From Cenococcum geophilum 1.58 (lineage: Eukaryota > Ascomycota > Dothideomycetes > Gloniales > Gloniaceae): a DNA stretch of 64,000 nt. The stretch covers positions 124,001 to 188,000 of the forward strand of contig KV748207.1 in NCBI GenBank assembly GCA_001692895.1. The letters are read 5' to 3'. Shown one piece after another: positions 1-64,000 of this stretch. The first letter of the stretch is position 1, and each line of letters begins with the position of its first letter. A model generated the notes under the pieces. That model worked only from the letters and a program-made list of their open reading frames with translations. It was not told where the DNA came from and made no database searches. The position numbers and the translations under genes were made by a program.

Positions 1-1834
1 CATTAATAAGGCCAGCTAAGGTATCTATAGGCTTATAGTAAGCGTACTTATAAGGCTCTACTTCCTAGCAGGCTGTAATAAGTTTATTATATAGGAAGTC
101 ATCTATTTAAAGCTTAGTGTTAAGGCCGTACTATAGGTGCTGAAGATCTTTAATGAGAATTTGCAGGCACTCTATAGTCGATTTTTTAGTATTCTTATTA
201 ATTACGGTCCGTAGCTTGGTCGCATTTTATTAGGTAAGAATATTACGCTTATATTTTAGTTCTTTAAAGTAGTTACGTATAGCTTTATATAGCTTATTAA
301 AGGGAACACTAAGGGGGTTGCTTTTAAGGTTAGTATAGTAGTGGTTAAGTGCTAGGCTGTGCAGTATAGTGGAGTAGGCTTGGCTAAATTCCTATTTGGG
401 AATATTAGCCTTCCAATAGAGGTCCGTAAAGATAGTAAGTTTAAAGTTAAAGTTATTGTTTTTACTGCTATACTTAGATTTATCGGTATAGAGCTTAGCT
501 AGGTTAGCTAGCTCCTTACTATAGGTCTTTACTTAGGTGGGTTACGGATCTATAACTTATAAATCTATAGCTTGCGGATATATAGCTTACGGATCTGTGA
601 CTTAAATAATAGGGGTAATTTGGTCCGTATTTTGGTTTATAGGGGTATTATAGTCTATAATTTGGGTTATGGGGGTATTATGGTCCGTAACTTAAGTATT
701 AGGTATACTTTAGCCAGTAAGATTAATTTTAATACTATTTAGGTTTATAGAACAAATTTAGTTAAATAGGTTAGCTATAAGGCCAGAGATTCTATTAAGT
801 TTAAAGGAGGTAAAGAGGTTACTGGTTTTAATGTAATCTAAAATCTACTCTTTAGTCTATTCCATTTAGTCCTCCTTATATAGTGTGTTGTATAGAGACC
901 GTATAATAGTGACTTATCTGTCCCTTTTAACCTATACGCCTTAGTAACATAAAAGGGTTTATAGGTTACGGATGGTAGTAGGGTTATAAGCCTTAAAAAT
1001 AGCTTCCGTAAAGTCCGCAAAGTCTTCCTTATATTACTCCCATAGGTTATTATTTATAAGCTTAAAGTATTTATATTTAAGGATTTTAAAGCTAATATAG
1101 TTATTAACGTTGTTTATAGACGTAACGTTGACGCCTTATTTCTACTTCTTTTGACCTTCGCTGACTTGCTTGCTAATATCTGCTATACTATAGTGTAGTA
1201 TAGTGCGTAGCGGGTGGTAGCAGCTTATAACGGGTGGGGGAGGTCTTATAACGGTCCGTAAAATTAATTAATAGGTCCGTAATAGTTTATAGGAGGGTAG
1301 GGGGTTTCCGCAAAAGGTCCAAAGGGGTTTAAGGTTTAAGGGGGTTAAGGATAGGGGTTCCGTATAGGTCTATATTTATATCTATAACTTCTAGTAAACT
1401 ATACTAAGACTTAAATAAGTATATAGAGTTGGAGATAAGTCTATAATCCCCGACTTCCGACCTTCTAGTAGGTCGTACTAGGAGTCTAAATAGGTGGTTA
1501 CTGTTATGTGTATTGCTCGGGGGGAGGTATTAAGTAATTGCTGATCTGTGCGCGCTTACTAATTAGTGTTTATACTAACTTAATAGCATAAGTAAGTTGT
1601 ATCTACGGGCACGAAATACGTGTAGTATTGTATGCTTGTTTAGATAGTGACTGTTAATTGTATAAAGCAGACTACGTGGTCTATATACTGATGCACCTCC
1701 CCCCTGATTAGTTAGTGCTTCATAAGTGCACCAGACGCGTAAGCGAGTGGTTGGTGCACTGAACGCGTAAACGCGTACCTGGTGTACCGAACGTGTAAGT
1801 ACGCGTTTGGTATAACAGGTGCTGTAATTATACA
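1..1834 (-). mobile_element. Ty1/copia element, 5' part (CopC family), cut by window edge
   Basis: The minus strand reads 5' LTR (1834 to 1567), leader and gag, and runs off the left window edge. It is colinear, with almost no indels, with about 39,032-40,597 of the complete CopC element, so I assign it to the same family. The minus-strand reading frame is full of TAA/TAG codons, as RIP of CAA, CAG and TGG codons gives. The gag region corresponds to the copia nucleocapsid precursor. Its 3' part and second LTR lie outside the window, so its target duplication cannot be tested. Confidence 0.9.
1567..1834 (-). repeat. 5' LTR of the CopC-family copy (268 bp)
   Basis: Reverse complement of the CopC LTRs at 38,764-39,031 and 44,859-45,126, and the same length. 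It starts TGTATAATTACAGCACC on the minus strand and ends next to CTAATTAG, the presumed primer-binding site. It contains several ACGCGT hexamers between about 1735 and 1812. Confidence 0.92.
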
Positions 1835-2431
1835 AGGGTATTATAGTTATTAAAATCCTTAATATATAGCGGCTTAAAGAAAGGCAATAGCTATAGCTAT
1901 AGAGGGGATTCTTTTACCTTTTAAGTCAATAGAATTTAATATCAAATTAGTAGAATAAAGTCTATAACATTAGAAGTACAATTAGTAGGCATAGTTAATA
2001 ATTGTATTTAATTAAATCTATGTAGGTTATACGTGTACATTCGTTTCTGGTGTTTTGGTGTTCTACGCACGGTCCACCTCTCGAAGGACCAGCGGAAGGA
2101 ATAGTGCCCTGCGAGGCGCTGCGGGAACCACATTGGGTGCGCTTGCCCGTGGGCATGCCTGCATGCCAACCTATTTAAGGGGTGTCTGCAGAGCATTTAG
2201 GGGTGTATGACCAGTAGCGCCCTAGGCTACACTAGCTGGGATGTTTCTGGTAAATATTATCTAAATTACTTAGCTCGATGGTAGACACCCCACGAATCCT
2301 TACATTATACTAATGCAACGGAGAAGCCGACTTCCGGGACGACCTGTTGAGGATGGCCCGAAGAATGATAGTAGTACAAGCAAGAAAAATCGCCAAATCA
2401 ACGCTCACAGACAAAACGACAACAAACCTAG
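1835..2431. other. Intergenic, transition from TE to gene island
   Basis: 1835-2030 is TA-rich and looks like eroded repeat DNA. From about 2030 the composition becomes normal. Short open frames here have no recognisable family features. It contains the 3' region of the peroxin gene, whose stop codon is at 2434-2432. No further gene seen. Confidence 0.6.
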
Positions 2432-4154
2432 TCACCCGAGCTCCATCCTCATGTCGTCACCAAGCGCCCACTCATTTTCCCTTTCTTGCCTTAACGGCGT
2501 ATGCATATCATCCTCATCACTTCTCACATCCAGATCGACGCTCCCAGAGCTTGCAATAGTACTGCTTCTGTCACTCCCGGCCCGGCCATTCTTTTGGAAC
2601 CAGCGCCGCTTTCGGGATTTCGTACTAGTCGTATCCGTGTCATCCTTCGTAGTGGGGTTATATTCCGGGGCTAGGTCATCGGGTTGTGTTGATTCAACTT
2701 CAGATAATGCTACTTCCCCAATAGGGTTTACTTTAGGCGTCGGAGATGGGGTGACTTCCGTAGATAGGGTAACCTCTACTAATTCGGCATCCCGGTACCA
2801 TTTCCTACGGCGGGTGTAACGACCCCAGCCATCTTGCCCTCGGCGACCATCTCGCCACTAGACAAAAGGTTAGAGGATTCAAGAGCAGTATTCAAGGTTA
2901 AGAGGTGAGATAATGTACCTTATTATCATAGTATATCCACCCGGCAGCATCACTGCCGGTTCCAGCCTTCCCACCCTCATCATTACCGGAGTCGTCATCA
3001 ACCCCGTCAATCCGCCACTCACTGCCACTTATCCATCGCCATCTTGCATGGCCCCCTTCAACTTCGGGAAGCTCGAAGCGGTCTTTCGAGGGCGCAGGAT
3101 TCAGATGTTCATCTGTCCAAGACGCCCTCTCGTAAGCGAGCATGGATGAAGTCCAGCCGATACCGAGCCATCTGCGCTGATTTTCGAAAAGGGTAAAAGT
3201 AAATCGAATACCAGGGGAGTCCGGCCGTCGCTTTGCGGCAAGAGAAGCAGCTATTTCCTGCGCATTCTTCTTACGAGGTGGCAGAGCGGGTGCCCCATTT
3301 TTCTTCGTGGGCTCCGGCTCCCCAAAATCAAGACCTGTGATGGTCGCGCTGATTCGACGGACAGTCATTGAGCGCCATAGAATGGTTCGTGAGACCCTAG
3401 CCGGCCGTGAATGCCAGCTGAGGACTAAAGTTCCAACTGTAAGGATGACCCTCCTTGTAGTGATAATGTATAGCGGCGGGAGAGTAAGAATAACCCATAC
3501 CGGAGTGATCAGTAATATCCTTATGAACAGCGTTGTAAGAGCTGGTCTTGTACTTGCTGATGTCGCAGTTCTTTGCGTCGAGAGGAAATCCGTCAATCGC
3601 AGAAGTGGATCCAACAAGATGTTGCATCTCGAGGTGAACAATTTCAAAGTATCTACAATCTCATCCAAGCTTTTGTGATGCCTCGTGCTTCCTTCCGATA
3701 CGGCTCTTTTGTGTCCTTTCTGACCTTTCTCTCCAGTCCAGCCAGTCGAGGAAAGCGGTGAGTATCTCCGGGAGTACATCCCTAGAATAAGGCCCAGCAC
3801 CACCACTATCGGCCCAGCCCATCGCATCACAGCATCTCCGTAGAATGTGACCGCCCAGAAGCCAGCAAGAAGCAAGAAGCTTTCCCAAGGATCACCAGTC
3901 GTCCAAGTGAGTAATCCAACCGTTTTGTTCAATGGTAGGAGAAAAGGGTGGGAGTACGCAAGTACTCGGGTGATCTGTGGAGGCGTCGCGACGAGTAAAG
4001 GCGACTTCTGGTGCACGAGTATAGTAGAGCGGAGCTGTGAGTGGGGAGCGGAGTGTCCTAGGGTAGCCGGCGAGAAGGCAGCGAAGGTCGGAGGGTTGGG
4101 ATCTCCATTCGACTTTGGAGATCCATCGTGAGCAGAGCGCGCAGGGGTGGACAT
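2432..4154 (-). CDS. Peroxisomal membrane peroxin, Pex23/Pex28-32 family, with split dysferlin domain
   Basis: Two exons, 4154-2919 and 2857-2432, joined by a phase-0 intron (2918-2858, GTACAT...TAG), give 553 residues. Hydrophobic segments lie at about 92-128 and 207-247, matching the integral peroxisomal membrane peroxin (Pex24p-type) region. A DysF N-part follows at about 316-350 (RFTFTLFENQRRWLG, ERASWTDE). The DysF C-part at about 405-438 spans the splice junction: GWIYYDNK is in exon 1 and WRDGRRG plus GRYTRRRKWYRDAEL in exon 2. Without the intron the frame stops after DNKVHYLTS, so the splice is needed to complete the motif. The tail is acidic and Ser/Thr-rich. Family members act at ER-peroxisome contacts and control peroxisome number and size. 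Divergent from PAM16 with about 700 bp between starts. Which paralogue (Pex23, 30, 31 or 32 type) cannot be told from here. Confidence 0.93.
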
Positions 4155-4853
4155 ATGACTGATCCAAGGAGTATCTAGAGAATGTTAGGGAATGCGCTCT
4201 CCATGGTTGTGGACATGATTGCTTGCCAAGTGCTGCCATGCATAAGATCCGTTTACTGCGTCATCGCCAGGCGGAAGAGCATCTGGCTTTCTAGCTGAAA
4301 TCTGCGGAGAGTGCGCGCAACTGCACTGAAGCTACGACTCCCAGTTGAGACCCTCCGCTGGCCGTTCCGCGAGATAGAAGGGTAAATGTCAAGGTATAAA
4401 TCGGAAACGGTTTTGGAAGATTCGGTCTTGAGTGAGACGTCTGGAGGGTTGTCCGCCCATGTGAAAGTGCCCGGGCTTCTCAAAGATTAAGAAATTTCAA
4501 TCATGGCGAGGCCTTTTTCCAGATGCATTATTGTCAGGTGGGTTTGACCGTGTATAACCAAAGCTGCACCTCTGACTTGACCTTAAACGATGAGAGGCCA
4601 GCGCATGCGCCGTCACACTGCTATCCATTATTGGCCTTTGTCGGCGGTGTGCAAGGCTGCCTGTGAGAGGCTGGCGGGAATCATCTAGTCTCACGTGATA
4701 GCTCCCGCTCCCCCAAACCGCCTCCATGAAATTTTGAGGTCCCTTCATCGCCATCTACGAAAACTCACCTATTGCTCCTCTCGTGAACTTCACTTCTCCC
4801 CCTAGTGACGGCTTCATATCCGCTGTCACCTCTTTCTAATTTTCCTCGGCGCA
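4155..4853. promoter_or_regulatory. Shared divergent promoter region, peroxin gene / PAM16
   Basis: About 700 bp between the two start codons. Composition is normal for the gene island. Small open frames on the minus strand (4253-4483, 4497-4754) show no family features and are not called. No TATA box or operator I would defend. Confidence 0.45.
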
Positions 4854-5332
4854 ATGGTAGGTATTTCATTTTGCAAGAGAGGGCAACTCTATTCAAGACC
4901 TCGTCTAACTTCTCCCAGGCCCATCGCATAATAACACAAGTCGTCCTTACCGGTACCCGCATCCTCGGCCGCGCCTTTGCTGAGTCCTATCGGCAAGCTG
5001 CCGCGTCCCAGAAATATGCCGCCGCCGCTGCAAAGAACCCTGGCGCCAGCAAGACATTCGCCTCTTCCGGCTTGACACTAGATGAAGCGTGCAAGATACT
5101 GAATGTGTCGCCACCAAAAGGAGGTCAAGCAGATATGGAAGCCGTAACAGAGAGGTTTAAGAGATTGTTCGATCTAAACGATCCTAAGAAGGGCGGGAGC
5201 TTCTATCTGCAGAGCAAGATTTTAAGAGCAAGGGAGCGGATAGAGATGGAGGTGCAAACTGCGGAAGAGGCAGTATCAAGAGAACAGGAATTGAACGAAG
5301 GCTGGAAACCCAAAGTGTATAAAGACAGGTAG
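4854..5332 (+). CDS. PAM16: Mitochondrial import motor subunit Pam16/Tim16
   Basis: The first exon is only the ATG (4854-4856). A phase-0 intron follows (4857-4918, GTAGGT...CCCAG), and exon 2 (4919-5332) starts AHRIITQVVLTGTRILGRAF, the conserved Pam16 N-terminus. The spliced protein has 138 residues, the usual length. Residues 2-25 are the hydrophobic/amphipathic membrane-associating segment. The J-like domain is at about 52-110 (GLTLDEACKILNV, then ERFKRLFDLNDPKKGGSFYLQSKILRARE). It lacks the HPD motif and has DPKKGG at the loop, as in Pam16, which binds Pam18 and restrains its stimulation of mtHsp70 at the TIM23 channel in the matrix. The upstream in-frame ATG at 4805 would translate through the intron and is rejected. 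Confidence 0.96.
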
Positions 5333-6579
5333 CCGGGACAATAATTATGACGCATCGGATCCTCTCCAGCAACCCGCTGCTCCCGACCGTCATCCGTGCC
5401 GTACGGATCAACCCTGAGCCTATCAATGTCCTTGGTGTTCCCTTCTAGCATTTTCGATTTTTAAACAGCATTAGCAGGGCGTTGGGGTACTTATGAGCAT
5501 TTTTGGCCTCCGTTCATCTTCAATTGGAAAACAGCACCACGTTCGTATTGGAATTGCTTGCGGCAGGATGGTCAGGCCAGGTCAACTTGGCGACTCTCCA
5601 CTCTTTATTGTAAATATTGTATTTCATGTCTCTTTGGCCTGTGGCAAATTCCTGTATGATTATAGAAGGTGTGTCAGAGTAACTCTCTACAGGCCCACGT
5701 GTTTCAGAGGATCATCCTTAATTGGTTTGCTTACTCAGGGCAGTGGTTCCTTCAGCTCTNCATGTATATCCATAGCAAGACTATCAAAGTCTTTCAGTCT
5801 GCAACTGGTTTTTTCCAGCATTCTACCCAGTATTTGGCCTTCAACACGCCATTAATGCTTTGCTTATGCTATTTCAAAGCTGTATCTATTTTGGATAAGT
5901 TCTCAAAGAACTTCGCAACAAATTCGCAAAGGCGTCTGTACAGCTTTCTCAAGTAAGTGAAGGTTTCCTTAAGACTACTATAACTTTTTACAGGCTTTAC
6001 CGGGCTGCTGGACGCCACTTGTACGGGCATAATGCAAATGGTGGGAAAGATCTCTTTAAAGTACGCATAATTAACACGAAAACATACACAACCGGATATG
6101 TTTACGGATTTTGGCCATTGACCTCACGTAAGCTAAAGAACGGCTATTAGGCGAAGCAAGATTTTATGAACTTAGGTTACTACTAACTAATCAGAATGAT
6201 GAGTCAACTGCAAGTGATATGTATATAAGCAGCCCTGTCAGAATGAGGCTGCTCTTGTTGTCATTCTGCGTTAGATACTTCCCTATTAAAGGCCCGGGAT
6301 ATGACCACTCAATACTTTTGGTCCCACATAGTGGACGTGGGCGCTTTTGGGAAGAACTGTCAGCAGCAAGCGACAAGCTTACAGCGTCAGTACTTTCTAG
6401 TGCTTATTTTCTCTGTATCTGATGCGTTAAGTCTAGAGGTCCAGTCCATCCGAACTATATTTTATACTGGCCATTTCCTCAGTTAATTATCTACCACGTG
6501 CAATCCTATTTTCACTCTCACATCGCGGCACCACCCAACCATTACAAAGACTCAAAACATTCCAACCACGAGAAGCATT
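5333..6579. other. Intergenic, no gene recognised
   Basis: Contains one undetermined base at 5760. Several short overlapping frames (5493-5855, 5669-5956, 6219-6486) have no start context, domain or splice structure that supports a gene. Composition becomes more AT-rich after about 5850. The last 100 bp serve as the leader and promoter of the small secreted protein gene. A short or non-coding gene cannot be excluded. Confidence 0.5.
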
Positions 6580-6944
6580 ATGCGCGCCGCTTCCGTTATC
6601 ACAGCAACGTTCTTCCTCCCATTCTTGGGTGTATGTGCCGCCCCGAATCCAATCCTTCCCCGCCAATCCACACAGGCCAATGGAACGTGCGACGTTGCAA
6701 CAAATATCTGTACCATTGACGAGCCGGCAGATTTAGCCGGGTTGCAGCTTAATTGTGGTACAGGAGGGATAGATGTACCTAGAGGCCCACCGTGTGCAGT
6801 TGAGGGCCATGTATGTTGCCATTTATTTTTGATATTGTGTGATTAAGGGCGATTTGTGAGTTTAAAAAACGCTAACTTCTCCCTTGTTCTTCTCAATAGG
6901 CTTGTCATTGGAATGGCCTCTTCAGCGTTGTCGTCTGTACTTAG
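6580..6944 (+). CDS. Small secreted cysteine-rich protein, candidate effector
   Basis: Two exons, 6580-6810 and 6900-6944, with a phase-0 intron (6811-6899, GTATGT...AATAG), give 91 residues. Residues 1 to about 20 form a signal peptide (MRAASVITATFFLPFLGVCA). LPRQ at 26-29 resembles a Kex2-type processing site. The mature part has six cysteines (37, 44, 59, 72, 79, 90), an even number that would allow three disulfides; the last two come from exon 2, which supports the splice. If the intron is ignored the frame ends in VCCHLFLILCD. The tail is very short (GLFSVVVCT). I do not recognise a named family. Size, signal peptide and cysteine content fit fungal secreted effectors or small defence proteins. 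It sits 155 bp from a hAT element. Confidence 0.75.
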
Positions 6945-7090
6945 ACAGCTTGTTCAGATAGATACCTAGCTGTTAGAACCGTCTTTATTTTTAACAGGAA
7001 GCTAGAAGAATCTGAAAACGATACTTATGTGATGAGAAAGCCCTACATGATATCATATTTGATTTCCTCTATAACTGATTTTAACAATAT
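6945..7090. other. 3' region of the secreted-protein gene
   Basis: Short AT-rich stretch up to the hAT target duplication at 7091. Nothing else is seen. Confidence 0.5.
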
Positions 7091-7098
7091 ATCCAGAC

Positions 7099-7959
7099 CA
7101 GTGATCTTGTTGGATTGGGTTGGAGTGGAGTGGATTTAACCCCCAAATCCACTCCATACGCCAAAAAGCTGGTGGAGCTCTATGACTCTAATTCAGCTCT
7201 AGATTAAATATATATTATAAATAGTAAGTCTTAGTAACGGGTAAGTGTTTAGGTAAGAGAGGAAGATTTAAGACCGCTTAGTCTAATATAGAATCTCCCT
7301 TATCTTCTACCCTAATCGCCTTAATATCTTTAATATCCTTAAAGGTAGTGTACGCGTCGTCGTCGCTATTATTCTTATTATCAAAACCTAGTTTCATTAG
7401 CTACAGATTCTTACTCTAAAGCTATATTAATACGTAGGTCTCTTTATATACTTTAGTTTCTTTATTAAGGCGTTATAATAAATATTATTTTAACCCTATA
7501 GCTTAAGCTTAAGCGCCCTCTTTATATTATCCGCCTTTAGATTAATTAATTTTAGGATAAGAATAACTTTATTGGAGTATAGAGCTAGTTATAATAGATG
7601 TTGTTCTATTCTAGAGTGAGCTAAATATAATACTATAATAGTAAGTGTAGACATGGATAAGCAATAGTAGAAGCGACGGCAGCAGTAGGAGAGTAAGTAG
7701 GTATTCTACACTACTTACTAGATAACGAGTTATCGATAGATCCGTTAGAGCTACCGATTAGATTTATGTCATGTACTAACTCCTTAGCGCTCTATTCCTC
7801 CTTAGCCTTACTTTAAATTAGGTATAGATCTAGAGCTCTAAGAGCTAAATTAGCCTTAGATCCGCTCTAATCCACTAATTATAAGCTCCAATCCATATCC
7901 GCATCAAGTCTTAATCCAACCAGGCGCTCTAAATAGACCTCGCTCCAACAAGATTACTG
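7099..7959. mobile_element. Non-autonomous hAT transposon (861 bp)
   Basis: Terminal inverted repeats of 16 bp: left CAGTGATCTTGTTGGA, right (reverse complement) CAGTAATCTTGTTGGA, 15/16 identical with one G-to-A difference. An 8-bp target duplication, ATCCAGAC, sits at 7091-7098 and 7960-7967. CAGTG-type ends and an 8-bp duplication are hAT hallmarks. No transposase frame remains. Near the left end an 11-bp inverted repeat (GGAGTGGATTT / AAATCCACTCC, about 7126-7154) can form a hairpin. Words such as CTCTAATCCACT and GCTCCAATCC near the right end look like hAT subterminal repeats. The interior is TA-rich, consistent with RIP. Confidence 0.88.
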
Positions 7960-7967
7960 ATCCAGAC

Positions 7968-8850
7968 TAGGTTATAACTATCAGCAATTAAACAACTTCA
8001 ATTCAAATCACGCACAGGATTGCTAACCACTTGTAACTATTATTCTATCATTAAAAACAAGTATTGGCTCAAATTATTATATTAAAAAATATGGTCGCGT
8101 GGGTAGCTTGAGGCGCACTTAAGTTATATGAGATAACAGGAGTTTTCTACTAGAAGTACGTCTAAGTCAACGATTTGCGCACTCTCTAACCTAACCATAC
8201 TATAATTCTGTATATAGGCTTGCTCCTTGCAAAGCCCCATGTAGAGCTTGTATTTAGGTCTGTTCTTGGAGGCTTAGTAGATAACTTGTGTAGAGCTCCC
8301 AAATTAAATCTTAAAGGAGGGGATAGGTAAGGCAAATGCGAAGCGATATTTAGGCATAGGCGCGCGATAGTTACCGTCTAGATACACAGAAGGAAAGAGT
8401 GCGGGCGTACGGCCTAGATGAGGTGATGGATCACCACGACTTTGTGAAAGCTCTGCACGGAGGTCTTAAATAGATCTCTATTGCAGGGAACTAAACCGGT
8501 ATAGAAACTTACATTATAGTTAAAAATTATACAAATTATTAACTTAGACATAGCAAGATTTTTTTTTTCTATATATACCTAAGTCGTGGGTTATACAAAC
8601 TGTCAGGCGCCAAATATGGCCAAGTTCAGGGGTACTACAGGGGGGTCCCTCCCCCTACATAAGTCGCTAGATTCTCTTCAATCTGATCTTCACACGAGTT
8701 CTGACACAAACCCACAATCTTAGAACTAGGCCTGTACGCGGACTCAACTTTGAGGGGAGATCGGTCTATTTCATAATCCATTATCGTAAACATGCAAATA
8801 CCTACAAGTCAGCCATTTCTGAAATGCTACCACTCCTTAAATCCTTTGTG
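7968..8850. other. Intergenic, AT-rich, no gene recognised
   Basis: Between the hAT element and the stop of the metallo-beta-lactamase-fold gene. It contains a T-run near 8563 and a G-run/C-run stretch at about 8639-8655. No frame, terminal repeat or RNA gene I can support. Confidence 0.5.
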
Positions 8851-10183
8851 TTAGTCCAACCACACCCTCGTATCCTTCATCTGCTCAACCGCCTCACCAA
8901 AATCCTGCAAAAAAGCCCACCTTCCCCTTTGCTTAAGTCCAGTCTCACCCCACCTGTTCAAACTCTTCGGGAAATTTTCCATCAAGCCCAGCAAACTTTC
9001 ATCGTGCGCAATAACCACAAAGATGTCCTCATGCGCATCGAACTGCTCCATACCTCTTATACTCTTTCGTGCTTCGTCAATATCATGCGGTACACCAGGG
9101 GTAATGTCAAAGAAAGGTTCCACAGGGGAAAATGTGGGGTGTATGGCAGTGAAGAGCGAACCCGGGCACATGCTGTGTGGCTGGTGCGGCGTTAGTGGAG
9201 AGGGTGAGAAAGATGATGGAAGGGGCAAATAGGGTGTAGGGCGGAATTCGCCGCCATGGTGGCAGCAGTCTCCACCAAGAAAGACGAAGGTATCATTCGC
9301 TCCAACTGATGAGGAGGTACTGGTCCGACATAGTGCGCTCATATGGCCCACGGCGTGGCCAGGCGTGTCAAGGAGGTAGAAGGAGCCGTCCCCAAAGAAG
9401 TCATAGGCTGCGAAATTGCCGATGCGGAGTTCTGAGGGGAATGATATTTCCCGAAGTTCACGCCCAGCCCAGTCGGACTCGAGAATTGGGGCTTCAGGAT
9501 TAGTCGGGTAGCCAGGAGTCATTTGGGAAGTGAAACCAGGGCCGACAATAAGGGCAGTTGTAGATGGGAAGGTTGATACGTCACCAGTACTTTGGGAGAC
9601 GTCAATCCAGATTCTTCTTTATGGAGGGTTGGGGCTATAGCAGCACTGTCGTATGACAGCAAATAGTCAGATAAAGAAGAAGAAAGTGAAATGAACTTAC
9701 TGGTCAAAGTGACAATGACTCCAAATTATGGCCTCAATGTCCGCTGCCCTCAACCCATTCTCTTCCAGAATCTCTGCGACATTTTTCTCAACCTTGATAC
9801 TCCACCCTGCCTCCTTTGCTGTTTCTACAATTTTTGGTGCCATATTCTCCCAATCCTTGCGTACACCAAGATCGAACAAGACCTTTCGGCCAGAAGGATG
9901 CTCTATTAGGGTGGAATAGGCAGGCCCACCAATCCTTTCTTTTCCTTTAAGTGCAGGAGTAAGGAAATGCGAGAAGGGAACGGAGATGCGGGCAGTTCTA
10001 TAGGAGGAGCAAAATTGCACACATGTTAATACTGGACTGCGTTTGATTTTTTTTTTTGGATAGTAGCATAAGCAAAGGAGCGACGTACGAATCAATTACG
10101 GAAACCTTAACCGTGTTGAGCGATTTTGGTATATTGAGATCTGGGGCCGGTTTGGGTGTAGCTAGAAATTTTGAGGACGACAT
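8851..10183 (-). CDS. Metallo-beta-lactamase-fold hydrolase
   Basis: Three exons, 10183-10089, 9997-9701 and 9589-8851, with phase-2 introns at 10088-9998 (GTACGT...TATAG) and 9700-9590 (GTAAGT...CAAAG), give 376 residues. The second intron splits the metal-binding motif; splicing restores HCHFDHTGD at residues 126-134. Further likely ligands are H209/H213 in TPGHAVGH, D238 in LGGDCCHH and H326 in VIAHDES. The order matches the dinuclear zinc site of the superfamily. LFDLGVRKDW and the GGEFRPTPYLPLP block recall the fungal lactonase-like branch, but substrate cannot be read from sequence. No signal peptide, so probably cytosolic. It is transcribed away from the FAD-oxidoreductase pseudogene, with starts about 0.4 kb apart. 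Confidence 0.9.
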
Positions 10184-10591
10184 GATTAGTAGCGAAATTT
10201 AGAAACTCCTTAGAAGATAGGATCGGTGATAGAATGAGTGAGTTGAGGTATGATGTCAAACTATTTAGTCTCGCTGACAAATGTCAATAGATTTAATTAA
10301 AGGTTGTTCGGAGTAAGCGTGGAGTTCCGCATCGCGTGCTACAAACCTGTTTTCGAAAATATCGAACGTCGCGCATCTCATTTTCCTAGACTTTTAAAAT
10401 ATTTCTACAGCTGCTTCAAACCGTAAATCGGTAGCCTCTGAATACCATACATGATTTACAAGTTAGAGTAAAAGACTTACAACCAACAAGCTTAAACTTC
10501 CTTTGGATACACTCGGCGCCATAGCCGCCCCTTAAAAACTGAAATACAGCGCCGTGCAATAGTGTAAAACCGCAAATATTGGAGGGGCATT
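10184..10591. promoter_or_regulatory. Promoter region of the metallo-beta-lactamase-fold gene
   Basis: About 400 bp of AT-rich non-coding DNA upstream of the gene on the minus strand. No motif I would defend. Confidence 0.4.
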
Positions 10592-12031
10592 TTGCTTAGA
10601 TTTGAGCTCCTGGGGCGGGCGCAGGTTAAAACAGCGAGCAATCCACAGTCACTGCAGTTAACTAAACTTAAAACTCGAATCAAATTTCTTCATACTTTCC
10701 CACAATTTCCTACTATCACCAACGTCGTTCTCGGAAAATCCGGCACACTCATTCATAACAAAATGCACCCTAATACTGACTTTCGCCGGCTTGGAAATAT
10801 GCTAACCAAAGTACGGCTACTTGTCTTAGATGAATTTGTAGGATACTTGGACGAACTCACACCACTTGCGCTGGTTCGGAACGTTATCAAGAATTATGCG
10901 CAATTGGAGGCACGCGAGAAAGTACGGGTTGTAAAGGCCGAAGAGGTGGGAGAGCTATATGGCGGGATGTTCGCAAATGCTAAGTACAATGACATGACAG
11001 GGGTGTTATTGAATGAAAGTAGCGGTTGGGCTGAGGCTGGCGAAGTTCTGGAAAGTGTTATAGGAACTGCGATTGCCAGCGGGGTGAAGTTTGTAGAGGC
11101 AGATATAACGACTCTGCTGTTTGACGGTAGAAGTGACTGTATTAGTGTAAAGACAGCAGATGAGAGGATACTATCCCTTAACCCGTCAAAATTGGTCCTT
11201 AAGGTATCGATAAGAACCCACCAATCAAACCGGTCGAATCAAGCAGCCGTTCTCAGAAATACGAAGCCTGAACAATGTTCCGCACGGACCACTTACGCTA
11301 AGGGCCTTGACGGGTTAAGGGATATGCGGAACAAATCATCCTTGCCACAAGGGCAAGAACTTCGACGCTGATAGCTGATAGCGCACCCGGTTGGAAAGAC
11401 CTTCAAGTTGGTGACCGTTTGACAGCTGCCGCCCTCTTCACTAGGATAGCCAAGCTTAGCAACGCATTACAAGGAAGGACCGGTCTTCTTGCAAGCTGGC
11501 GGCCAGAACCAAGGTACATTCCTGCTGTAGGTAACAAGTAACAGAGCTGATGGCAACGTGACAGGCTGCAGTTTCCTCCAAATGTAGAGGATGAGCTTAA
11601 GTTTGCCCGTGACGTCAGTTTCGTAAATACTGTGAAACACCCATTTAGAGAAATTATCTCGATGCCACCACCGGAGCCCGAATATGGCTAGTGGATGGTG
11701 TCAGACATGATCAAACCCGAGTTAGACCTCGTGAGAGAAGGAATCTATGGTAAACAAGCGGAAGATCTCACTCTGGAGAATTACCGCATTTGTTGGTAAG
11801 AATTCTCATCTTAAACGCAGCAAATGTTACTCATAGCGAATCTAATTGGTGACTAGGGATTCAATTACTCCGAACCAGGATTTCATCATCTGCCCTCACC
11901 CGCATTCTAAGAATCTATATATAGCTTTAGGTGGATCTTCCATGCTAGTGTTATTCTACGCTGTGAGATGCGTGATATCTTTTGGTATACTGACAAGCTT
12001 TGTGAAGGCTGGGAAGATGTACTTGAGGTGA
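10592..12031 (+). pseudogene. Broken FAD-dependent (amino-acid/fructosyl-amino-acid type) oxidoreductase
   Basis: Homology to the DAO-fold FAD oxidoreductase family runs from about 10,910 to 11,950: SGWAEAGEVLESVIGTAIASGVKFVEADI-type text near 11,030-11,105, then IILATRARTSTLIADSAP at about 11,330, NTVKHPFREIISMPPPEPEYG near 11,625-11,688, ENYRICW near 11,775, and QDFIICPHPHSKNLYIALGG to about 11,935. Lesions: no recognisable N-terminal Rossmann dinucleotide-binding segment; a 149-bp TIR element at 11,174-11,322; a frameshift around that insertion; an in-frame TAG right after EPEYG where glutamine is expected, as CpA-to-TpA mutation gives; a stop shortly before VTRDSITPNQDF; and a frameshift after ALGG that loses the usual C-terminus. 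An intron is visible at about 11,513-11,564. I regard it as dead. Confidence 0.82.
11174..11322. mobile_element. 149-bp TIR element with TA duplication (Tc1/mariner-type MITE)
   Basis: Perfect 16-bp terminal inverted repeats, TCCCTTAACCCGTCAA at the left and its reverse complement at the right end, flanked by TA at 11,172-11,173 and 11,323-11,324. TA target duplications are typical of Tc1/mariner/pogo. The element lies inside the FAD-oxidoreductase pseudogene and interrupts it between the residues ERIL and EQIILAT. No coding capacity. Confidence 0.85.
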
Positions 12032-12195
12032 GCTAATTATTAAGTTATCAAGGAATCAAAGACGGAAATAATTTTTGTCGGAATAATTCCAAATCATTAT
12101 TATTCCAGATACTGTAATCGTTTACTCCAGTCCAGTTCTCATAAAAACCCTAATTCTCAATTAGTTCCATCTTCAATATTTCCTCTATCTTTCTG
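12032..12195. other. Intergenic, 3' ends of convergent genes
   Basis: Short AT-rich spacer between the pseudogene (+) and the sphingomyelinase gene (-). Nothing further seen. Confidence 0.5.
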
Positions 12196-14420
12196 TTAAT
12201 TGGTCTCCTTCGCCCTCTTCTCCAAAACCTCCAGCAACTGTCTTTTCCCTACCATCCGTCCAATTACCTCTCTCGTCACACTAACTCCACACTCATCTCT
12301 AATTTGCGTTCTATCTTGCCCGACCTCTGCCCTCTTAGAGAAATGTACTCCTGGAGTAGGAACGACGCAGTTATTCTCCGCCCGTGCCGCTCTCATCTTG
12401 CAGATTTCCTCAGTCTGGCAAGTTCCAGTGCATAAAGCAACATTCCAGCCACGAGATTTATGTGCAATATACTCAGAGAAAGCAGACGGTGAAGCCTCAA
12501 ACGCAGCAGTCACATTATGCCAAAATGCAGGGCTCAGTTCCGCGTTGGCGCTAGTAAGTGGTGGTGTGACTAATGGACCATATGCTTCTTTGGCGCTGTA
12601 GTATTTTGTCCATACTGGGCCCGTTGTTTGGTAAGCCGGATTGGTCATGTCCGCAAAGTATGTGGTGGCGTCGAGCACTGCGAAGGTAACGGGGTCGACA
12701 CTGTAAATTCGGAAGGCGGGGTTACCTGAGGTTGGCGTCATGGATGGGACAATGTAACTGATGGCAGACGCGGTGGAGAAGGACTGGGCGCTATAGGAGC
12801 CGTAGGAGATTTCAAACTCGTCGTCGTGGGTGTGGCCTGTAGAAGTATAAGAGCAAGAACGGGTTGTCTAATGAATAGGTCTGTAAGAGAGACAGTGGTG
12901 TGGATTTCAACTCACCGAAAAATAAAGCTGCAATTGTAGCTGAGTAGCGATTCACGATTTGGTCGAAGTAGTTGGAACCATCATGAAACGCATCGCTAGA
13001 GCCCATAGGCATGTGGCCAATGATATAGACGCGTTCTCCCGCAGTCTCAGCTGCCTGCAACTCGTTCACGAGCCAAGCGAGCTGCCCACTCGGATCCTTT
13101 TCCATGGTGCTTTCGTACAACCAGTAATTCTGGATATAGTATAAGTTTGTATTGATGGAGATAATACGGAGATTCCCTCCAGGATATTTGACGGAGTAGC
13201 CACCAAAACTTTGCTCTTCAGTAGCGGCAGTGACACCGATCCACTGAGTCCAGATTGAAGAAAGGAGATTATAGACCCATTGACTGTTGGAGCCGACTGC
13301 TGCTGGCTGGAACGAGTTTGTAGGGTTTGCTTCATGATTACCTACTGTGCCGTACACCAGCTTTAGCCCACTCATATGCCCGTACGCATTGCTGATATCT
13401 ATGGTATTTTGAGCTTGGGTGGTATTCCAGACGGCATGGTCAACGATATCCCCTGTGAAAACACTGAAGGCAGCGTTGGGAGCTAACTGTTCGATAGCAG
13501 CGTACATGCTAAGCTCAAGGCTGAGTGGTGCATCGCAGTTGTGGTCCCCATTGGGACCAGCTGGAGAATTGTTATTTCCTGGGCTGTCGGAAGTGCTGTA
13601 ATCCCTGCAGCAGATGGGTTTCGTGCAATTTGTGTTAGATCCAGTCACATAAAAGGGATCAACGTGGATATCACTGTACTGAACTATTTGGATCGGTGTC
13701 TGGCTACTTGGAGCCGGTCGAGATGTCGAAGGCTTTGGGGACGGGAATGGCACGGTGTATGATGCAACATCCGGATATGAGCAGAGCCCCGTAAAGGTAA
13801 TACAGAATAGTTCGGATGTTTTTGATCCAATACTCATTTCGCGTAGGTCATGTGCGATAATTGGACCTTCAAGAGCAATTGCTCCAGCGCATACATCACG
13901 GTCCTCCGCCTGGCTAATTTTAGCCCGACATAATTTGAGCTAGGAAGATAAGACTTAGCCTACGCCTGAGAGATCACAGATCTCCGTCAGAATCGCCACA
14001 AAGGCCGAATCTCCCAAATCAGCAACGCCTTTAAGTAGTACTAAGACAGCCTGCACCAAGTAGAGTTAGTAGTCATACACCAAGGCTATCCGCAAATCCC
14101 ACAAGAGTACGCCACATCTAATGGCTTCACTCTTGTGCTGATAGAGATAAACGTCTTGTGATAGACGAGAGCGGAGCAAGATTTTAATAAAAATAACTTC
14201 TTATTAATCAAGGATACAATGCAAAATCCAACGAAAACCAAGCGACGAAGAAACGTACCTCGCAAGCAGCACAAGTTGCTGCATTCTCGATGTCACTCCA
14301 TATTTCGCTTACGAGACTCCTCTCAGTGAAACTCCTTTGCAATACTTTGGAAGTAGACGTCACTTCGCTAGCGGCAGCGGAAAGCGCAAGGTTATAGGCC
14401 AAAGTCGTGCTCAATCTCAT
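12196..14420 (-). CDS. Secreted acid sphingomyelinase-like phosphodiesterase
   Basis: Four exons, 14420-14259, 14050-13964, 13909-12916 and 12836-12196, with introns 14258-14051, 13963-13910 and 12915-12837, give 627 residues. Residues 1 to about 20 form a signal peptide. A saposin B-like region follows with Cys 50, 53, 79 and 90 (CAACE, ICDLSG, DVCAGAI); it exists only in the spliced product. The calcineurin-like metallophosphatase core has SDIHVDP (D163, H165), GDIVDH (D237, H241), GNHE (N274, H275), GHMP (H382) and GHTH (415-418, across the last splice site). All two-metal ligands of the acid sphingomyelinase family are present. A C-terminal ASM-type domain follows. Expected role: hydrolysis of sphingomyelin-like phosphodiesters outside the cell or in the vacuole; the fungal substrate is unknown. 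The 47-kb MULE nest begins 564 bp upstream. Confidence 0.94.
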
Positions 14421-14983
14421 CTTGGGGTCTATTGTGGCTTCCCAGCCCTCCTGCTGCAGCCTGAGCTTGAAGGGAGCGTCTTGTATCCTTTATAGGTTCT
14501 CGTAGGAGCATTCAAAACTTGTTATTTTTTAGCGCCAAATTGAGGCTTTCGCAGCCCACGTTATTTCGTCCGGGGCCAATGAGCAGGCATAAAAAGGTCA
14601 TCAATCACTTTCACCAGCCAGTGATCGTCTAGGAAGGGGAGCTGCTAATGCGGAGATCGCTAGGGCTTAATGAATTTAAGCTTTCATGGAAGACAGCTCG
14701 AGGATGCGTGCTCTGTTCGTCTTGTTTGGTTGGCAAACCGCCGAGCGGAAAGCCGTAACAACATGGATGGAGCCAGGGTATTGCGNCATGTGGGTGATTT
14801 AAGATACAGATTGGACGAATGAGTCTTCGGACACATTCTCGCTTGCACCTTAAAACGGCGTCAACCCCGTTTGAAAGCCCCGTTCGGTACCTGGATACAT
14901 AATTGCCGCGGTAACATAGCAAATTTTTTCCAGATAACTCCTACATTTAGGGAAGGTCAATTAATTTATGAGTTGTGGCCTTG
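14421..14983. promoter_or_regulatory. Upstream region of the sphingomyelinase gene
   Basis: 563 bp of normal-composition DNA up to the MULE target duplication; one undetermined base at 14,785. A minus-strand frame at 14,629-14,922 has no family features and is not called. Any more distal promoter element was displaced to beyond 62,375 by the insertion. Confidence 0.5.
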
Positions 14984-14992
14984 AGGAAAGTG
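14984..14992. repeat. 9-bp target site duplication of the MULE, left copy
   Basis: AGGAAAGTG, repeated exactly at 62,367-62,375 right after the opposite terminal repeat. Nine bp is the classic Mutator length. Confidence 0.92.
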
Positions 14993-15046
14993 CGGTCAAG
15001 ATCCGGGCAGTAACACTTGGCAGTAACTTTACTGCCCAAATCTTTT
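14993..15046 (+). repeat. MULE left terminal inverted repeat
   Basis: Begins CGGTCAAGATCCGGGCAGTA. Contains a direct repeat of GGCAGTAAC and an internal dyad GGGCAGTAA / TTACTGCCC that could form a hairpin within the repeat. Confidence 0.93.
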
Positions 15047-15118
15047 AATTAGCGGCGGCCTAGCAGGCGGTTAGGGTAGCCAAGGCACTACTTGGGCACC
15101 TATTTTACTAGTAAAAGC

Positions 15119-15126
15119 TATATAAA
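15119..15126 (+). promoter_or_regulatory. Possible TATA box of the MULE transposase
   Basis: TATATAAA in otherwise GC-richer DNA between the left terminal repeat and the first transposase ATG candidates (15,269 and 15,412). Position is plausible; no other support. Confidence 0.3.
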
Positions 15127-16779
15127 TGCAATGTCCACCAAATACCCGCCGGCCCCGGCATATCCCGCAGGCTGCCGCACGGTTAAACGGAGGTGCACGT
15201 ACTTTTGTCACCGCCACGTTAATTAACACTACTCAATTATTACCTAAGCTCTATACAAATACGTAGCAATGGCTCCCTACGCTCTATATTAAGATTCTTA
15301 TCTAAAATAGACGCTCCTACCTTAGTTATTCCTGCCGCCGCGCCTTAGGAAACTTAGTTAGTTAAATAAAAGGCTTACAAGAAGCTATAAAATAAGAACG
15401 CGATTACGGCAATGCAGGTAGCTATTTAATTAATCCCCCCTAAACACTTGCTTAAGCCGGAAGCTGGTGAGCACTACAACACTCAAGACTTAGTAGTATA
15501 GCGCTTTAATAACTACGCGTTCTCTTAAGGCCGCGAGCTCTGTATAAGTGGTGGCCGAATTATATAGCGACTTTATATAAAATGCAGAGCTTATAGTAGA
15601 GAGACTCGCAACTATTAAAAGCTTACTAAGGATAATCGTCAGTAGAAGGATAGGGAAGGTTAATTACTTAAGCGGCCAAATAAAAATATTTTAAAGAAGA
15701 ATTATCCCTATTACGTCTCTGCTTATAAGCGTATAGATAAAGAAGTTATTACTTAGGTTATAAAAGTTAATAACGGTATATATACCTACGTAGCTATACT
15801 AAATCCTTTCTCTCTTCTAAAATATAGGAACCGTTAGCCATAGTATATAGAAGTTATAGCGGAAGCCCTTAACTACTAGGCTGCCAACGCATCTATAGGA
15901 GAGGTATGGCGGCTTCTATCCGCTAATAACTTGCCGCTAATAAGTAGTCGTAACTACTAGAATATAGGAGGGTAAGTACGTTAGGGTAAATAGATAGGAG
16001 GTATAATAAAGCAGGAGCAATTTACGGAGCTCTATTTAGCTCTCTAATAAGCCGGCTTCTATACTCGCTCGCGTATCTATATGGAAGTTAATACTAAAAC
16101 AGGTAAGCTTACTATTTTATTTTATAAGATCTAAGAGGTGGTAAGATTAAGGCGATAGCGAGATTAAGGTAATGGTAAGATTAGGGCGATTATAATATCT
16201 AAGCAACAATAAAACTCTATTAAGAAGAATATTCCCCTTTATCTAAATTACTTGCTAGCCTTCTAAATAGGTATATCTTATAGTTTTAAAGAAAGAATAG
16301 GAAAGGAATAAGTTACTATAGTGGATTTAGGTCTATTAGATAAGCGCCTCCTTTAGCCCCTATCCCGGCAGTATAGATAATATAGCATTTTCCAGTATAT
16401 CTAAGTTATAAATTAGTATGGTGGGACCCACTAAATATAATAATCTAACTGTGCGGTGGTATGTCTTAGAGTACTTTGGTATTAAAGCGCCCGGAATATT
16501 TATTTGCTATCTACTACTAACTTAATACTAACTTATTCTTCTCCCTAGGTAACCCTACCTCTTAAGTCCTTATTTAACTTACCTTTATAACTCCTAAATA
16601 AATTACTTTTATACGTTAATTTGCCTCTAGCTTCTATATTTATACTAATATAACATTCTCTACAAACTAGCTCCATATGCCGCTATTAACTATAGTAATA
16701 ATAATAAATACTGGCAAGACAGTTCTAATTATATACTTAATTATTATATCTAAGGCTGAGTAGGTGTTTAAAGAGATAT

Positions 16780-16880
16780 TGTAACGTGGCCCGCCTCCAC
16801 GTCGCCATACGGCCAAAAAGACTAAGAGTGCTTGCGAACTTGTCGCAAGCGCGGCGGGACCTAATATATATACTCTTACA
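16780..16880. repeat. TRIM left LTR
   Basis: 101 bp, TGTAACGTGGCCCGCC to ACTCTTACA. Contains the hairpin CTTGCGA / TCGCAAG. Confidence 0.88.
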
Positions 16881-17122
16881 ATTGCCCTCTCCTCTACGCG
16901 CTCGTCCCCGAGCGCTCGCAGGGATTCCTCTATGCGCCTATTCCGGGCCACAGGGATTAAACGCTAAGAGTATTACTATATTAGTTAGTCCCCAGTAATA
17001 TAAGCGATTGGACTTAGCTAACCCGCCTTATTACACGGATGTGTATTAGACTATACTAGAGCAAAGTAACCGCTGGGGATTAAACCCATAACACCTGGCC
17101 CCGGTAAGTTCGCAAGCACAAT

Positions 17123-17223
17123 TATAACGTGGCCCGCCTCTACGTCGCCATACGGCTAAAAAGACTAAGAGTGCTTGCGAACTTGTTATAAGCGCGGCGG
17201 GACCTAATATATATACTCTTACA
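17123..17223. repeat. TRIM right LTR
   Basis: 101 bp, begins TATAACGTGGCCC (TG to TA), ends CTCTTACA, followed by GATAT. Confidence 0.88.
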
Positions 17224-17663
17224 GATATATAACTTTATAAACGAGTTTATATTCCACGATATACCTACCCTAAAGGTTTATATTAGTGATTAGGGAGCTA
17301 GATTTATATTAGCTACCGAAAAGCTTACTAAGAAGGATATCTAGATACAACTCTATAAGTAGCACGTTATTAAAAATATTAAGATAATATTAGTTAATAG
17401 TAGCAAGTACTTAAAGGAGAAGTGGAAGATATTAGATAACTTAATTTGGGCGTATACTAAGTTAGAGAGTCCTACTAAACTTAAAGCTAATTATAATGCA
17501 CTTATGCGTTAACTTAGCTAACTAAAGGCTCTTAAAATTAAAGATTACTAGGGCCTAAGGGAGGCCTACTTTAATAGGGCTTATATTTATTATTACTGTA
17601 ATCTTAGTGCCAATACCTTATAGAGGGGCGAATTAATTTATCTAGTGATAAAAGTAAGGTTAT

Positions 17664-17863
17664 TGTTGGGAATAAAGGCAAATGGTCACCATATAAGGCA
17701 TATTGCCATCACGTATAGCAAGTTGCCATCACGTGCCGCCGCGGCACTAGCGTGGTAAGGAACCTTAAGTTCCTCACCCCTTTCTTTAAGAAGAAAAGAA
17801 GAACAATAACTATCATACTATCTACGAACCGTAGCTACGTAATATCCCCTTATAAGTCCAACA
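17664..17863 (+). repeat. CopA 5' LTR (200 bp)
   Basis: TGTTGGGAATAAAGG to TATAAGTCCAACA. The first part is shared with the CopD LTR; the last part is not. Confidence 0.93.
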
Positions 17864-17969
17864 CTAATTAGTGGTTAACTTCACTGTTATACTATAGAAT
17901 AGTTAGGTATTACTAAGAAGAGATAAGCTACTGTACCAGTGCTACTTATACTAGAGGAAGCTATCTTTT

Positions 17970-18247
17970 AAGGTTAGAACTGGTCCTAAACCTTAAATAG
18001 AACTCTTTCATAAATCTAAGGATCTAAAAGGCCAGAACTAGTCCTAAGCCTTTCTAAGATTACGGATTCTTGCGTCCATTACGCAAAACAACACACTTTA
18101 TAAGTCTTCGCGATTTAAGGCCAGAACTAGTCCTAAGCCCTATAACCGCAAATACACGTTATAAACGCGTACTAAACGACAAACGCGTACTAAACGATAA
18201 ACGCGTACTAAATAACAAATACACATCACAAACGCGTACTAAACGAC
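17970..18247 (+). repeat. CopA leader repeats
   Basis: Three copies of a 23-nt repeat (AAGGCCAGAACTAGTCCTAA-gcc) at 17,970-17,992, 18,028-18,050 and 18,117-18,139. Then an 18-nt unit starting AAACGCGTACTAAACGA, three in a row plus a fourth after a 13-nt gap, at about 18,163-18,247. All lie between the 5' LTR and the gag ATG at 18,286. Confidence 0.8.
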
Positions 18248-18285
18248 AATCCCTACACTAATAACACTTCTCTCCCTCCAAAAAC

Positions 18286-21200
18286 ATGGCTACGCCTACC
18301 TTAAATAACTAGAAAAACTCCTTACCACTAGGGGTAGCTAAGCACGCGAAACTTATTAATAAAGATTAGGACGAATTCGCCTTTAATATAACAACTTATA
18401 CCATAAAATAAGTTAACGGCTTTCTCCTACACTATATTATATTCTACTAAAATAGATGCTACGCCAACTTACAACTATGGGAGTATTTTAGGAAGGATTT
18501 TATAGGATAGACTGCTAATACCTGGGCACTTAGTAACGTTAATATTGTTTAAAACTTTTAAGACTTCTTTTATAAGAATGGGGTATATATTACTAAGAAC
18601 GGTAACCCAATTACTAGCAATATTTAGGCCGTTATTACTAGTGTAGAAGAACTAATATAGACAGAAGCTAAAATTATACGTTAACTACGGAAACCTAAAA
18701 ACAACCCATATTCTTCAGAAGGCAACTTTAATTCGTATTAAAACCCCTAAAACGCTAACCCCCTACCTAGAGCTACTCTCCTACCTAGAGGTGCTCTCCT
18801 ACTTAAAGTTACTCCGCCTCTACCTCCTCTACTCCAGCTAACCGGTAAGCCTTTACTATAAGAAGTTATAAATCTAATAAAGGTATATTCGGACAAAGAG
18901 AAGAAATTTAGAGGAGAATTATATAATATACTTAGAGCAAAACTATAGGTCTTTTATAACTGTTGTAATAAGGTTAGAATTTAACGCCACTAGTACTATT
19001 ACGCTTTCTCTATTATATTAAAGGGACGGGCGGCAATATTCTATTACAACTATATTACGGGTAAAAACTATAACTTTAATATAATGCTTCAGCTTACTAG
19101 AGCCCACTTTAAGACTAATAAGAATTGTTAACTTTATATATCCAAATGGCGGGAGACTATGTTTTAGAGAGTTATTACTTCCAACCTAATAAAGACTTAT
19201 TTAGAGTACCTTTAACTACTCTTTAATAAACTCTAGAAAATCTAACGTAGCCTTACTAAAACTTACTAAAATAAGAACAGCTTAAGGGACTAGGTTATTT
19301 TAGCATGCTATAGCATTCCTAAGTGTAACTTAGCGCTATATAAACCTATAGATACGTTTAAAGGAGTATATACTAAGCTACGCTCNACTATAGGTACTAT
19401 AATGCGAATATAAGAATCTTAATAGTTCTATACCGAAAACCCTACCTAACTAAGTATTCCTAACCAATATAATTATAACTGGACTAATTAAATATATAGT
19501 AGCCGCGGTAGGGAATATAGAAGAGGGTATAATTAATATTAACTATAAGGTAATTATAGAGGTTCTTATAGAGGTTTATTTTAAAGTAATCGCTAAAAGA
19601 AGTGCTACGTTTATAAGAAGCTAAATTGCTAGTTAACTAGATACTCCCTTAATAAGCGAAAAGAGGTATATAATAAGTTCCGTTAGAGTATAAAAAATGT
19701 CAAAAATTACAAGGTTACTATGGCCTACTTCTAAAGCTTCCTAGTTTAATATAAAGGCGTAAAAGACCTTAAGGGTAAGGTTAATAAGACCGAATAGCTC
19801 CTTATAGATATGGAAATTAAGAACTACTTACCTAACCAATACTTTACTAAGTATAGTGAGGTAAATAGCATATAAACCATTGCTATCCTTAATAACTAAT
19901 CTACGCTCCATTCTATTATAAAGTTAAATATCTTTAATAAGCCAAAGGAGAGCTCCGCGATTTCCTTTAATAATAAATACTTGGCAAATATCTTCTATAG
20001 TATTATACCGGATACTAAAGCCGCAGGAATATCTATAGTAGGAGAACCTTAAGTTCGAGCTCTTTAGCAGCTTAATAGCTTTGTTTAGATTAACTATTTA
20101 ACGGCAGGCTAGCATACAATTTATTTTAGTAAAGGTACTATAATCTCTCTCGGCATAATTAGGGTTCAAACCCCCTTAGAGTACATTAGTTTTTACGTTA
20201 TTTCCATAAATACCCTATTTCTATTTTGCATTAGAGATATAGATAAATTAGGCGTTAAGCTTAATAACCTTAAGAATGTACTTATCTAAGGAGATAATTA
20301 GGTGCCTATTATGCGCAAGTAGGGTTACCCCTAGTTACTCCTTTATTAACTAGAAAAGAGTATTACTTAGAGCCACTTAACTAAGTTAGAGTTACGCCAA
20401 CTACACCGTCGTTTTAGCCACCTATCCATTTATTAATTACTTAGGGTTCTTTAGCAAGTAGGCTATAAAGTTAAGGTTAAGGCAATTAAGCATCTTATAA
20501 AGTATTACTATTACTACTAAATAAACTAAAAGTCCCCTAGCCGATTTAAGTTCACCCTTAAGAATAACTACAACTTTAACTTCTATATCGTCATTAACGT
20601 TATATATCTTAGCGGTAAGCTAGTGCTCTAAGTTATTAACTTCTTAACCTCCTTCTAAGCTGCGCGTTTCTTAAAAAATATATTAGCTAGAAACGTATAG
20701 GAGACCCTTTGGTTATACTAGATTAATATCTATTTAGGACCCCCTAATTAAATCGTCTATAATATAGGAAAGAACTTCTTATCTATAGAGTTTTAATAAT
20801 AGATAAAGGCAATAGCAATTAAGGTTAAGGAAGTCCCTATTAAGGCATATAATAGTATTAGAAAAGTGGAATAATATTATACGCCATTACGCCGCGTATA
20901 TAAGATTATCTCTTTAAAACTAAAGGACGCTAGTGAAGAACTTACCTTATAAATAGCTGTTAAAGCTGTTAATAATTCCATTAGCCCAAATAGACTCGTA
21001 CCTATATTGCTAGTCTTTAGCGCCTACCCTTAAATAACTAATAATTCTTTACTATTTCCCTCCGTTATATAATAAGCTAAGGCTATTCACAAGGCAATAA
21101 AGGAGGTGCAACATCTCTACGCCACACGCTAGGTTAACGACATACTAGAAATAAGAAATAGCCTAAATACCTTAACTATACTTAACCTGCCACTCCAGTC

Positions 21201-23190
21201 TAAGGTACGCGTATAACATAAAAAGGGAGAATAGTTAGGCCTATACTAACTCATTATAATTAATAGTTAAACTTATACTATTTAGATACCTTATAGACCT
21301 ACTTAATTCCGTTTAACTATTATTAAGCCTTACTATAAAGATAATAATTCCAAGCCTTTATAGGATGCCCCAGAAGATACCCTAAAAGAAAACCACAATT
21401 AATATACTCTAGAAGGCGACTACAATCCCAATATAATTATAGTAGATACGCTATAACCACGACGCGGTAGAGGTCGCCCGAAGGGATTATAAAATCACTA
21501 ATATCTTATTAATTTTAAAGAATAATTTGTTGCCGCCATTAAGAATAGAGTTAAGTTATTAATAGCCTTTTTAACAGCTAAGGAGAAGGCTAACTTTAAA
21601 CTCGCAAAACAGCTTTAAAAGGAAGGTTGTATTATAACTCCAGGAGCTCCTTTCTAAGCATCCGATAAGTAGGAGATCGATAGTCTTATTATAAGAGGAG
21701 TCTTTAAATTCAAAAAGTATAACCCTACTAAGTTTAATAGAGTTTATATCTTTAAGTTAAGAATAGTTAATAAGATTAAGGGCAAAGCTACTAACGCCCT
21801 ATTTAAGAAATTAAGGCTTGTCATCTAAGATTATAATAATAATAGTAAGAAGGTAATTCTTACGTAATCTCCTATAATTTAATAAGCTAGTTAGCAAGTT
21901 ATTATTACGCTAGCTCCCTCCTTAATAAAGAACGGAATGGCGGTTTATTTATAAGATATTACTTAAGCCTATACTTAATTAGAGACGCCCCTTTAGCGCT
22001 TAATACTGGCATACCTTCTAGAGCAAATTCGCTACCAGTATCCTAAAGATACGATCATAGCTGTGCTTAAGCCATTGTATAAAATCGCAAAGGCAGAAAC
22101 TCACTAGTAGGCTACCTATAGCAAGCACTATAAAAAGAAGCTTTTAATAACTACTTCTATATTTAATCCCTACTTCCTTATTACAACTACGGGAACCCTA
22201 TTTGGAATTATCAGTATATAAACTAATAATATAATTATCTTAGGAGATAACCAATTCTTAGCTCTTAAAGAGGATAAGCTAATAAAGGCAAATCTTATAG
22301 CAAAGCTAAAGGAAAAGCTTAACTTAACAATACTATTACTCTTTAATAGATGCATCCTTTCCCTAAATAAGGATTCTATTGCTTTACGCCAGAAGGGTTA
22401 AGGCAAGAAGATTAACGTTATTAACATTAATTCTCTAAAGTAAGGATATATAGAGTAACGTGCTTGCGGAGCTTATATTGCTTCTATCTATTAACCTAAG
22501 ACTTTATTTAATATCTCTATTACGGCTTAACACTAAAAACTAACTAAGGACGATATCCTTACCCTAAATAAGCGTCTTTTCTAGCAAATAAACTATCTTA
22601 ATTAGGGACTACTCTATATACCTATTAATCTTCCTACCGCCAAGCTCTTTATATTTGTTAATAGATTATTTATAAATAATAAAGATTTTAGCTCCCAGTT
22701 AGGATATAAGATTATTATCACGAACGAATTTACTAGAGAGAATAACTTCATAATTTATAGCAATCTTATTTATTAAAGCTTAACTAAGAGCAAGCGCGTT
22801 ACTTAAAGTATTTTAGCATTAGAGATATATAGAATGGTTGGTGGAGTTAATATAGCAATTGCAATTAGAACTACCCTAAAGATAATTATAGATTAACTTA
22901 AACTTTCTATTATCCCTATAATCGTGTGCACTAACTTATATTCCCTCTATAAGTATTTAGTTAAGCTCGGTACTATAAAGGAGAAGCGCCTTATAATTAA
23001 TATTATAGCACTTTGGCAATCCTATAAGCGTTAAAAACTCTTTAAGATTTAATAAATTAATAGCTAAGATAACCCGGTAGATGTAATAATAAAGGCGAAC
23101 CTAAACAAGGCACTAGAGACGTTTATTAACACAAATACTCTATATATACGAGTTAAAGGTTAGGTTAAAAGGGAGTCCCTAGAAATTTCT
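18286..23190 (+). pseudogene. CopA gag-pol polyprotein, RIP-inactivated
   Basis: Starts MATPTLNN at 18,286. Copia order is visible: gag (about 18,286-19,700), protease-linker, integrase-like text with LRQLHRRFSHLS (about 20,395) and LGPPN.IVYNIGKNF (about 20,730), reverse transcriptase (FKKLRLVI near 21,805; catalytic box reads TNN near 22,225 instead of an Asp pair), and RNase H with CTNLYSLYKYLVKLGT (about 22,928) and EKRLIINI. It ends near 23,190. One base is undetermined at 19,386. Stops are almost all explained by CAA, CAG or TGG codons changed by one transition. Confidence 0.85.
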
Positions 23191-23219
23191 TAGTCACATA
23201 AGGTCTTAAGATGTTTAGG

Positions 23220-23343
23220 AACTTTAACCGGCGGTCAAAGTTGTCTAATTAGTTAGATTCTGCAAACCCTAACTCAAACCAGCCAATTAGGATTTTCTAT
23301 CCCCAAGATAGAAAATCGCTATTAGCTCGCTTACCGCTAGCGC
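23220..23343 (+). repeat. CopA 3' module: dyad B and dyad A
   Basis: Dyad B at 23,220-23,242 (AACTTTAACCG, one base, CGGTCAAAGTT). Dyad A at 23,291-23,317 has 10-bp arms GATTTTCTAT / ATAGAAAATC and a 7-nt centre. Then comes the reverse complement of the GCTAGYGGTAAGC motif to about 23,343. Related blocks occur in CopC, CopD and the gypsy element. Located between pol and the 3' LTR. Confidence 0.8.
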
Positions 23344-23534
23344 CTTAGCGGCCCTACTAACAAGATACCTACCCATAACTTATAAGTAAGAAAGCACCAC
23401 ATGCGAAGGGGCAAATTTTGGGACAGCGAGACTTATATTACAATAGTAATAGTAAGTAAAAAGAATTAATTTTTTGTTCCGCTAGTTAAGCGGTATATAT
23501 ATATAGATAGCAACCACAAAAGAAGAGTTGCTAG

Positions 23535-23734
23535 TATTAGAAATAAAGGCAAATAGTTACCATATAAGGCATATTGCCGTCACGTATAGCAAGTTACCAT
23601 CACGTGCCGCCGCGGCACTAGCGTGGTGAGGAACCTTAAGTTCCTTATCCCTTTCTTTAAGAAGAAAAGAAGAATAATAACTATTATACTATCTACGAAC
23701 CGTAGCTACGTAATATCCCCTTATAAGTCTAACA
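23535..23734 (+). repeat. CopA 3' LTR (200 bp)
   Basis: Starts TATTAGAAATAAAGG (TG changed to TA), ends AAGTCTAACA. Differences from the 5' copy are mainly transitions. Confidence 0.92.
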
Positions 23735-26700
23735 GTTATATAAGGACCTTATATTACTAGAAGTCGTTAATTAAATTAAGTTAGTAATTAATAAGAGGTT
23801 TAAAAAGTATAAGAGATTAAAATATAAGGATTATAGAGAGTCTTTCCGGCTTTAAAATACTTATATATTTTGGTTACTATAGGGTTAAGTAATTAATAAG
23901 GCTATTAGGCTTATATGGGATAAATAGAAAGTTGTTAAATCTAACTATAGACAGTTTAGCTAGCTTGCTAAGGACAGTAAGAAGTATAGGCCGCTTAAAA
24001 GCGATCACGTTATTACCCGCATATATTAGCGGCTCCTAGAGTTCTATATACGAAGATTTAATACTAAGGACGGCTATAGCAAATACAGCTACTATTTAGA
24101 GTAAGGTAACTGTAATCTTCCTATTTAATATAGCCTCCTATATTATTATTAGATAGAAAAGGCTCTATAGAAATTAGTGTTGTTGCTATTAAGCCTTCTT
24201 TACCCCTAATAGCTACTTAACGGGCCGCCTGTTATTAGATTTAATTAGCAATTAAGTTATAACACCTAACTTAGTCCTAATAATAAAGCTATTACCAACG
24301 GTAACTGCTTTAGCAATAATGGAGCAGATATAGCATTAGGTGCGGCGACTGTAGTATATAATATAATTACTAAATTATACCCTACTAAGCAAGCAGAAGT
24401 TCTTATAGACTTATTTTAGTAGTAGACTTAATAGCTTCTTCTTAAGTTTAAAGGGGTGCGTAGAAAGGATAATACTATACTAATAGAGCTACCTAATCTG
24501 GTCTAGACTTTAAAGGTAAAGTTTAAAAAGAAGGGTAAGGCTAATAAACGTGGTTTTACTGGCCTTAAGTAAGCTAAGAGGGCTGTAAAGCATAAAAAGT
24601 AGGTAAAATAACAGAAATCTTAACAGAAGAAGAGATAGAGATTAGTAGTAGGGGTCTATAAGGAGCTTAAAATATCGTTAAATACACTACCTATATTAAC
24701 TGCACTTATGAGACTACAGTGCTTACTATAAGCGGCTGCTAATAAGCGGAAACGTTAGTTAACCTAGTTGTTAACCTTATCCAAATCCTCTTAAGAGTAA
24801 CCGTCGATAATGTTAAATATATTCGTCCGTCTATATCCTACACTAGTATCCTCTAGCTAGAACTCTAAAGATTCTAATAACTCCGATAACTCCCTTACGC
24901 AGCTAAATACTTAGGACTTTAGGTCGTCACAATTTAAAATATAAGCTATAGTTATTCTACCTATATAACTAAGTAAGGTCCTAACCACGAGGGTTATTAT
25001 ATATTTTATTAATACATTAAATTCGTTAGGTAATTATTATATCTTAAAAAAGGAGCTCTTGCTACACCTGGCCTAAAAAGACCAAAACCAACCAAAAGAA
25101 CCCTGAAAAACACCTAGAGAATCCCCCTAAGATGCATACATCGTAGGGAAGGCACACGTTAAACAACGGTGGCTCGCACTTGCGCGCGACCGCTAAAACT
25201 ACGCCTAGCAATGGCCCTCTATAATAAAGACGGGCGAATACCATATTATAAAGCGGAAATACCTCTATTAAGAAGGCATCTAATAAAATATAAAGCCTAT
25301 TAGATGCGTCTAGTATCTAAAATTATAGGGGAGTAACTGTTAGCTATAATAAACTAATATAGCTAGTAGAATGGCTTCGCTAGTCTAGTAAACCTTAGGC
25401 GCCCCTTTAGTAAACCCTTAATTAAATCCTCTAACGGCTAAGTAAAATTAAAAATAAGTATAACCCCCCTTTACTGGTGAACCGCACCTAGGCCGCTATA
25501 GCTATACTTTTATAGTATAGGGAACCTACCCCCCTTAAGTTAATAACCGGGTATATAATTATAATATAACTAAATATAGAATAAGTAGAAGGGCTTAGGG
25601 GATAATTAGAAATAGAAGTCCTTATAGAGATATATAAAGAGGTTTATAATACTGTTATAGTCTAATACCTTAAGAGCGGAGATATTAGAGTTACCCTAAA
25701 GGATTAATAGGCAAAGAAATAAGCTATAAGGGTAGGGGATAGGCTAGGAGAATGTATTAGCATAAAAGTACTCTATAAGGATTACCTAGTTAAAGTCCTA
25801 GTGGTTCCTATAAGCCTTAAGGTAGAAAAGGGACGCTAGGTGGATAATATAGTAATTATATAGGAGATAGTAAGATAAATGGAACGCCTTATACTAGAAC
25901 TTGAAATCACCCAAATCTAATAGCTTTAATAGGAAAATATAAACTAAGTATATAATAAGAATAATAAAAGGATATAAGGGTCGCTGGAGACTTGCTAGGG
26001 AGATACTAGATAAACGCATGGCTCCCTTATCGTCAGTATATATATACTAGGAATGCAAAAACTCCTTATCTAAAAAGGAATAATTATAAATAGCCTTATA
26101 TATAATATAAGGCTCTATAACTATAGACTACGCCTAGAATAATGCTATTACTATATATAATAGGGACACACCTAATCTATATGCGTAGTATAGGTATACT
26201 GCGGCCACTATATAGGCCCCTATAATATAAGATATTGCTTAAATTAAGACTAAATAAAATGTATAAACTGCCACTAAAGCATATATAAGGCGTAGGAGAG
26301 AGAAGACTGCATTAAATATAGGAGACGGAAGGTAAGGGCTTAATAGCTGCGGAAATAACTATATACTAGGTTATATAAATGGAAATAATAGGCGATAAGC
26401 TAGGGGGACGTAGGCGCCTTTTTAGCGTTTTCTACCTTTAATACTAGAGGGCTAGGCCAGCTATCCTAAGCCTTAATAGGCCAGAAGTGATGCCGCGCGA
26501 TATTACTAGACTAATTAGGGATATAAGGGTCACAGGGGATATAAGGGAGAGGACGCCCTGTAGAAAGACCCCTATAGATAGCGACAGTAGGCTTAAGACT
26601 AGGATAATTAAGAATTAGACTTAATGCGGTAAATATAATATTTATAGCTAACCTATAAAGGGTATATAGCTGACTAGTAAGAATAGGGGAAGAACTAGTA

Positions 26701-27605
26701 ATAGTAACAGATTTAGATATAGAAGCGCTAATAAGAATATAAGATATGGGAATAAAAAGCTCTATATAAAATAAGTAGTAACTAGGGTGTAGATATAAGA
26801 GATAGAAGCTCCAAATATTTTAGAGAAAGTAAAAATAGAAGAAGTGAGGAATAAAGGAGAGTTAAAGGACCCTCGCTAGGGGTCCGCTACCTATCTATTA
26901 TATAGTATAACTACGGCAATATAAACCACCGCCTTGTAAGGCCCCTACTAGATAGTCTAGACCTAGAGAAATATTATATCCTTGCTATATAAGAACCGTA
27001 TTATAATACCTTTATATAATTAATATACTGCCCCTAAGGATTCTAGCTTCTATATAAACTAAAAGTAGCTATACGCGTGTGCTTTATAATTAGCAAGGCT
27101 ATTAGCCTATCCTTATAGTTATAGTAGGCAGTTAACCTAGATATTATAGTTATAATAATCTAAATATATAGGGGACCGGTATAAATTATTAATGTATATA
27201 ACCCTAGGGTTAAAGGGGTCCTATAAATAGAGAATATTATATTAGTAATAAGCTTACTAAAAACTAAAGATATAGAGTTTATCCTACTAGGAAACATAAA
27301 CCTCTACTACCCGCGGTAGGGGGGCATCTATATTGCTATAGATTAATAGTTAAAGTGCCTACTAAGAGCTATAGATATCTGGGGCCTTAAGCTAGCTACC
27401 CCCCTAGGAGTAATTATATAGTAATAAGGCACTGCTAGAAGTATAATTGACCTTATATTTATAGATAAAGGCCTATACTAGAGACTTAAAAGGTATAACC
27501 CTAAAGAAGAATAGGCACTTACCCTAGACTATATCCCTATTTAGATATAGCTAGACCTAAATACTAAAGCGTAATTAAATAGAAAAAGATACGCAATAAG
27601 GAAGC

Positions 27606-27830
27606 TGTTAGGTGAAACCTAAGTAGATAGTTATATAGCCGTAAGGTATGGGCGACCCTGGGGCAACCTAGGGGTAACTCGCCCGTAAGGCACGTGCTCT
27701 ACACGTACCTAGGGAAAACCCTTCCTACCTCGTATATAGACTCCTCCTTTTCCCTTAAGGATTCGTCTCTGTCTATATAATATACCTATTATTCTATTAT
27801 TGGACTCCCTATCCACATCCTTACCTTATA
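27606..27830 (+). repeat. Gypsy 5' LTR (225 bp)
   Basis: TGTTAGGTGAAACCT to TTACCTTATA. Confidence 0.93.
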
Positions 27831-27882
27831 TTTAAATCCTTACTAATCCCCTTAGGAGGATAGCCGGTTTAATTTTTCTATA

Positions 27883-29100
27883 ATGCCTCCGAAAAGAAAA
27901 CCGACGCCTATACCCGATGGTAATACGCTAGCGATGCAACCGCAGAACGCTTTAGGATCTAGTGTAGACGAAACCGCTAGAAGCATACTAGTAGCATCTA
28001 AGCCATTCTCTAAATCCTAAAATGATTAGATATCTACGAACGCTAAAGACCAGTTTAACTTATATACCTAGGCTTAATAGGAGCTTAGTAAGGTTACTAG
28101 CGTCCTACCTAATACCGCTGATATAAAGGAGCTAGATAAGCTAGCTAAGAAAATAGCCAACTTATAGAGCATTATTGATTCGATAAAGCCCTCCTGTTAC
28201 CTCTTTAGTAAAGAGTACGAGTTATATGGCGAACGTATACGCCGATTAAATCTCGACGCCCTAGTTAAGAAGTCACCACCTGATATTAGCGGTACTACTT
28301 AACAGTATTTTAACTGGTGGATTGCCGCAGTTAAGAACCGATTTGAGGTTAATGACGCTGACTACGACTGTAAGCGACGCACGCGTTAGGCCATTAAAGG
28401 TCTTATAAAAGAGAAGATAATCGCCCAACTAGTTTATTGCCGGTTAGGCACTAAGGATAAGGGTCCCTTACTATGGGACGAATTTAAGACTATGGTCTAA
28501 GACTAGATTAGGAACCCTATAGTAAGACGCTTTAATAACGCTACAACGTACTATATAGCTGTTATGAAGGAGAACTAGAGGTTTAACGTCTTCCTAGCCT
28601 ATATACGTAGCTTAGAGGACCTCTTCTTATATACCCCTTTTGTTAATCCTAAATAATAAGTAGACTTTTAGTTCTTATGTCTTCCAGCCTACCTATAAGT
28701 AGAGCTCTTCCGCCAGAACTTTGCCTAATAGGTGAGAACTGTTAAAAACCTCTTTAACGAAATCTGCTGTGTAGAGCAATTGCTTAATACCATAAAGCTC
28801 GCAGAAGATCGCGTAAGTGGCAGCGGCAAATCATTGCGTATAAAGCGCGGTTGTAGCATAGGCTTTATAGACTTAGGCTTAGGGAACAGAACCTAAAAAG
28901 GGCGACGCTTTTCTAAGTAAACTCCTGGGGAGACTACCTAAAAGCCGGATGGCTTAGGGGACCCCCCGGATGCTAGTGCTACGTAGGCGAGTTAAAGGAC
29001 CGTAGGCGGCCACCGTAAGGAACACTAGAAGTAGGCTAAAGAGAAGTTAGCTTAGGCTTTGGAAAACCTAAAGCCCTAGTAGTGTATCTTTTTTGACTGT
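27883..29100 (+). pseudogene. Gypsy gag, RIP-inactivated
   Basis: Begins MPPKRKPTPIPDGNTLAMQP at 27,883. Capsid-like text such as RFEVNDADYDCKRRTR and NVFLAYIRSLEDLFLYTPF lies at about 28,340-28,640; a basic tail follows. In-frame TAA/TAG codons start within the first 50 codons. I could not place a clear CCHC knuckle. The boundary to pol is approximate. Confidence 0.75.
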
Positions 29101-32100
29101 AACTAGGGCCTAATATAGAGGGAGAGAAGAAACGTATTATGGTATATATTGCGATAGATATGCCCTAGGGCGAAGTCCGCCTACGTACCTTATACGATAA
29201 TAGGTGCCAAATTAACCTTATTAATTAAGACGTTGTCTATAGGTTTAACCTGCCTATACGCTATACGCTACGTTTATATAAACCTATCGCACGTTTCCTT
29301 AATAGTAACTAGATGATAATCTGGGATGCTTATAATCTAACGGTTACCACTAGTGACTTCTAGGGTACCCCTCGTACTATCGGCCCACAGACCTTTTAGG
29401 GCGGCTTATTTAATAGTTATAATATAGTTCTTAAATAGGATTAGCTTATAGAAGCAGATCTATTAATTAGCTTCCGTTCTAGATAGTTTGTTTAGGGTAC
29501 TTTAGACCCTAGACGCCTTTAGATAGTTACCCTTAACGCTCTCCTAGTAGATATTAAGGCTGGCGAAATAGTCTATTTGCTATGGCTAGAAGACTTCTTC
29601 TTTACGCCGGTTGTAAATATAATAGAGGACCTGTTATTACTGGTAGCGAGTACCTGTGCAGACCCTCCGGATATAGAGACACTAGTTGTGAATATAGTAG
29701 AGGACCTGCCGTTACTAGCAGCGAGTACCTGTAGAGACCCTCCGGTGCCGGCGCAGATCACCTATATATAAGGGGGAGGTGATTGAAACCCTAAAACTAT
29801 TAAGTATACTACAGTAGAGCTGTATGTACTCTCTATGCGAGTATACCTACAAAACGCATGTCAGCCGCACCCTTCTTTTCACTGGCTCCCGGAAGCACAC
29901 TACTATATAATGGTCGCTTCGACCTCCGTGGCCCCCGGCCTACCAAATGTATACAAGGAGGAAATTGATGTCTTCTCTAACGAGCTAGTAAGCATGCTAC
30001 CGCAGAACTCTGAGTACGACCATGCGATTAACTTAAAAGAAGGCAAGACGCTACCGCAAATGCCCCTCTATAACCTCTTATAGAAAGAGTTATAGATCTT
30101 ATAAGAGTACCTGGACAGTGCTCTCAAAAAGGGCTGGATTAGGCCCAGTAAGTCGCCTACTAGAGCGCCTATCCTCTTTGTGCCGAAAGTAGACGGTATA
30201 ATGCGGCTATGCGTCGACTACAGACGCCTAAATAAGATCACGATTAAAAATTGGTACCCCCTACCACTAGTCGGCGAACTCTTTAATAGGCTTAGCTATG
30301 CGAAGATATTTATAAAGCTAGATCTTTATGATACGTACTATAGGATTTATATTAAAAAGGGAGACGAATAGAAGACCGTATTTAAGACATGCTATGGTTA
30401 CTTTAAGTACCTAGTAATGCCCTTTAGTCTTACTAACGCCCCTATAACTTTTCAGAGCTATATTTATAAAGCTCTAGGAACCCTAGTGGATACTATCTAC
30501 GTAGTCTACCTAGATAATATTCTTATCTACTTAAATAATAAGGATAAGTACGTTAAGCACGTTAAGCAGGTACTATAACAGCTCCGCGCTTGGGGCCTAT
30601 ACGCTAAACTATTAAAATGCATCTTTTATACTAAGAACGTTAAGTTCTTAGGCTTTATTATTACCCCTAGGGGTATTGTAATAGACCCTAACCGCGTAAA
30701 AGCTATTAAGGAATGGCCTAAGCCTAAGTCCTATAGGGATATCTAGGTCTTCCTTAGCTTTGCTAACTTCTATAGGCAATTTATCTGGAACTACTCAGAT
30801 ACCGCATACCCCCTATACGCATATCTTGTATAGGCATATTACAACCCGACGTTAGATGGGGAGAAGAAGAGGAAGCGTAAGTCAAAAGGGCCTACTAAAT
30901 GGTATCAACCCTGGTCCTGGCCCGATAACACGCAGTAGGCGTTTTGTAAGCTACGCGCTGCGTTTATATAGGCTCCTTTACTTCGCTACTTTAACCCTAA
31001 TCTACCCCTAATGGTAATTACTAACGCTTCCGACTATACCTATAGCGGTATACTTCTGCAGCCTTTAGGGTAAGGAGATTAACTCTACTAGCACCCAATT
31101 GCTTATTGTAGTTAGAAGCTTACTAGCCTAAAAGTATAGTACGATACGTATAATAAAGAACTACTCGCTATAGTGCAATGCTTTAAGATGTGGCGCTATT
31201 ACCTTAAATACGCCGCGTATGTAACGCGCGTGCTCTGTGATTATAATAATCTCCGGTACTTTATAACCACTAAGAGCTTATCTGCTTGCTAGGCCTAGTA
31301 CGCTAAGAAACTGGCTAAGTTTAATTTTAAGATTGAATATAAGCTAGGCAAGATAAATCCTGCTAATATACTATCCTGGCGCCCGGATTATGCTAAAGGC
31401 TTTAAAGATAGTAGTAAGAGGATACTCCTTAATGCTATACTGCCTACATTATAGCAAAAGTTGCGGGTTATGGGCCTTATAGGCGGCCCTAGTACTACTA
31501 TACTACACTAGCGAGTAGTATATATATAGTATGCGAGTAACTCTTATAAACTTGGCGCCGGCAAACTAGAGCGTCCTGCTATTCTCTTTAAGACCACTTT
31601 AACCGGCCTAATGGCGTTTAACCCTAGGGAAGACCCCTTAGCCTAGGCTATAGTCCCCCGCGACGACCTAGCGAGTTACCTATATATTATATATTACTTC
31701 GCTAGCACCGACTTTGCGCAGAGTCTCGTGCTATGGCAAGAAGTAGTAGTAGCTGCTTTAGCCAAAACGGCGTTTATGGAATAACCCCCTAAGTTACTAG
31801 TTAATTTTATTCGTGGAGTACAAAAAAGGGACGCCTTTACACGCTCTATATGTGATTAGTTAACTTAAAAACAAGTTCCTGCCGGTAATAAGGACTATAC
31901 CTTTAATAATTAAGGACCCCTAAGGTAAAACAATAAGGTCTAGGTGCCGAATTATATACTATTATAATAGGAGATCCTTAAGCGAAATCATGACGATCCT
32001 ATGGGCGGCTATTATAGTTTTAACCGTATCTTTAAGGTAATTGCGCGGAAGTATGCTTAGAACGGCCTTACCTAGGACCTCCGCAAATACCTGGATAATT

Positions 32101-33413
32101 ATAATGCCTATTAACGCTCCAAATCGCGCCGCTATAAACCCTATGGTGAGCTGCAGCCTCTCTAGGCCCCTACCTAAGCCTGGCGGTATTATTTACTTAA
32201 CTTTATTACGGATCTCCTAGAGTCTAAGACTCCTAATGGCGTAGAGTATAACTCCGTCCTTATTTTTATAGACCGTTTTATAAAGCTAGTGCGCTACTAT
32301 CTAGTGCGTAAGATAATTGATGCTACGCAACTCGTAGAACTCTTATTTAGAGTCTTTATATAAACAGGGCCTTTAAATAATATTATCTCCGATAGGGGTA
32401 GTGTATTTATAAGCGAGTACTAAAGCACTATGTGCTACTATCTCCGCGTTTAACGTAAACTTAGTACTATATTCCACCCGTAAATAGATAGGTAGATAGA
32501 GCGTTAGAACTAGGAGCTTAAGGTATACCTACGTATATTTACGAACTGGGAATAGTCTAATTAGGCCTCCCTATTTAAAGAAGTAGCCTTTACCTATAAC
32601 TCTAAGGTCCATACTATAATAAAGCGTTCCCCTATTAAGCTCGCCTATAGCTAGCTACTAAACGTCCTAAACGGAGTCCTGGATAGTGTCTAAGACGCTT
32701 AGTAAGGTAGGGAGGGGTCTAAGTTAACGAATGTCTAACTCATAGAGACGCACCTATAACGCCTACGCCTTATATATAAGGTAGCGGCGGCGTCAATAAT
32801 GTACGCCTAAAAGCTTTAGGTAAAATACTATAATCGTCACTATCTGGCCAAGCATTTCGCCGTCGGTAAACGAGTCCTACTCTCCTCCAAGAACATCCGC
32901 ATGAAACGTCCTTATAAAAAGCTTAACTATAAGTTTATGGGACCGTTTTAGATCCTAGAGCGCGTAGGGCAGCAAGTATATAAGCTAGAGCTTCTACCTG
33001 CTATAGTACGGCTCTACCTAGTCTTCTATATCTCCCTACTAGAGCCTTACAGGTCACGCCCTGGGTTTTAACCCCTAGCAGTAAAAGAGCTTAAGGAAGG
33101 CAGCTAGGAAGTAGAAGTAATCGTCGCCTACTAGGATTATGCTGGATAACCGCAGTACCTTATTAAATGGCTAGGATGGCTAAATAAGTATAATAAATGG
33201 AAATACGAGATAGAACTCGAGAATTGTTAATAACTGCTAGATAAGTACCGTAAGTGGGACACCCTAGCCTTACAGCCGAAGCGTAGGCGAAAAGTAAGCA
33301 CCGCTGTTAAAATATAACCTACATTAAAGCGGAGTAGAGGACGTCCTAAGGGATTAAAGAATAAGCAACGACTGCTATAAGAACTGCGGCATATATATAG
33401 GGTAAAGTTTTAA
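29101..33413 (+). pseudogene. Gypsy pol: protease-RT-RNase H-integrase-chromodomain, RIP-inactivated
   Basis: Reverse transcriptase is clear at 29,970-30,760 (LCVDYRRLNKITIKNWYPLP near 30,207; catalytic box YLDN at 30,507-30,518, the second Asp changed to Asn by G-to-A). RNase H covers about 30,940-31,400 (VITNASDYTYSGILLQ, YDTYNKELLAIV). The integrase core lies at about 32,250-32,520 (LIFIDRFIKLVRYY, IISDRGSVFISEY, IERQNQELKVYLR). A C-terminal QYLIKWLGW ... ENCQQLLDKY block at about 33,150-33,250 looks like a chromodomain, placing it with the chromoviruses. One or two RT stretches stay open by chance; the whole is dead. Confidence 0.88.
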
Positions 33414-33546
33414 TTCATTAATATTCTACGCCTGTTTATAACCAGGGTCCATTTAACTAAGGTCCACAACCTGCTGGTAACCCGCTAGTGGTAACCTATA
33501 CTAACAACTTATACTATTCTATGTATATACTACGTAGATAACGCAT

Positions 33547-33790
33547 AAGGCTAAAGCATGGGTCAGCGGCGGATTTAATAGGTATATAGCCTTACCGTCC
33601 TAAACCTGGCTATATATAAGTAACCTATAAACCTACCCGCGAAGTATATACGGCGCTACGCTGGTATAGCGTAAGGTTAAAGTAGGGTCAGCGGCGGGTT
33701 TAATAGGCATATAGCCTTACTATCTATGAATCTAGCTGTATGCGAATAACCTATGACCGACCCGTGAGGTACTAGCGACCTGCCTATATA
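33547..33790 (+). repeat. Two-copy tandem duplication in the gypsy 3' region
   Basis: A unit of about 126 bp repeated twice. Anchor text GGGTCAGCGGCGG followed by TTTAATAGG and ATATAGCCTTAC occurs at about 33,560-33,595 and 33,685-33,720. It lies between the pol stop and dyad A. No coding sense. Confidence 0.75.
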
Positions 33791-33877
33791 AGCGAGCTTT
33801 TGGAATATTTCTAATCTACTAAATTTAGGTAATGGTATTAAGCTCTACTAGCTCTACCTGTTAAATGGACTAATTAG

Positions 33878-33985
33878 GATTTTCTATACTGGGCATATAA
33901 AATTGCTACTAGCTTGGTTAAATGCGGGGGAGTCTTAGCAAGGCAAATCTAACTAATTAGATAACTTTAACCGCTGGTTGAAGTT
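33878..33985 (+). repeat. Gypsy 3' module: dyad A and dyad B
   Basis: Dyad A (degenerate) at 33,878-33,904; dyad B at 33,963-33,985, preceded by ATCTAACTAATTAGAT. Relative to CopA, A keeps its orientation but B is reversed and on the other side. Confidence 0.72.
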
Positions 33986-34151
33986 CCTTAACATCTTTGC
34001 GCCGCGCATGTATACTACCCGTCTCTCTATACGCAAAATTAAGACGCTCTTTTCCCTCTAAATTTTTTCCTTACTAAGGTTTTTTATGGGGTTTTATTGA
34101 GGCTTAAGTATACGAAGGATTGGGGACGACCCTTTTTAAAGGGGGGGGCAT

Positions 34152-34376
34152 TGTTAGGTGAAACCTGAGTAGATAGTTATATAGCTATAAGGTATGGGCG
34201 ACCCTAGGGCAACCTAGGGGTGACTTGCCCGTAAGGCACGTGCTCTGCACGTGCCTAGGGAAAACCCTTCCTACCTCGCACACAGACTCCTCCTTTTCCC
34301 TTAAGGATTTGTCTCTGTCTATACAATATACCCATTATTCTATTATTGGACTCCCTATCCATATCCTCACCTTATA
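34152..34376 (+). repeat. Gypsy 3' LTR (225 bp)
   Basis: TGTTAGGTGAAACCT to TCACCTTATA, followed by GAAGC. Confidence 0.93.
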
Positions 34377-37300
34377 GAAGCTTAAGATAAATAGTTTCCT
34401 TAATATAGTTAAATAATAACTTTAAGATCTAGAAGAAATCCACCTAATACTAAATAAGCGAGGCTTATTGGCCACCCCTAAGGAAATCGACTGAAGACTA
34501 GAAAGGATCTAGGCAGTAATTAAAAATAGGCTAGAAGAGCACTGCCCGATTTCAAAACTGGGCCCCTATATGCGATATATATAGTCTATATAATGTGCAG
34601 TTTTAGTTACTAGCTAATAATAAGCAAGAAGGAAATATATAAGTAGCTATAACCCTAAAGATAAGAGATGATATAAAGATATAAGAAACTAGCTAAAGAA
34701 TACCCTAAAAAAAGAAGTAAGGAATAACTGGAGACGGTTTATAAATGAGTATATTTTTAACCCGAGCCTCCCCTATAATAAGGGCCTTTGGGTTATAGCG
34801 AAATGGGTAAAGAAAAAGGTAAGGCGCTTAGTAGAAGATTTATATTTACTACCCCTATAAAGAGTAGGAGAATTATAGGCTATAAATAACAATAATAAGA
34901 AGGCAAAGATCCTTATAGAAAGGTTCTTTCCCTAACTAGCTCTAGTAGACCTTAGTAATATTATGGGTAAAACACTAGTGACTTGCCTGTGGGTTAACAG
35001 CGATATAATAATAGAGGAAATGGCTAGAACTATTAGCCGCCTTTTAAATAATATAGTATTAGGACTAGATAGGATTCTAAATAAGGCCCTAAAAACTTAT
35101 AGGCTACTTATAGCACCTTAGCTTATAAATATAGCTAGAGCATGCTTTGCTATAGGCTACTACTTATAACTTGGAAGATCTATAATGACGGTTATTTTAT
35201 AAAAAAAAAGGTAAAGCAGATTACTTAATCCTAGGAAGCTACCGCCCTATTGCCTTAGAAAACACCCTTAGCAAGATCTTAGAAAGGGTAATAGCGGAAC
35301 ATATAGCAGATATGGTAGAGGAATACGCCTTACTACTATAAAGCTAAATAGGGGCAAGAAAGAACCGCTTAACACTATTAGCACTTACGCTACTTGCTAC
35401 TACTATTAGATCTATATAGGCGATGCGAAAGGACTTTATAGTATTAATACTTAGCCTAGATATTAGTAGTGCCTACAATAATATACCCTATAAGCGTCTC
35501 CTATATATCCTTAGGGTAAAGGGCTTTCTAGAATGGATTATATAATTTATCTAAGGGTTTATAGGCCAGAAAGAAATATTACTAGTCTTTAGCAGATACT
35601 AAAGCCCCCCTATTATAGTTACAACAGGAATACTATAAGGATTACCCCTCTTGCTTATACTCTTTCTTTTCTTTATAAGTAACCTGCTTAACTCCTTTAA
35701 GGAAGGGGCAACCTAGGGGATAGGCTTTATTAATAATATAAACCTAATTATATACGGGCTAATAGCTATAGAGAATTGCAGAACACTAGAGAAAGCCTAT
35801 AACACTTATATAGAATAGGTAAAACGTTATAGAGTCTAATTCTTACTAGAGAAATACTAGCTAATCTATTTTATAAGAAAACGCAACTAATCTATAGATC
35901 TCTAGCATATAATTCACATTTAAGGCTTTAGGGGTTAACCAGTTTAAGGCCTAAGGGTATTAGGAGTATGGGTAGATAGTAAGCTCTAGTAGAGCGCATA
36001 TACGGCGTAAGCGGCCTATAAAGGCCAAGTATAGTTTATTACTTTATCTAGGATTGTTAATTCTATATAGGGTCTATGCTTTTAGAGGTCACGCCTACTA
36101 TATATAGCAGTTATCTGGCCAACTATAATATATAGATCCAGTATTTGGGCCATTGGAGAAACTAAGAAGGGCCCCCCTAAATTACTCCTTAAACCACTTT
36201 AAAAGGTCTAAATAGCCTACCTTTAGAGTATTATAGGCGGGTATAAGCGAACGGCCACAGCACTACTTAAGAAGGAATCTAATATTCCCCCCCTATAGTT
36301 ATATATTAAAGCCGCTGTAATATAAAGGATGTAAAATAAACGCAACTCTAATATTATAAAGTATATTAAGACACGCCTAAGTAAACTATGGAGGGACCCT
36401 AAGGTGCCCTATAGGAGAATAAACTAATAACCCTAAAGTAGGGAAGAGATATTAGAGAAATAGGTAAAGAAAGTAAAAGAAGAATAGTGCCGCTTTAGGG
36501 CCTAGGCCTATATAGAGGAGGAAGGGAGACGTATAAGAGGTTAGTAAAGATAATAGTAAGATAGAGAAAGGAACTAAAGTAGAATACGTAAGAACGCTGG
36601 GAAACTATCTACCGTAATGTAATACTAGTTGGACTAATATTAAAGAGGTAAATGGGAGTTAAAGGTATAGAGGCTGACTTAGGTAAGACAAACCTAAGCT
36701 ATAGTATAATTAATGCTATAGGGGGTAAATACCTAAGGGCTCTAAGAAGGCCTAATAAAGGCAGAAAATATAATAGTAACACTCTTAAGAACAGAAATAA
36801 TAGGACTAAAAGATTGGCTTTACTAGGTGGGTGTTCTAGTAGGTAGCCTAAGATATAAATATAGCTGGCTAAGACAGACACTAAAACACGTAATACTGCT
36901 ATGCCCCCTACGCACCAATTAAGAAATAATGCTCTTAGTAGCTGGTATAGAGAACTATAATACACTGCTCTTAACATAAAAAGGCCTTAAGGCGGTTACC
37001 CAGTGGCTTATTAGTTAAAATGTGCTAAATTAGTTCTAGGTTATAAGGGAAATGGTAATAGAAGGCAAGGGGGCGAGTAGTAGGTGCCCCCTAGTAACTC
37101 TACAGTAGTAGAGTAATAGTTTATAATACTAGCGCGTCCGTAGGCTTATTACGGCAGCAGTGGTTCCTAAGGAGGTTAAATAGTAAGGTAGTAGAGCACT
37201 ATAGGCGACTTATAGGCGCTAAGTAGGCAAGTCCTAAAAGGCGGGGAGATGGATTACGGGGTTTTCTTATTTTTCTTAAATAGAGTTTTCTCCCTATATA

Positions 37301-37481
37301 TAAATAAGGAGTAGTCCGCGTGGGCCTAATAGGGATCCGAATTAGACGTTAAGCAATGAATTATTATTATATAACTAAGTAATTAAGTACACGGTAGGTT
37401 AAGCCTAGTTAGGAAATTATATACTAGCTTAGAGTTAACCAGAGACATAACCATTTAACGCCATTTTACAGCTTTAACAAT

Positions 37482-37521
37482 TTAGGGTGTCTCTATTACT
37501 GCAGTAATAGACACCCTAAAT
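37482..37521. repeat. Near-perfect 40-nt palindrome
   Basis: TTTAGGGTGTC ... GACACCCTAAA around the centre TATTACTGCAGTAATA; only a 2-nt insertion (TC) in the left arm breaks symmetry. No duplication that would show it is a mobile element by itself. Confidence 0.7.
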
Positions 37522-37689
37522 AATTAACTCTCCTAAAGTTTAATATTACCCTAAGCGCTATAGCTCTCCTGCAGTAACTAAGCAGCCTTAACTTCTGCTT
37601 AGCGCCAAGTCTTATTATATTACCGCTAAGCCTTAAGCCTTATTGCATCGCCGCAGAGCCTTATAAGCCTTATTACATTGCCGCCGAGG

Positions 37690-37766
37690 CCCTTAGCTTA
37701 ATTAGGCAGTAGGAGGTTGTGGGTTTAGTTCCCATTCGTAACGTGTTAAAATCATTAAAAAAAACA
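37690..37766 (+). ncRNA. tRNA-like segment with A-rich tail, possible SINE
   Basis: TTAGCTTAATTAGG resembles a polymerase III A box and GGGTTTAGTTCCC a B box. GTGGG / CCCAT flanking a 7-nt loop forms a T-arm-like stem, followed by ATTAAAAAAAAC. The spacing between boxes is shorter than in a tRNA. Upstream text (GCCTTATTRCATYGCCGC) is repeated twice at about 37,638-37,686. No target duplication found, so this is tentative. Confidence 0.33.
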
Positions 37767-38181
37767 TTATTTCCTATTAATCCACGTATTAGCAAGGCTT
37801 TAAATTAATCCTATTATTCTTATCTTATTTTTAACGCCCCAAGTTATATAAAACCTATGTATTTATATTATGGCCTAATAGGCCACTTAAGAACTTCGGG
37901 AAAGTAGTATAATTACGTTGGGCTAGCTCTAAATTAAATTAAAGCAATTACAGAACTTACCGTACCACTACGCCGCGATAACTTTACATTATAATATCTA
38001 TAATTTAATTAAATTATAACCCCTTTCTAAATCTTATAATTGAATATTTCGGCGTATAATACTATGCTAAGGCTTATAATGCAGGTATAGATTACAACTT
38101 AAGCATAACTAAATTGCAACGCCGTGGCTCTATGCCAATTAATTAATATACGGCTCTAAAATTAAGATCTATAACACTAAA

Positions 38182-38468
38182 TGTAGCTAGAAGCGTTGGA
38201 TATATCGTAAAGACAGCTAACGCGCTAGTGGTAAGCGAACTAATAGTGTAATAGTAGAATATGGTAGAATATAGCAGGACACGGCTAATACGCTAGTGGT
38301 AAGCAAGCTAATGGCGAGGTAGTAAAATATGGTAGAATATAGCAGGACGCGCCCAATATATATATATAACGCGCGTCGTAAGTAGAAAAATAATAATCCA
38401 TTAATAACACCGTATAGTATATATTATTGTAATATATATATTTTATATGTTATTAAAGCATACTAATA
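38182..38468 (+). repeat. CopB 5' LTR (287 bp)
   Basis: TGTAGCTAGAAGCGTTGG to TACTAATA. Contains the motif GCTAGTGGTAAGC plus CTAAT twice, and two copies of GAATATRGYAGAATATAGCA-type text. Confidence 0.92.
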
Positions 38469-38763
38469 CTAATTAGTAAGCGCGTATAGATTGGGAAATA
38501 CACATTAGTTTAAAAGACGTCTAACGCTCTACCTTATAACGGCCTTATTTTAGTTAAAGAAAGTACTAAAGATAATCTAAAAGCTTAATAGCTTGCCGTT
38601 GCCTATAGACCCTTATTACTGCTAAGAATTAAACAATATATTCTAGATTTGGAAGAATATTGCTTCCTACCTTATTAAAAATTAAGTTTTTAACAACTTA
38701 TATTAACTACCCTTTCTCCCTCCTTACAAATACTATAAATACTCTCTCTCTATAAACACTAAC

Positions 38764-39031
38764 TGTATAATTACAGCACCTATTATACCAAACACGTGCT
38801 TACGCGTTCGGTACACCAGGTACGCGTTTACGCGTTTAGTATACTAACCACTCGCTTACGCGTCTAGTACACTTATAAAGCACTAACTAATTAGGGGGAA
38901 GGTGCATCAGTATATAGACCACGTAGTCTGCTTTATACAATTAACAGTCACCATCTAAACAAGCATACGATACTATATATATTTCATGCCCGTAAATACA
39001 ACTTACTTATGCTATTAAGTTAGTACAAACA
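38764..39031 (+). repeat. CopC 5' LTR (268 bp)
   Basis: TGTATAATTACAGCACC to AGTACAAACA, with repeated ACGCGT hexamers at about 38,806-38,875. Confidence 0.93.
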
Positions 39032-39410
39032 CTAATTAGTAAGCGCGCACAGATCAGCAATCACTTAACACCTCCCCCCAAGCGATATACACGACAGCAA
39101 CCACCCGTTTAGACTCCTAGTACAACCTACTAAAAGGTCAAAAGTCGGGGATTACGGACTTATCTCCAACTCTATATACTTATTTAAGTCTTAGTACGGT
39201 TTACCAGAAGTTATAAACGTAAATACAAACCTATACAGAACCCCTATCCTTAACCCCCTTAAACCTTAAACCTCTTTAGACCTTTTATAGAAACCTCCTA
39301 CCCTCTTATAAACTATTACAGACCCGTTAATTGATTTTACAGACCGTTATAAAACCTCCCCCACCTATTATAAGCTGCTACTACCCGCTACGCACTATAC
39401 TATACTATAG

Positions 39411-42400
39411 TATGGCAGATATTAGCAAGCAAGTCAGCAAAGGTCAAAAGAAGTGGAGATAAGGCGTCAACGTTACGTCTATAAACGACGTTAACAACTA
39501 TATTAGCTTTAAAATCCTTAAATACAGACACTTTAAGCTTATAAATAACGACCTATAAAAGTAATATAAGGAAGACTTTACGGACTTTACGGAAGCTATT
39601 TTTAAGGCTTATAACCCTACTGCTATCTATAACCTATAAACCCTTTTATATCACTAAGGCGTATAGGTTAAAAGGGACAAACAAGTCACTATTATACGGT
39701 CTCTATATAATATACTACGTAAAGAGGACTAAATAGAATAGACTAAAGAGCAAATCTTAGATTATATCAAAACTAGTAACCTCTTTGCCTCCTTTAAACT
39801 TAACAGAATCTCTAGCCTTATAGCTAACCTATTTAACTAAATTCGTTCCATAAACCTAAGTAGCATTAGAATTAATCTTACTAGCCAAAGTATACCTAAT
39901 ACTCAAGTTACGGACCACAATACCCCCATAACCCAAATTACAGACTATAATACCCCTATAAACCAAAATACGGACTAAATTACCCCTATTATTTAAGTTA
40001 CAGATTTATAAGCTATATATCCACAAGCTATAGATCTATAAGTTATAGATCCGCAACCTACCTAAGTAAAGACCTATAGCAAGGAGCTAGCTAACCTAGC
40101 TAAGCTCTATACCAACAAATCCAAGTATAGCGGTGAAAACGATAACTTTAACTTTAAACTCACTATCTTTACGGACCTTTATTAGAAGGCTAATATTCCT
40201 AAATAGGAATTTAGCTAAGCCTACTCTACTATACTACGCGGCCTAGCACTTAACCACTACTACACTAACCTTAAGAGTAACCCCCTTAGTGTTCCCTTTA
40301 ATAAGCTATATAAAGCTACGCGTAACTACTTTAAAGGACCGGAATATAAGCGTAATATTCTTACCTAATAGAATGCAACTAAGCTACGGACCGTAATCGA
40401 TAAGAATACTGAAAAATTAACTATAGAGTGCCTACAAATTCTCATTAAAGACCTTCGGCACCTATAGCACGGCCTTAACACTAAGCTTTAAACAGATGAC
40501 TTCCTATATAATAAACTTATTACAGCCTACCAGGAAGTAGAGCCCTATAAGTACGCCTACTACAAGCCTATAGATACCTTAGCTAGCCTTATTAATAACC
40601 TACGCTCCTCTATTATAACGTATAAAGTCTTAAACCCACTAGGTAGCACTTAAGCCTTTATTATAGATATTTAATATCCGTAAACAGACTTAAACGTCTA
40701 CTTTACAGACCGCTGTTACCGCTAGCAGCACCCATACCAACCAAGTCCCACCTGTAACCCCTATAGCAACCCCCATATAAAAACATACCCCTGTAGATAA
40801 ACCAGCCAGAAGTGCTTCGTGTGCGGTAAGGAAGGATATTAGTCTATAAGGTATACCTAGGAAGAACATAACAAGTCTAGGAAGAGATTTAATAGCCGTA
40901 TTAACTAGTTTATTTTAAAATACAAAGGAGAGGAAGTAGAAAAGCCCCCTAATAAGTTAATAGAAGCCCTTATAATTGACTTTAACTTAGACGCTTAGAA
41001 ACAAGAGACCTTAGAAACATTCCTAACCACTTTTAGACCTTTTACAGATAGCCAAGCCTTTAATATTACGACCGTATTAGCCGACCGTTCCTTTATATAC
41101 TTAGTTACGCCCAAAAACCATTCCGCAAGTACCCCCATTACGGATATTATAGATTATAAGCAGGACCTATTTACATATATCACCACAGAACGCTATACCC
41201 CTAAGGAATTCTACAGTGTTATAATTGACATAGGTGCCTCTAAGAAGTCTACCGTAGGCTATAGACAATACCTCGTATATAGGACCACCACAAATAATAA
41301 TACGGATATTAATATTACACAAACTAGGGCCATAAACGTCTAATTCGGCATCAGCTCAACTGCATTAATTAGATCAGTTAAAGTTAAGACTCTAATTAGC
41401 CTAGTTAACTTCCACATAGTAAAAGCGGACACCCCCTTCCTACTCTATCTTGTAGACATAGATAGGTTATAGGTATACTACAATAATATTATAGACACCC
41501 TAATTGGCCCCGCAACTGCCCTAGGAAGTAAGCATATTACCCTACCAATTATACAACAATTTAGACACCCGTTCCTTATATAGGGAGAGACTTTACGGAC
41601 CTATATTTAGGAATCTTTCGACTATAACCCGTGCTACCTTACCAGTACGGAGATCTACCGCCTATACTACCGTTTCGGCCACCCATCAGCCAAAAAGCTG
41701 TATAGAGTCCTTAAACGCTTTAGATATAACAACGTTAATAAAAAGGCAATTAACCACCTAACTAAATACTGCTCCTTCTACTAGAAATATAGACGTTCCC
41801 TAGGCCAATTTAAGTTCACCCTTTATAAGGACCTTAACTTTAACCACTTAGTGTATATAGATATTATATACATTAACGGCAATCCAGTATTATATATAAT
41901 TAACGAGGCAACCCGCTATTAAGCTGCCCGTTAGTTGTAAAATATATCCATAAAACACACTTAGGATATTTTACGGACCTGCTAAATCAACACATACGTC
42001 AGACCTCCGCAGTATATCACCCACAACGCCGGTAGGAACTTTATTAGTAAGGAATTCCAGTAGTATACTACGGCTATAGCTATATCAACAAAAGCTGTTC
42101 CAGTTAAGGCGCATTAGTCTATTAGGCTTATTAAGCGAGCTTACCTAGCCTTATAGAGAGCTTACTAGATTATTATAGACAAGTATAAGGACATCTAAAA
42201 GGAACTAGCTTTACAGATGGCCGTAAAAGCTGTTAACAATACCACTAGCCCTAACGGACTAGTACCCACCCTCTTAGTTTACGGAGCCTACCTAAGGATA
42301 AGCAACCTAAGCCCTCCTACCCCGTCTATTACGGAACGAGCAGCTATAATATAGAAGGCAATAACTAAAATAGTCAAGCTACGGGCCAAGTAAGCTATTA

Positions 42401-44424
42401 ATAACGCCCTACACTACCGCAACAGACCTAACATGACCCCAGTACACGACCTCCCGCTTAACTCTAAAGTCCTTATATAGCGTAAAAGCGGCAGTTAGAA
42501 TGGACCTTATTATCTACTAGCCGTAGAAAACAAGACGTGCTGCGTATAGCTTCCTAGTAGGCTAACCAGCTTCAGAAGCACGTCCATAAAACCCTACTTT
42601 CGGCCCAAAAACACCCATAACGTCAAACCAGACAAACTAGAAGCACCTATCAAACTAGATAAACCGGAAGCACCCACCAAATCAAACAAACTAGAAGCAC
42701 CTTTGCCTACCCCAAAAGTCCCCCAGAAACCCACTAAACCTACTAAACCTACCGTAAAGCATAGTCAAGAACGCCCCCGAAAGCACCCCGTAACTAAAAA
42801 CACTATAATAGAAAATTACCTAACCTCCACAAGAATATCCGCAAGGCAATCTTCACCTATAGATATATTAGTTCTAGTATAGGAAACCCCATTTATAGAC
42901 TTATAACATAAAGAGATTAACGGACTACTTAAAAAGGGTATCTTTGCGGTTATAATAGAGAAAGACGTCCCACAAGGCGTCCGTATATTTAACTCACACT
43001 TTATTAACAAGATTAAGCACCCTAGTACTAACAAAGCCTTTAAGAAATTAAGGCTTATTATATAAGCTTATAACGACAAGGGAAAGGACTTAGTCCTTAT
43101 ATAATCGCCTACAATTTAACAAGTCAGCCAATAAATTATACTTATACTTACGCCGGGACTATAGCAAACTAAACCCGTAGCCCTATACTTACGGGACATC
43201 TTATAAGCCTACATACAGTCCAATACCTACCTAAGTAGGGACATCTTTATACGACTACCCCATAAGCTTAACCTATAACTAGGAATAATTTTACGGGTCA
43301 TAAAACCTCTTTATAGAGTACTAGAAGCTAGGAACTACTAGTTTAAGACATACCACCAGCATTACGTTAGTAAGCTTAAAATAGAACAGTTAACCTACAA
43401 CCCCTACCTCCTATACAGCCCATCGAACGGCCTTAGTATTATTAGACTTCAAACAGATAATACCCTATTCTTAGCAGACCAGACCTTTACGGACGCTAAA
43501 GAAACTAAACTACAAAAGGCCAAGTTCTTAGCAAAGCCGCAAAAGCAGTTAACTAAGCAAAATCTAATTAAGTTTAATAGAGGCCTAATTACATAAAAGG
43601 GCAACCTAATTAAGCTAACTTAGGAACGCTAAGCTTAAAACCTAAAGCTTATTATAGCAAAGCCTATAAACCTTACTAGTTCCCACAGAGAGACCCATAA
43701 AACCGTAAATATAAAGAACTAATACGCTGCACAGCGTGTAAGAGGCGCCTATATTGCCACAGTCTGCTAACCTAAATCTGCCTACAACTTATCCTTTATA
43801 GCCCAGGCAGTAGATCCGTAAGAAGAAAATATTAAGCAGCTTAATAAGCGCATTTAGTGGCAAATTAATAATACAGCAAGGGAACTTACTTTTATACCAC
43901 TAGACCTAAATTCCCTTAGCCTACTAGCATTTACGGACGCCTCCTTTACCAATAACAAAGACCTATCATTACAAATTGGCTTTATAATTATACTTACGGA
44001 CCGCAATTAGGACGTAAATATACTACACTAGTCTTTAATTAAGTGCAAATAAGTAACCCATAGTATACTAGCTTCTAAACTATATACACTAGCTTATAAA
44101 TTTAATATAGCAGCTATAATTAAATTAACGGTCCAGAAGATTCTACAACTAGAGCAGTTACCCCTAGTTTTATACACTAATTTAAAGTCCCTTTACAACT
44201 ACCTAGTTAAACTAGGTACGACACAAGAGAAGAGGCTCATAGTTAACCTAATGTGCTTACATTAGGCCTACAAACAACGTGAGATTACAGAGGTTAAATA
44301 GATCAGCAGCGGAGACAACCTAGCAGACGCCATGACTAAGGCAAAGCCGTATCAAGCCCTTAAAACCCTAATTAATACAAATAAGCTCAACCTAAAAGTT
44401 ATAAAATAGGTAGAACGGGACTAA
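39411..44424 (+). pseudogene. CopC gag-pol polyprotein, RIP-inactivated
   Basis: Starts MADISKQVSKGQKKW at 39,411 and ends ERD near 44,424. Gag has a knuckle beginning CFVC at 40,813-40,824, with the expected His read as Tyr. Protease: VIIDIGASKKSTVGYRQY (about 41,220). Integrase: YRFGHPSAKKLYR (about 41,660), THNAGRNFISKEFQ (about 42,010). A Lys/Pro/Thr-rich linker (42,610-42,760) precedes RT with KAFKKLRLII (about 43,035) and a catalytic box LQTDN (second Asp to Asn, about 43,450). RNase H: LLAFTDASFTNNKDLS (about 43,920). Stops are mostly former Gln or Trp codons. Confidence 0.86.
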
Positions 44425-44572
44425 CGGAGCACCTATAGTATATCTACGGCCCGTTAGAAGGCTATACGGCTCATTATACGGTACAGGTGGAAAACGGTAG
44501 AAAGCTATAGTGGAACTTAGTAGACTCACATAACCTGCCAAATTTTGCAGGGTGGTTGAATTAACCAATCAC

Positions 44573-44625
44573 GATTTTCCATCCCCGGGATAGAAAATCG
44601 CCATTAGTTCGCTTAGCACTAGCGC
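44573..44625 (+). repeat. CopC 3' module: dyad A plus GCTAGTG-type motif
   Basis: Dyad A at 44,573-44,599, nearly symmetric around CCCCGGG, followed by the reverse complement of the GCTAGTGGTAAGC motif. No dyad B recognised in this family. Confidence 0.75.
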
Positions 44626-44858
44626 CTTAGCGGCCCTTAAAATCTAACTTACAGCTTATCTACTGCCCGTCAAAAGGCTGTACGGTTCATTTTACAGACC
44701 ATAAGCAGAACTTACGGCTAGCTTAGGGCACCGTTTAGAAGGCAGCCTAAACGGCACCTTAGGGAGATTTCCTATATATTTTCCTTTGTGTTCTATAGTT
44801 TTATTAAAGCAATTACGAAGGCTGTACACAGGTGGTTTCATTTTTCAAGTACTGCCAG

Positions 44859-45126
44859 TGTATAATTACAGCACCTATTGTACCAAACGCGTGCTTATGC
44901 GTTCGGTATACTAGGTACGCGTTTACGCGTTTAGTGTACTAACCACTCGCTTACGCGTCTGGTGCACTTATAAAGCACTAACTAATTAGGGGGGAGGTGC
45001 ATCAATATATAGACCACGTAGTCTGCTTTATATAATCGATAGTTACTATCCAAACAAGTATATGATACTACATGTATTTCATGCCCGTGGATACAACTCA
45101 CTCATACTATTAAGTTAGTACGAACA
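44859..45126 (+). repeat. CopC 3' LTR (268 bp)
   Basis: TGTATAATTACAGCACC to AGTACGAACA, followed by CTAAC. Confidence 0.93.
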
Positions 45127-47572
45127 CTAACACCCTCTATTAACAACCTCTTTATAACTAGATAAGATGGCTATACCTATAAACTAAAAGGTAGAGGCAG
45201 AGTAATAGAAGAATAGAATTAATATATAAACTGCGACTAACGATAATATTATAGACTATATTTAGTTTAAGATATAGGAATATAATAACAATAACTCTAT
45301 TAACAGCGCTTTATAGGACTACTTTTAAGAAGACTTTAAAGAGTTTATTATGGATATATTCTCTTAAGCTAGCACCAAAACCCTTAAGAATCTTTTCCTC
45401 CTTCTTTGTAAAGGAGGAGTGTATATACATAAGAACGATAAACGTACTAAGCTTATACAAGTTTTGGCTAATATACTACTTAAAGAAACTTAACATAAAT
45501 AGAGCTAAGAAGAATTTAATAAAGCCTATAAAGAGCAATCTAATGGCACCTTTAAGTCTAATATACTTACTAATATATTTATACACGGCTTAAAACACAA
45601 GACTGCATAAACCCTTATACCTTAATTAATACCCAAAAGCACACCTATAACGACTCTACTAATGTCTTAAATAACTCCGCCTCTAAGTCCACTACTCCCA
45701 CCTCCGTAAGCCACAATACCTACTACTACTATACCCGTTACTATAGCACCTACTTCTATACTAGGGTATAGAAAGGAACTAGTAAATATAGCTAAGTTAT
45801 ATACAGACGACTAGAAATACAGTAGTACTAGCGGAAACTTTAACTTTAAGTTAACAATCTTCTATAATATCTGTAATAGAGCAGACGTTCCACCTAATAC
45901 CTACCTTAAGGCTCTCCCACTTATGCTATAAGGCCTAGCTCTAAATCACTACTATAATACTAGACTTGCTATACTTACGTTTAAGGACGCTTATAAGTTA
46001 CTTTATAGCTTCTTTAGAGGACCTAGTTCTAAACGCAAAAGCCTTAATAAATGGAATTTAATATCACTATAGATAGTTATATAAAAGAATACGGACAAAT
46101 TAACTAGTTAATATCTTTAGATACTAGTTACTAAACTCTCTTAACTATAGTATGGACTAAATTTAGAACTATAAGGAGTCCCATTCCTCTACAATAAGCT
46201 TATTATATCTTATTAGGGGATTCCCATATATTAAATTACTATATTAGATCCACCAGATAAACTAGGCCCCCTTATTAATAAACTATAATCCTTAATTACG
46301 GCTTATAAAAAGCAGAACTTAAAATAAGTTTAAGCCTATTATATAAACCGCCAATACCTTAAAAGGAGAGACAACTATAACCAAAATCACAATTATAATT
46401 AACCTCAATTCCCTCCTTAATATAAACCATGTTGCTTTATATATAATAAGAAGAACTGTCGCTTATAGAAGTATAGTAAGAAAAAATAAGAAGAGGTGAA
46501 GGCTTAGTTTAGAAGTATTAATAAGGACAAGTTTAATAAGTTTAATAATCGCTTTACTTAACGCCTTAATTAATACATCGCCGACTATAAGGACAATAAT
46601 AGTATTAACTTAAAAGAAGAGCTTAAAGAAGTCTTTTATACACTAACTATTAATGCAAGTACTAAGACAGTTAACTAGAATAATTAGTTGCATATTAATT
46701 ACTTCTATATATCCTTTAGTCAAGTTAAGTAATAAAAAGTAACCCCTATAGCTACTAACCTAGCAAATAAGGCCTTTAATTATTTAGTTATAACTATAGA
46801 TAGCGTAACTCCTTTTATATAAACACCTCTCGTAACTAATAAAGACCTATTTACTTATAATACGACTATATCCCGCTATACTATAGACCGCTTTTTAGGT
46901 ATTATAATTAATATAGGAGCCTCTAAACGCTCTACGGCAGGATATAGTTAGTTCTTAGCATTTTAAAGACTTAATACTAATATATAACTTAATATAACTA
47001 CATAAGGCATAGTTAACGTATAATTCGGTATTAGATTAACCTCATTAATTAGATTAGCTAAAGTGGCTACCCCTATTAGCATAATCGAGTTTTATATTAT
47101 TAAGGTTAATACCCTATTTTTACTTTACTTAGCAGATATAGACCACCTATAAGTATATTTTAATAACTTAAAGAACTTACTAGTCATATTTCGCAGTATA
47201 GTACTAGTTATACGTCATTTTGGCTACCCTTTCCTACTTTAGAATATATCCCTACGTACTTATTTAACTAAGTTATTTAAGTAAAACCCTTACTACTTAA
47301 CCGATATGGAACTAAAATAACTATATCGCCGTTTTAGCCACCCTTTAGTTAAGCGCCTTATATAAGTACTTAAGTGCTTAGGATATAATATTAATAGCAA
47401 GACCTTAGACCATCTTATACGCTACTACCATTATTATTAAAAACATGGAAAATTACCTAGTAGATTTAGATTTATAATATATAATAATGTTAATTTTAAC
47501 TACTTAATTATGGTTAATATTATATATATTAACGGCGTACCCCTTTTATATATTATTAATAAAGGAATATAA

Positions 47573-50500
47573 TAGACAATAATTAAGAAATAAAAAAAGG
47601 AGCTCTTGCTGCACCCGGCCTAAAAAGACCAAAACCAACTAAAAGAACCCTGAAAAACACCTAGAGAATCCCCTTAAGATGCATATATTGCAGGGGAGGC
47701 ATATATTAAACAACAGTGGCTTATACTCGCGTGCGACCGCTAGAACTACGCCTAGTAATGGCCCTCTATAATAAAGATGGGTAAATACTATACTATAAAG
47801 CGGAAATACCTCTATTAAGAAGGCATCTAATAAAATATAAAGCCTATTAAACGCGTCTAGTATCTAAAATTATAGGGGAGTAACCGTTAGCTATAATAAA
47901 CTAATACAGCTAGCAGAATGGCTCCGCTAGTCTAGTAAACCTTAGGCGCCCCTCTAGCAAACCCTTAATTAAATCCTCTAACGGCTAAGTAAAATTAAAA
48001 ATAAGTATAACCCCCCCTTACTAGCGAACCGCACCTAGGCTGCTATAGCTATACTTTTACAGCATAGGGAACCTATTTCCCTTAAGTTAATAACTGGGTA
48101 TATAATTATAATATAACTAAATATAAAATAAGTAGAGGGGCTTAGGGGATAATTAGAAACAGAAGTCCTTATAAAGATACGTAAAGAGGTCTATAACGCT
48201 ATTATAGTCCAACACCTTAAGAGCGGAGATATTAGAGTTACCTTAAAGGACTAATAGGCAAAGGAATGAGCTGTAAGGGTAGGGGATAGGCTAGGAGAAC
48301 GTATTGGTATAAAAGTACTCTATAAGGATTACCTAGTTAAAGTCCTAGCGGTTCTTATAAGCCTTAGGGTAGAAAAGGGACGCTAGGCAGACAACATAGC
48401 AATTATATAAGAGATAGTAAGACAAACGGAACGCCTTATACTAGGACTTGAAATTACCTAAATCTAATAGCTTTAATAGGAAAATGCAAACTAAGCATAT
48501 AATAAGAATAATAAAAAGATATAAAGGTTACTAAAGACTTGCTAGGGAGACGCTGGACGAATATATAGCTCCCTTATTGTTAGTATATATATACTAGGAA
48601 TGCAAAAACTCCTTATCTAAAAAGGAATAATTATAAATGGCCTTATATATAATACAAGACTCTATAACTACAGACTATACCTAGAATAATACTATTGCTA
48701 TATATAATAGGGACACACCCAATCTATATGCGTAGTATAGGTATACTACGGCCACTGTATAGGCCCCCACGATATAAAACATTACTTAAATTAAGACTAA
48801 ATAAAATGCGCGAACTGCTACTAAAGTATATATAAGGCGTAGGAGAGAGAAAACTGCATTAAATATAGGAGACGGAAGGTAAGGGCTTAATAGCTACGGG
48901 AATAACTGCACGCTAGGTTATATAAATGGAAATAATAGGTAATAAGCTAGGGGGACGTAGGCGCCTTTCTAGCGTTTTCTACCTTTAATACTGGAGGGCT
49001 AGGCTAGCTATCCCAAGCCTTAACGGGCTAGAAGCGACGCTGTGCGATATTACTAGACTAATTAGGGATATAAGGGTCATAGGGGATATAAGGGAGAGGA
49101 TGCCCTGTAGGAAGACCCTTATGGATAGCGACAGCAGGCTTAAGACTAGGATAATTAAGAATTAGACTTAATACGGCAAATATAATATTTATAGCCGACC
49201 TATAAAGGGTATATAGCCGACTAGTAAGAATAGGGAAAGAATTGGTAATAATAATAGATTTAGATATAGAAGCGCTAATAGGAATATAAGATACGGGAAT
49301 GGAAAGCTCTATATAAAATAAGTAGTAACTAGGGTGTAGATATAAGAGATAGAAGCTCTAAATATCCTAGAGAAAGTGGAAATAAAAGAAGCGAGGAATA
49401 AAGGAGAGTTAAAGGACCCTTACTAGGGGTCCGCTACCTATCTATTATATAGTATAACTACGGTAACACAAACTACCGCCTTATAAGGCCCTTACTAGAC
49501 AGTCTAGACTTAGAGAAATACTATATCCTTACTATATAAGAACCGTATTATAATACCTTTATATAATTAATATACTGCCCCTAAGGATTTTAGCTCTTAT
49601 ATAAACTAAAAGTAGCTATACGCGTGTACTTTATAATTAGTAAGGCTATTAGCCTATCCTTATAGTTATAGTAGGTAGTTAACCTAGATATTGCAGTTAT
49701 AATAATCTAAATATATAGGGGACTGGTATAAATTATTAATGTATATAACCCTAGGGTTAAAGGGATCCCATAAATAGAGAATATTATATTGGTAATAAGC
49801 TTACTAGAAACTAAAGGTATAAAGTTTATCCTACTAGGAGATATAAACCTCTACTACCTGCGGTAGGGGGGTATCTATATTGCTATAGATTAATAGTTAG
49901 AGTACCTACTAAGAGCTATAAATATCTGGGGCCTTAAGCTAGCTACCCCCCTAGGAGTAATTATATGGTAATAAGGTACCGCCAGAAGTATAATTAACCT
50001 TATATTTATGGACGAAGGCCTATATTAGAGACTTAAAAGGTATAACCCTAAAGAAGAATGGGCACTTACCCTAGACTATATCCCTATCTAGATATAGCTA
50101 GACCTAGATACTAAAGCGCAACTAAATAGAAAAAGATATATAATAAGGAAGCTTAAGATAAATAGTTTCCTTAATGCAGTTAAATAATAACTCTAAAACC
50201 TAGAAGAAATCCACCTAATACTAAATAAGCGAGGCTTATTGGCCACCCCTAAGGAAATTAACCGAAGACTAGAAAGGATCTAGGCAGTAATTAAAAATAG
50301 GCTAGAAGAGTACTGCCCAATCTTAAAACTGGGCCCCTATGCGCGATATATATGGTTTATATAATGCGCAGTTCTAGTTACTAGCTAATAATGAGTAAGA
50401 AGGAAATATATAAGTAGCTATGACCTTAAAGATAAGAGATGATATAAAGATATAAGAAACTAGCTAAAGAATACCCTAAAAAAGAAGTAAGGAATAACTG

Positions 50501-53130
50501 GAGACGGTTTATAAATAAGTATACTTCTAACCTAAGCCTCCCCTATAATAAGGGCCTTTAGGCTATAGCGAAATAGGTAAAGAAAAAGGTAGGGCGTTTA
50601 GTAGAAGACCTATACCTACCACCCCTATAAAGAGTAGGAGAATTATAGGCTATAAATGACAACAATAAGAAGGCAAAGATCCTTATAAAAAGGTTTTTCC
50701 CCTAACCGGCTTTAGTAGACTTTAGTAATATTATAGGCGAAACACCAGTAACTCGCCTGCGGGTTAACAGCGACATAATAATAGAGGAAATGGCTAGAAC
50801 TATTAGCCGCCTTTTAAATAATATAGCACTAGGACTAGATGGGATTCTAAATAAGGCCCTAAAAACCTATGGGCTACTTATAGCACCTTAGCTTATAGAT
50901 ATAGCTAGAGTATGCTTTGCTATAGGCTATTACTCGCGACTCGGAAGATCTATAATAACAGTTATCCTATAAAAAGAAGGTAAAGCAGATTACTTAATCC
51001 CAGGAAGCTACTGCCCTATTGCCTTAGAAAACACCCTTAGTAAGATCTTAGAAAGGGTAATAGCGGAACGTATAGTAGATACGGTAGAGGAATATACCTT
51101 ATTACTACAAAGCTAAATAGGGGTAAGAAAGAACCGCTTAACACTATTAGCACTTACGCTACTCGCTACTACTATTAAATCTATATAGGCGATGCGAAAG
51201 GACTTTGTAGTATTAATACTTAGCCTAAATATTAATAGTGCCTACGATAATATACCCTATGAGTGTCTTTTGTATATCCTTAGGGTAAAGGGCTTCCTAG
51301 AATAGATTATCTAATTTATCTAAGGGTTTATAGGCTAGAAAGAAATATTACTGGTCTTTAGCGGATACTAGAGCCCCCCTATTATAGTTACAACAGGAAT
51401 ACCATAAGGATTACCCCTCTCGCCTATACTCTTTCTTTTCTTTATAAGCAACCTACTTAACTCCTTTAAGGAAGGGGCGACCTAGGGGATAGGCTTCGTT
51501 AATAACATAAACCTAATTATATACGGGCTAATAGCCGTAAAGAATTGCAGAATACTAGAGAAAGCCTATAACACTTATATAAAATAGGCAAAACGTTATA
51601 GAGTCTAATTCTTACTAGAGAAATACTAGCTAATCCATTTTATAAGAAAATGTAACTAATCTATAAATCTCTAGTATATAATTCGCATCTAAGGCTTTAG
51701 GGGTTAACCAGTTTAGGGCCTAAGGGTATTAGGAGTATGGGTAGATAGTAAGCTCCGGTGGAGCGTATATGCGGCGTAAGCAGCCCATAAAGGCTAAGTA
51801 TAGTTTATCGCTTTATCTAGGATTGTTAACTCTATATAGGGTCCATGCTTCTAGAGGTTACGCCTACTATATATAGCAGTCGTCCGGCTAACTATAATAT
51901 ATAGATCCAGTATTTGGGCCATTAAAGAAACTAAGAAGGGCCCCCCTAAATTACTCCTTAAACCACTTTAAAAGGTCTAAATAGCCTACCTTTAGAGTAT
52001 TATAGGCGGGTATAAGCGAACAGCTATAGCACTGCTTAAGAAGGAATCCAATATTCCCCCCCTATAGTTATATATTAAAGCCGCTGCAATATAAAGAACG
52101 TAAAATAAATATAACTCTAATGTTATAAAGTATATTAAGATACGCCTAAGTAAACTATAGAGGGACCCTAAGGTGCCCTATAGGAGAATAAACTAATAAC
52201 CCTAAAGTAGGGAAGAGATATTAGAGAAATAGGTAAAGAAAGCAGAAGAAAAATAGTGCCGCTTTAGGGCCTAGGCCTATATAAAGAAGAAAGGGAGACG
52301 CGTAAGAGGTTAGCAAAAATAATAGTAAGATAGAGAAAGGAGCTAAAGTAGAATATATAAGAACGCTAGGAAACTATCTACCGTAATATAATACTGGTTG
52401 GACTAATACTAAAGAGGTAAATAGGAGTTAAAGGTATAGAGGCTAACTTAGGTAAGATAAACCTAAGCTATAGTATGGTTAACGCTATAGGGGGTAAATA
52501 CCTAAGGGCTCTAAGAAGGCCTAATAAAGGTAGAAAATATAATAGCAATACTCTTAAGAATAGGAATAATAGGACTAAAAGATTAGCTTTACTAGGTGGG
52601 TATTCTAGTAGGTAGCTCGAGATGTAAATATGGCTAGCCAAGACAGACACCAAAACACGTAATACTGCTATGCCCCCTACGCACTAATTAAGAAATAATA
52701 CTCTTAGCAGCTAGCATAGAGAACTATAATACACTGCTCTTAATATAAAAAGGCCTTAAGGCGGTTACCTAGTGGCTTATTAGTTAAAATGTGCTAAATT
52801 AGTTCTGGGTTGTAAGGGAAATGGTAATAAAAGGCAAGGGGGCGAGCAGTAGGTGCCCCCTAGTAACTCTATAGTAGTAGAGTAATAGTTTATAATACTA
52901 GCACGTCTATAGGCTTGTTACGGCAGCAGTGATTCCTAAGGAGGTTAAATAGTAAGGTAGTAGAGCACTATAGGCGACTTATAGGCACTAAGTAGGCGAG
53001 TCCTAAAAGGCGGGGAGATAGATTATGGGGTTTTCTCATTTTTCTTAAATAGAGTTTTCTCCCTATATGTAAATAAGAAGTAGTCTGCGTAGGCCCAATA
53101 GGGATCCGAATCGGACGTTAAGCAACGAAT
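47573..53130 (+). mobile_element. Non-LTR retrotransposon LINE-B, uninterrupted copy (about 5.56 kb)
   Basis: Same family as LINE-A and the best guide to its layout. Target duplication of about 22 bp (47,551-47,572 and 53,131-53,152, one C/T difference) containing TATTATTAATAAAGGAATA. The first about 19 bp before the A-run are not seen in LINE-A. It ends ...GTTAAGCAACGAAT with no poly(A). Inserted in the CopB integrase region. Confidence 0.88.
49700..53020 (+). pseudogene. LINE-B endonuclease-reverse transcriptase, RIP-inactivated
   Basis: Visible through stops: endonuclease-like KFILLGDINLYYLR (about 49,825), then RT blocks MARTISRLLNNIALGLDGI (about 50,790), IPGSYCPIALENTLSKILER (about 50,998), GIP.GLPLSPILFLFFISNLL (about 51,400) and the catalytic box FVNN at 51,495-51,506, where FVDD is expected. 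A C-terminal Cys-containing tail (LLCPLRTN) lies at about 52,665. The order fits APE-type fungal LINEs of the Tad1 kind; the first ORF (about 48,000-49,500) contains basic, coiled-coil-like text and is not assigned. Confidence 0.78.
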
Positions 53131-53568
53131 TATTATTAATAAAGGAATACAATTTTAAGCTAGTAGATAGCTATAAAGCATTAGCGCCAAATATATATAG
53201 GATATACTATAAATGTGCTAGATTAACATATATTTAGGACCTCTTAATATAATTATATATAATATAGGCAAGAACTTTATAAGTAAGGAATTTAAGCAGT
53301 ACGCTATAATATTTAAAATAATTATAAAAAGCGTACCCGTTAAAGCCTATAACTTAATTAAAATAGTAAAACGCTATTACGGTCCCCTTCGCCGTATATA
53401 CCATATTATTACTATAAAACTACTAAACATTAATAAAGATATAGCTCTATAAATAGCTTTTAAGGCAATTAATAATTTAGTAGGCCCTAACGGCCTTATA
53501 TCTACCTTACTAGTATTTAGAGCTTACCCGCGTATAGTAGAATTTAATATACCTAACCCTATAGTTAT

Positions 53569-53754
53569 TGTTAGAAACACAGAGTGACTTACCAATAACA
53601 ACTACTCGAGTAGGGTTATAGTGATGTTGGTTAATTCTTTTTAATAGGAATAAGGAAAGGGGTGAGGAACTTAAGGTTCCTTACTACGCTAGGGCCACGT
53701 CGACACGTGACGGCAATATGCTTTATATGACGGCAACTTGCCTTATTCCCGACA
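53569..53754 (-). repeat. CopD 3' LTR (186 bp)
   Basis: Minus strand TGTCGGGAATAAGGC to GTTTCTAACA. Confidence 0.92.
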
Positions 53755-53928
53755 CTAGCAACTCTTCTTTTTATGGTTGCTATATATATATATATAAATA
53801 GACAGTATATAACAATACTAGACAATATATAATAAAACCAGACAATATATAATAAAACCAGACGATATATAATAATACGGCAGTTAGTAGAATTTGGTAG
53901 ATAACGTAAAGATGGGTAGGCCGCTAAG

Positions 53929-54084
53929 ACGCTAGTAGTAAGCAAGCTAATGGCGATTTTCTATACCGGGTATAGAAAATCCTAATTGGTTAGCAGAAGT
54001 CCATACCACCACCTAAATTAATTAGGCGCAGCGCTCTTAGCAAGGATTTAACTAATTAGATAACTTTAACCGGCGGTTAAAGTT
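53929..54084 (-). repeat. CopD 3' module: dyad A and dyad B
   Basis: GCTAGTAGTAAGCAAGCTAA motif at about 53,931. Dyad A at 53,955-53,981 with 13-bp perfect arms (GATTTTCTATACC / GGTATAGAAAATC). Dyad B at 54,062-54,084 with 11-bp perfect arms (AACTTTAACCG / CGGTTAAAGTT). Confidence 0.8.
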
Positions 54085-54149
54085 TTATAAGATCTTAACT
54101 TCTCTAAATTTCCCTCTTAACCTAACCTTTAACTTATATATGTAGAGTA

Positions 54150-57100
54150 TTTATATTAACAAACGTCTCTAGTGCCTTATTTAGGTTTGCCTTCATTATT
54201 ATATCTACTAGGTTATCTTAGCCATTAATCTATTAGATTTTAAAGAGTTTTTAACGCTTATAGGACTGCTAAAGTGCCATAATATCGATTATAAGACGCT
54301 TCTCCTTTATAGTACTAAGCTTAACTAAACACTTATAGAGGGAATATAAGTTGGTATATATAATTATAGAAATAGCGGGAAGTTCGAGCCGGTCTATAAT
54401 TATCTTAAGGGTAGTTCTAATTATAATTGCTATATTAACTCCGCCGACTATTCTATATATCTCTAACGCTAGAACGCTTTAAGTAACATACTTACTCTTA
54501 GTTAAGCTCTAATAGATAAGGTTGCCGTAGATTATAAAATTATTCTCTCCAGTAGATTTATTTGCGATAATAATCTTATATCCTAGCTAGGAGCTAAAAT
54601 CTTTATTATTTATAAACGATCCATTAACGAATATAAAGAGCTTAGCGGTAGGAAAGTTAATAGGCACGTAGAGTAGTCCCCTATTAAGATAGTTTATTTA
54701 CTAAAAAAGACGCTTATTTAGGGTAAGAATATTATCCTTAATTAGTTCCTAGTGTTAAGCGGCAATAGAGAGATTAAAGGAAGCCTTAGGTTAATAGATA
54801 GAAGCCATATAAGCTCCGCGAGCGCGTTACTCCACATATCCTTACTTTAGAGAATTAACGTTAATAACGTCAATCTTCTTACCTTAACCCTTCTAGCGTA
54901 GAGCAATGGAGCCCTTATTTAGGGAGAGGATACATCTATTAAAGAGTAATAGTATTACTAAGTTAAGTCTTTCCTTTAGCTTTGCTATAAGGTTTGCCTT
55001 TACTAGCTTATCTTCTTTAAGAGCTAAGAATTAGTCGTCTCCTAAGATAATTATATCGTCCGTTTATATGCCGATAATTCTAAATAAAGTTCCCGTAGTT
55101 ATAATAAGAAAGCAGGAATTAAATATAAAAGTAGTTATTAAAAGCTTCTCCTTATAGTGCTTGCTATAGGTAGCCTACCAATAAGTTCCTACCTCTGCGA
55201 TTCTATATAATGGCTTAAGTATAACCATAATCATATCCTCGGGATATTAGTGGCAAATTTACTCTAGAAGGTATGCTAATATTAAGCGCTAAAGGCGCGT
55301 CTCTGATTAGGTATAGGCCTAAGTAATATCTTATAGGTAAACCGCTATCCTATTCTTTATTAAGGAGGGAGCTAGCGTAATAATAACTCGTTAACTAGCT
55401 CGTTAAATTATAGGGGATTACATAAGGATTACTTCCTTACCGTTATCGTTATAACCTTAAATAACTAGCCTTAACTTCTTAAATGGGGTATTAGTAGCTT
55501 TACCTTTAATCTTATTAACTATTCTTAACTTAAATATACGGACTCTATCGAACTTAGTAGGGTCGTATTTCTTAAATTTAAAGACTCCTTTTGCAATAAG
55601 ACCGTCGATCTCTTGCTTATTAGATGCTTAAAAAGGAGCTCCTAAAGTTATAATGCGGCCTTTCTTTTAGAGCTATTTTACAAGTTTAAAGTTAGCCTTC
55701 TCTTTAGCTGTTATAAAGGCCATTAATAGTTTATCTTTATTCTTAATAGTAGTAATAAATTGCTCTTTAAAATTGATAAGATATTAGCAATTTTATAATC
55801 CCTTTAGGCGACCTCTACCGCGTTATAGTTGCGGTACGTCTACTACAATTATATTAGAATTGCCTTTACCTTCTAAAATACGTTAATTATAGTTCTCCTC
55901 TAGGGTATCCTCTAGGGTATCCTATAAAGGCTCAGAGCTATTATCCCTATAGTAGGGCTTAACAATAGTTAAGTGGAATTAAGTGGGTTTATAGAGCATC
56001 TAAAGAGTATAAGTTTAACTATTAATTGCAATAAGTTTATATGGGCCTAACTATCCTCCCTTTTTACGCCATACGCATACCTCCAATTGGAGTGGCAGAT
56101 TAAGCGTAGTTAAGGTATTTAGGCTATTTCTTATTCCTAGTGCGTCGTTAACCTAGCGCGTGGCGTAAAGACGTCGTACCTCCTTTATTACCTTGCGAAT
56201 AGCCTTAGCTTATTATATAATAGAGGGAGATAATAGAGAATCGTTAGTTATTTAAGGGTAGGCGCTAAAGACTAGTAACGTAGGTACGAGCCTATCTAGG
56301 CTAGTGGTATTATTAATAGCCTTAACAGCCATCTATAGGATAAGCTCTTTGCTAGCACCCTTTAGTTCTAAAGAAATAATCTTATATACGCGGCGTAATG
56401 GCGTATAATATCGTTCTACTTTTTTAATACTATTATATGCCTTAACGGGGACTTCCTTAACCTTAATTATTATTGCCTTTACCTATTATTAAAACTCTAT
56501 AGATAAGAAGTTCTTTCCTATATTATAAATAATTTAATTAGGGGGTCCTAGGTAGATATTAATCCAGTATAATTAAAGAGTATCCTATGCGTTCCTAGCT
56601 AACATATCTTTTAAAAAGCGTGCAGCTTAAAAGGAGGTTAAGAAGTTAATAACTTGGAGTACTGGCTTGCCGCTAAGATATATAACATCTATAATAATGC
56701 AGAAGTTAAAGTCGTAGTTATTTTTAAGAGTAAACTTAAATCGGCTAGGGGACTTCTAGTTCATTTAGCAGTGGTGGCAGTACTTTATAAGATGTTTAAT
56801 TACCTTAACCTTAACTTTATAACCTACTTACTAAAGGACCCTAAGTAATTAGTAAACAGATAGGTGGCCAAAACGATAGTGTAGTTAACGTAACTCTAAC
56901 TTAGTTAGGTGGCTTTAAGTAACGCTCCTTTCTAGCTGTTAAAGGAGCAACTAAGGGTGACCCTACTTGCGTATAACGGGCACCTGATTATCTCCCTAGA
57001 TAAGTATATTCTTAAGGTTATCAAGCTTAATACCTAATTTATCTATATCTTAGATGCAGAATAGGAATAGGGTATTTGCGGGGATAATATGGAAAGTAAT

Positions 57101-59300
57101 ATATCCTAACGGGGTTTAGACCTTAATTGTGCTAAGAGAGATTATAGTACCCTTACTAAAGCAAATTATATATTGGCCTGCTATTAATTAGTTAATCTAA
57201 ATAAAGCTATTAAGCTACTAAAGAGCTCGAACTTAAGGCTCTCCTACTATAGATACTCCTGCGGCTCTAGTATCTAGCATAATACTATAGAAGACGTTCG
57301 CCAAGTATCTATCGTTAAAGGAGAACGCGGAACTTTCCTTTAGCTTATTAAAGATATTTAACTTTATAATAGAATAGAGCGTAGATTGGTTATTAAGGAT
57401 AGCGACGGTTTATATGCCATTTACCTCACTATACTTAGTAAAGTATTAGTTAGGAGAGTAGTCCTCAATTTCTATATCTATAAGGAGCTATTCGGCCTCA
57501 TTAACCTTACCCTTAAGATCTTCTTCGCCTTTATATTAAACCAGGAAGTTTTAAAAGTAGGCTATAGTAACCTCTTAGTTTCTAACGTTTTATGCGCTTT
57601 AGCGAAACCTATTATATACCTCCTTTTATCTATTAAGAGGGTGTCTAGTTAACTAGCAATTTGGCTTCTTATAAACGTAGCACTTCTTCTAATAATTGCT
57701 CCAAAGTAAACCTCCATAAGGACCTCCATAATTACCTCATAGTCGACGTTAATTATACCCTTTACTATATCCCCTACCACGTCCACTATATATTTAATCA
57801 GTCCAGTTATAATCATGTTAGTTAGCCAGGTCGATTAAGGTAGGTTAGAGTTAGGCGTTAAATTGCTATACTTCTTAAGAGCGTAGAGCGGTGCTAATAG
57901 AGGATCTTAATTAAGTATATACTCCTTCGTAAGTACTTATAGGGTTAAAGAGAGCGAGATTGCATTCTTCAATACCTTAGCATGCGCTAATAACTTAATT
58001 ATATAGGCTAAGGTCCTCTTAATATAATTTAGATAAACCACGCTAAATTATCTAAAGTTAATTAAAGAGCTTTTAAAGATAATTAAGCCGAGAGACACCT
58101 GGGTTCGTAGTAATGATTCTTAGGAAGGTAGTCTCTTTCTACTCCAATATATATTGCTGCTTATTCTCTTCTATTTTAAAGTAGCATCTTATCTTATATA
58201 TTATTTAGTTAAAATTATATCCTTTTCCTACCAAACGATTATAATAGAAGGTACTAGCGCGGCCCTTAAGCATAACGGAATAGGCGTTATAATATTAGTT
58301 AGGTTCTAGTCTAACCTTCTAGCAATAGTTATAGAAGATATGTAGCTTCGAATTAAGGATATTATATAGTTCCCCGCCAAACTTCTTCTCCTAGTCCGTA
58401 TAGAGCTTTATAAGCTCTATAAGCATTTTTAAGGTGCCTCTAAGTGGTATTAAACTATATTAAAATTGCATTAGAGATTAAGGTAGGGATTGCTTTATAG
58501 GCTGCAGTAGAGATATAGGGCTTAGTAGAACACGGCGTAGTACCTAATCTTCCTATAGTAGAGTTTAAAGGTTATTAAATCGCGAAGTAAGGGGATCTTG
58601 CGCTTGCTCTTAAGGGGTAGTAGTTAATATTACTAGTTAAATTAGTAGATCCTAGGGAGCTGGAGATAGAGGTAGAAGCGATAGATATAGAACGTAAGAA
58701 CTTATGCCTAAAGTAATGGAATTAGAGCGCGTCTCTATTGGCGTATTATTTAGATTCTATTATAAGTTAAGCTTCCTCTTAGTGCGTAGTTGGTGCTTAA
58801 CCTCTTATAGAGTCCATTCGTGCTCTTTTTTTGCGTTAATGACTTACTCCTAAATATTATCTCTAATAGCACCCCTATCTATAGGGATAAATACTCTATT
58901 CTCTTGAAGGAAGTTATAGAAGTCTTATACGACGTCCTTCTTCGCGAGAGCCTATATTTCCTTTATCTATCTAATAAAGTCCTCCTTTATATAATACTAT
59001 AGCTCGGTATTATTATATTTGCTATCTATATAGTATACTATACAGTATACTAAGAATCCGTTTAGGTCCTATTCCTTAGCGTTTATAGGGTTAATGTCTA
59101 TATCCTATATCTCCAGGTTAATACTTTTCTCGTACTTCTTTAGGTAAGTTAACGCTATAGTAGGTATAGAATTAACGGGGTGTCGTACGTCAAAGGTAGG
59201 TAGGGTTTTTGGCTTTGTAGAATCTCGTAGGTTTGCTGTTAAAAGGTAGGTAATTAAGATATTATTAACGCATTTTAGACGTTAACTTTAGGACCATAGG
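54150..59300 (-). pseudogene. CopD gag-pol, RIP-inactivated
   Basis: Read on the minus strand by comparison with CopA: the RNase H end lies near 54,150-54,330, RT at about 54,900-55,560, integrase at about 56,300-57,250, and gag to about 59,200. The short plus-strand open frames in this interval are shadows. Many stops; boundaries approximate. Confidence 0.72.
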
Positions 59301-59643
59301 TTTAGTAATACTTCTAACCTAAAGTACTTAACCAAATCTTTATATGCGTAGTTGTTTAACGCGTTTTAGACGTTAATTTTAGAACCGTAGGTTTAGTAAC
59401 ACTTCTAACCTAAAGTACTTAACTAAATCTTTATAAACGTGGTTATTCTATATAATAGACGCAACTTGGTATCTCCTAGTACTTAGTAACACTTCTATTA
59501 CTAGTTTTTTGCAAGTCTAAGGTAGCATAGTATCGCCGGGATCCATTCCATATAAGCGCATATGGCACCCCTATATAAGACTATCTCTTCTATTCAAAAA
59601 CCTAGCTGCTCTATAGTTAACTGTATATTTAACCACTAATTAG

Positions 59644-59829
59644 TATTGGAAACATAGGGTGACTCACTAATAACGACTACTTGAGTAGGGTTACAGTAAT
59701 ATTAGTTGATTTTTTTTAATAGGAATGAGGAAAGGGGTGAGGAACTTAAGGTTCCTCACTACGCTAGGGCCACGTCGACACGTGACGGCAATATGCTTTA
59801 TGCGACGGCAACTTGCCTCATTCCTAACA
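59644..59829 (-). repeat. CopD 5' LTR (186 bp)
   Basis: Minus strand TGTTAGGAATGAGGC to GTTTCCAATA; CTAATTAGTGG follows. Confidence 0.92.
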
Positions 59830-61973
59830 GTTATATAATAAGCTATAGCCCTTAAAAAAGCTATAGAAGAAGTTAAGAAAATTAGAGCCGAATGTTAAGT
59901 AGTAGATACTCTTAATATGCGCAACGGCCCTAAAATAACCGCAATTTACGACCTACTACTTAACTTACTTATACTAGTATGGAGAGAAGGACCTATAGGC
60001 CAGCCTAGTTTCTAGTTAGGTCCCTATAATCTACTTAGTATTAATAATAAGACCTATACTATATAACTCCCCTATAGCCCTATTAACTTTTATAGTATAG
60101 TTATAAAACTATACTTATAAGAACCTAGAGATATAGAGGATATATAACCTAATAACAAGAATAAACTACCTTAGTTAATTGTAGAACTACCTTAGGAACC
60201 TTAACTAGTTAAGTAAAAATAAGGTAAACTATATAAGTATTCTATCGTAGTTAATACTATAAATATATCTATATATTTATAAGATAAGAATAAGACTAAT
60301 AGTTAGTTTATAGCCTTATAATAGAAAGAGGTTAAAGGACTACTTAAGAAAGGAGTCTTTAAATTAGTTAATATTAAGGACGTACTTTAAGGCAATAGAG
60401 TATTTAACTCTAGATTTATTAATAAAATTAAGAATCCCGGTACTAATAAGGCCTTTAAGAAATTAAGACTAGTTATATAGGCCTATAATAACCTAGAAAA
60501 AGACCTTATACTAACCTAATTACCTACAATTTAACGAGTTAGCTAACGCCTTATTTTCTATATTACGGCTATAACCTAGACTAATAATATATACCTTTAC
60601 TTACGAAACATCTTATAAGCCTATATTTAGTTAATTATAAAACTAAATTAAGACTTCTATATCTAAGTACCTCTTAAACTTAGTATAGCACTTAGAGTCT
60701 TATAAGGCACAATCCTTAAGGTTATTAAACCTTTATACGGCATCCCAAAAGCAGGCAATTATTAGTTTAAAACCTATTATAACTACTATACTAAGGAGTT
60801 AAATATAAACCAATCTACTTACGACCCCTACTTACTCCACCTTAATAATTCTACAAGCTTTAAAATAGTTGGCCTTTAGACTAATAATACCCTCTTTTTA
60901 GCTAATTCGGTTTTTACAGCTTTAAAATAAAAAAAGATTAAGAAAGTAAAGTTTCTAACTAAGGAACGTAAGTAGCTTATACTAGAGCACCCAATTAAGT
61001 TTAACAGAGGTATTATTTAATAATAGGACTATATAATTATACTTATATAAGAGCGCCAATACTAGAACCTAACCCTTATTAATATTAAGGAAGCTATTAT
61101 AATAACTAGCTCTAAAGGTACTATTTATACGGTACTTACACCTAAGGACTAATACGTTGCCTAATAAGTAAGAGGAGCTTATATTGCGTTTATATGCCAG
61201 CCTAAAGCTTCTTTTAATTTATCCTACGCTGCCTAGGTAATTAACCCTAATAAGAAAAACACAAAACTACTTAATAAGAGAATTTAGTGGCAAATTAAAA
61301 ACTTAATAAGAGGTTTAAGCTTTGTTAAACTTAATATAGAGACACTTTAACTACTTATATTTACCGATTCCTTATTTATAAATAATAAGGACCTCTTATT
61401 ACAAATTAAATATATCCTAGTACTAGCAGACTTATTAAATAAGGCAAATATTGTCTACTAGTTCTTAGTTAAGTGTAAAAGAGTTACTAGAAGCGTACTA
61501 GCCTCCGAATTATACGCTATAGCCTATAGTTTTAATATTGGCGCTGCAATTAAGGCCACAGTTAAACTATAACTTAATATTAGCCTACCGCTTATTTTTT
61601 ATACCAATTCTAAGTTAATCTATAAATGCCTTATTAAGCTAGGAACAACATAGGAGAAAAGACTTATAATTAATGTTATATGCCTACGCCAGTTATATAA
61701 AAGATATAAAATAGCTAAAGTTAAGTAAATTAACGGAGATAGCAACCCTATAGACGCTATAACTAAAAGTAAACCGTTATTAGCCCTTAAGCGACTTATT
61801 AATATAAACTAAATTAAGTTAGAGACGGTAGAATGGGTAGAACGTTCTACTAATAATAGCGTTAATTTAGAGGCATAGGGTAAGGAAGGAAGGGAGGAGA
61901 AGTGCGTATATAGATTTCTCGGACTATATAGTTATAGCCTACTAGTTCTTTATATTTTCTAAAGTACTCCTAG

Positions 61974-62260
61974 TATAGCTAGAAGCGTTAGACATATCGC
62001 GAGGACGGCTAATACGCTAGTGGTAAGCAAACTAATAGTGTAATGGTAGAATATAGCAGAATATAGCAGGATATAGCCAACATACTAGTAGTAAGCGAGT
62101 TAATAGCGAGGTAGTAGAATATGGCAGAATATAGCAGGACGCGCCCAATATATATGTGTGACGCGCGTCGCAAGTAGAAAAACAACAATCCACTAACAAT
62201 ACCGCATAGTACATATCATTGTGATATATATATTCTGCACGTTGTTAAAGTATACCAACA
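61974..62260 (+). repeat. CopB 3' LTR (287 bp)
   Basis: TATAGCTAGAAGCGTTAG to TATACCAACA, followed by CTAAA. Same length as the 5' copy. Confidence 0.92.
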
Positions 62261-62312
62261 CTAAAAATAAGCTCTAAGCCACTGATTTTATACTGGCAGA
62301 ATCGAACTTAGC

Positions 62313-62366
62313 AAAAGATTCGGGCAGTAAAGTTACTGCTAAGTGTTACTGCCCGGATCTTGACCG
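62313..62366 (-). repeat. MULE right terminal inverted repeat
   Basis: Reverse complement of the left repeat with two transitions, ending TTACTGCCCGGATCTTGACC-G at 62,366, followed at once by the second copy of the 9-bp duplication. Confidence 0.93.
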
Positions 62367-62375
62367 AGGAAAGTG

Positions 62376-63094
62376 TCTTGAAAAAGAAGAAAGCGGGTCC
62401 TGGATGGAATACCGAGGCTTACCGGAGTTTATTACGGCTTTGCACAACAAAATACACCATCTCTTTGTTGTCAAGCGATGAGCCCCGTATACTCTTCAAC
62501 ATCCATTTTTCTCGCCATGCCTACTTAGTGATCTGATACGTTCAATGCGCTGTTGATGAAGGCGTACAAGCGAACAACCCGTAAACTTCGCCAAATAAAT
62601 CCAGCAGCTTGACACTCTATTTCCATATTTTCAGATACGTCGCCCAAGAAGACTCGGACTGTTTCGTTCCTTTAGTATCCCGCATAATCACGGGTGTAGT
62701 TAGCTCGTGATAGTAATGGAGGCGGCCGAAAAGAGTGGATGGTCTAAGCTCTTTAAGCTTTCTGAAAAGCTTCGGGCTAGAGAACAAGACAACTAAATCA
62801 CTGCAAGAACTGTACTATACTGAGACCAGTAAAAGCCATCCTTACTCTAATGCATGGGGAGGTCATTACACTTTAAGGGAATCTCAAATTTCACAGAAAC
62901 GAGCCTCGCCTGGTCTGATATCTGAATTGGACGGCCACTACCGGAGTTTTACTGCGTCTGGATAAGGCCGCAAATTTTGTTCTTAATGGGTATAGTCCGA
63001 GAGATCTGAAGGCGTAGCTGACCGAGTACTGACTCGGAGACCCTAGCCATCTTCCGGACACTCTAAATCTTCTGCCAAGTTTCACTCTGCCAGT
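62376..63094. other. Right flank of the MULE, normal composition, no gene recognised
   Basis: Continues the 14,421-14,983 flank across the MULE target site. Short frames at 62,735-62,965 (+) and 62,891-63,085 (-) overlap each other and show no family features. Probably intergenic DNA formerly upstream of the sphingomyelinase gene. Confidence 0.5.
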
Positions 63095-64000
63095 GCAAAA
63101 TTACGTATATATGTATGTATGTATATTCTATTATGGCTATGCACTATCTAGGGTATAGGCCGTTACAGAGCGCTAACTAAATACTTCCTGCTATTAATAT
63201 GCTTGCTCTAGTTTAGAAGCTAACTATAAGAACTATATATCTATTACCTAACACCATACTTAACTAAGGAAAAAATAAAGGAAAGTAATATGTTACTATT
63301 AGAAGAAAGTTAGAGTTTAGAGGTAAGCCTAAGTAAGTAGTTTTTGATGCCTTATGTCCGCAGGGCTATTCTAGCGTTATACGCTTTTTAATTGGCGACG
63401 TACTAGTAGAGGCACGTGTAGAGGAGGCTTGCGGTGTATTCGGTTAGATAGTTAGAGGGGGAATTCTTAAGAGTCTTTGCTTATTAACGTCGGCTTCTAT
63501 ACTCTTTGTATCTTATACGCTTAAGTATAAACATCCGGTCTTTTTTATAAATTTAATCGTAGCTTTAACTACGCTAATGTCTGGCTTTTAGCGCTTAATT
63601 GGGCCGTTAATATTCCTACCTCCTTTTTGTCTGCGTAAGTAGCCTTCTAATATATATAATAGATCCCTAAATCAATCTCCATATTACTCTCTTAGTTTAA
63701 TCCTCTACTATGCCCACTTCCTATAAGAGAAGAGGAAGTGCTATATTAATTCTATAAGCCTATAGTTGTATAACGCCGTCTTTAATATATTAATTTTATA
63801 GAGATATTTTTTTAGAAATAACTTGCCGGTCCGTAGCTATATAAGGATGGCAGCTTCTAAGCTAATTAGCTGCTGGTATAATCCTACAGCCTTTTTAAGG
63901 TAGAGTGCTGCGTTAATTTTCCTTATAAACTTGCCCGTATTAGATCTTCCTAATAAAAGCAGTCCTGTTATTATCTTAGCTCTTTTTAAGGCTTGCGTTA
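63095..64000. repeat. TA-rich RIP-like DNA, unassigned repeat
   Basis: Starts with a short TATG repeat (about 63,105-63,122) and then has the CTA/TAG-rich composition of the other RIP-mutated elements, up to the window edge. No LTR, terminal repeat or conserved motif recognised on either strand. Probably the edge of another element. Confidence 0.5.

Follow-up and report, generated by a model that had tools for sequence, protein, structure and literature searches.

The outer element and its inserts

The window, a 64,000-nucleotide stretch of contig KV748207.1 of Cenococcum geophilum 1.58, carries a nest of transposable elements 47,374 bp in total. The outermost element, or shell, is a Mutator-like element (MULE) that contributes 4,359 bp. 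It received four insertions (A, B, C and D), and four more lie inside those; six of the inserts are LTR elements and two are LINE-type copies. The features are listed below (TIR, terminal inverted repeat; TSD, target-site duplication; P0121, a relative with a PF10551 match).

14984..14992, no strand: left copy of the 9-bp TSD, AGGAAAGTG; exact match to 62367-62375
14993..15046, +: left 54-bp TIR of the shell MULE; from window repeat comparison and core count
14993..16779, +: shell piece 1, 5′ portion of the element, in which the MULE domain begins; 86-88% to relatives L009, L010, L013 and L011, with a partial alignment of 73-82% to L015 and L038
16780..17223, no strand: insert A, 444-bp LTR-type element, LTRs 101 bp, TSD GATAT; LTR pair with 6 transitions, 0 transversions
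17224..17663, +: shell piece 2, transposase, covering P0121 up to residue 179; alignment to relatives and P0121
17664..23734, +: insert B, 6,071-bp LTR retroelement, LTRs 200 bp, TSD GTTAT; LTR pair with 13 transitions, 0 transversions
23735..24976, +: shell piece 3, C-terminal part of the transposase, P0121 residues 178-588; alignment to relatives and P0121
24977..37373, +: insert C, LINE-type, 5,621 bp without C1, 9-bp TSD ACTAAGTAA; same family as D2
27606..34376, +: insert C1 inside C, 6,771-bp LTR retroelement, TSD GAAGC; LTR pair with 16 transitions, 0 transversions; RVT_1 fragments
37374..38181, +: shell piece 4, 3′ part past the frame; alignment to relatives
38182..62260, +: insert D, LTR retroelement, LTRs 287 bp and 84% identical, TSD CTAAA; LTR pair with 47 transitions, 0 transversions
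38764..45126, +: insert D1 inside D, 6,363-bp LTR retroelement, TSD CTAAC; LTR pair with 27 transitions, 0 transversions
47570..53130 (approximate), +: insert D2 inside D, second LINE copy, target duplication 14-19 bp; RVT_1 match and duplication
53569..59829, -: insert D3 inside D, 6,261-bp LTR retroelement, TSD GTTAT; LTR pair with 21 transitions, 0 transversions
62261..62366, +: shell piece 5, carrying the right TIR (62313-62366); TIR pairing and collinearity with relatives
62367..62375, no strand: right copy of the 9-bp TSD; exact match to the left copy

The left TIR and the reverse complement of the right one are identical at 52 of 54 positions, both mismatches being G/A transitions. The exact 9-bp duplication outside them does not occur elsewhere in the window on either strand. 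An earlier sequence-only reading had proposed these repeats and this duplication; direct comparison bears it out, and the range that it gave, 14984-62375, is correct to a single base with the duplications counted in. At up to three mismatches, a 26-bp TIR core gave two matches in the window versus none in 100 shuffles. The wider search for repeat copies that the same reading had suggested found 74 core matches at that threshold in the 177-Mb genome (backwards control, 0). The exact core variant is present only at the two window ends and at none of the other 72 matches.

Alignment of P0121 to the shell (60-65%) falls into three pieces, and the breaks coincide with inserts A and B. Residues 1-34 align at 16677-16778 in shell piece 1, whose final five bases form insert A's left GATAT duplication. 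A interrupts the MULE domain and B the transposase frame, while C sits at the 3′ end of the frame. P0121 matches PF10551 at 30.9 bits (curated cut-off 27.6), whereas the X-marked piece of the window ending at 16777 reaches 21.4 bits, below that cut-off, and the second transposase piece of the window matched no Pfam family. In a genome scan of the family, the C6 and C7 copies scored above the cut-off (30.7 and 28.7 bits) and the C36 copy fell just short (27.2). With two family copies above it, the proposal that MULE transposase text lies inside holds, and the broken shell gene is a Mutator-like transposase gene. The window copy is dead: its frame has many stops and is cut by insertions. Near 37474-37509, shell piece 4 has ~215-230 bp less than its relatives.

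A 5-bp duplication flanks each of the six LTR inserts, and duplications were found for all eight insertions. The strand of B was taken from D3, a relative of B in reverse orientation. C and D2 were assigned to LINEs from the reverse transcriptase in D2 (2.3e-13 against PF00078, RVT_1) and from their duplications (9 bp in C, 14-19 bp in D2); the window repeat lists hold no LTR pair for either. The limits of D2 are approximate because its target duplication runs into a (TTA)n-like tail, and its X-marked stretch, searched for an endonuclease, matched no Pfam family. The 9-bp duplication of C had made it a candidate second MULE, which was dropped because no inverted repeat is seen at its ends and the D2 family has a LINE-type reverse transcriptase. 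C1 contains two RVT_1 matches, one below the cut-off (1.4e-4) and one above it (2e-9). Domain search of A, B, D, D1 and D3 did not establish a superfamily: in stop-free pieces of B, D, D1 and D3 no Copia domain (gag_pre-integrs, rve, RVT_2) passed the cut-off, the best being gag_pre-integrs in a D1 piece (E 0.05). Insert D is interrupted by D1, D2 and D3, and its continuity across them would follow from the paired LTRs and the duplication rather than from an uninterrupted relative. The LTRs of the host D are more diverged (16.4%) than those of its guests D1 (10.1%) and D3 (11.3%), which agrees with the insertion order.

Relatives of the shell and the order of insertions

Six compact relatives of 4.4-4.6 kb in the same genome contain all five shell pieces in one order, in alignments of 3,296-4,240 bases (80-89%). 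The two ends are therefore parts of a single element. This and the shared core variant support the proposal of a single outermost Mutator-like element with both ends. The possibility set against it, that the terminal repeats come from separate elements each with its own partner, failed when tested against these six uninterrupted, collinear relatives. MULEs usually have TIRs, and some are without them. Among 25 candidate TIR pairs, the window pair included, 19 have an exact 9-bp duplication, two have a duplication with changes and four have none; of the 74 core matches, 49 were read. In the control, exact matches between flanks of differing copies averaged 0.0 per shuffle. The copies have differing duplications at differing sites, from which we infer movement by the encoded transposase. 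The duplication, taken earlier as a Mutator-type sign, lies in the 8-11 bp range of MULEs in general (PMC6446971, which also lists fungal MULE groups). The statement that RIP-mutated repeats usually lose their ends does not fit this family, where they are often kept; as a counterpoint, for eleven ends the 6.7-9.8 kb read inward from them contained no partner at up to six mismatches.

Two further pairs, each spanning 68 kb, were considered as larger nests and dropped. The flanks of the one on C86 do not match (2/9). Those of the one on C7 are mutually reverse complementary, which points to an inverted copy of one insertion end rather than one element.

The locus can almost certainly be read as one MULE that took four insertions, and four more within those, and was thereby stretched to 47,374 bp. 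In this order of events, a MULE of ~4.4-4.6 kb would have entered upstream of an acid-sphingomyelinase-like gene, ~1 kb from its open frame, duplicating 9 bp of target, probably through cut-and-paste by the MULE transposase. A, B, C and D would next have inserted into the shell, and then C1 into C and D1, D2 and D3 into D.

The intact ends and the duplication that bound the nest would also suit a giant cargo transposon whose 47 kb moved as a single unit. Starships are such elements, their content moving as one unit. We consider this very improbable, since the 43 kb between the shell pieces consist of elements with their own duplications, that is, of independent insertions. Moreover, 16 of the 18 other exact pairs span only 0.9-4.6 kb, and the remaining two (12.4 and 14.8 kb) contain elements related to D1 and B. 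The C89 copy has its D1 relative joined to the shell at a place corresponding to 16,473, where the window has no insertion. Chance pairing of two different family members 47 kb apart, conceivable with 74 core matches in the genome and four of 25 candidate pairs lacking matching flanks, is practically discounted by the exact 9-bp duplication, the private core variant and the end-to-end collinearity with six relatives.

The empty site, which had been expected to be directly readable, could only be deduced by joining the flanks. In the genome the joined 200+200-bp flanks match just their own two places, in a search that skips very common words, and this assembly yielded no further copy of the flanks. 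A search for a protein reading through the junction came up empty, a result of little weight given that the frame is a chance one of 62 residues. The gene in the left flank is 97% identical to a protein from JGI and ENA sources, while its best named match, from Coniosporium uncinatum, reaches 70%.

The nest is real and well proven, and nests comparable in kind and size are already published for fungi. One such report (PMC4522978) gives 78 nested clusters of 7.5-63 kb in Mycosphaerella graminicola (Zymoseptoria tritici); the outer duplication of one, 47,365 bp long, was verified. As here, these have low GC and nested LTR and non-LTR retroelements. Their tabulated verified bases, however, are LTR retrotransposons with 4-6-bp duplications, whereas here a MULE forms the base and has a 9-bp duplication of its own; in eight clusters of >20 kb whose base is a DNA transposon or unclassified, it is the duplications of the inner LTR element that were verified (PMC4522978). 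VdMULE1-3 of Verticillium likewise have TIRs and one transposase with a MULE domain, and VdMULE1 a similar duplication of 8 bp, but they differ in TIR length (73-86 bp versus 54 bp here), element length (3.4-3.6 kb versus 4.4-4.6 kb) and copy number, each being single copy while the present family has many, heavily mutated copies (PMC3441728). Work on maize and rice also treats MULEs together with nested insertions, in plants (PMC3903597). The present nest is well resolved, with nine elements and eight insertions, each with a duplication, and LTR pairs for six.

RIP and the apparent age of the LTRs

Over 1,267 bp, the differences within the six LTR pairs amount to 130 transitions; transversions are absent. 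The base next to these transitions is A in 88 cases, G in 30, C in 5 and T in 7. RIP is a fungal process, in contrast to the plant setting of the maize and rice work; it is confined to repeats, requires the RID enzyme and a sexual cycle, and turns C into T on either strand, chiefly at CpA. The transition-only divergence is therefore best regarded as a probable record of C-to-T mutation by RIP. Every shell and insert piece has a RIP composite index between 0.67 and 1.48, versus -0.39 and -0.36 in two gene-bearing flank stretches; outside the nest it is also positive at 7001-9000 (0.43) and 62376-64000 (0.63).

If the divergence is a RIP record, LTR dating overstates age. At the fungal rate of 1.05e-9 per site per year used in PMC4522978, total LTR divergence would give 28 to 78 My per element. 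The absence of transversions in 1,267 bp gives an average age of at most ~2.3-3.4 My, with transversions assumed to be half to a third of ordinary substitutions. The nest thus shows the size of the possible LTR age error in a RIP genome; the M. graminicola authors also noted that RIP may have inflated LTR ages (PMC4522978).

Preservation of element ends

Left and right end repeats of 15 copies differ at 17 of 810 sites (one misaligned copy set aside), about five times below the LTR divergence. In four compact copies, transitions per site amount to 0.077-0.171 in the inner parts versus 0.022-0.025 in the TIRs. A tentative explanation, which we rate as less likely than not, is that RIP spares the outermost tens of bases where an element borders single-copy DNA, letting ends and target duplications survive despite a ruined inside. 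If true, this would make insertion order legible in RIP-mutated genomes, and nests would gain a usable clock from transversions in place of total divergence; the locus is a clean one for asking how near a repeat edge RIP reaches. Edge sparing by RIP at transposon ends was not found in titles and abstract starts of the literature, which is no proof of absence, and the available part of PMC12543289 holds nothing on it.

The low divergence of the ends may instead come from selection that keeps them functional, from copying among members of the family or from the local sequence, with no edge sparing; we give this a fair hearing, at somewhat under even chances. DNA transposons need TIRs for movement, and the family TIRs are common to 10 short members (0.9-1.8 kb) with exact duplications. 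Against this stands the contrast between inner parts and TIRs: if most inner divergence postdates insertion, selection for movement could not have preserved the ends of dead copies. CpA+TpG sites are also commoner in TIRs than in inner bins, though the low inner density may itself result from RIP. For edge sparing, the LTR edges are suggestive only: of 41 differing sites with 30-bp edges, 15 have the T/A state on the outer-edge copy (binomial 0.06), as do 23 of 62 with 50-bp edges (0.03), the two tests overlapping and the shortest LTR being 101 bp.

Structure of the nest and its outer element

The 54-bp inverted repeats and 9-bp duplication that the sequence-only reading had claimed for the ends of the nest were confirmed, exact to the base in the window. 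The outer Mutator-like element (MULE), here called the shell, and the layers within it are as follows.

14993-62366: shell, in five pieces; terminal inverted repeats (TIRs) at 14993-15046 and 62313-62366
16780-17223: insert A, direct, into shell; target-site duplication GATAT
17664-23734: insert B, direct, into shell; duplication GTTAT
24977-37373: insert C, direct, into shell; duplication ACTAAGTAA
27606-34376: insert C1, within C; duplication GAAGC
38182-62260: insert D, direct, into shell; duplication CTAAA
38764-45126: insert D1, within D; duplication CTAAC
47570-53130: insert D2, within D; duplication of 14-19 bp
53569-59829: insert D3, within D; duplication GTTAT

The five shell pieces were set against six compact relatives of 4,398-4,585 bp from the same genome (L009, L010, L011, L013, L015 and L038), taking the best match per piece; piece junctions were compared for the first five. 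Each of the six relatives has all five pieces, with order and orientation preserved; 3,296-4,240 bases align at 80-89% identity, and for L015 and L038 the alignment to pieces 1 and 3 is partial only. Because the pieces are collinear in each of the six, the shell is a single element of 4,359 bp, divided into five pieces by four insertions. These direct insertions add 43,015 bp, duplications included. About 215-230 bp of the relatives are missing from the shell near 37,474-37,509.

Four of the inserts (B, D, D1, D3) have the structure of LTR elements; our reading of their motifs suggests Copia kinship, which domain searches did not confirm. C and D2 belong to one family (91.0% alike over 2,611 bp and 92.4% over 2,998 bp); D2 has a reverse transcriptase match (2.3e-13), and RVT_1 fragments are present in C1. 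B and D3 are related, lie in opposite orientation and have an identical 5-bp duplication, GTTAT, at 17659-17663 and 23735-23739 (B) and at 53564-53568 and 59830-59834 (D3), in two independent insertions. D and D1 have targets that start alike with CTAA, and there may be a target preference. A 91-bp tandem duplication (89%) lies at 59265-59446 within D3. In the left flank, outside the nest, positions 2-1834 match D1's left part (38764-40596) at 91%, in reversed orientation.

Transposase and the TIR family

A whole-genome scan with PF10551, the MULE transposase domain, listed 79 matches, TIR-family members among them. Family copies on contigs C6 (30.7 bits) and C7 (28.7) exceeded the 27.6-bit cut-off and that on C36 (27.2) was slightly under it. 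Scores below the cut-off were obtained for stop-free pieces of L009 (24.3) and L011 (21.5), for a 592-residue X-marked stretch of L011 (26.5) and for the window shell's own piece (21.4). Protein search with the L011 stretch gave two ENA-sourced matches, P0121 (77% of the query aligned at 72% identity) and P0122 (48% aligned at 64%). P0121 begins within the domain (30.9 bits); P0122 had no family match in a Pfam search. Residues 1-34, 30-179 and 178-588 of P0121 align separately to the window shell, and the breaks coincide with inserts A and B. The 3' end of the transposase frame (residue 588, at 24,965) is the site of insert C, and insert D lies beyond the frame.

In the 177.2-Mb genome (162 contigs), where the window occupies G000:C32:124001-188000, the TIR core has 74 matches with at most three mismatches (38 and 36 by strand), and the backwards control none; only the two window ends match exactly. 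Flanks were read at 49 of these matches, and 25 candidate pairs were considered: 17 convergent neighbours within a stretch, seven assembled from separate stretches, and the window. The 9-bp duplication is exact in 19 pairs, 8/9 in one and 7/9 in another; four pairs (L034, one L038 pair, C86 and C7) have no matching duplication. Exact pairs range from 912 bp to the 47,374 bp of the window, the next largest being on contigs C34 (14,808 bp) and C89 (12,423 bp). For eleven ends (L018, L031, L032, L035, L036, L039, the minus end of L041, L042, L043, L044 and L045), the 6.7-9.8 kb of inner-side sequence that was read contains no partner at six or fewer mismatches.

The long pairs L014/L037 (C89, 12.4 kb) and L016/L047 (C34, 14.8 kb) are further copies of the shell MULE with exact 9-bp duplications, and their aligned parts include a D1 relative and a B relative, respectively. 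Short members (0.9-1.8 kb) that have TIRs and an exact 9-bp duplication (L012, L017, L028, L029, L033, L040, L046 and pairs on C30, C28 and C47) look like non-autonomous derivatives. Three TIR ends, L043 and L044 (G000:C7:3805648-3873864) and L018 (C21:60751), have the 9-base flank GGTATTTAT in common, one being inverted at 68 kb from another on C7; judged on these 9 bases only, they are probably one insertion end duplicated along with its surroundings.

Mutation record and survival of the ends

Six LTR pairs (1,267 aligned bp) differ by 130 transitions, with no transversions or gaps; the C was followed by A 88 times, by G 30 times, by C 5 times and by T 7 times. Shell and L009 differ by 445 transitions and 35 transversions, and at that share the probability of no transversions in 130 is 5e-5. 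It is therefore very probable that the two LTRs of each element were identical when it inserted, and their differences are explained by RIP. Naive LTR ages are 28-78 My; transversions give an average of at most about 2.3-3.4 My, if a share of transversions is assumed and the rate is taken from PMC4522978. The RIP composite index is also positive outside the nest, at 7001-9000 and 62376-64000.

In four compact copies the TIRs carry 0.025 and 0.022 transitions per site, and the inner 200-bp bins (columns 200-4,400) 0.077-0.171. CpA+TpG density is 0.11-0.12 in TIRs versus at most 0.10 in inner bins, a low density that may itself be an outcome of RIP. Left and right TIRs of 15 copies differ at 17 of 810 sites, by transitions only; the comparison rate for paired LTRs is 130/1,267. 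In a sixteenth copy, L040, they differ at 24 of 54 sites, probably due to a register shift; with L040 counted, the 864 sites show 27 transitions and 14 transversions. Compared with element D, the window pair (2/54) has a low rate (probability 0.004), but compared with the pooled LTR rate it is not clearly low (0.07). Sparing of element edges by RIP is one explanation for the kept ends, for which an LTR edge test was suggestive only; others are selection on working ends, copying among family members, or local sequence.

Comparison with published nests and setting

PMC4522978 reports, for a fungus that has a RIP-like process, 78 clusters of nested elements measuring 7.5-63 kb, among them one of 47,365 bp; outer duplications were verified in 35 clusters whose base is an LTR element. 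MULEs that make an 8-bp duplication are known in fungi (PMC3441728), and PMC6446971 gives 8-11 bp for MULEs in general. The locus is thus a new and well-resolved example whose base element, a MULE, is less usual, and its value lies in the clear layering and the transition-only record.

A search of this assembly showed no second copy of the joined flanks. The insertion point is about 1 kb upstream of an open frame (to 13,939) of a minus-strand acid-sphingomyelinase-like gene (Metallophos, 1.3e-8; ASMase_C, 5.4e-6), and Lactamase_B, Pam16 and Pex24p genes are located further left in the window.
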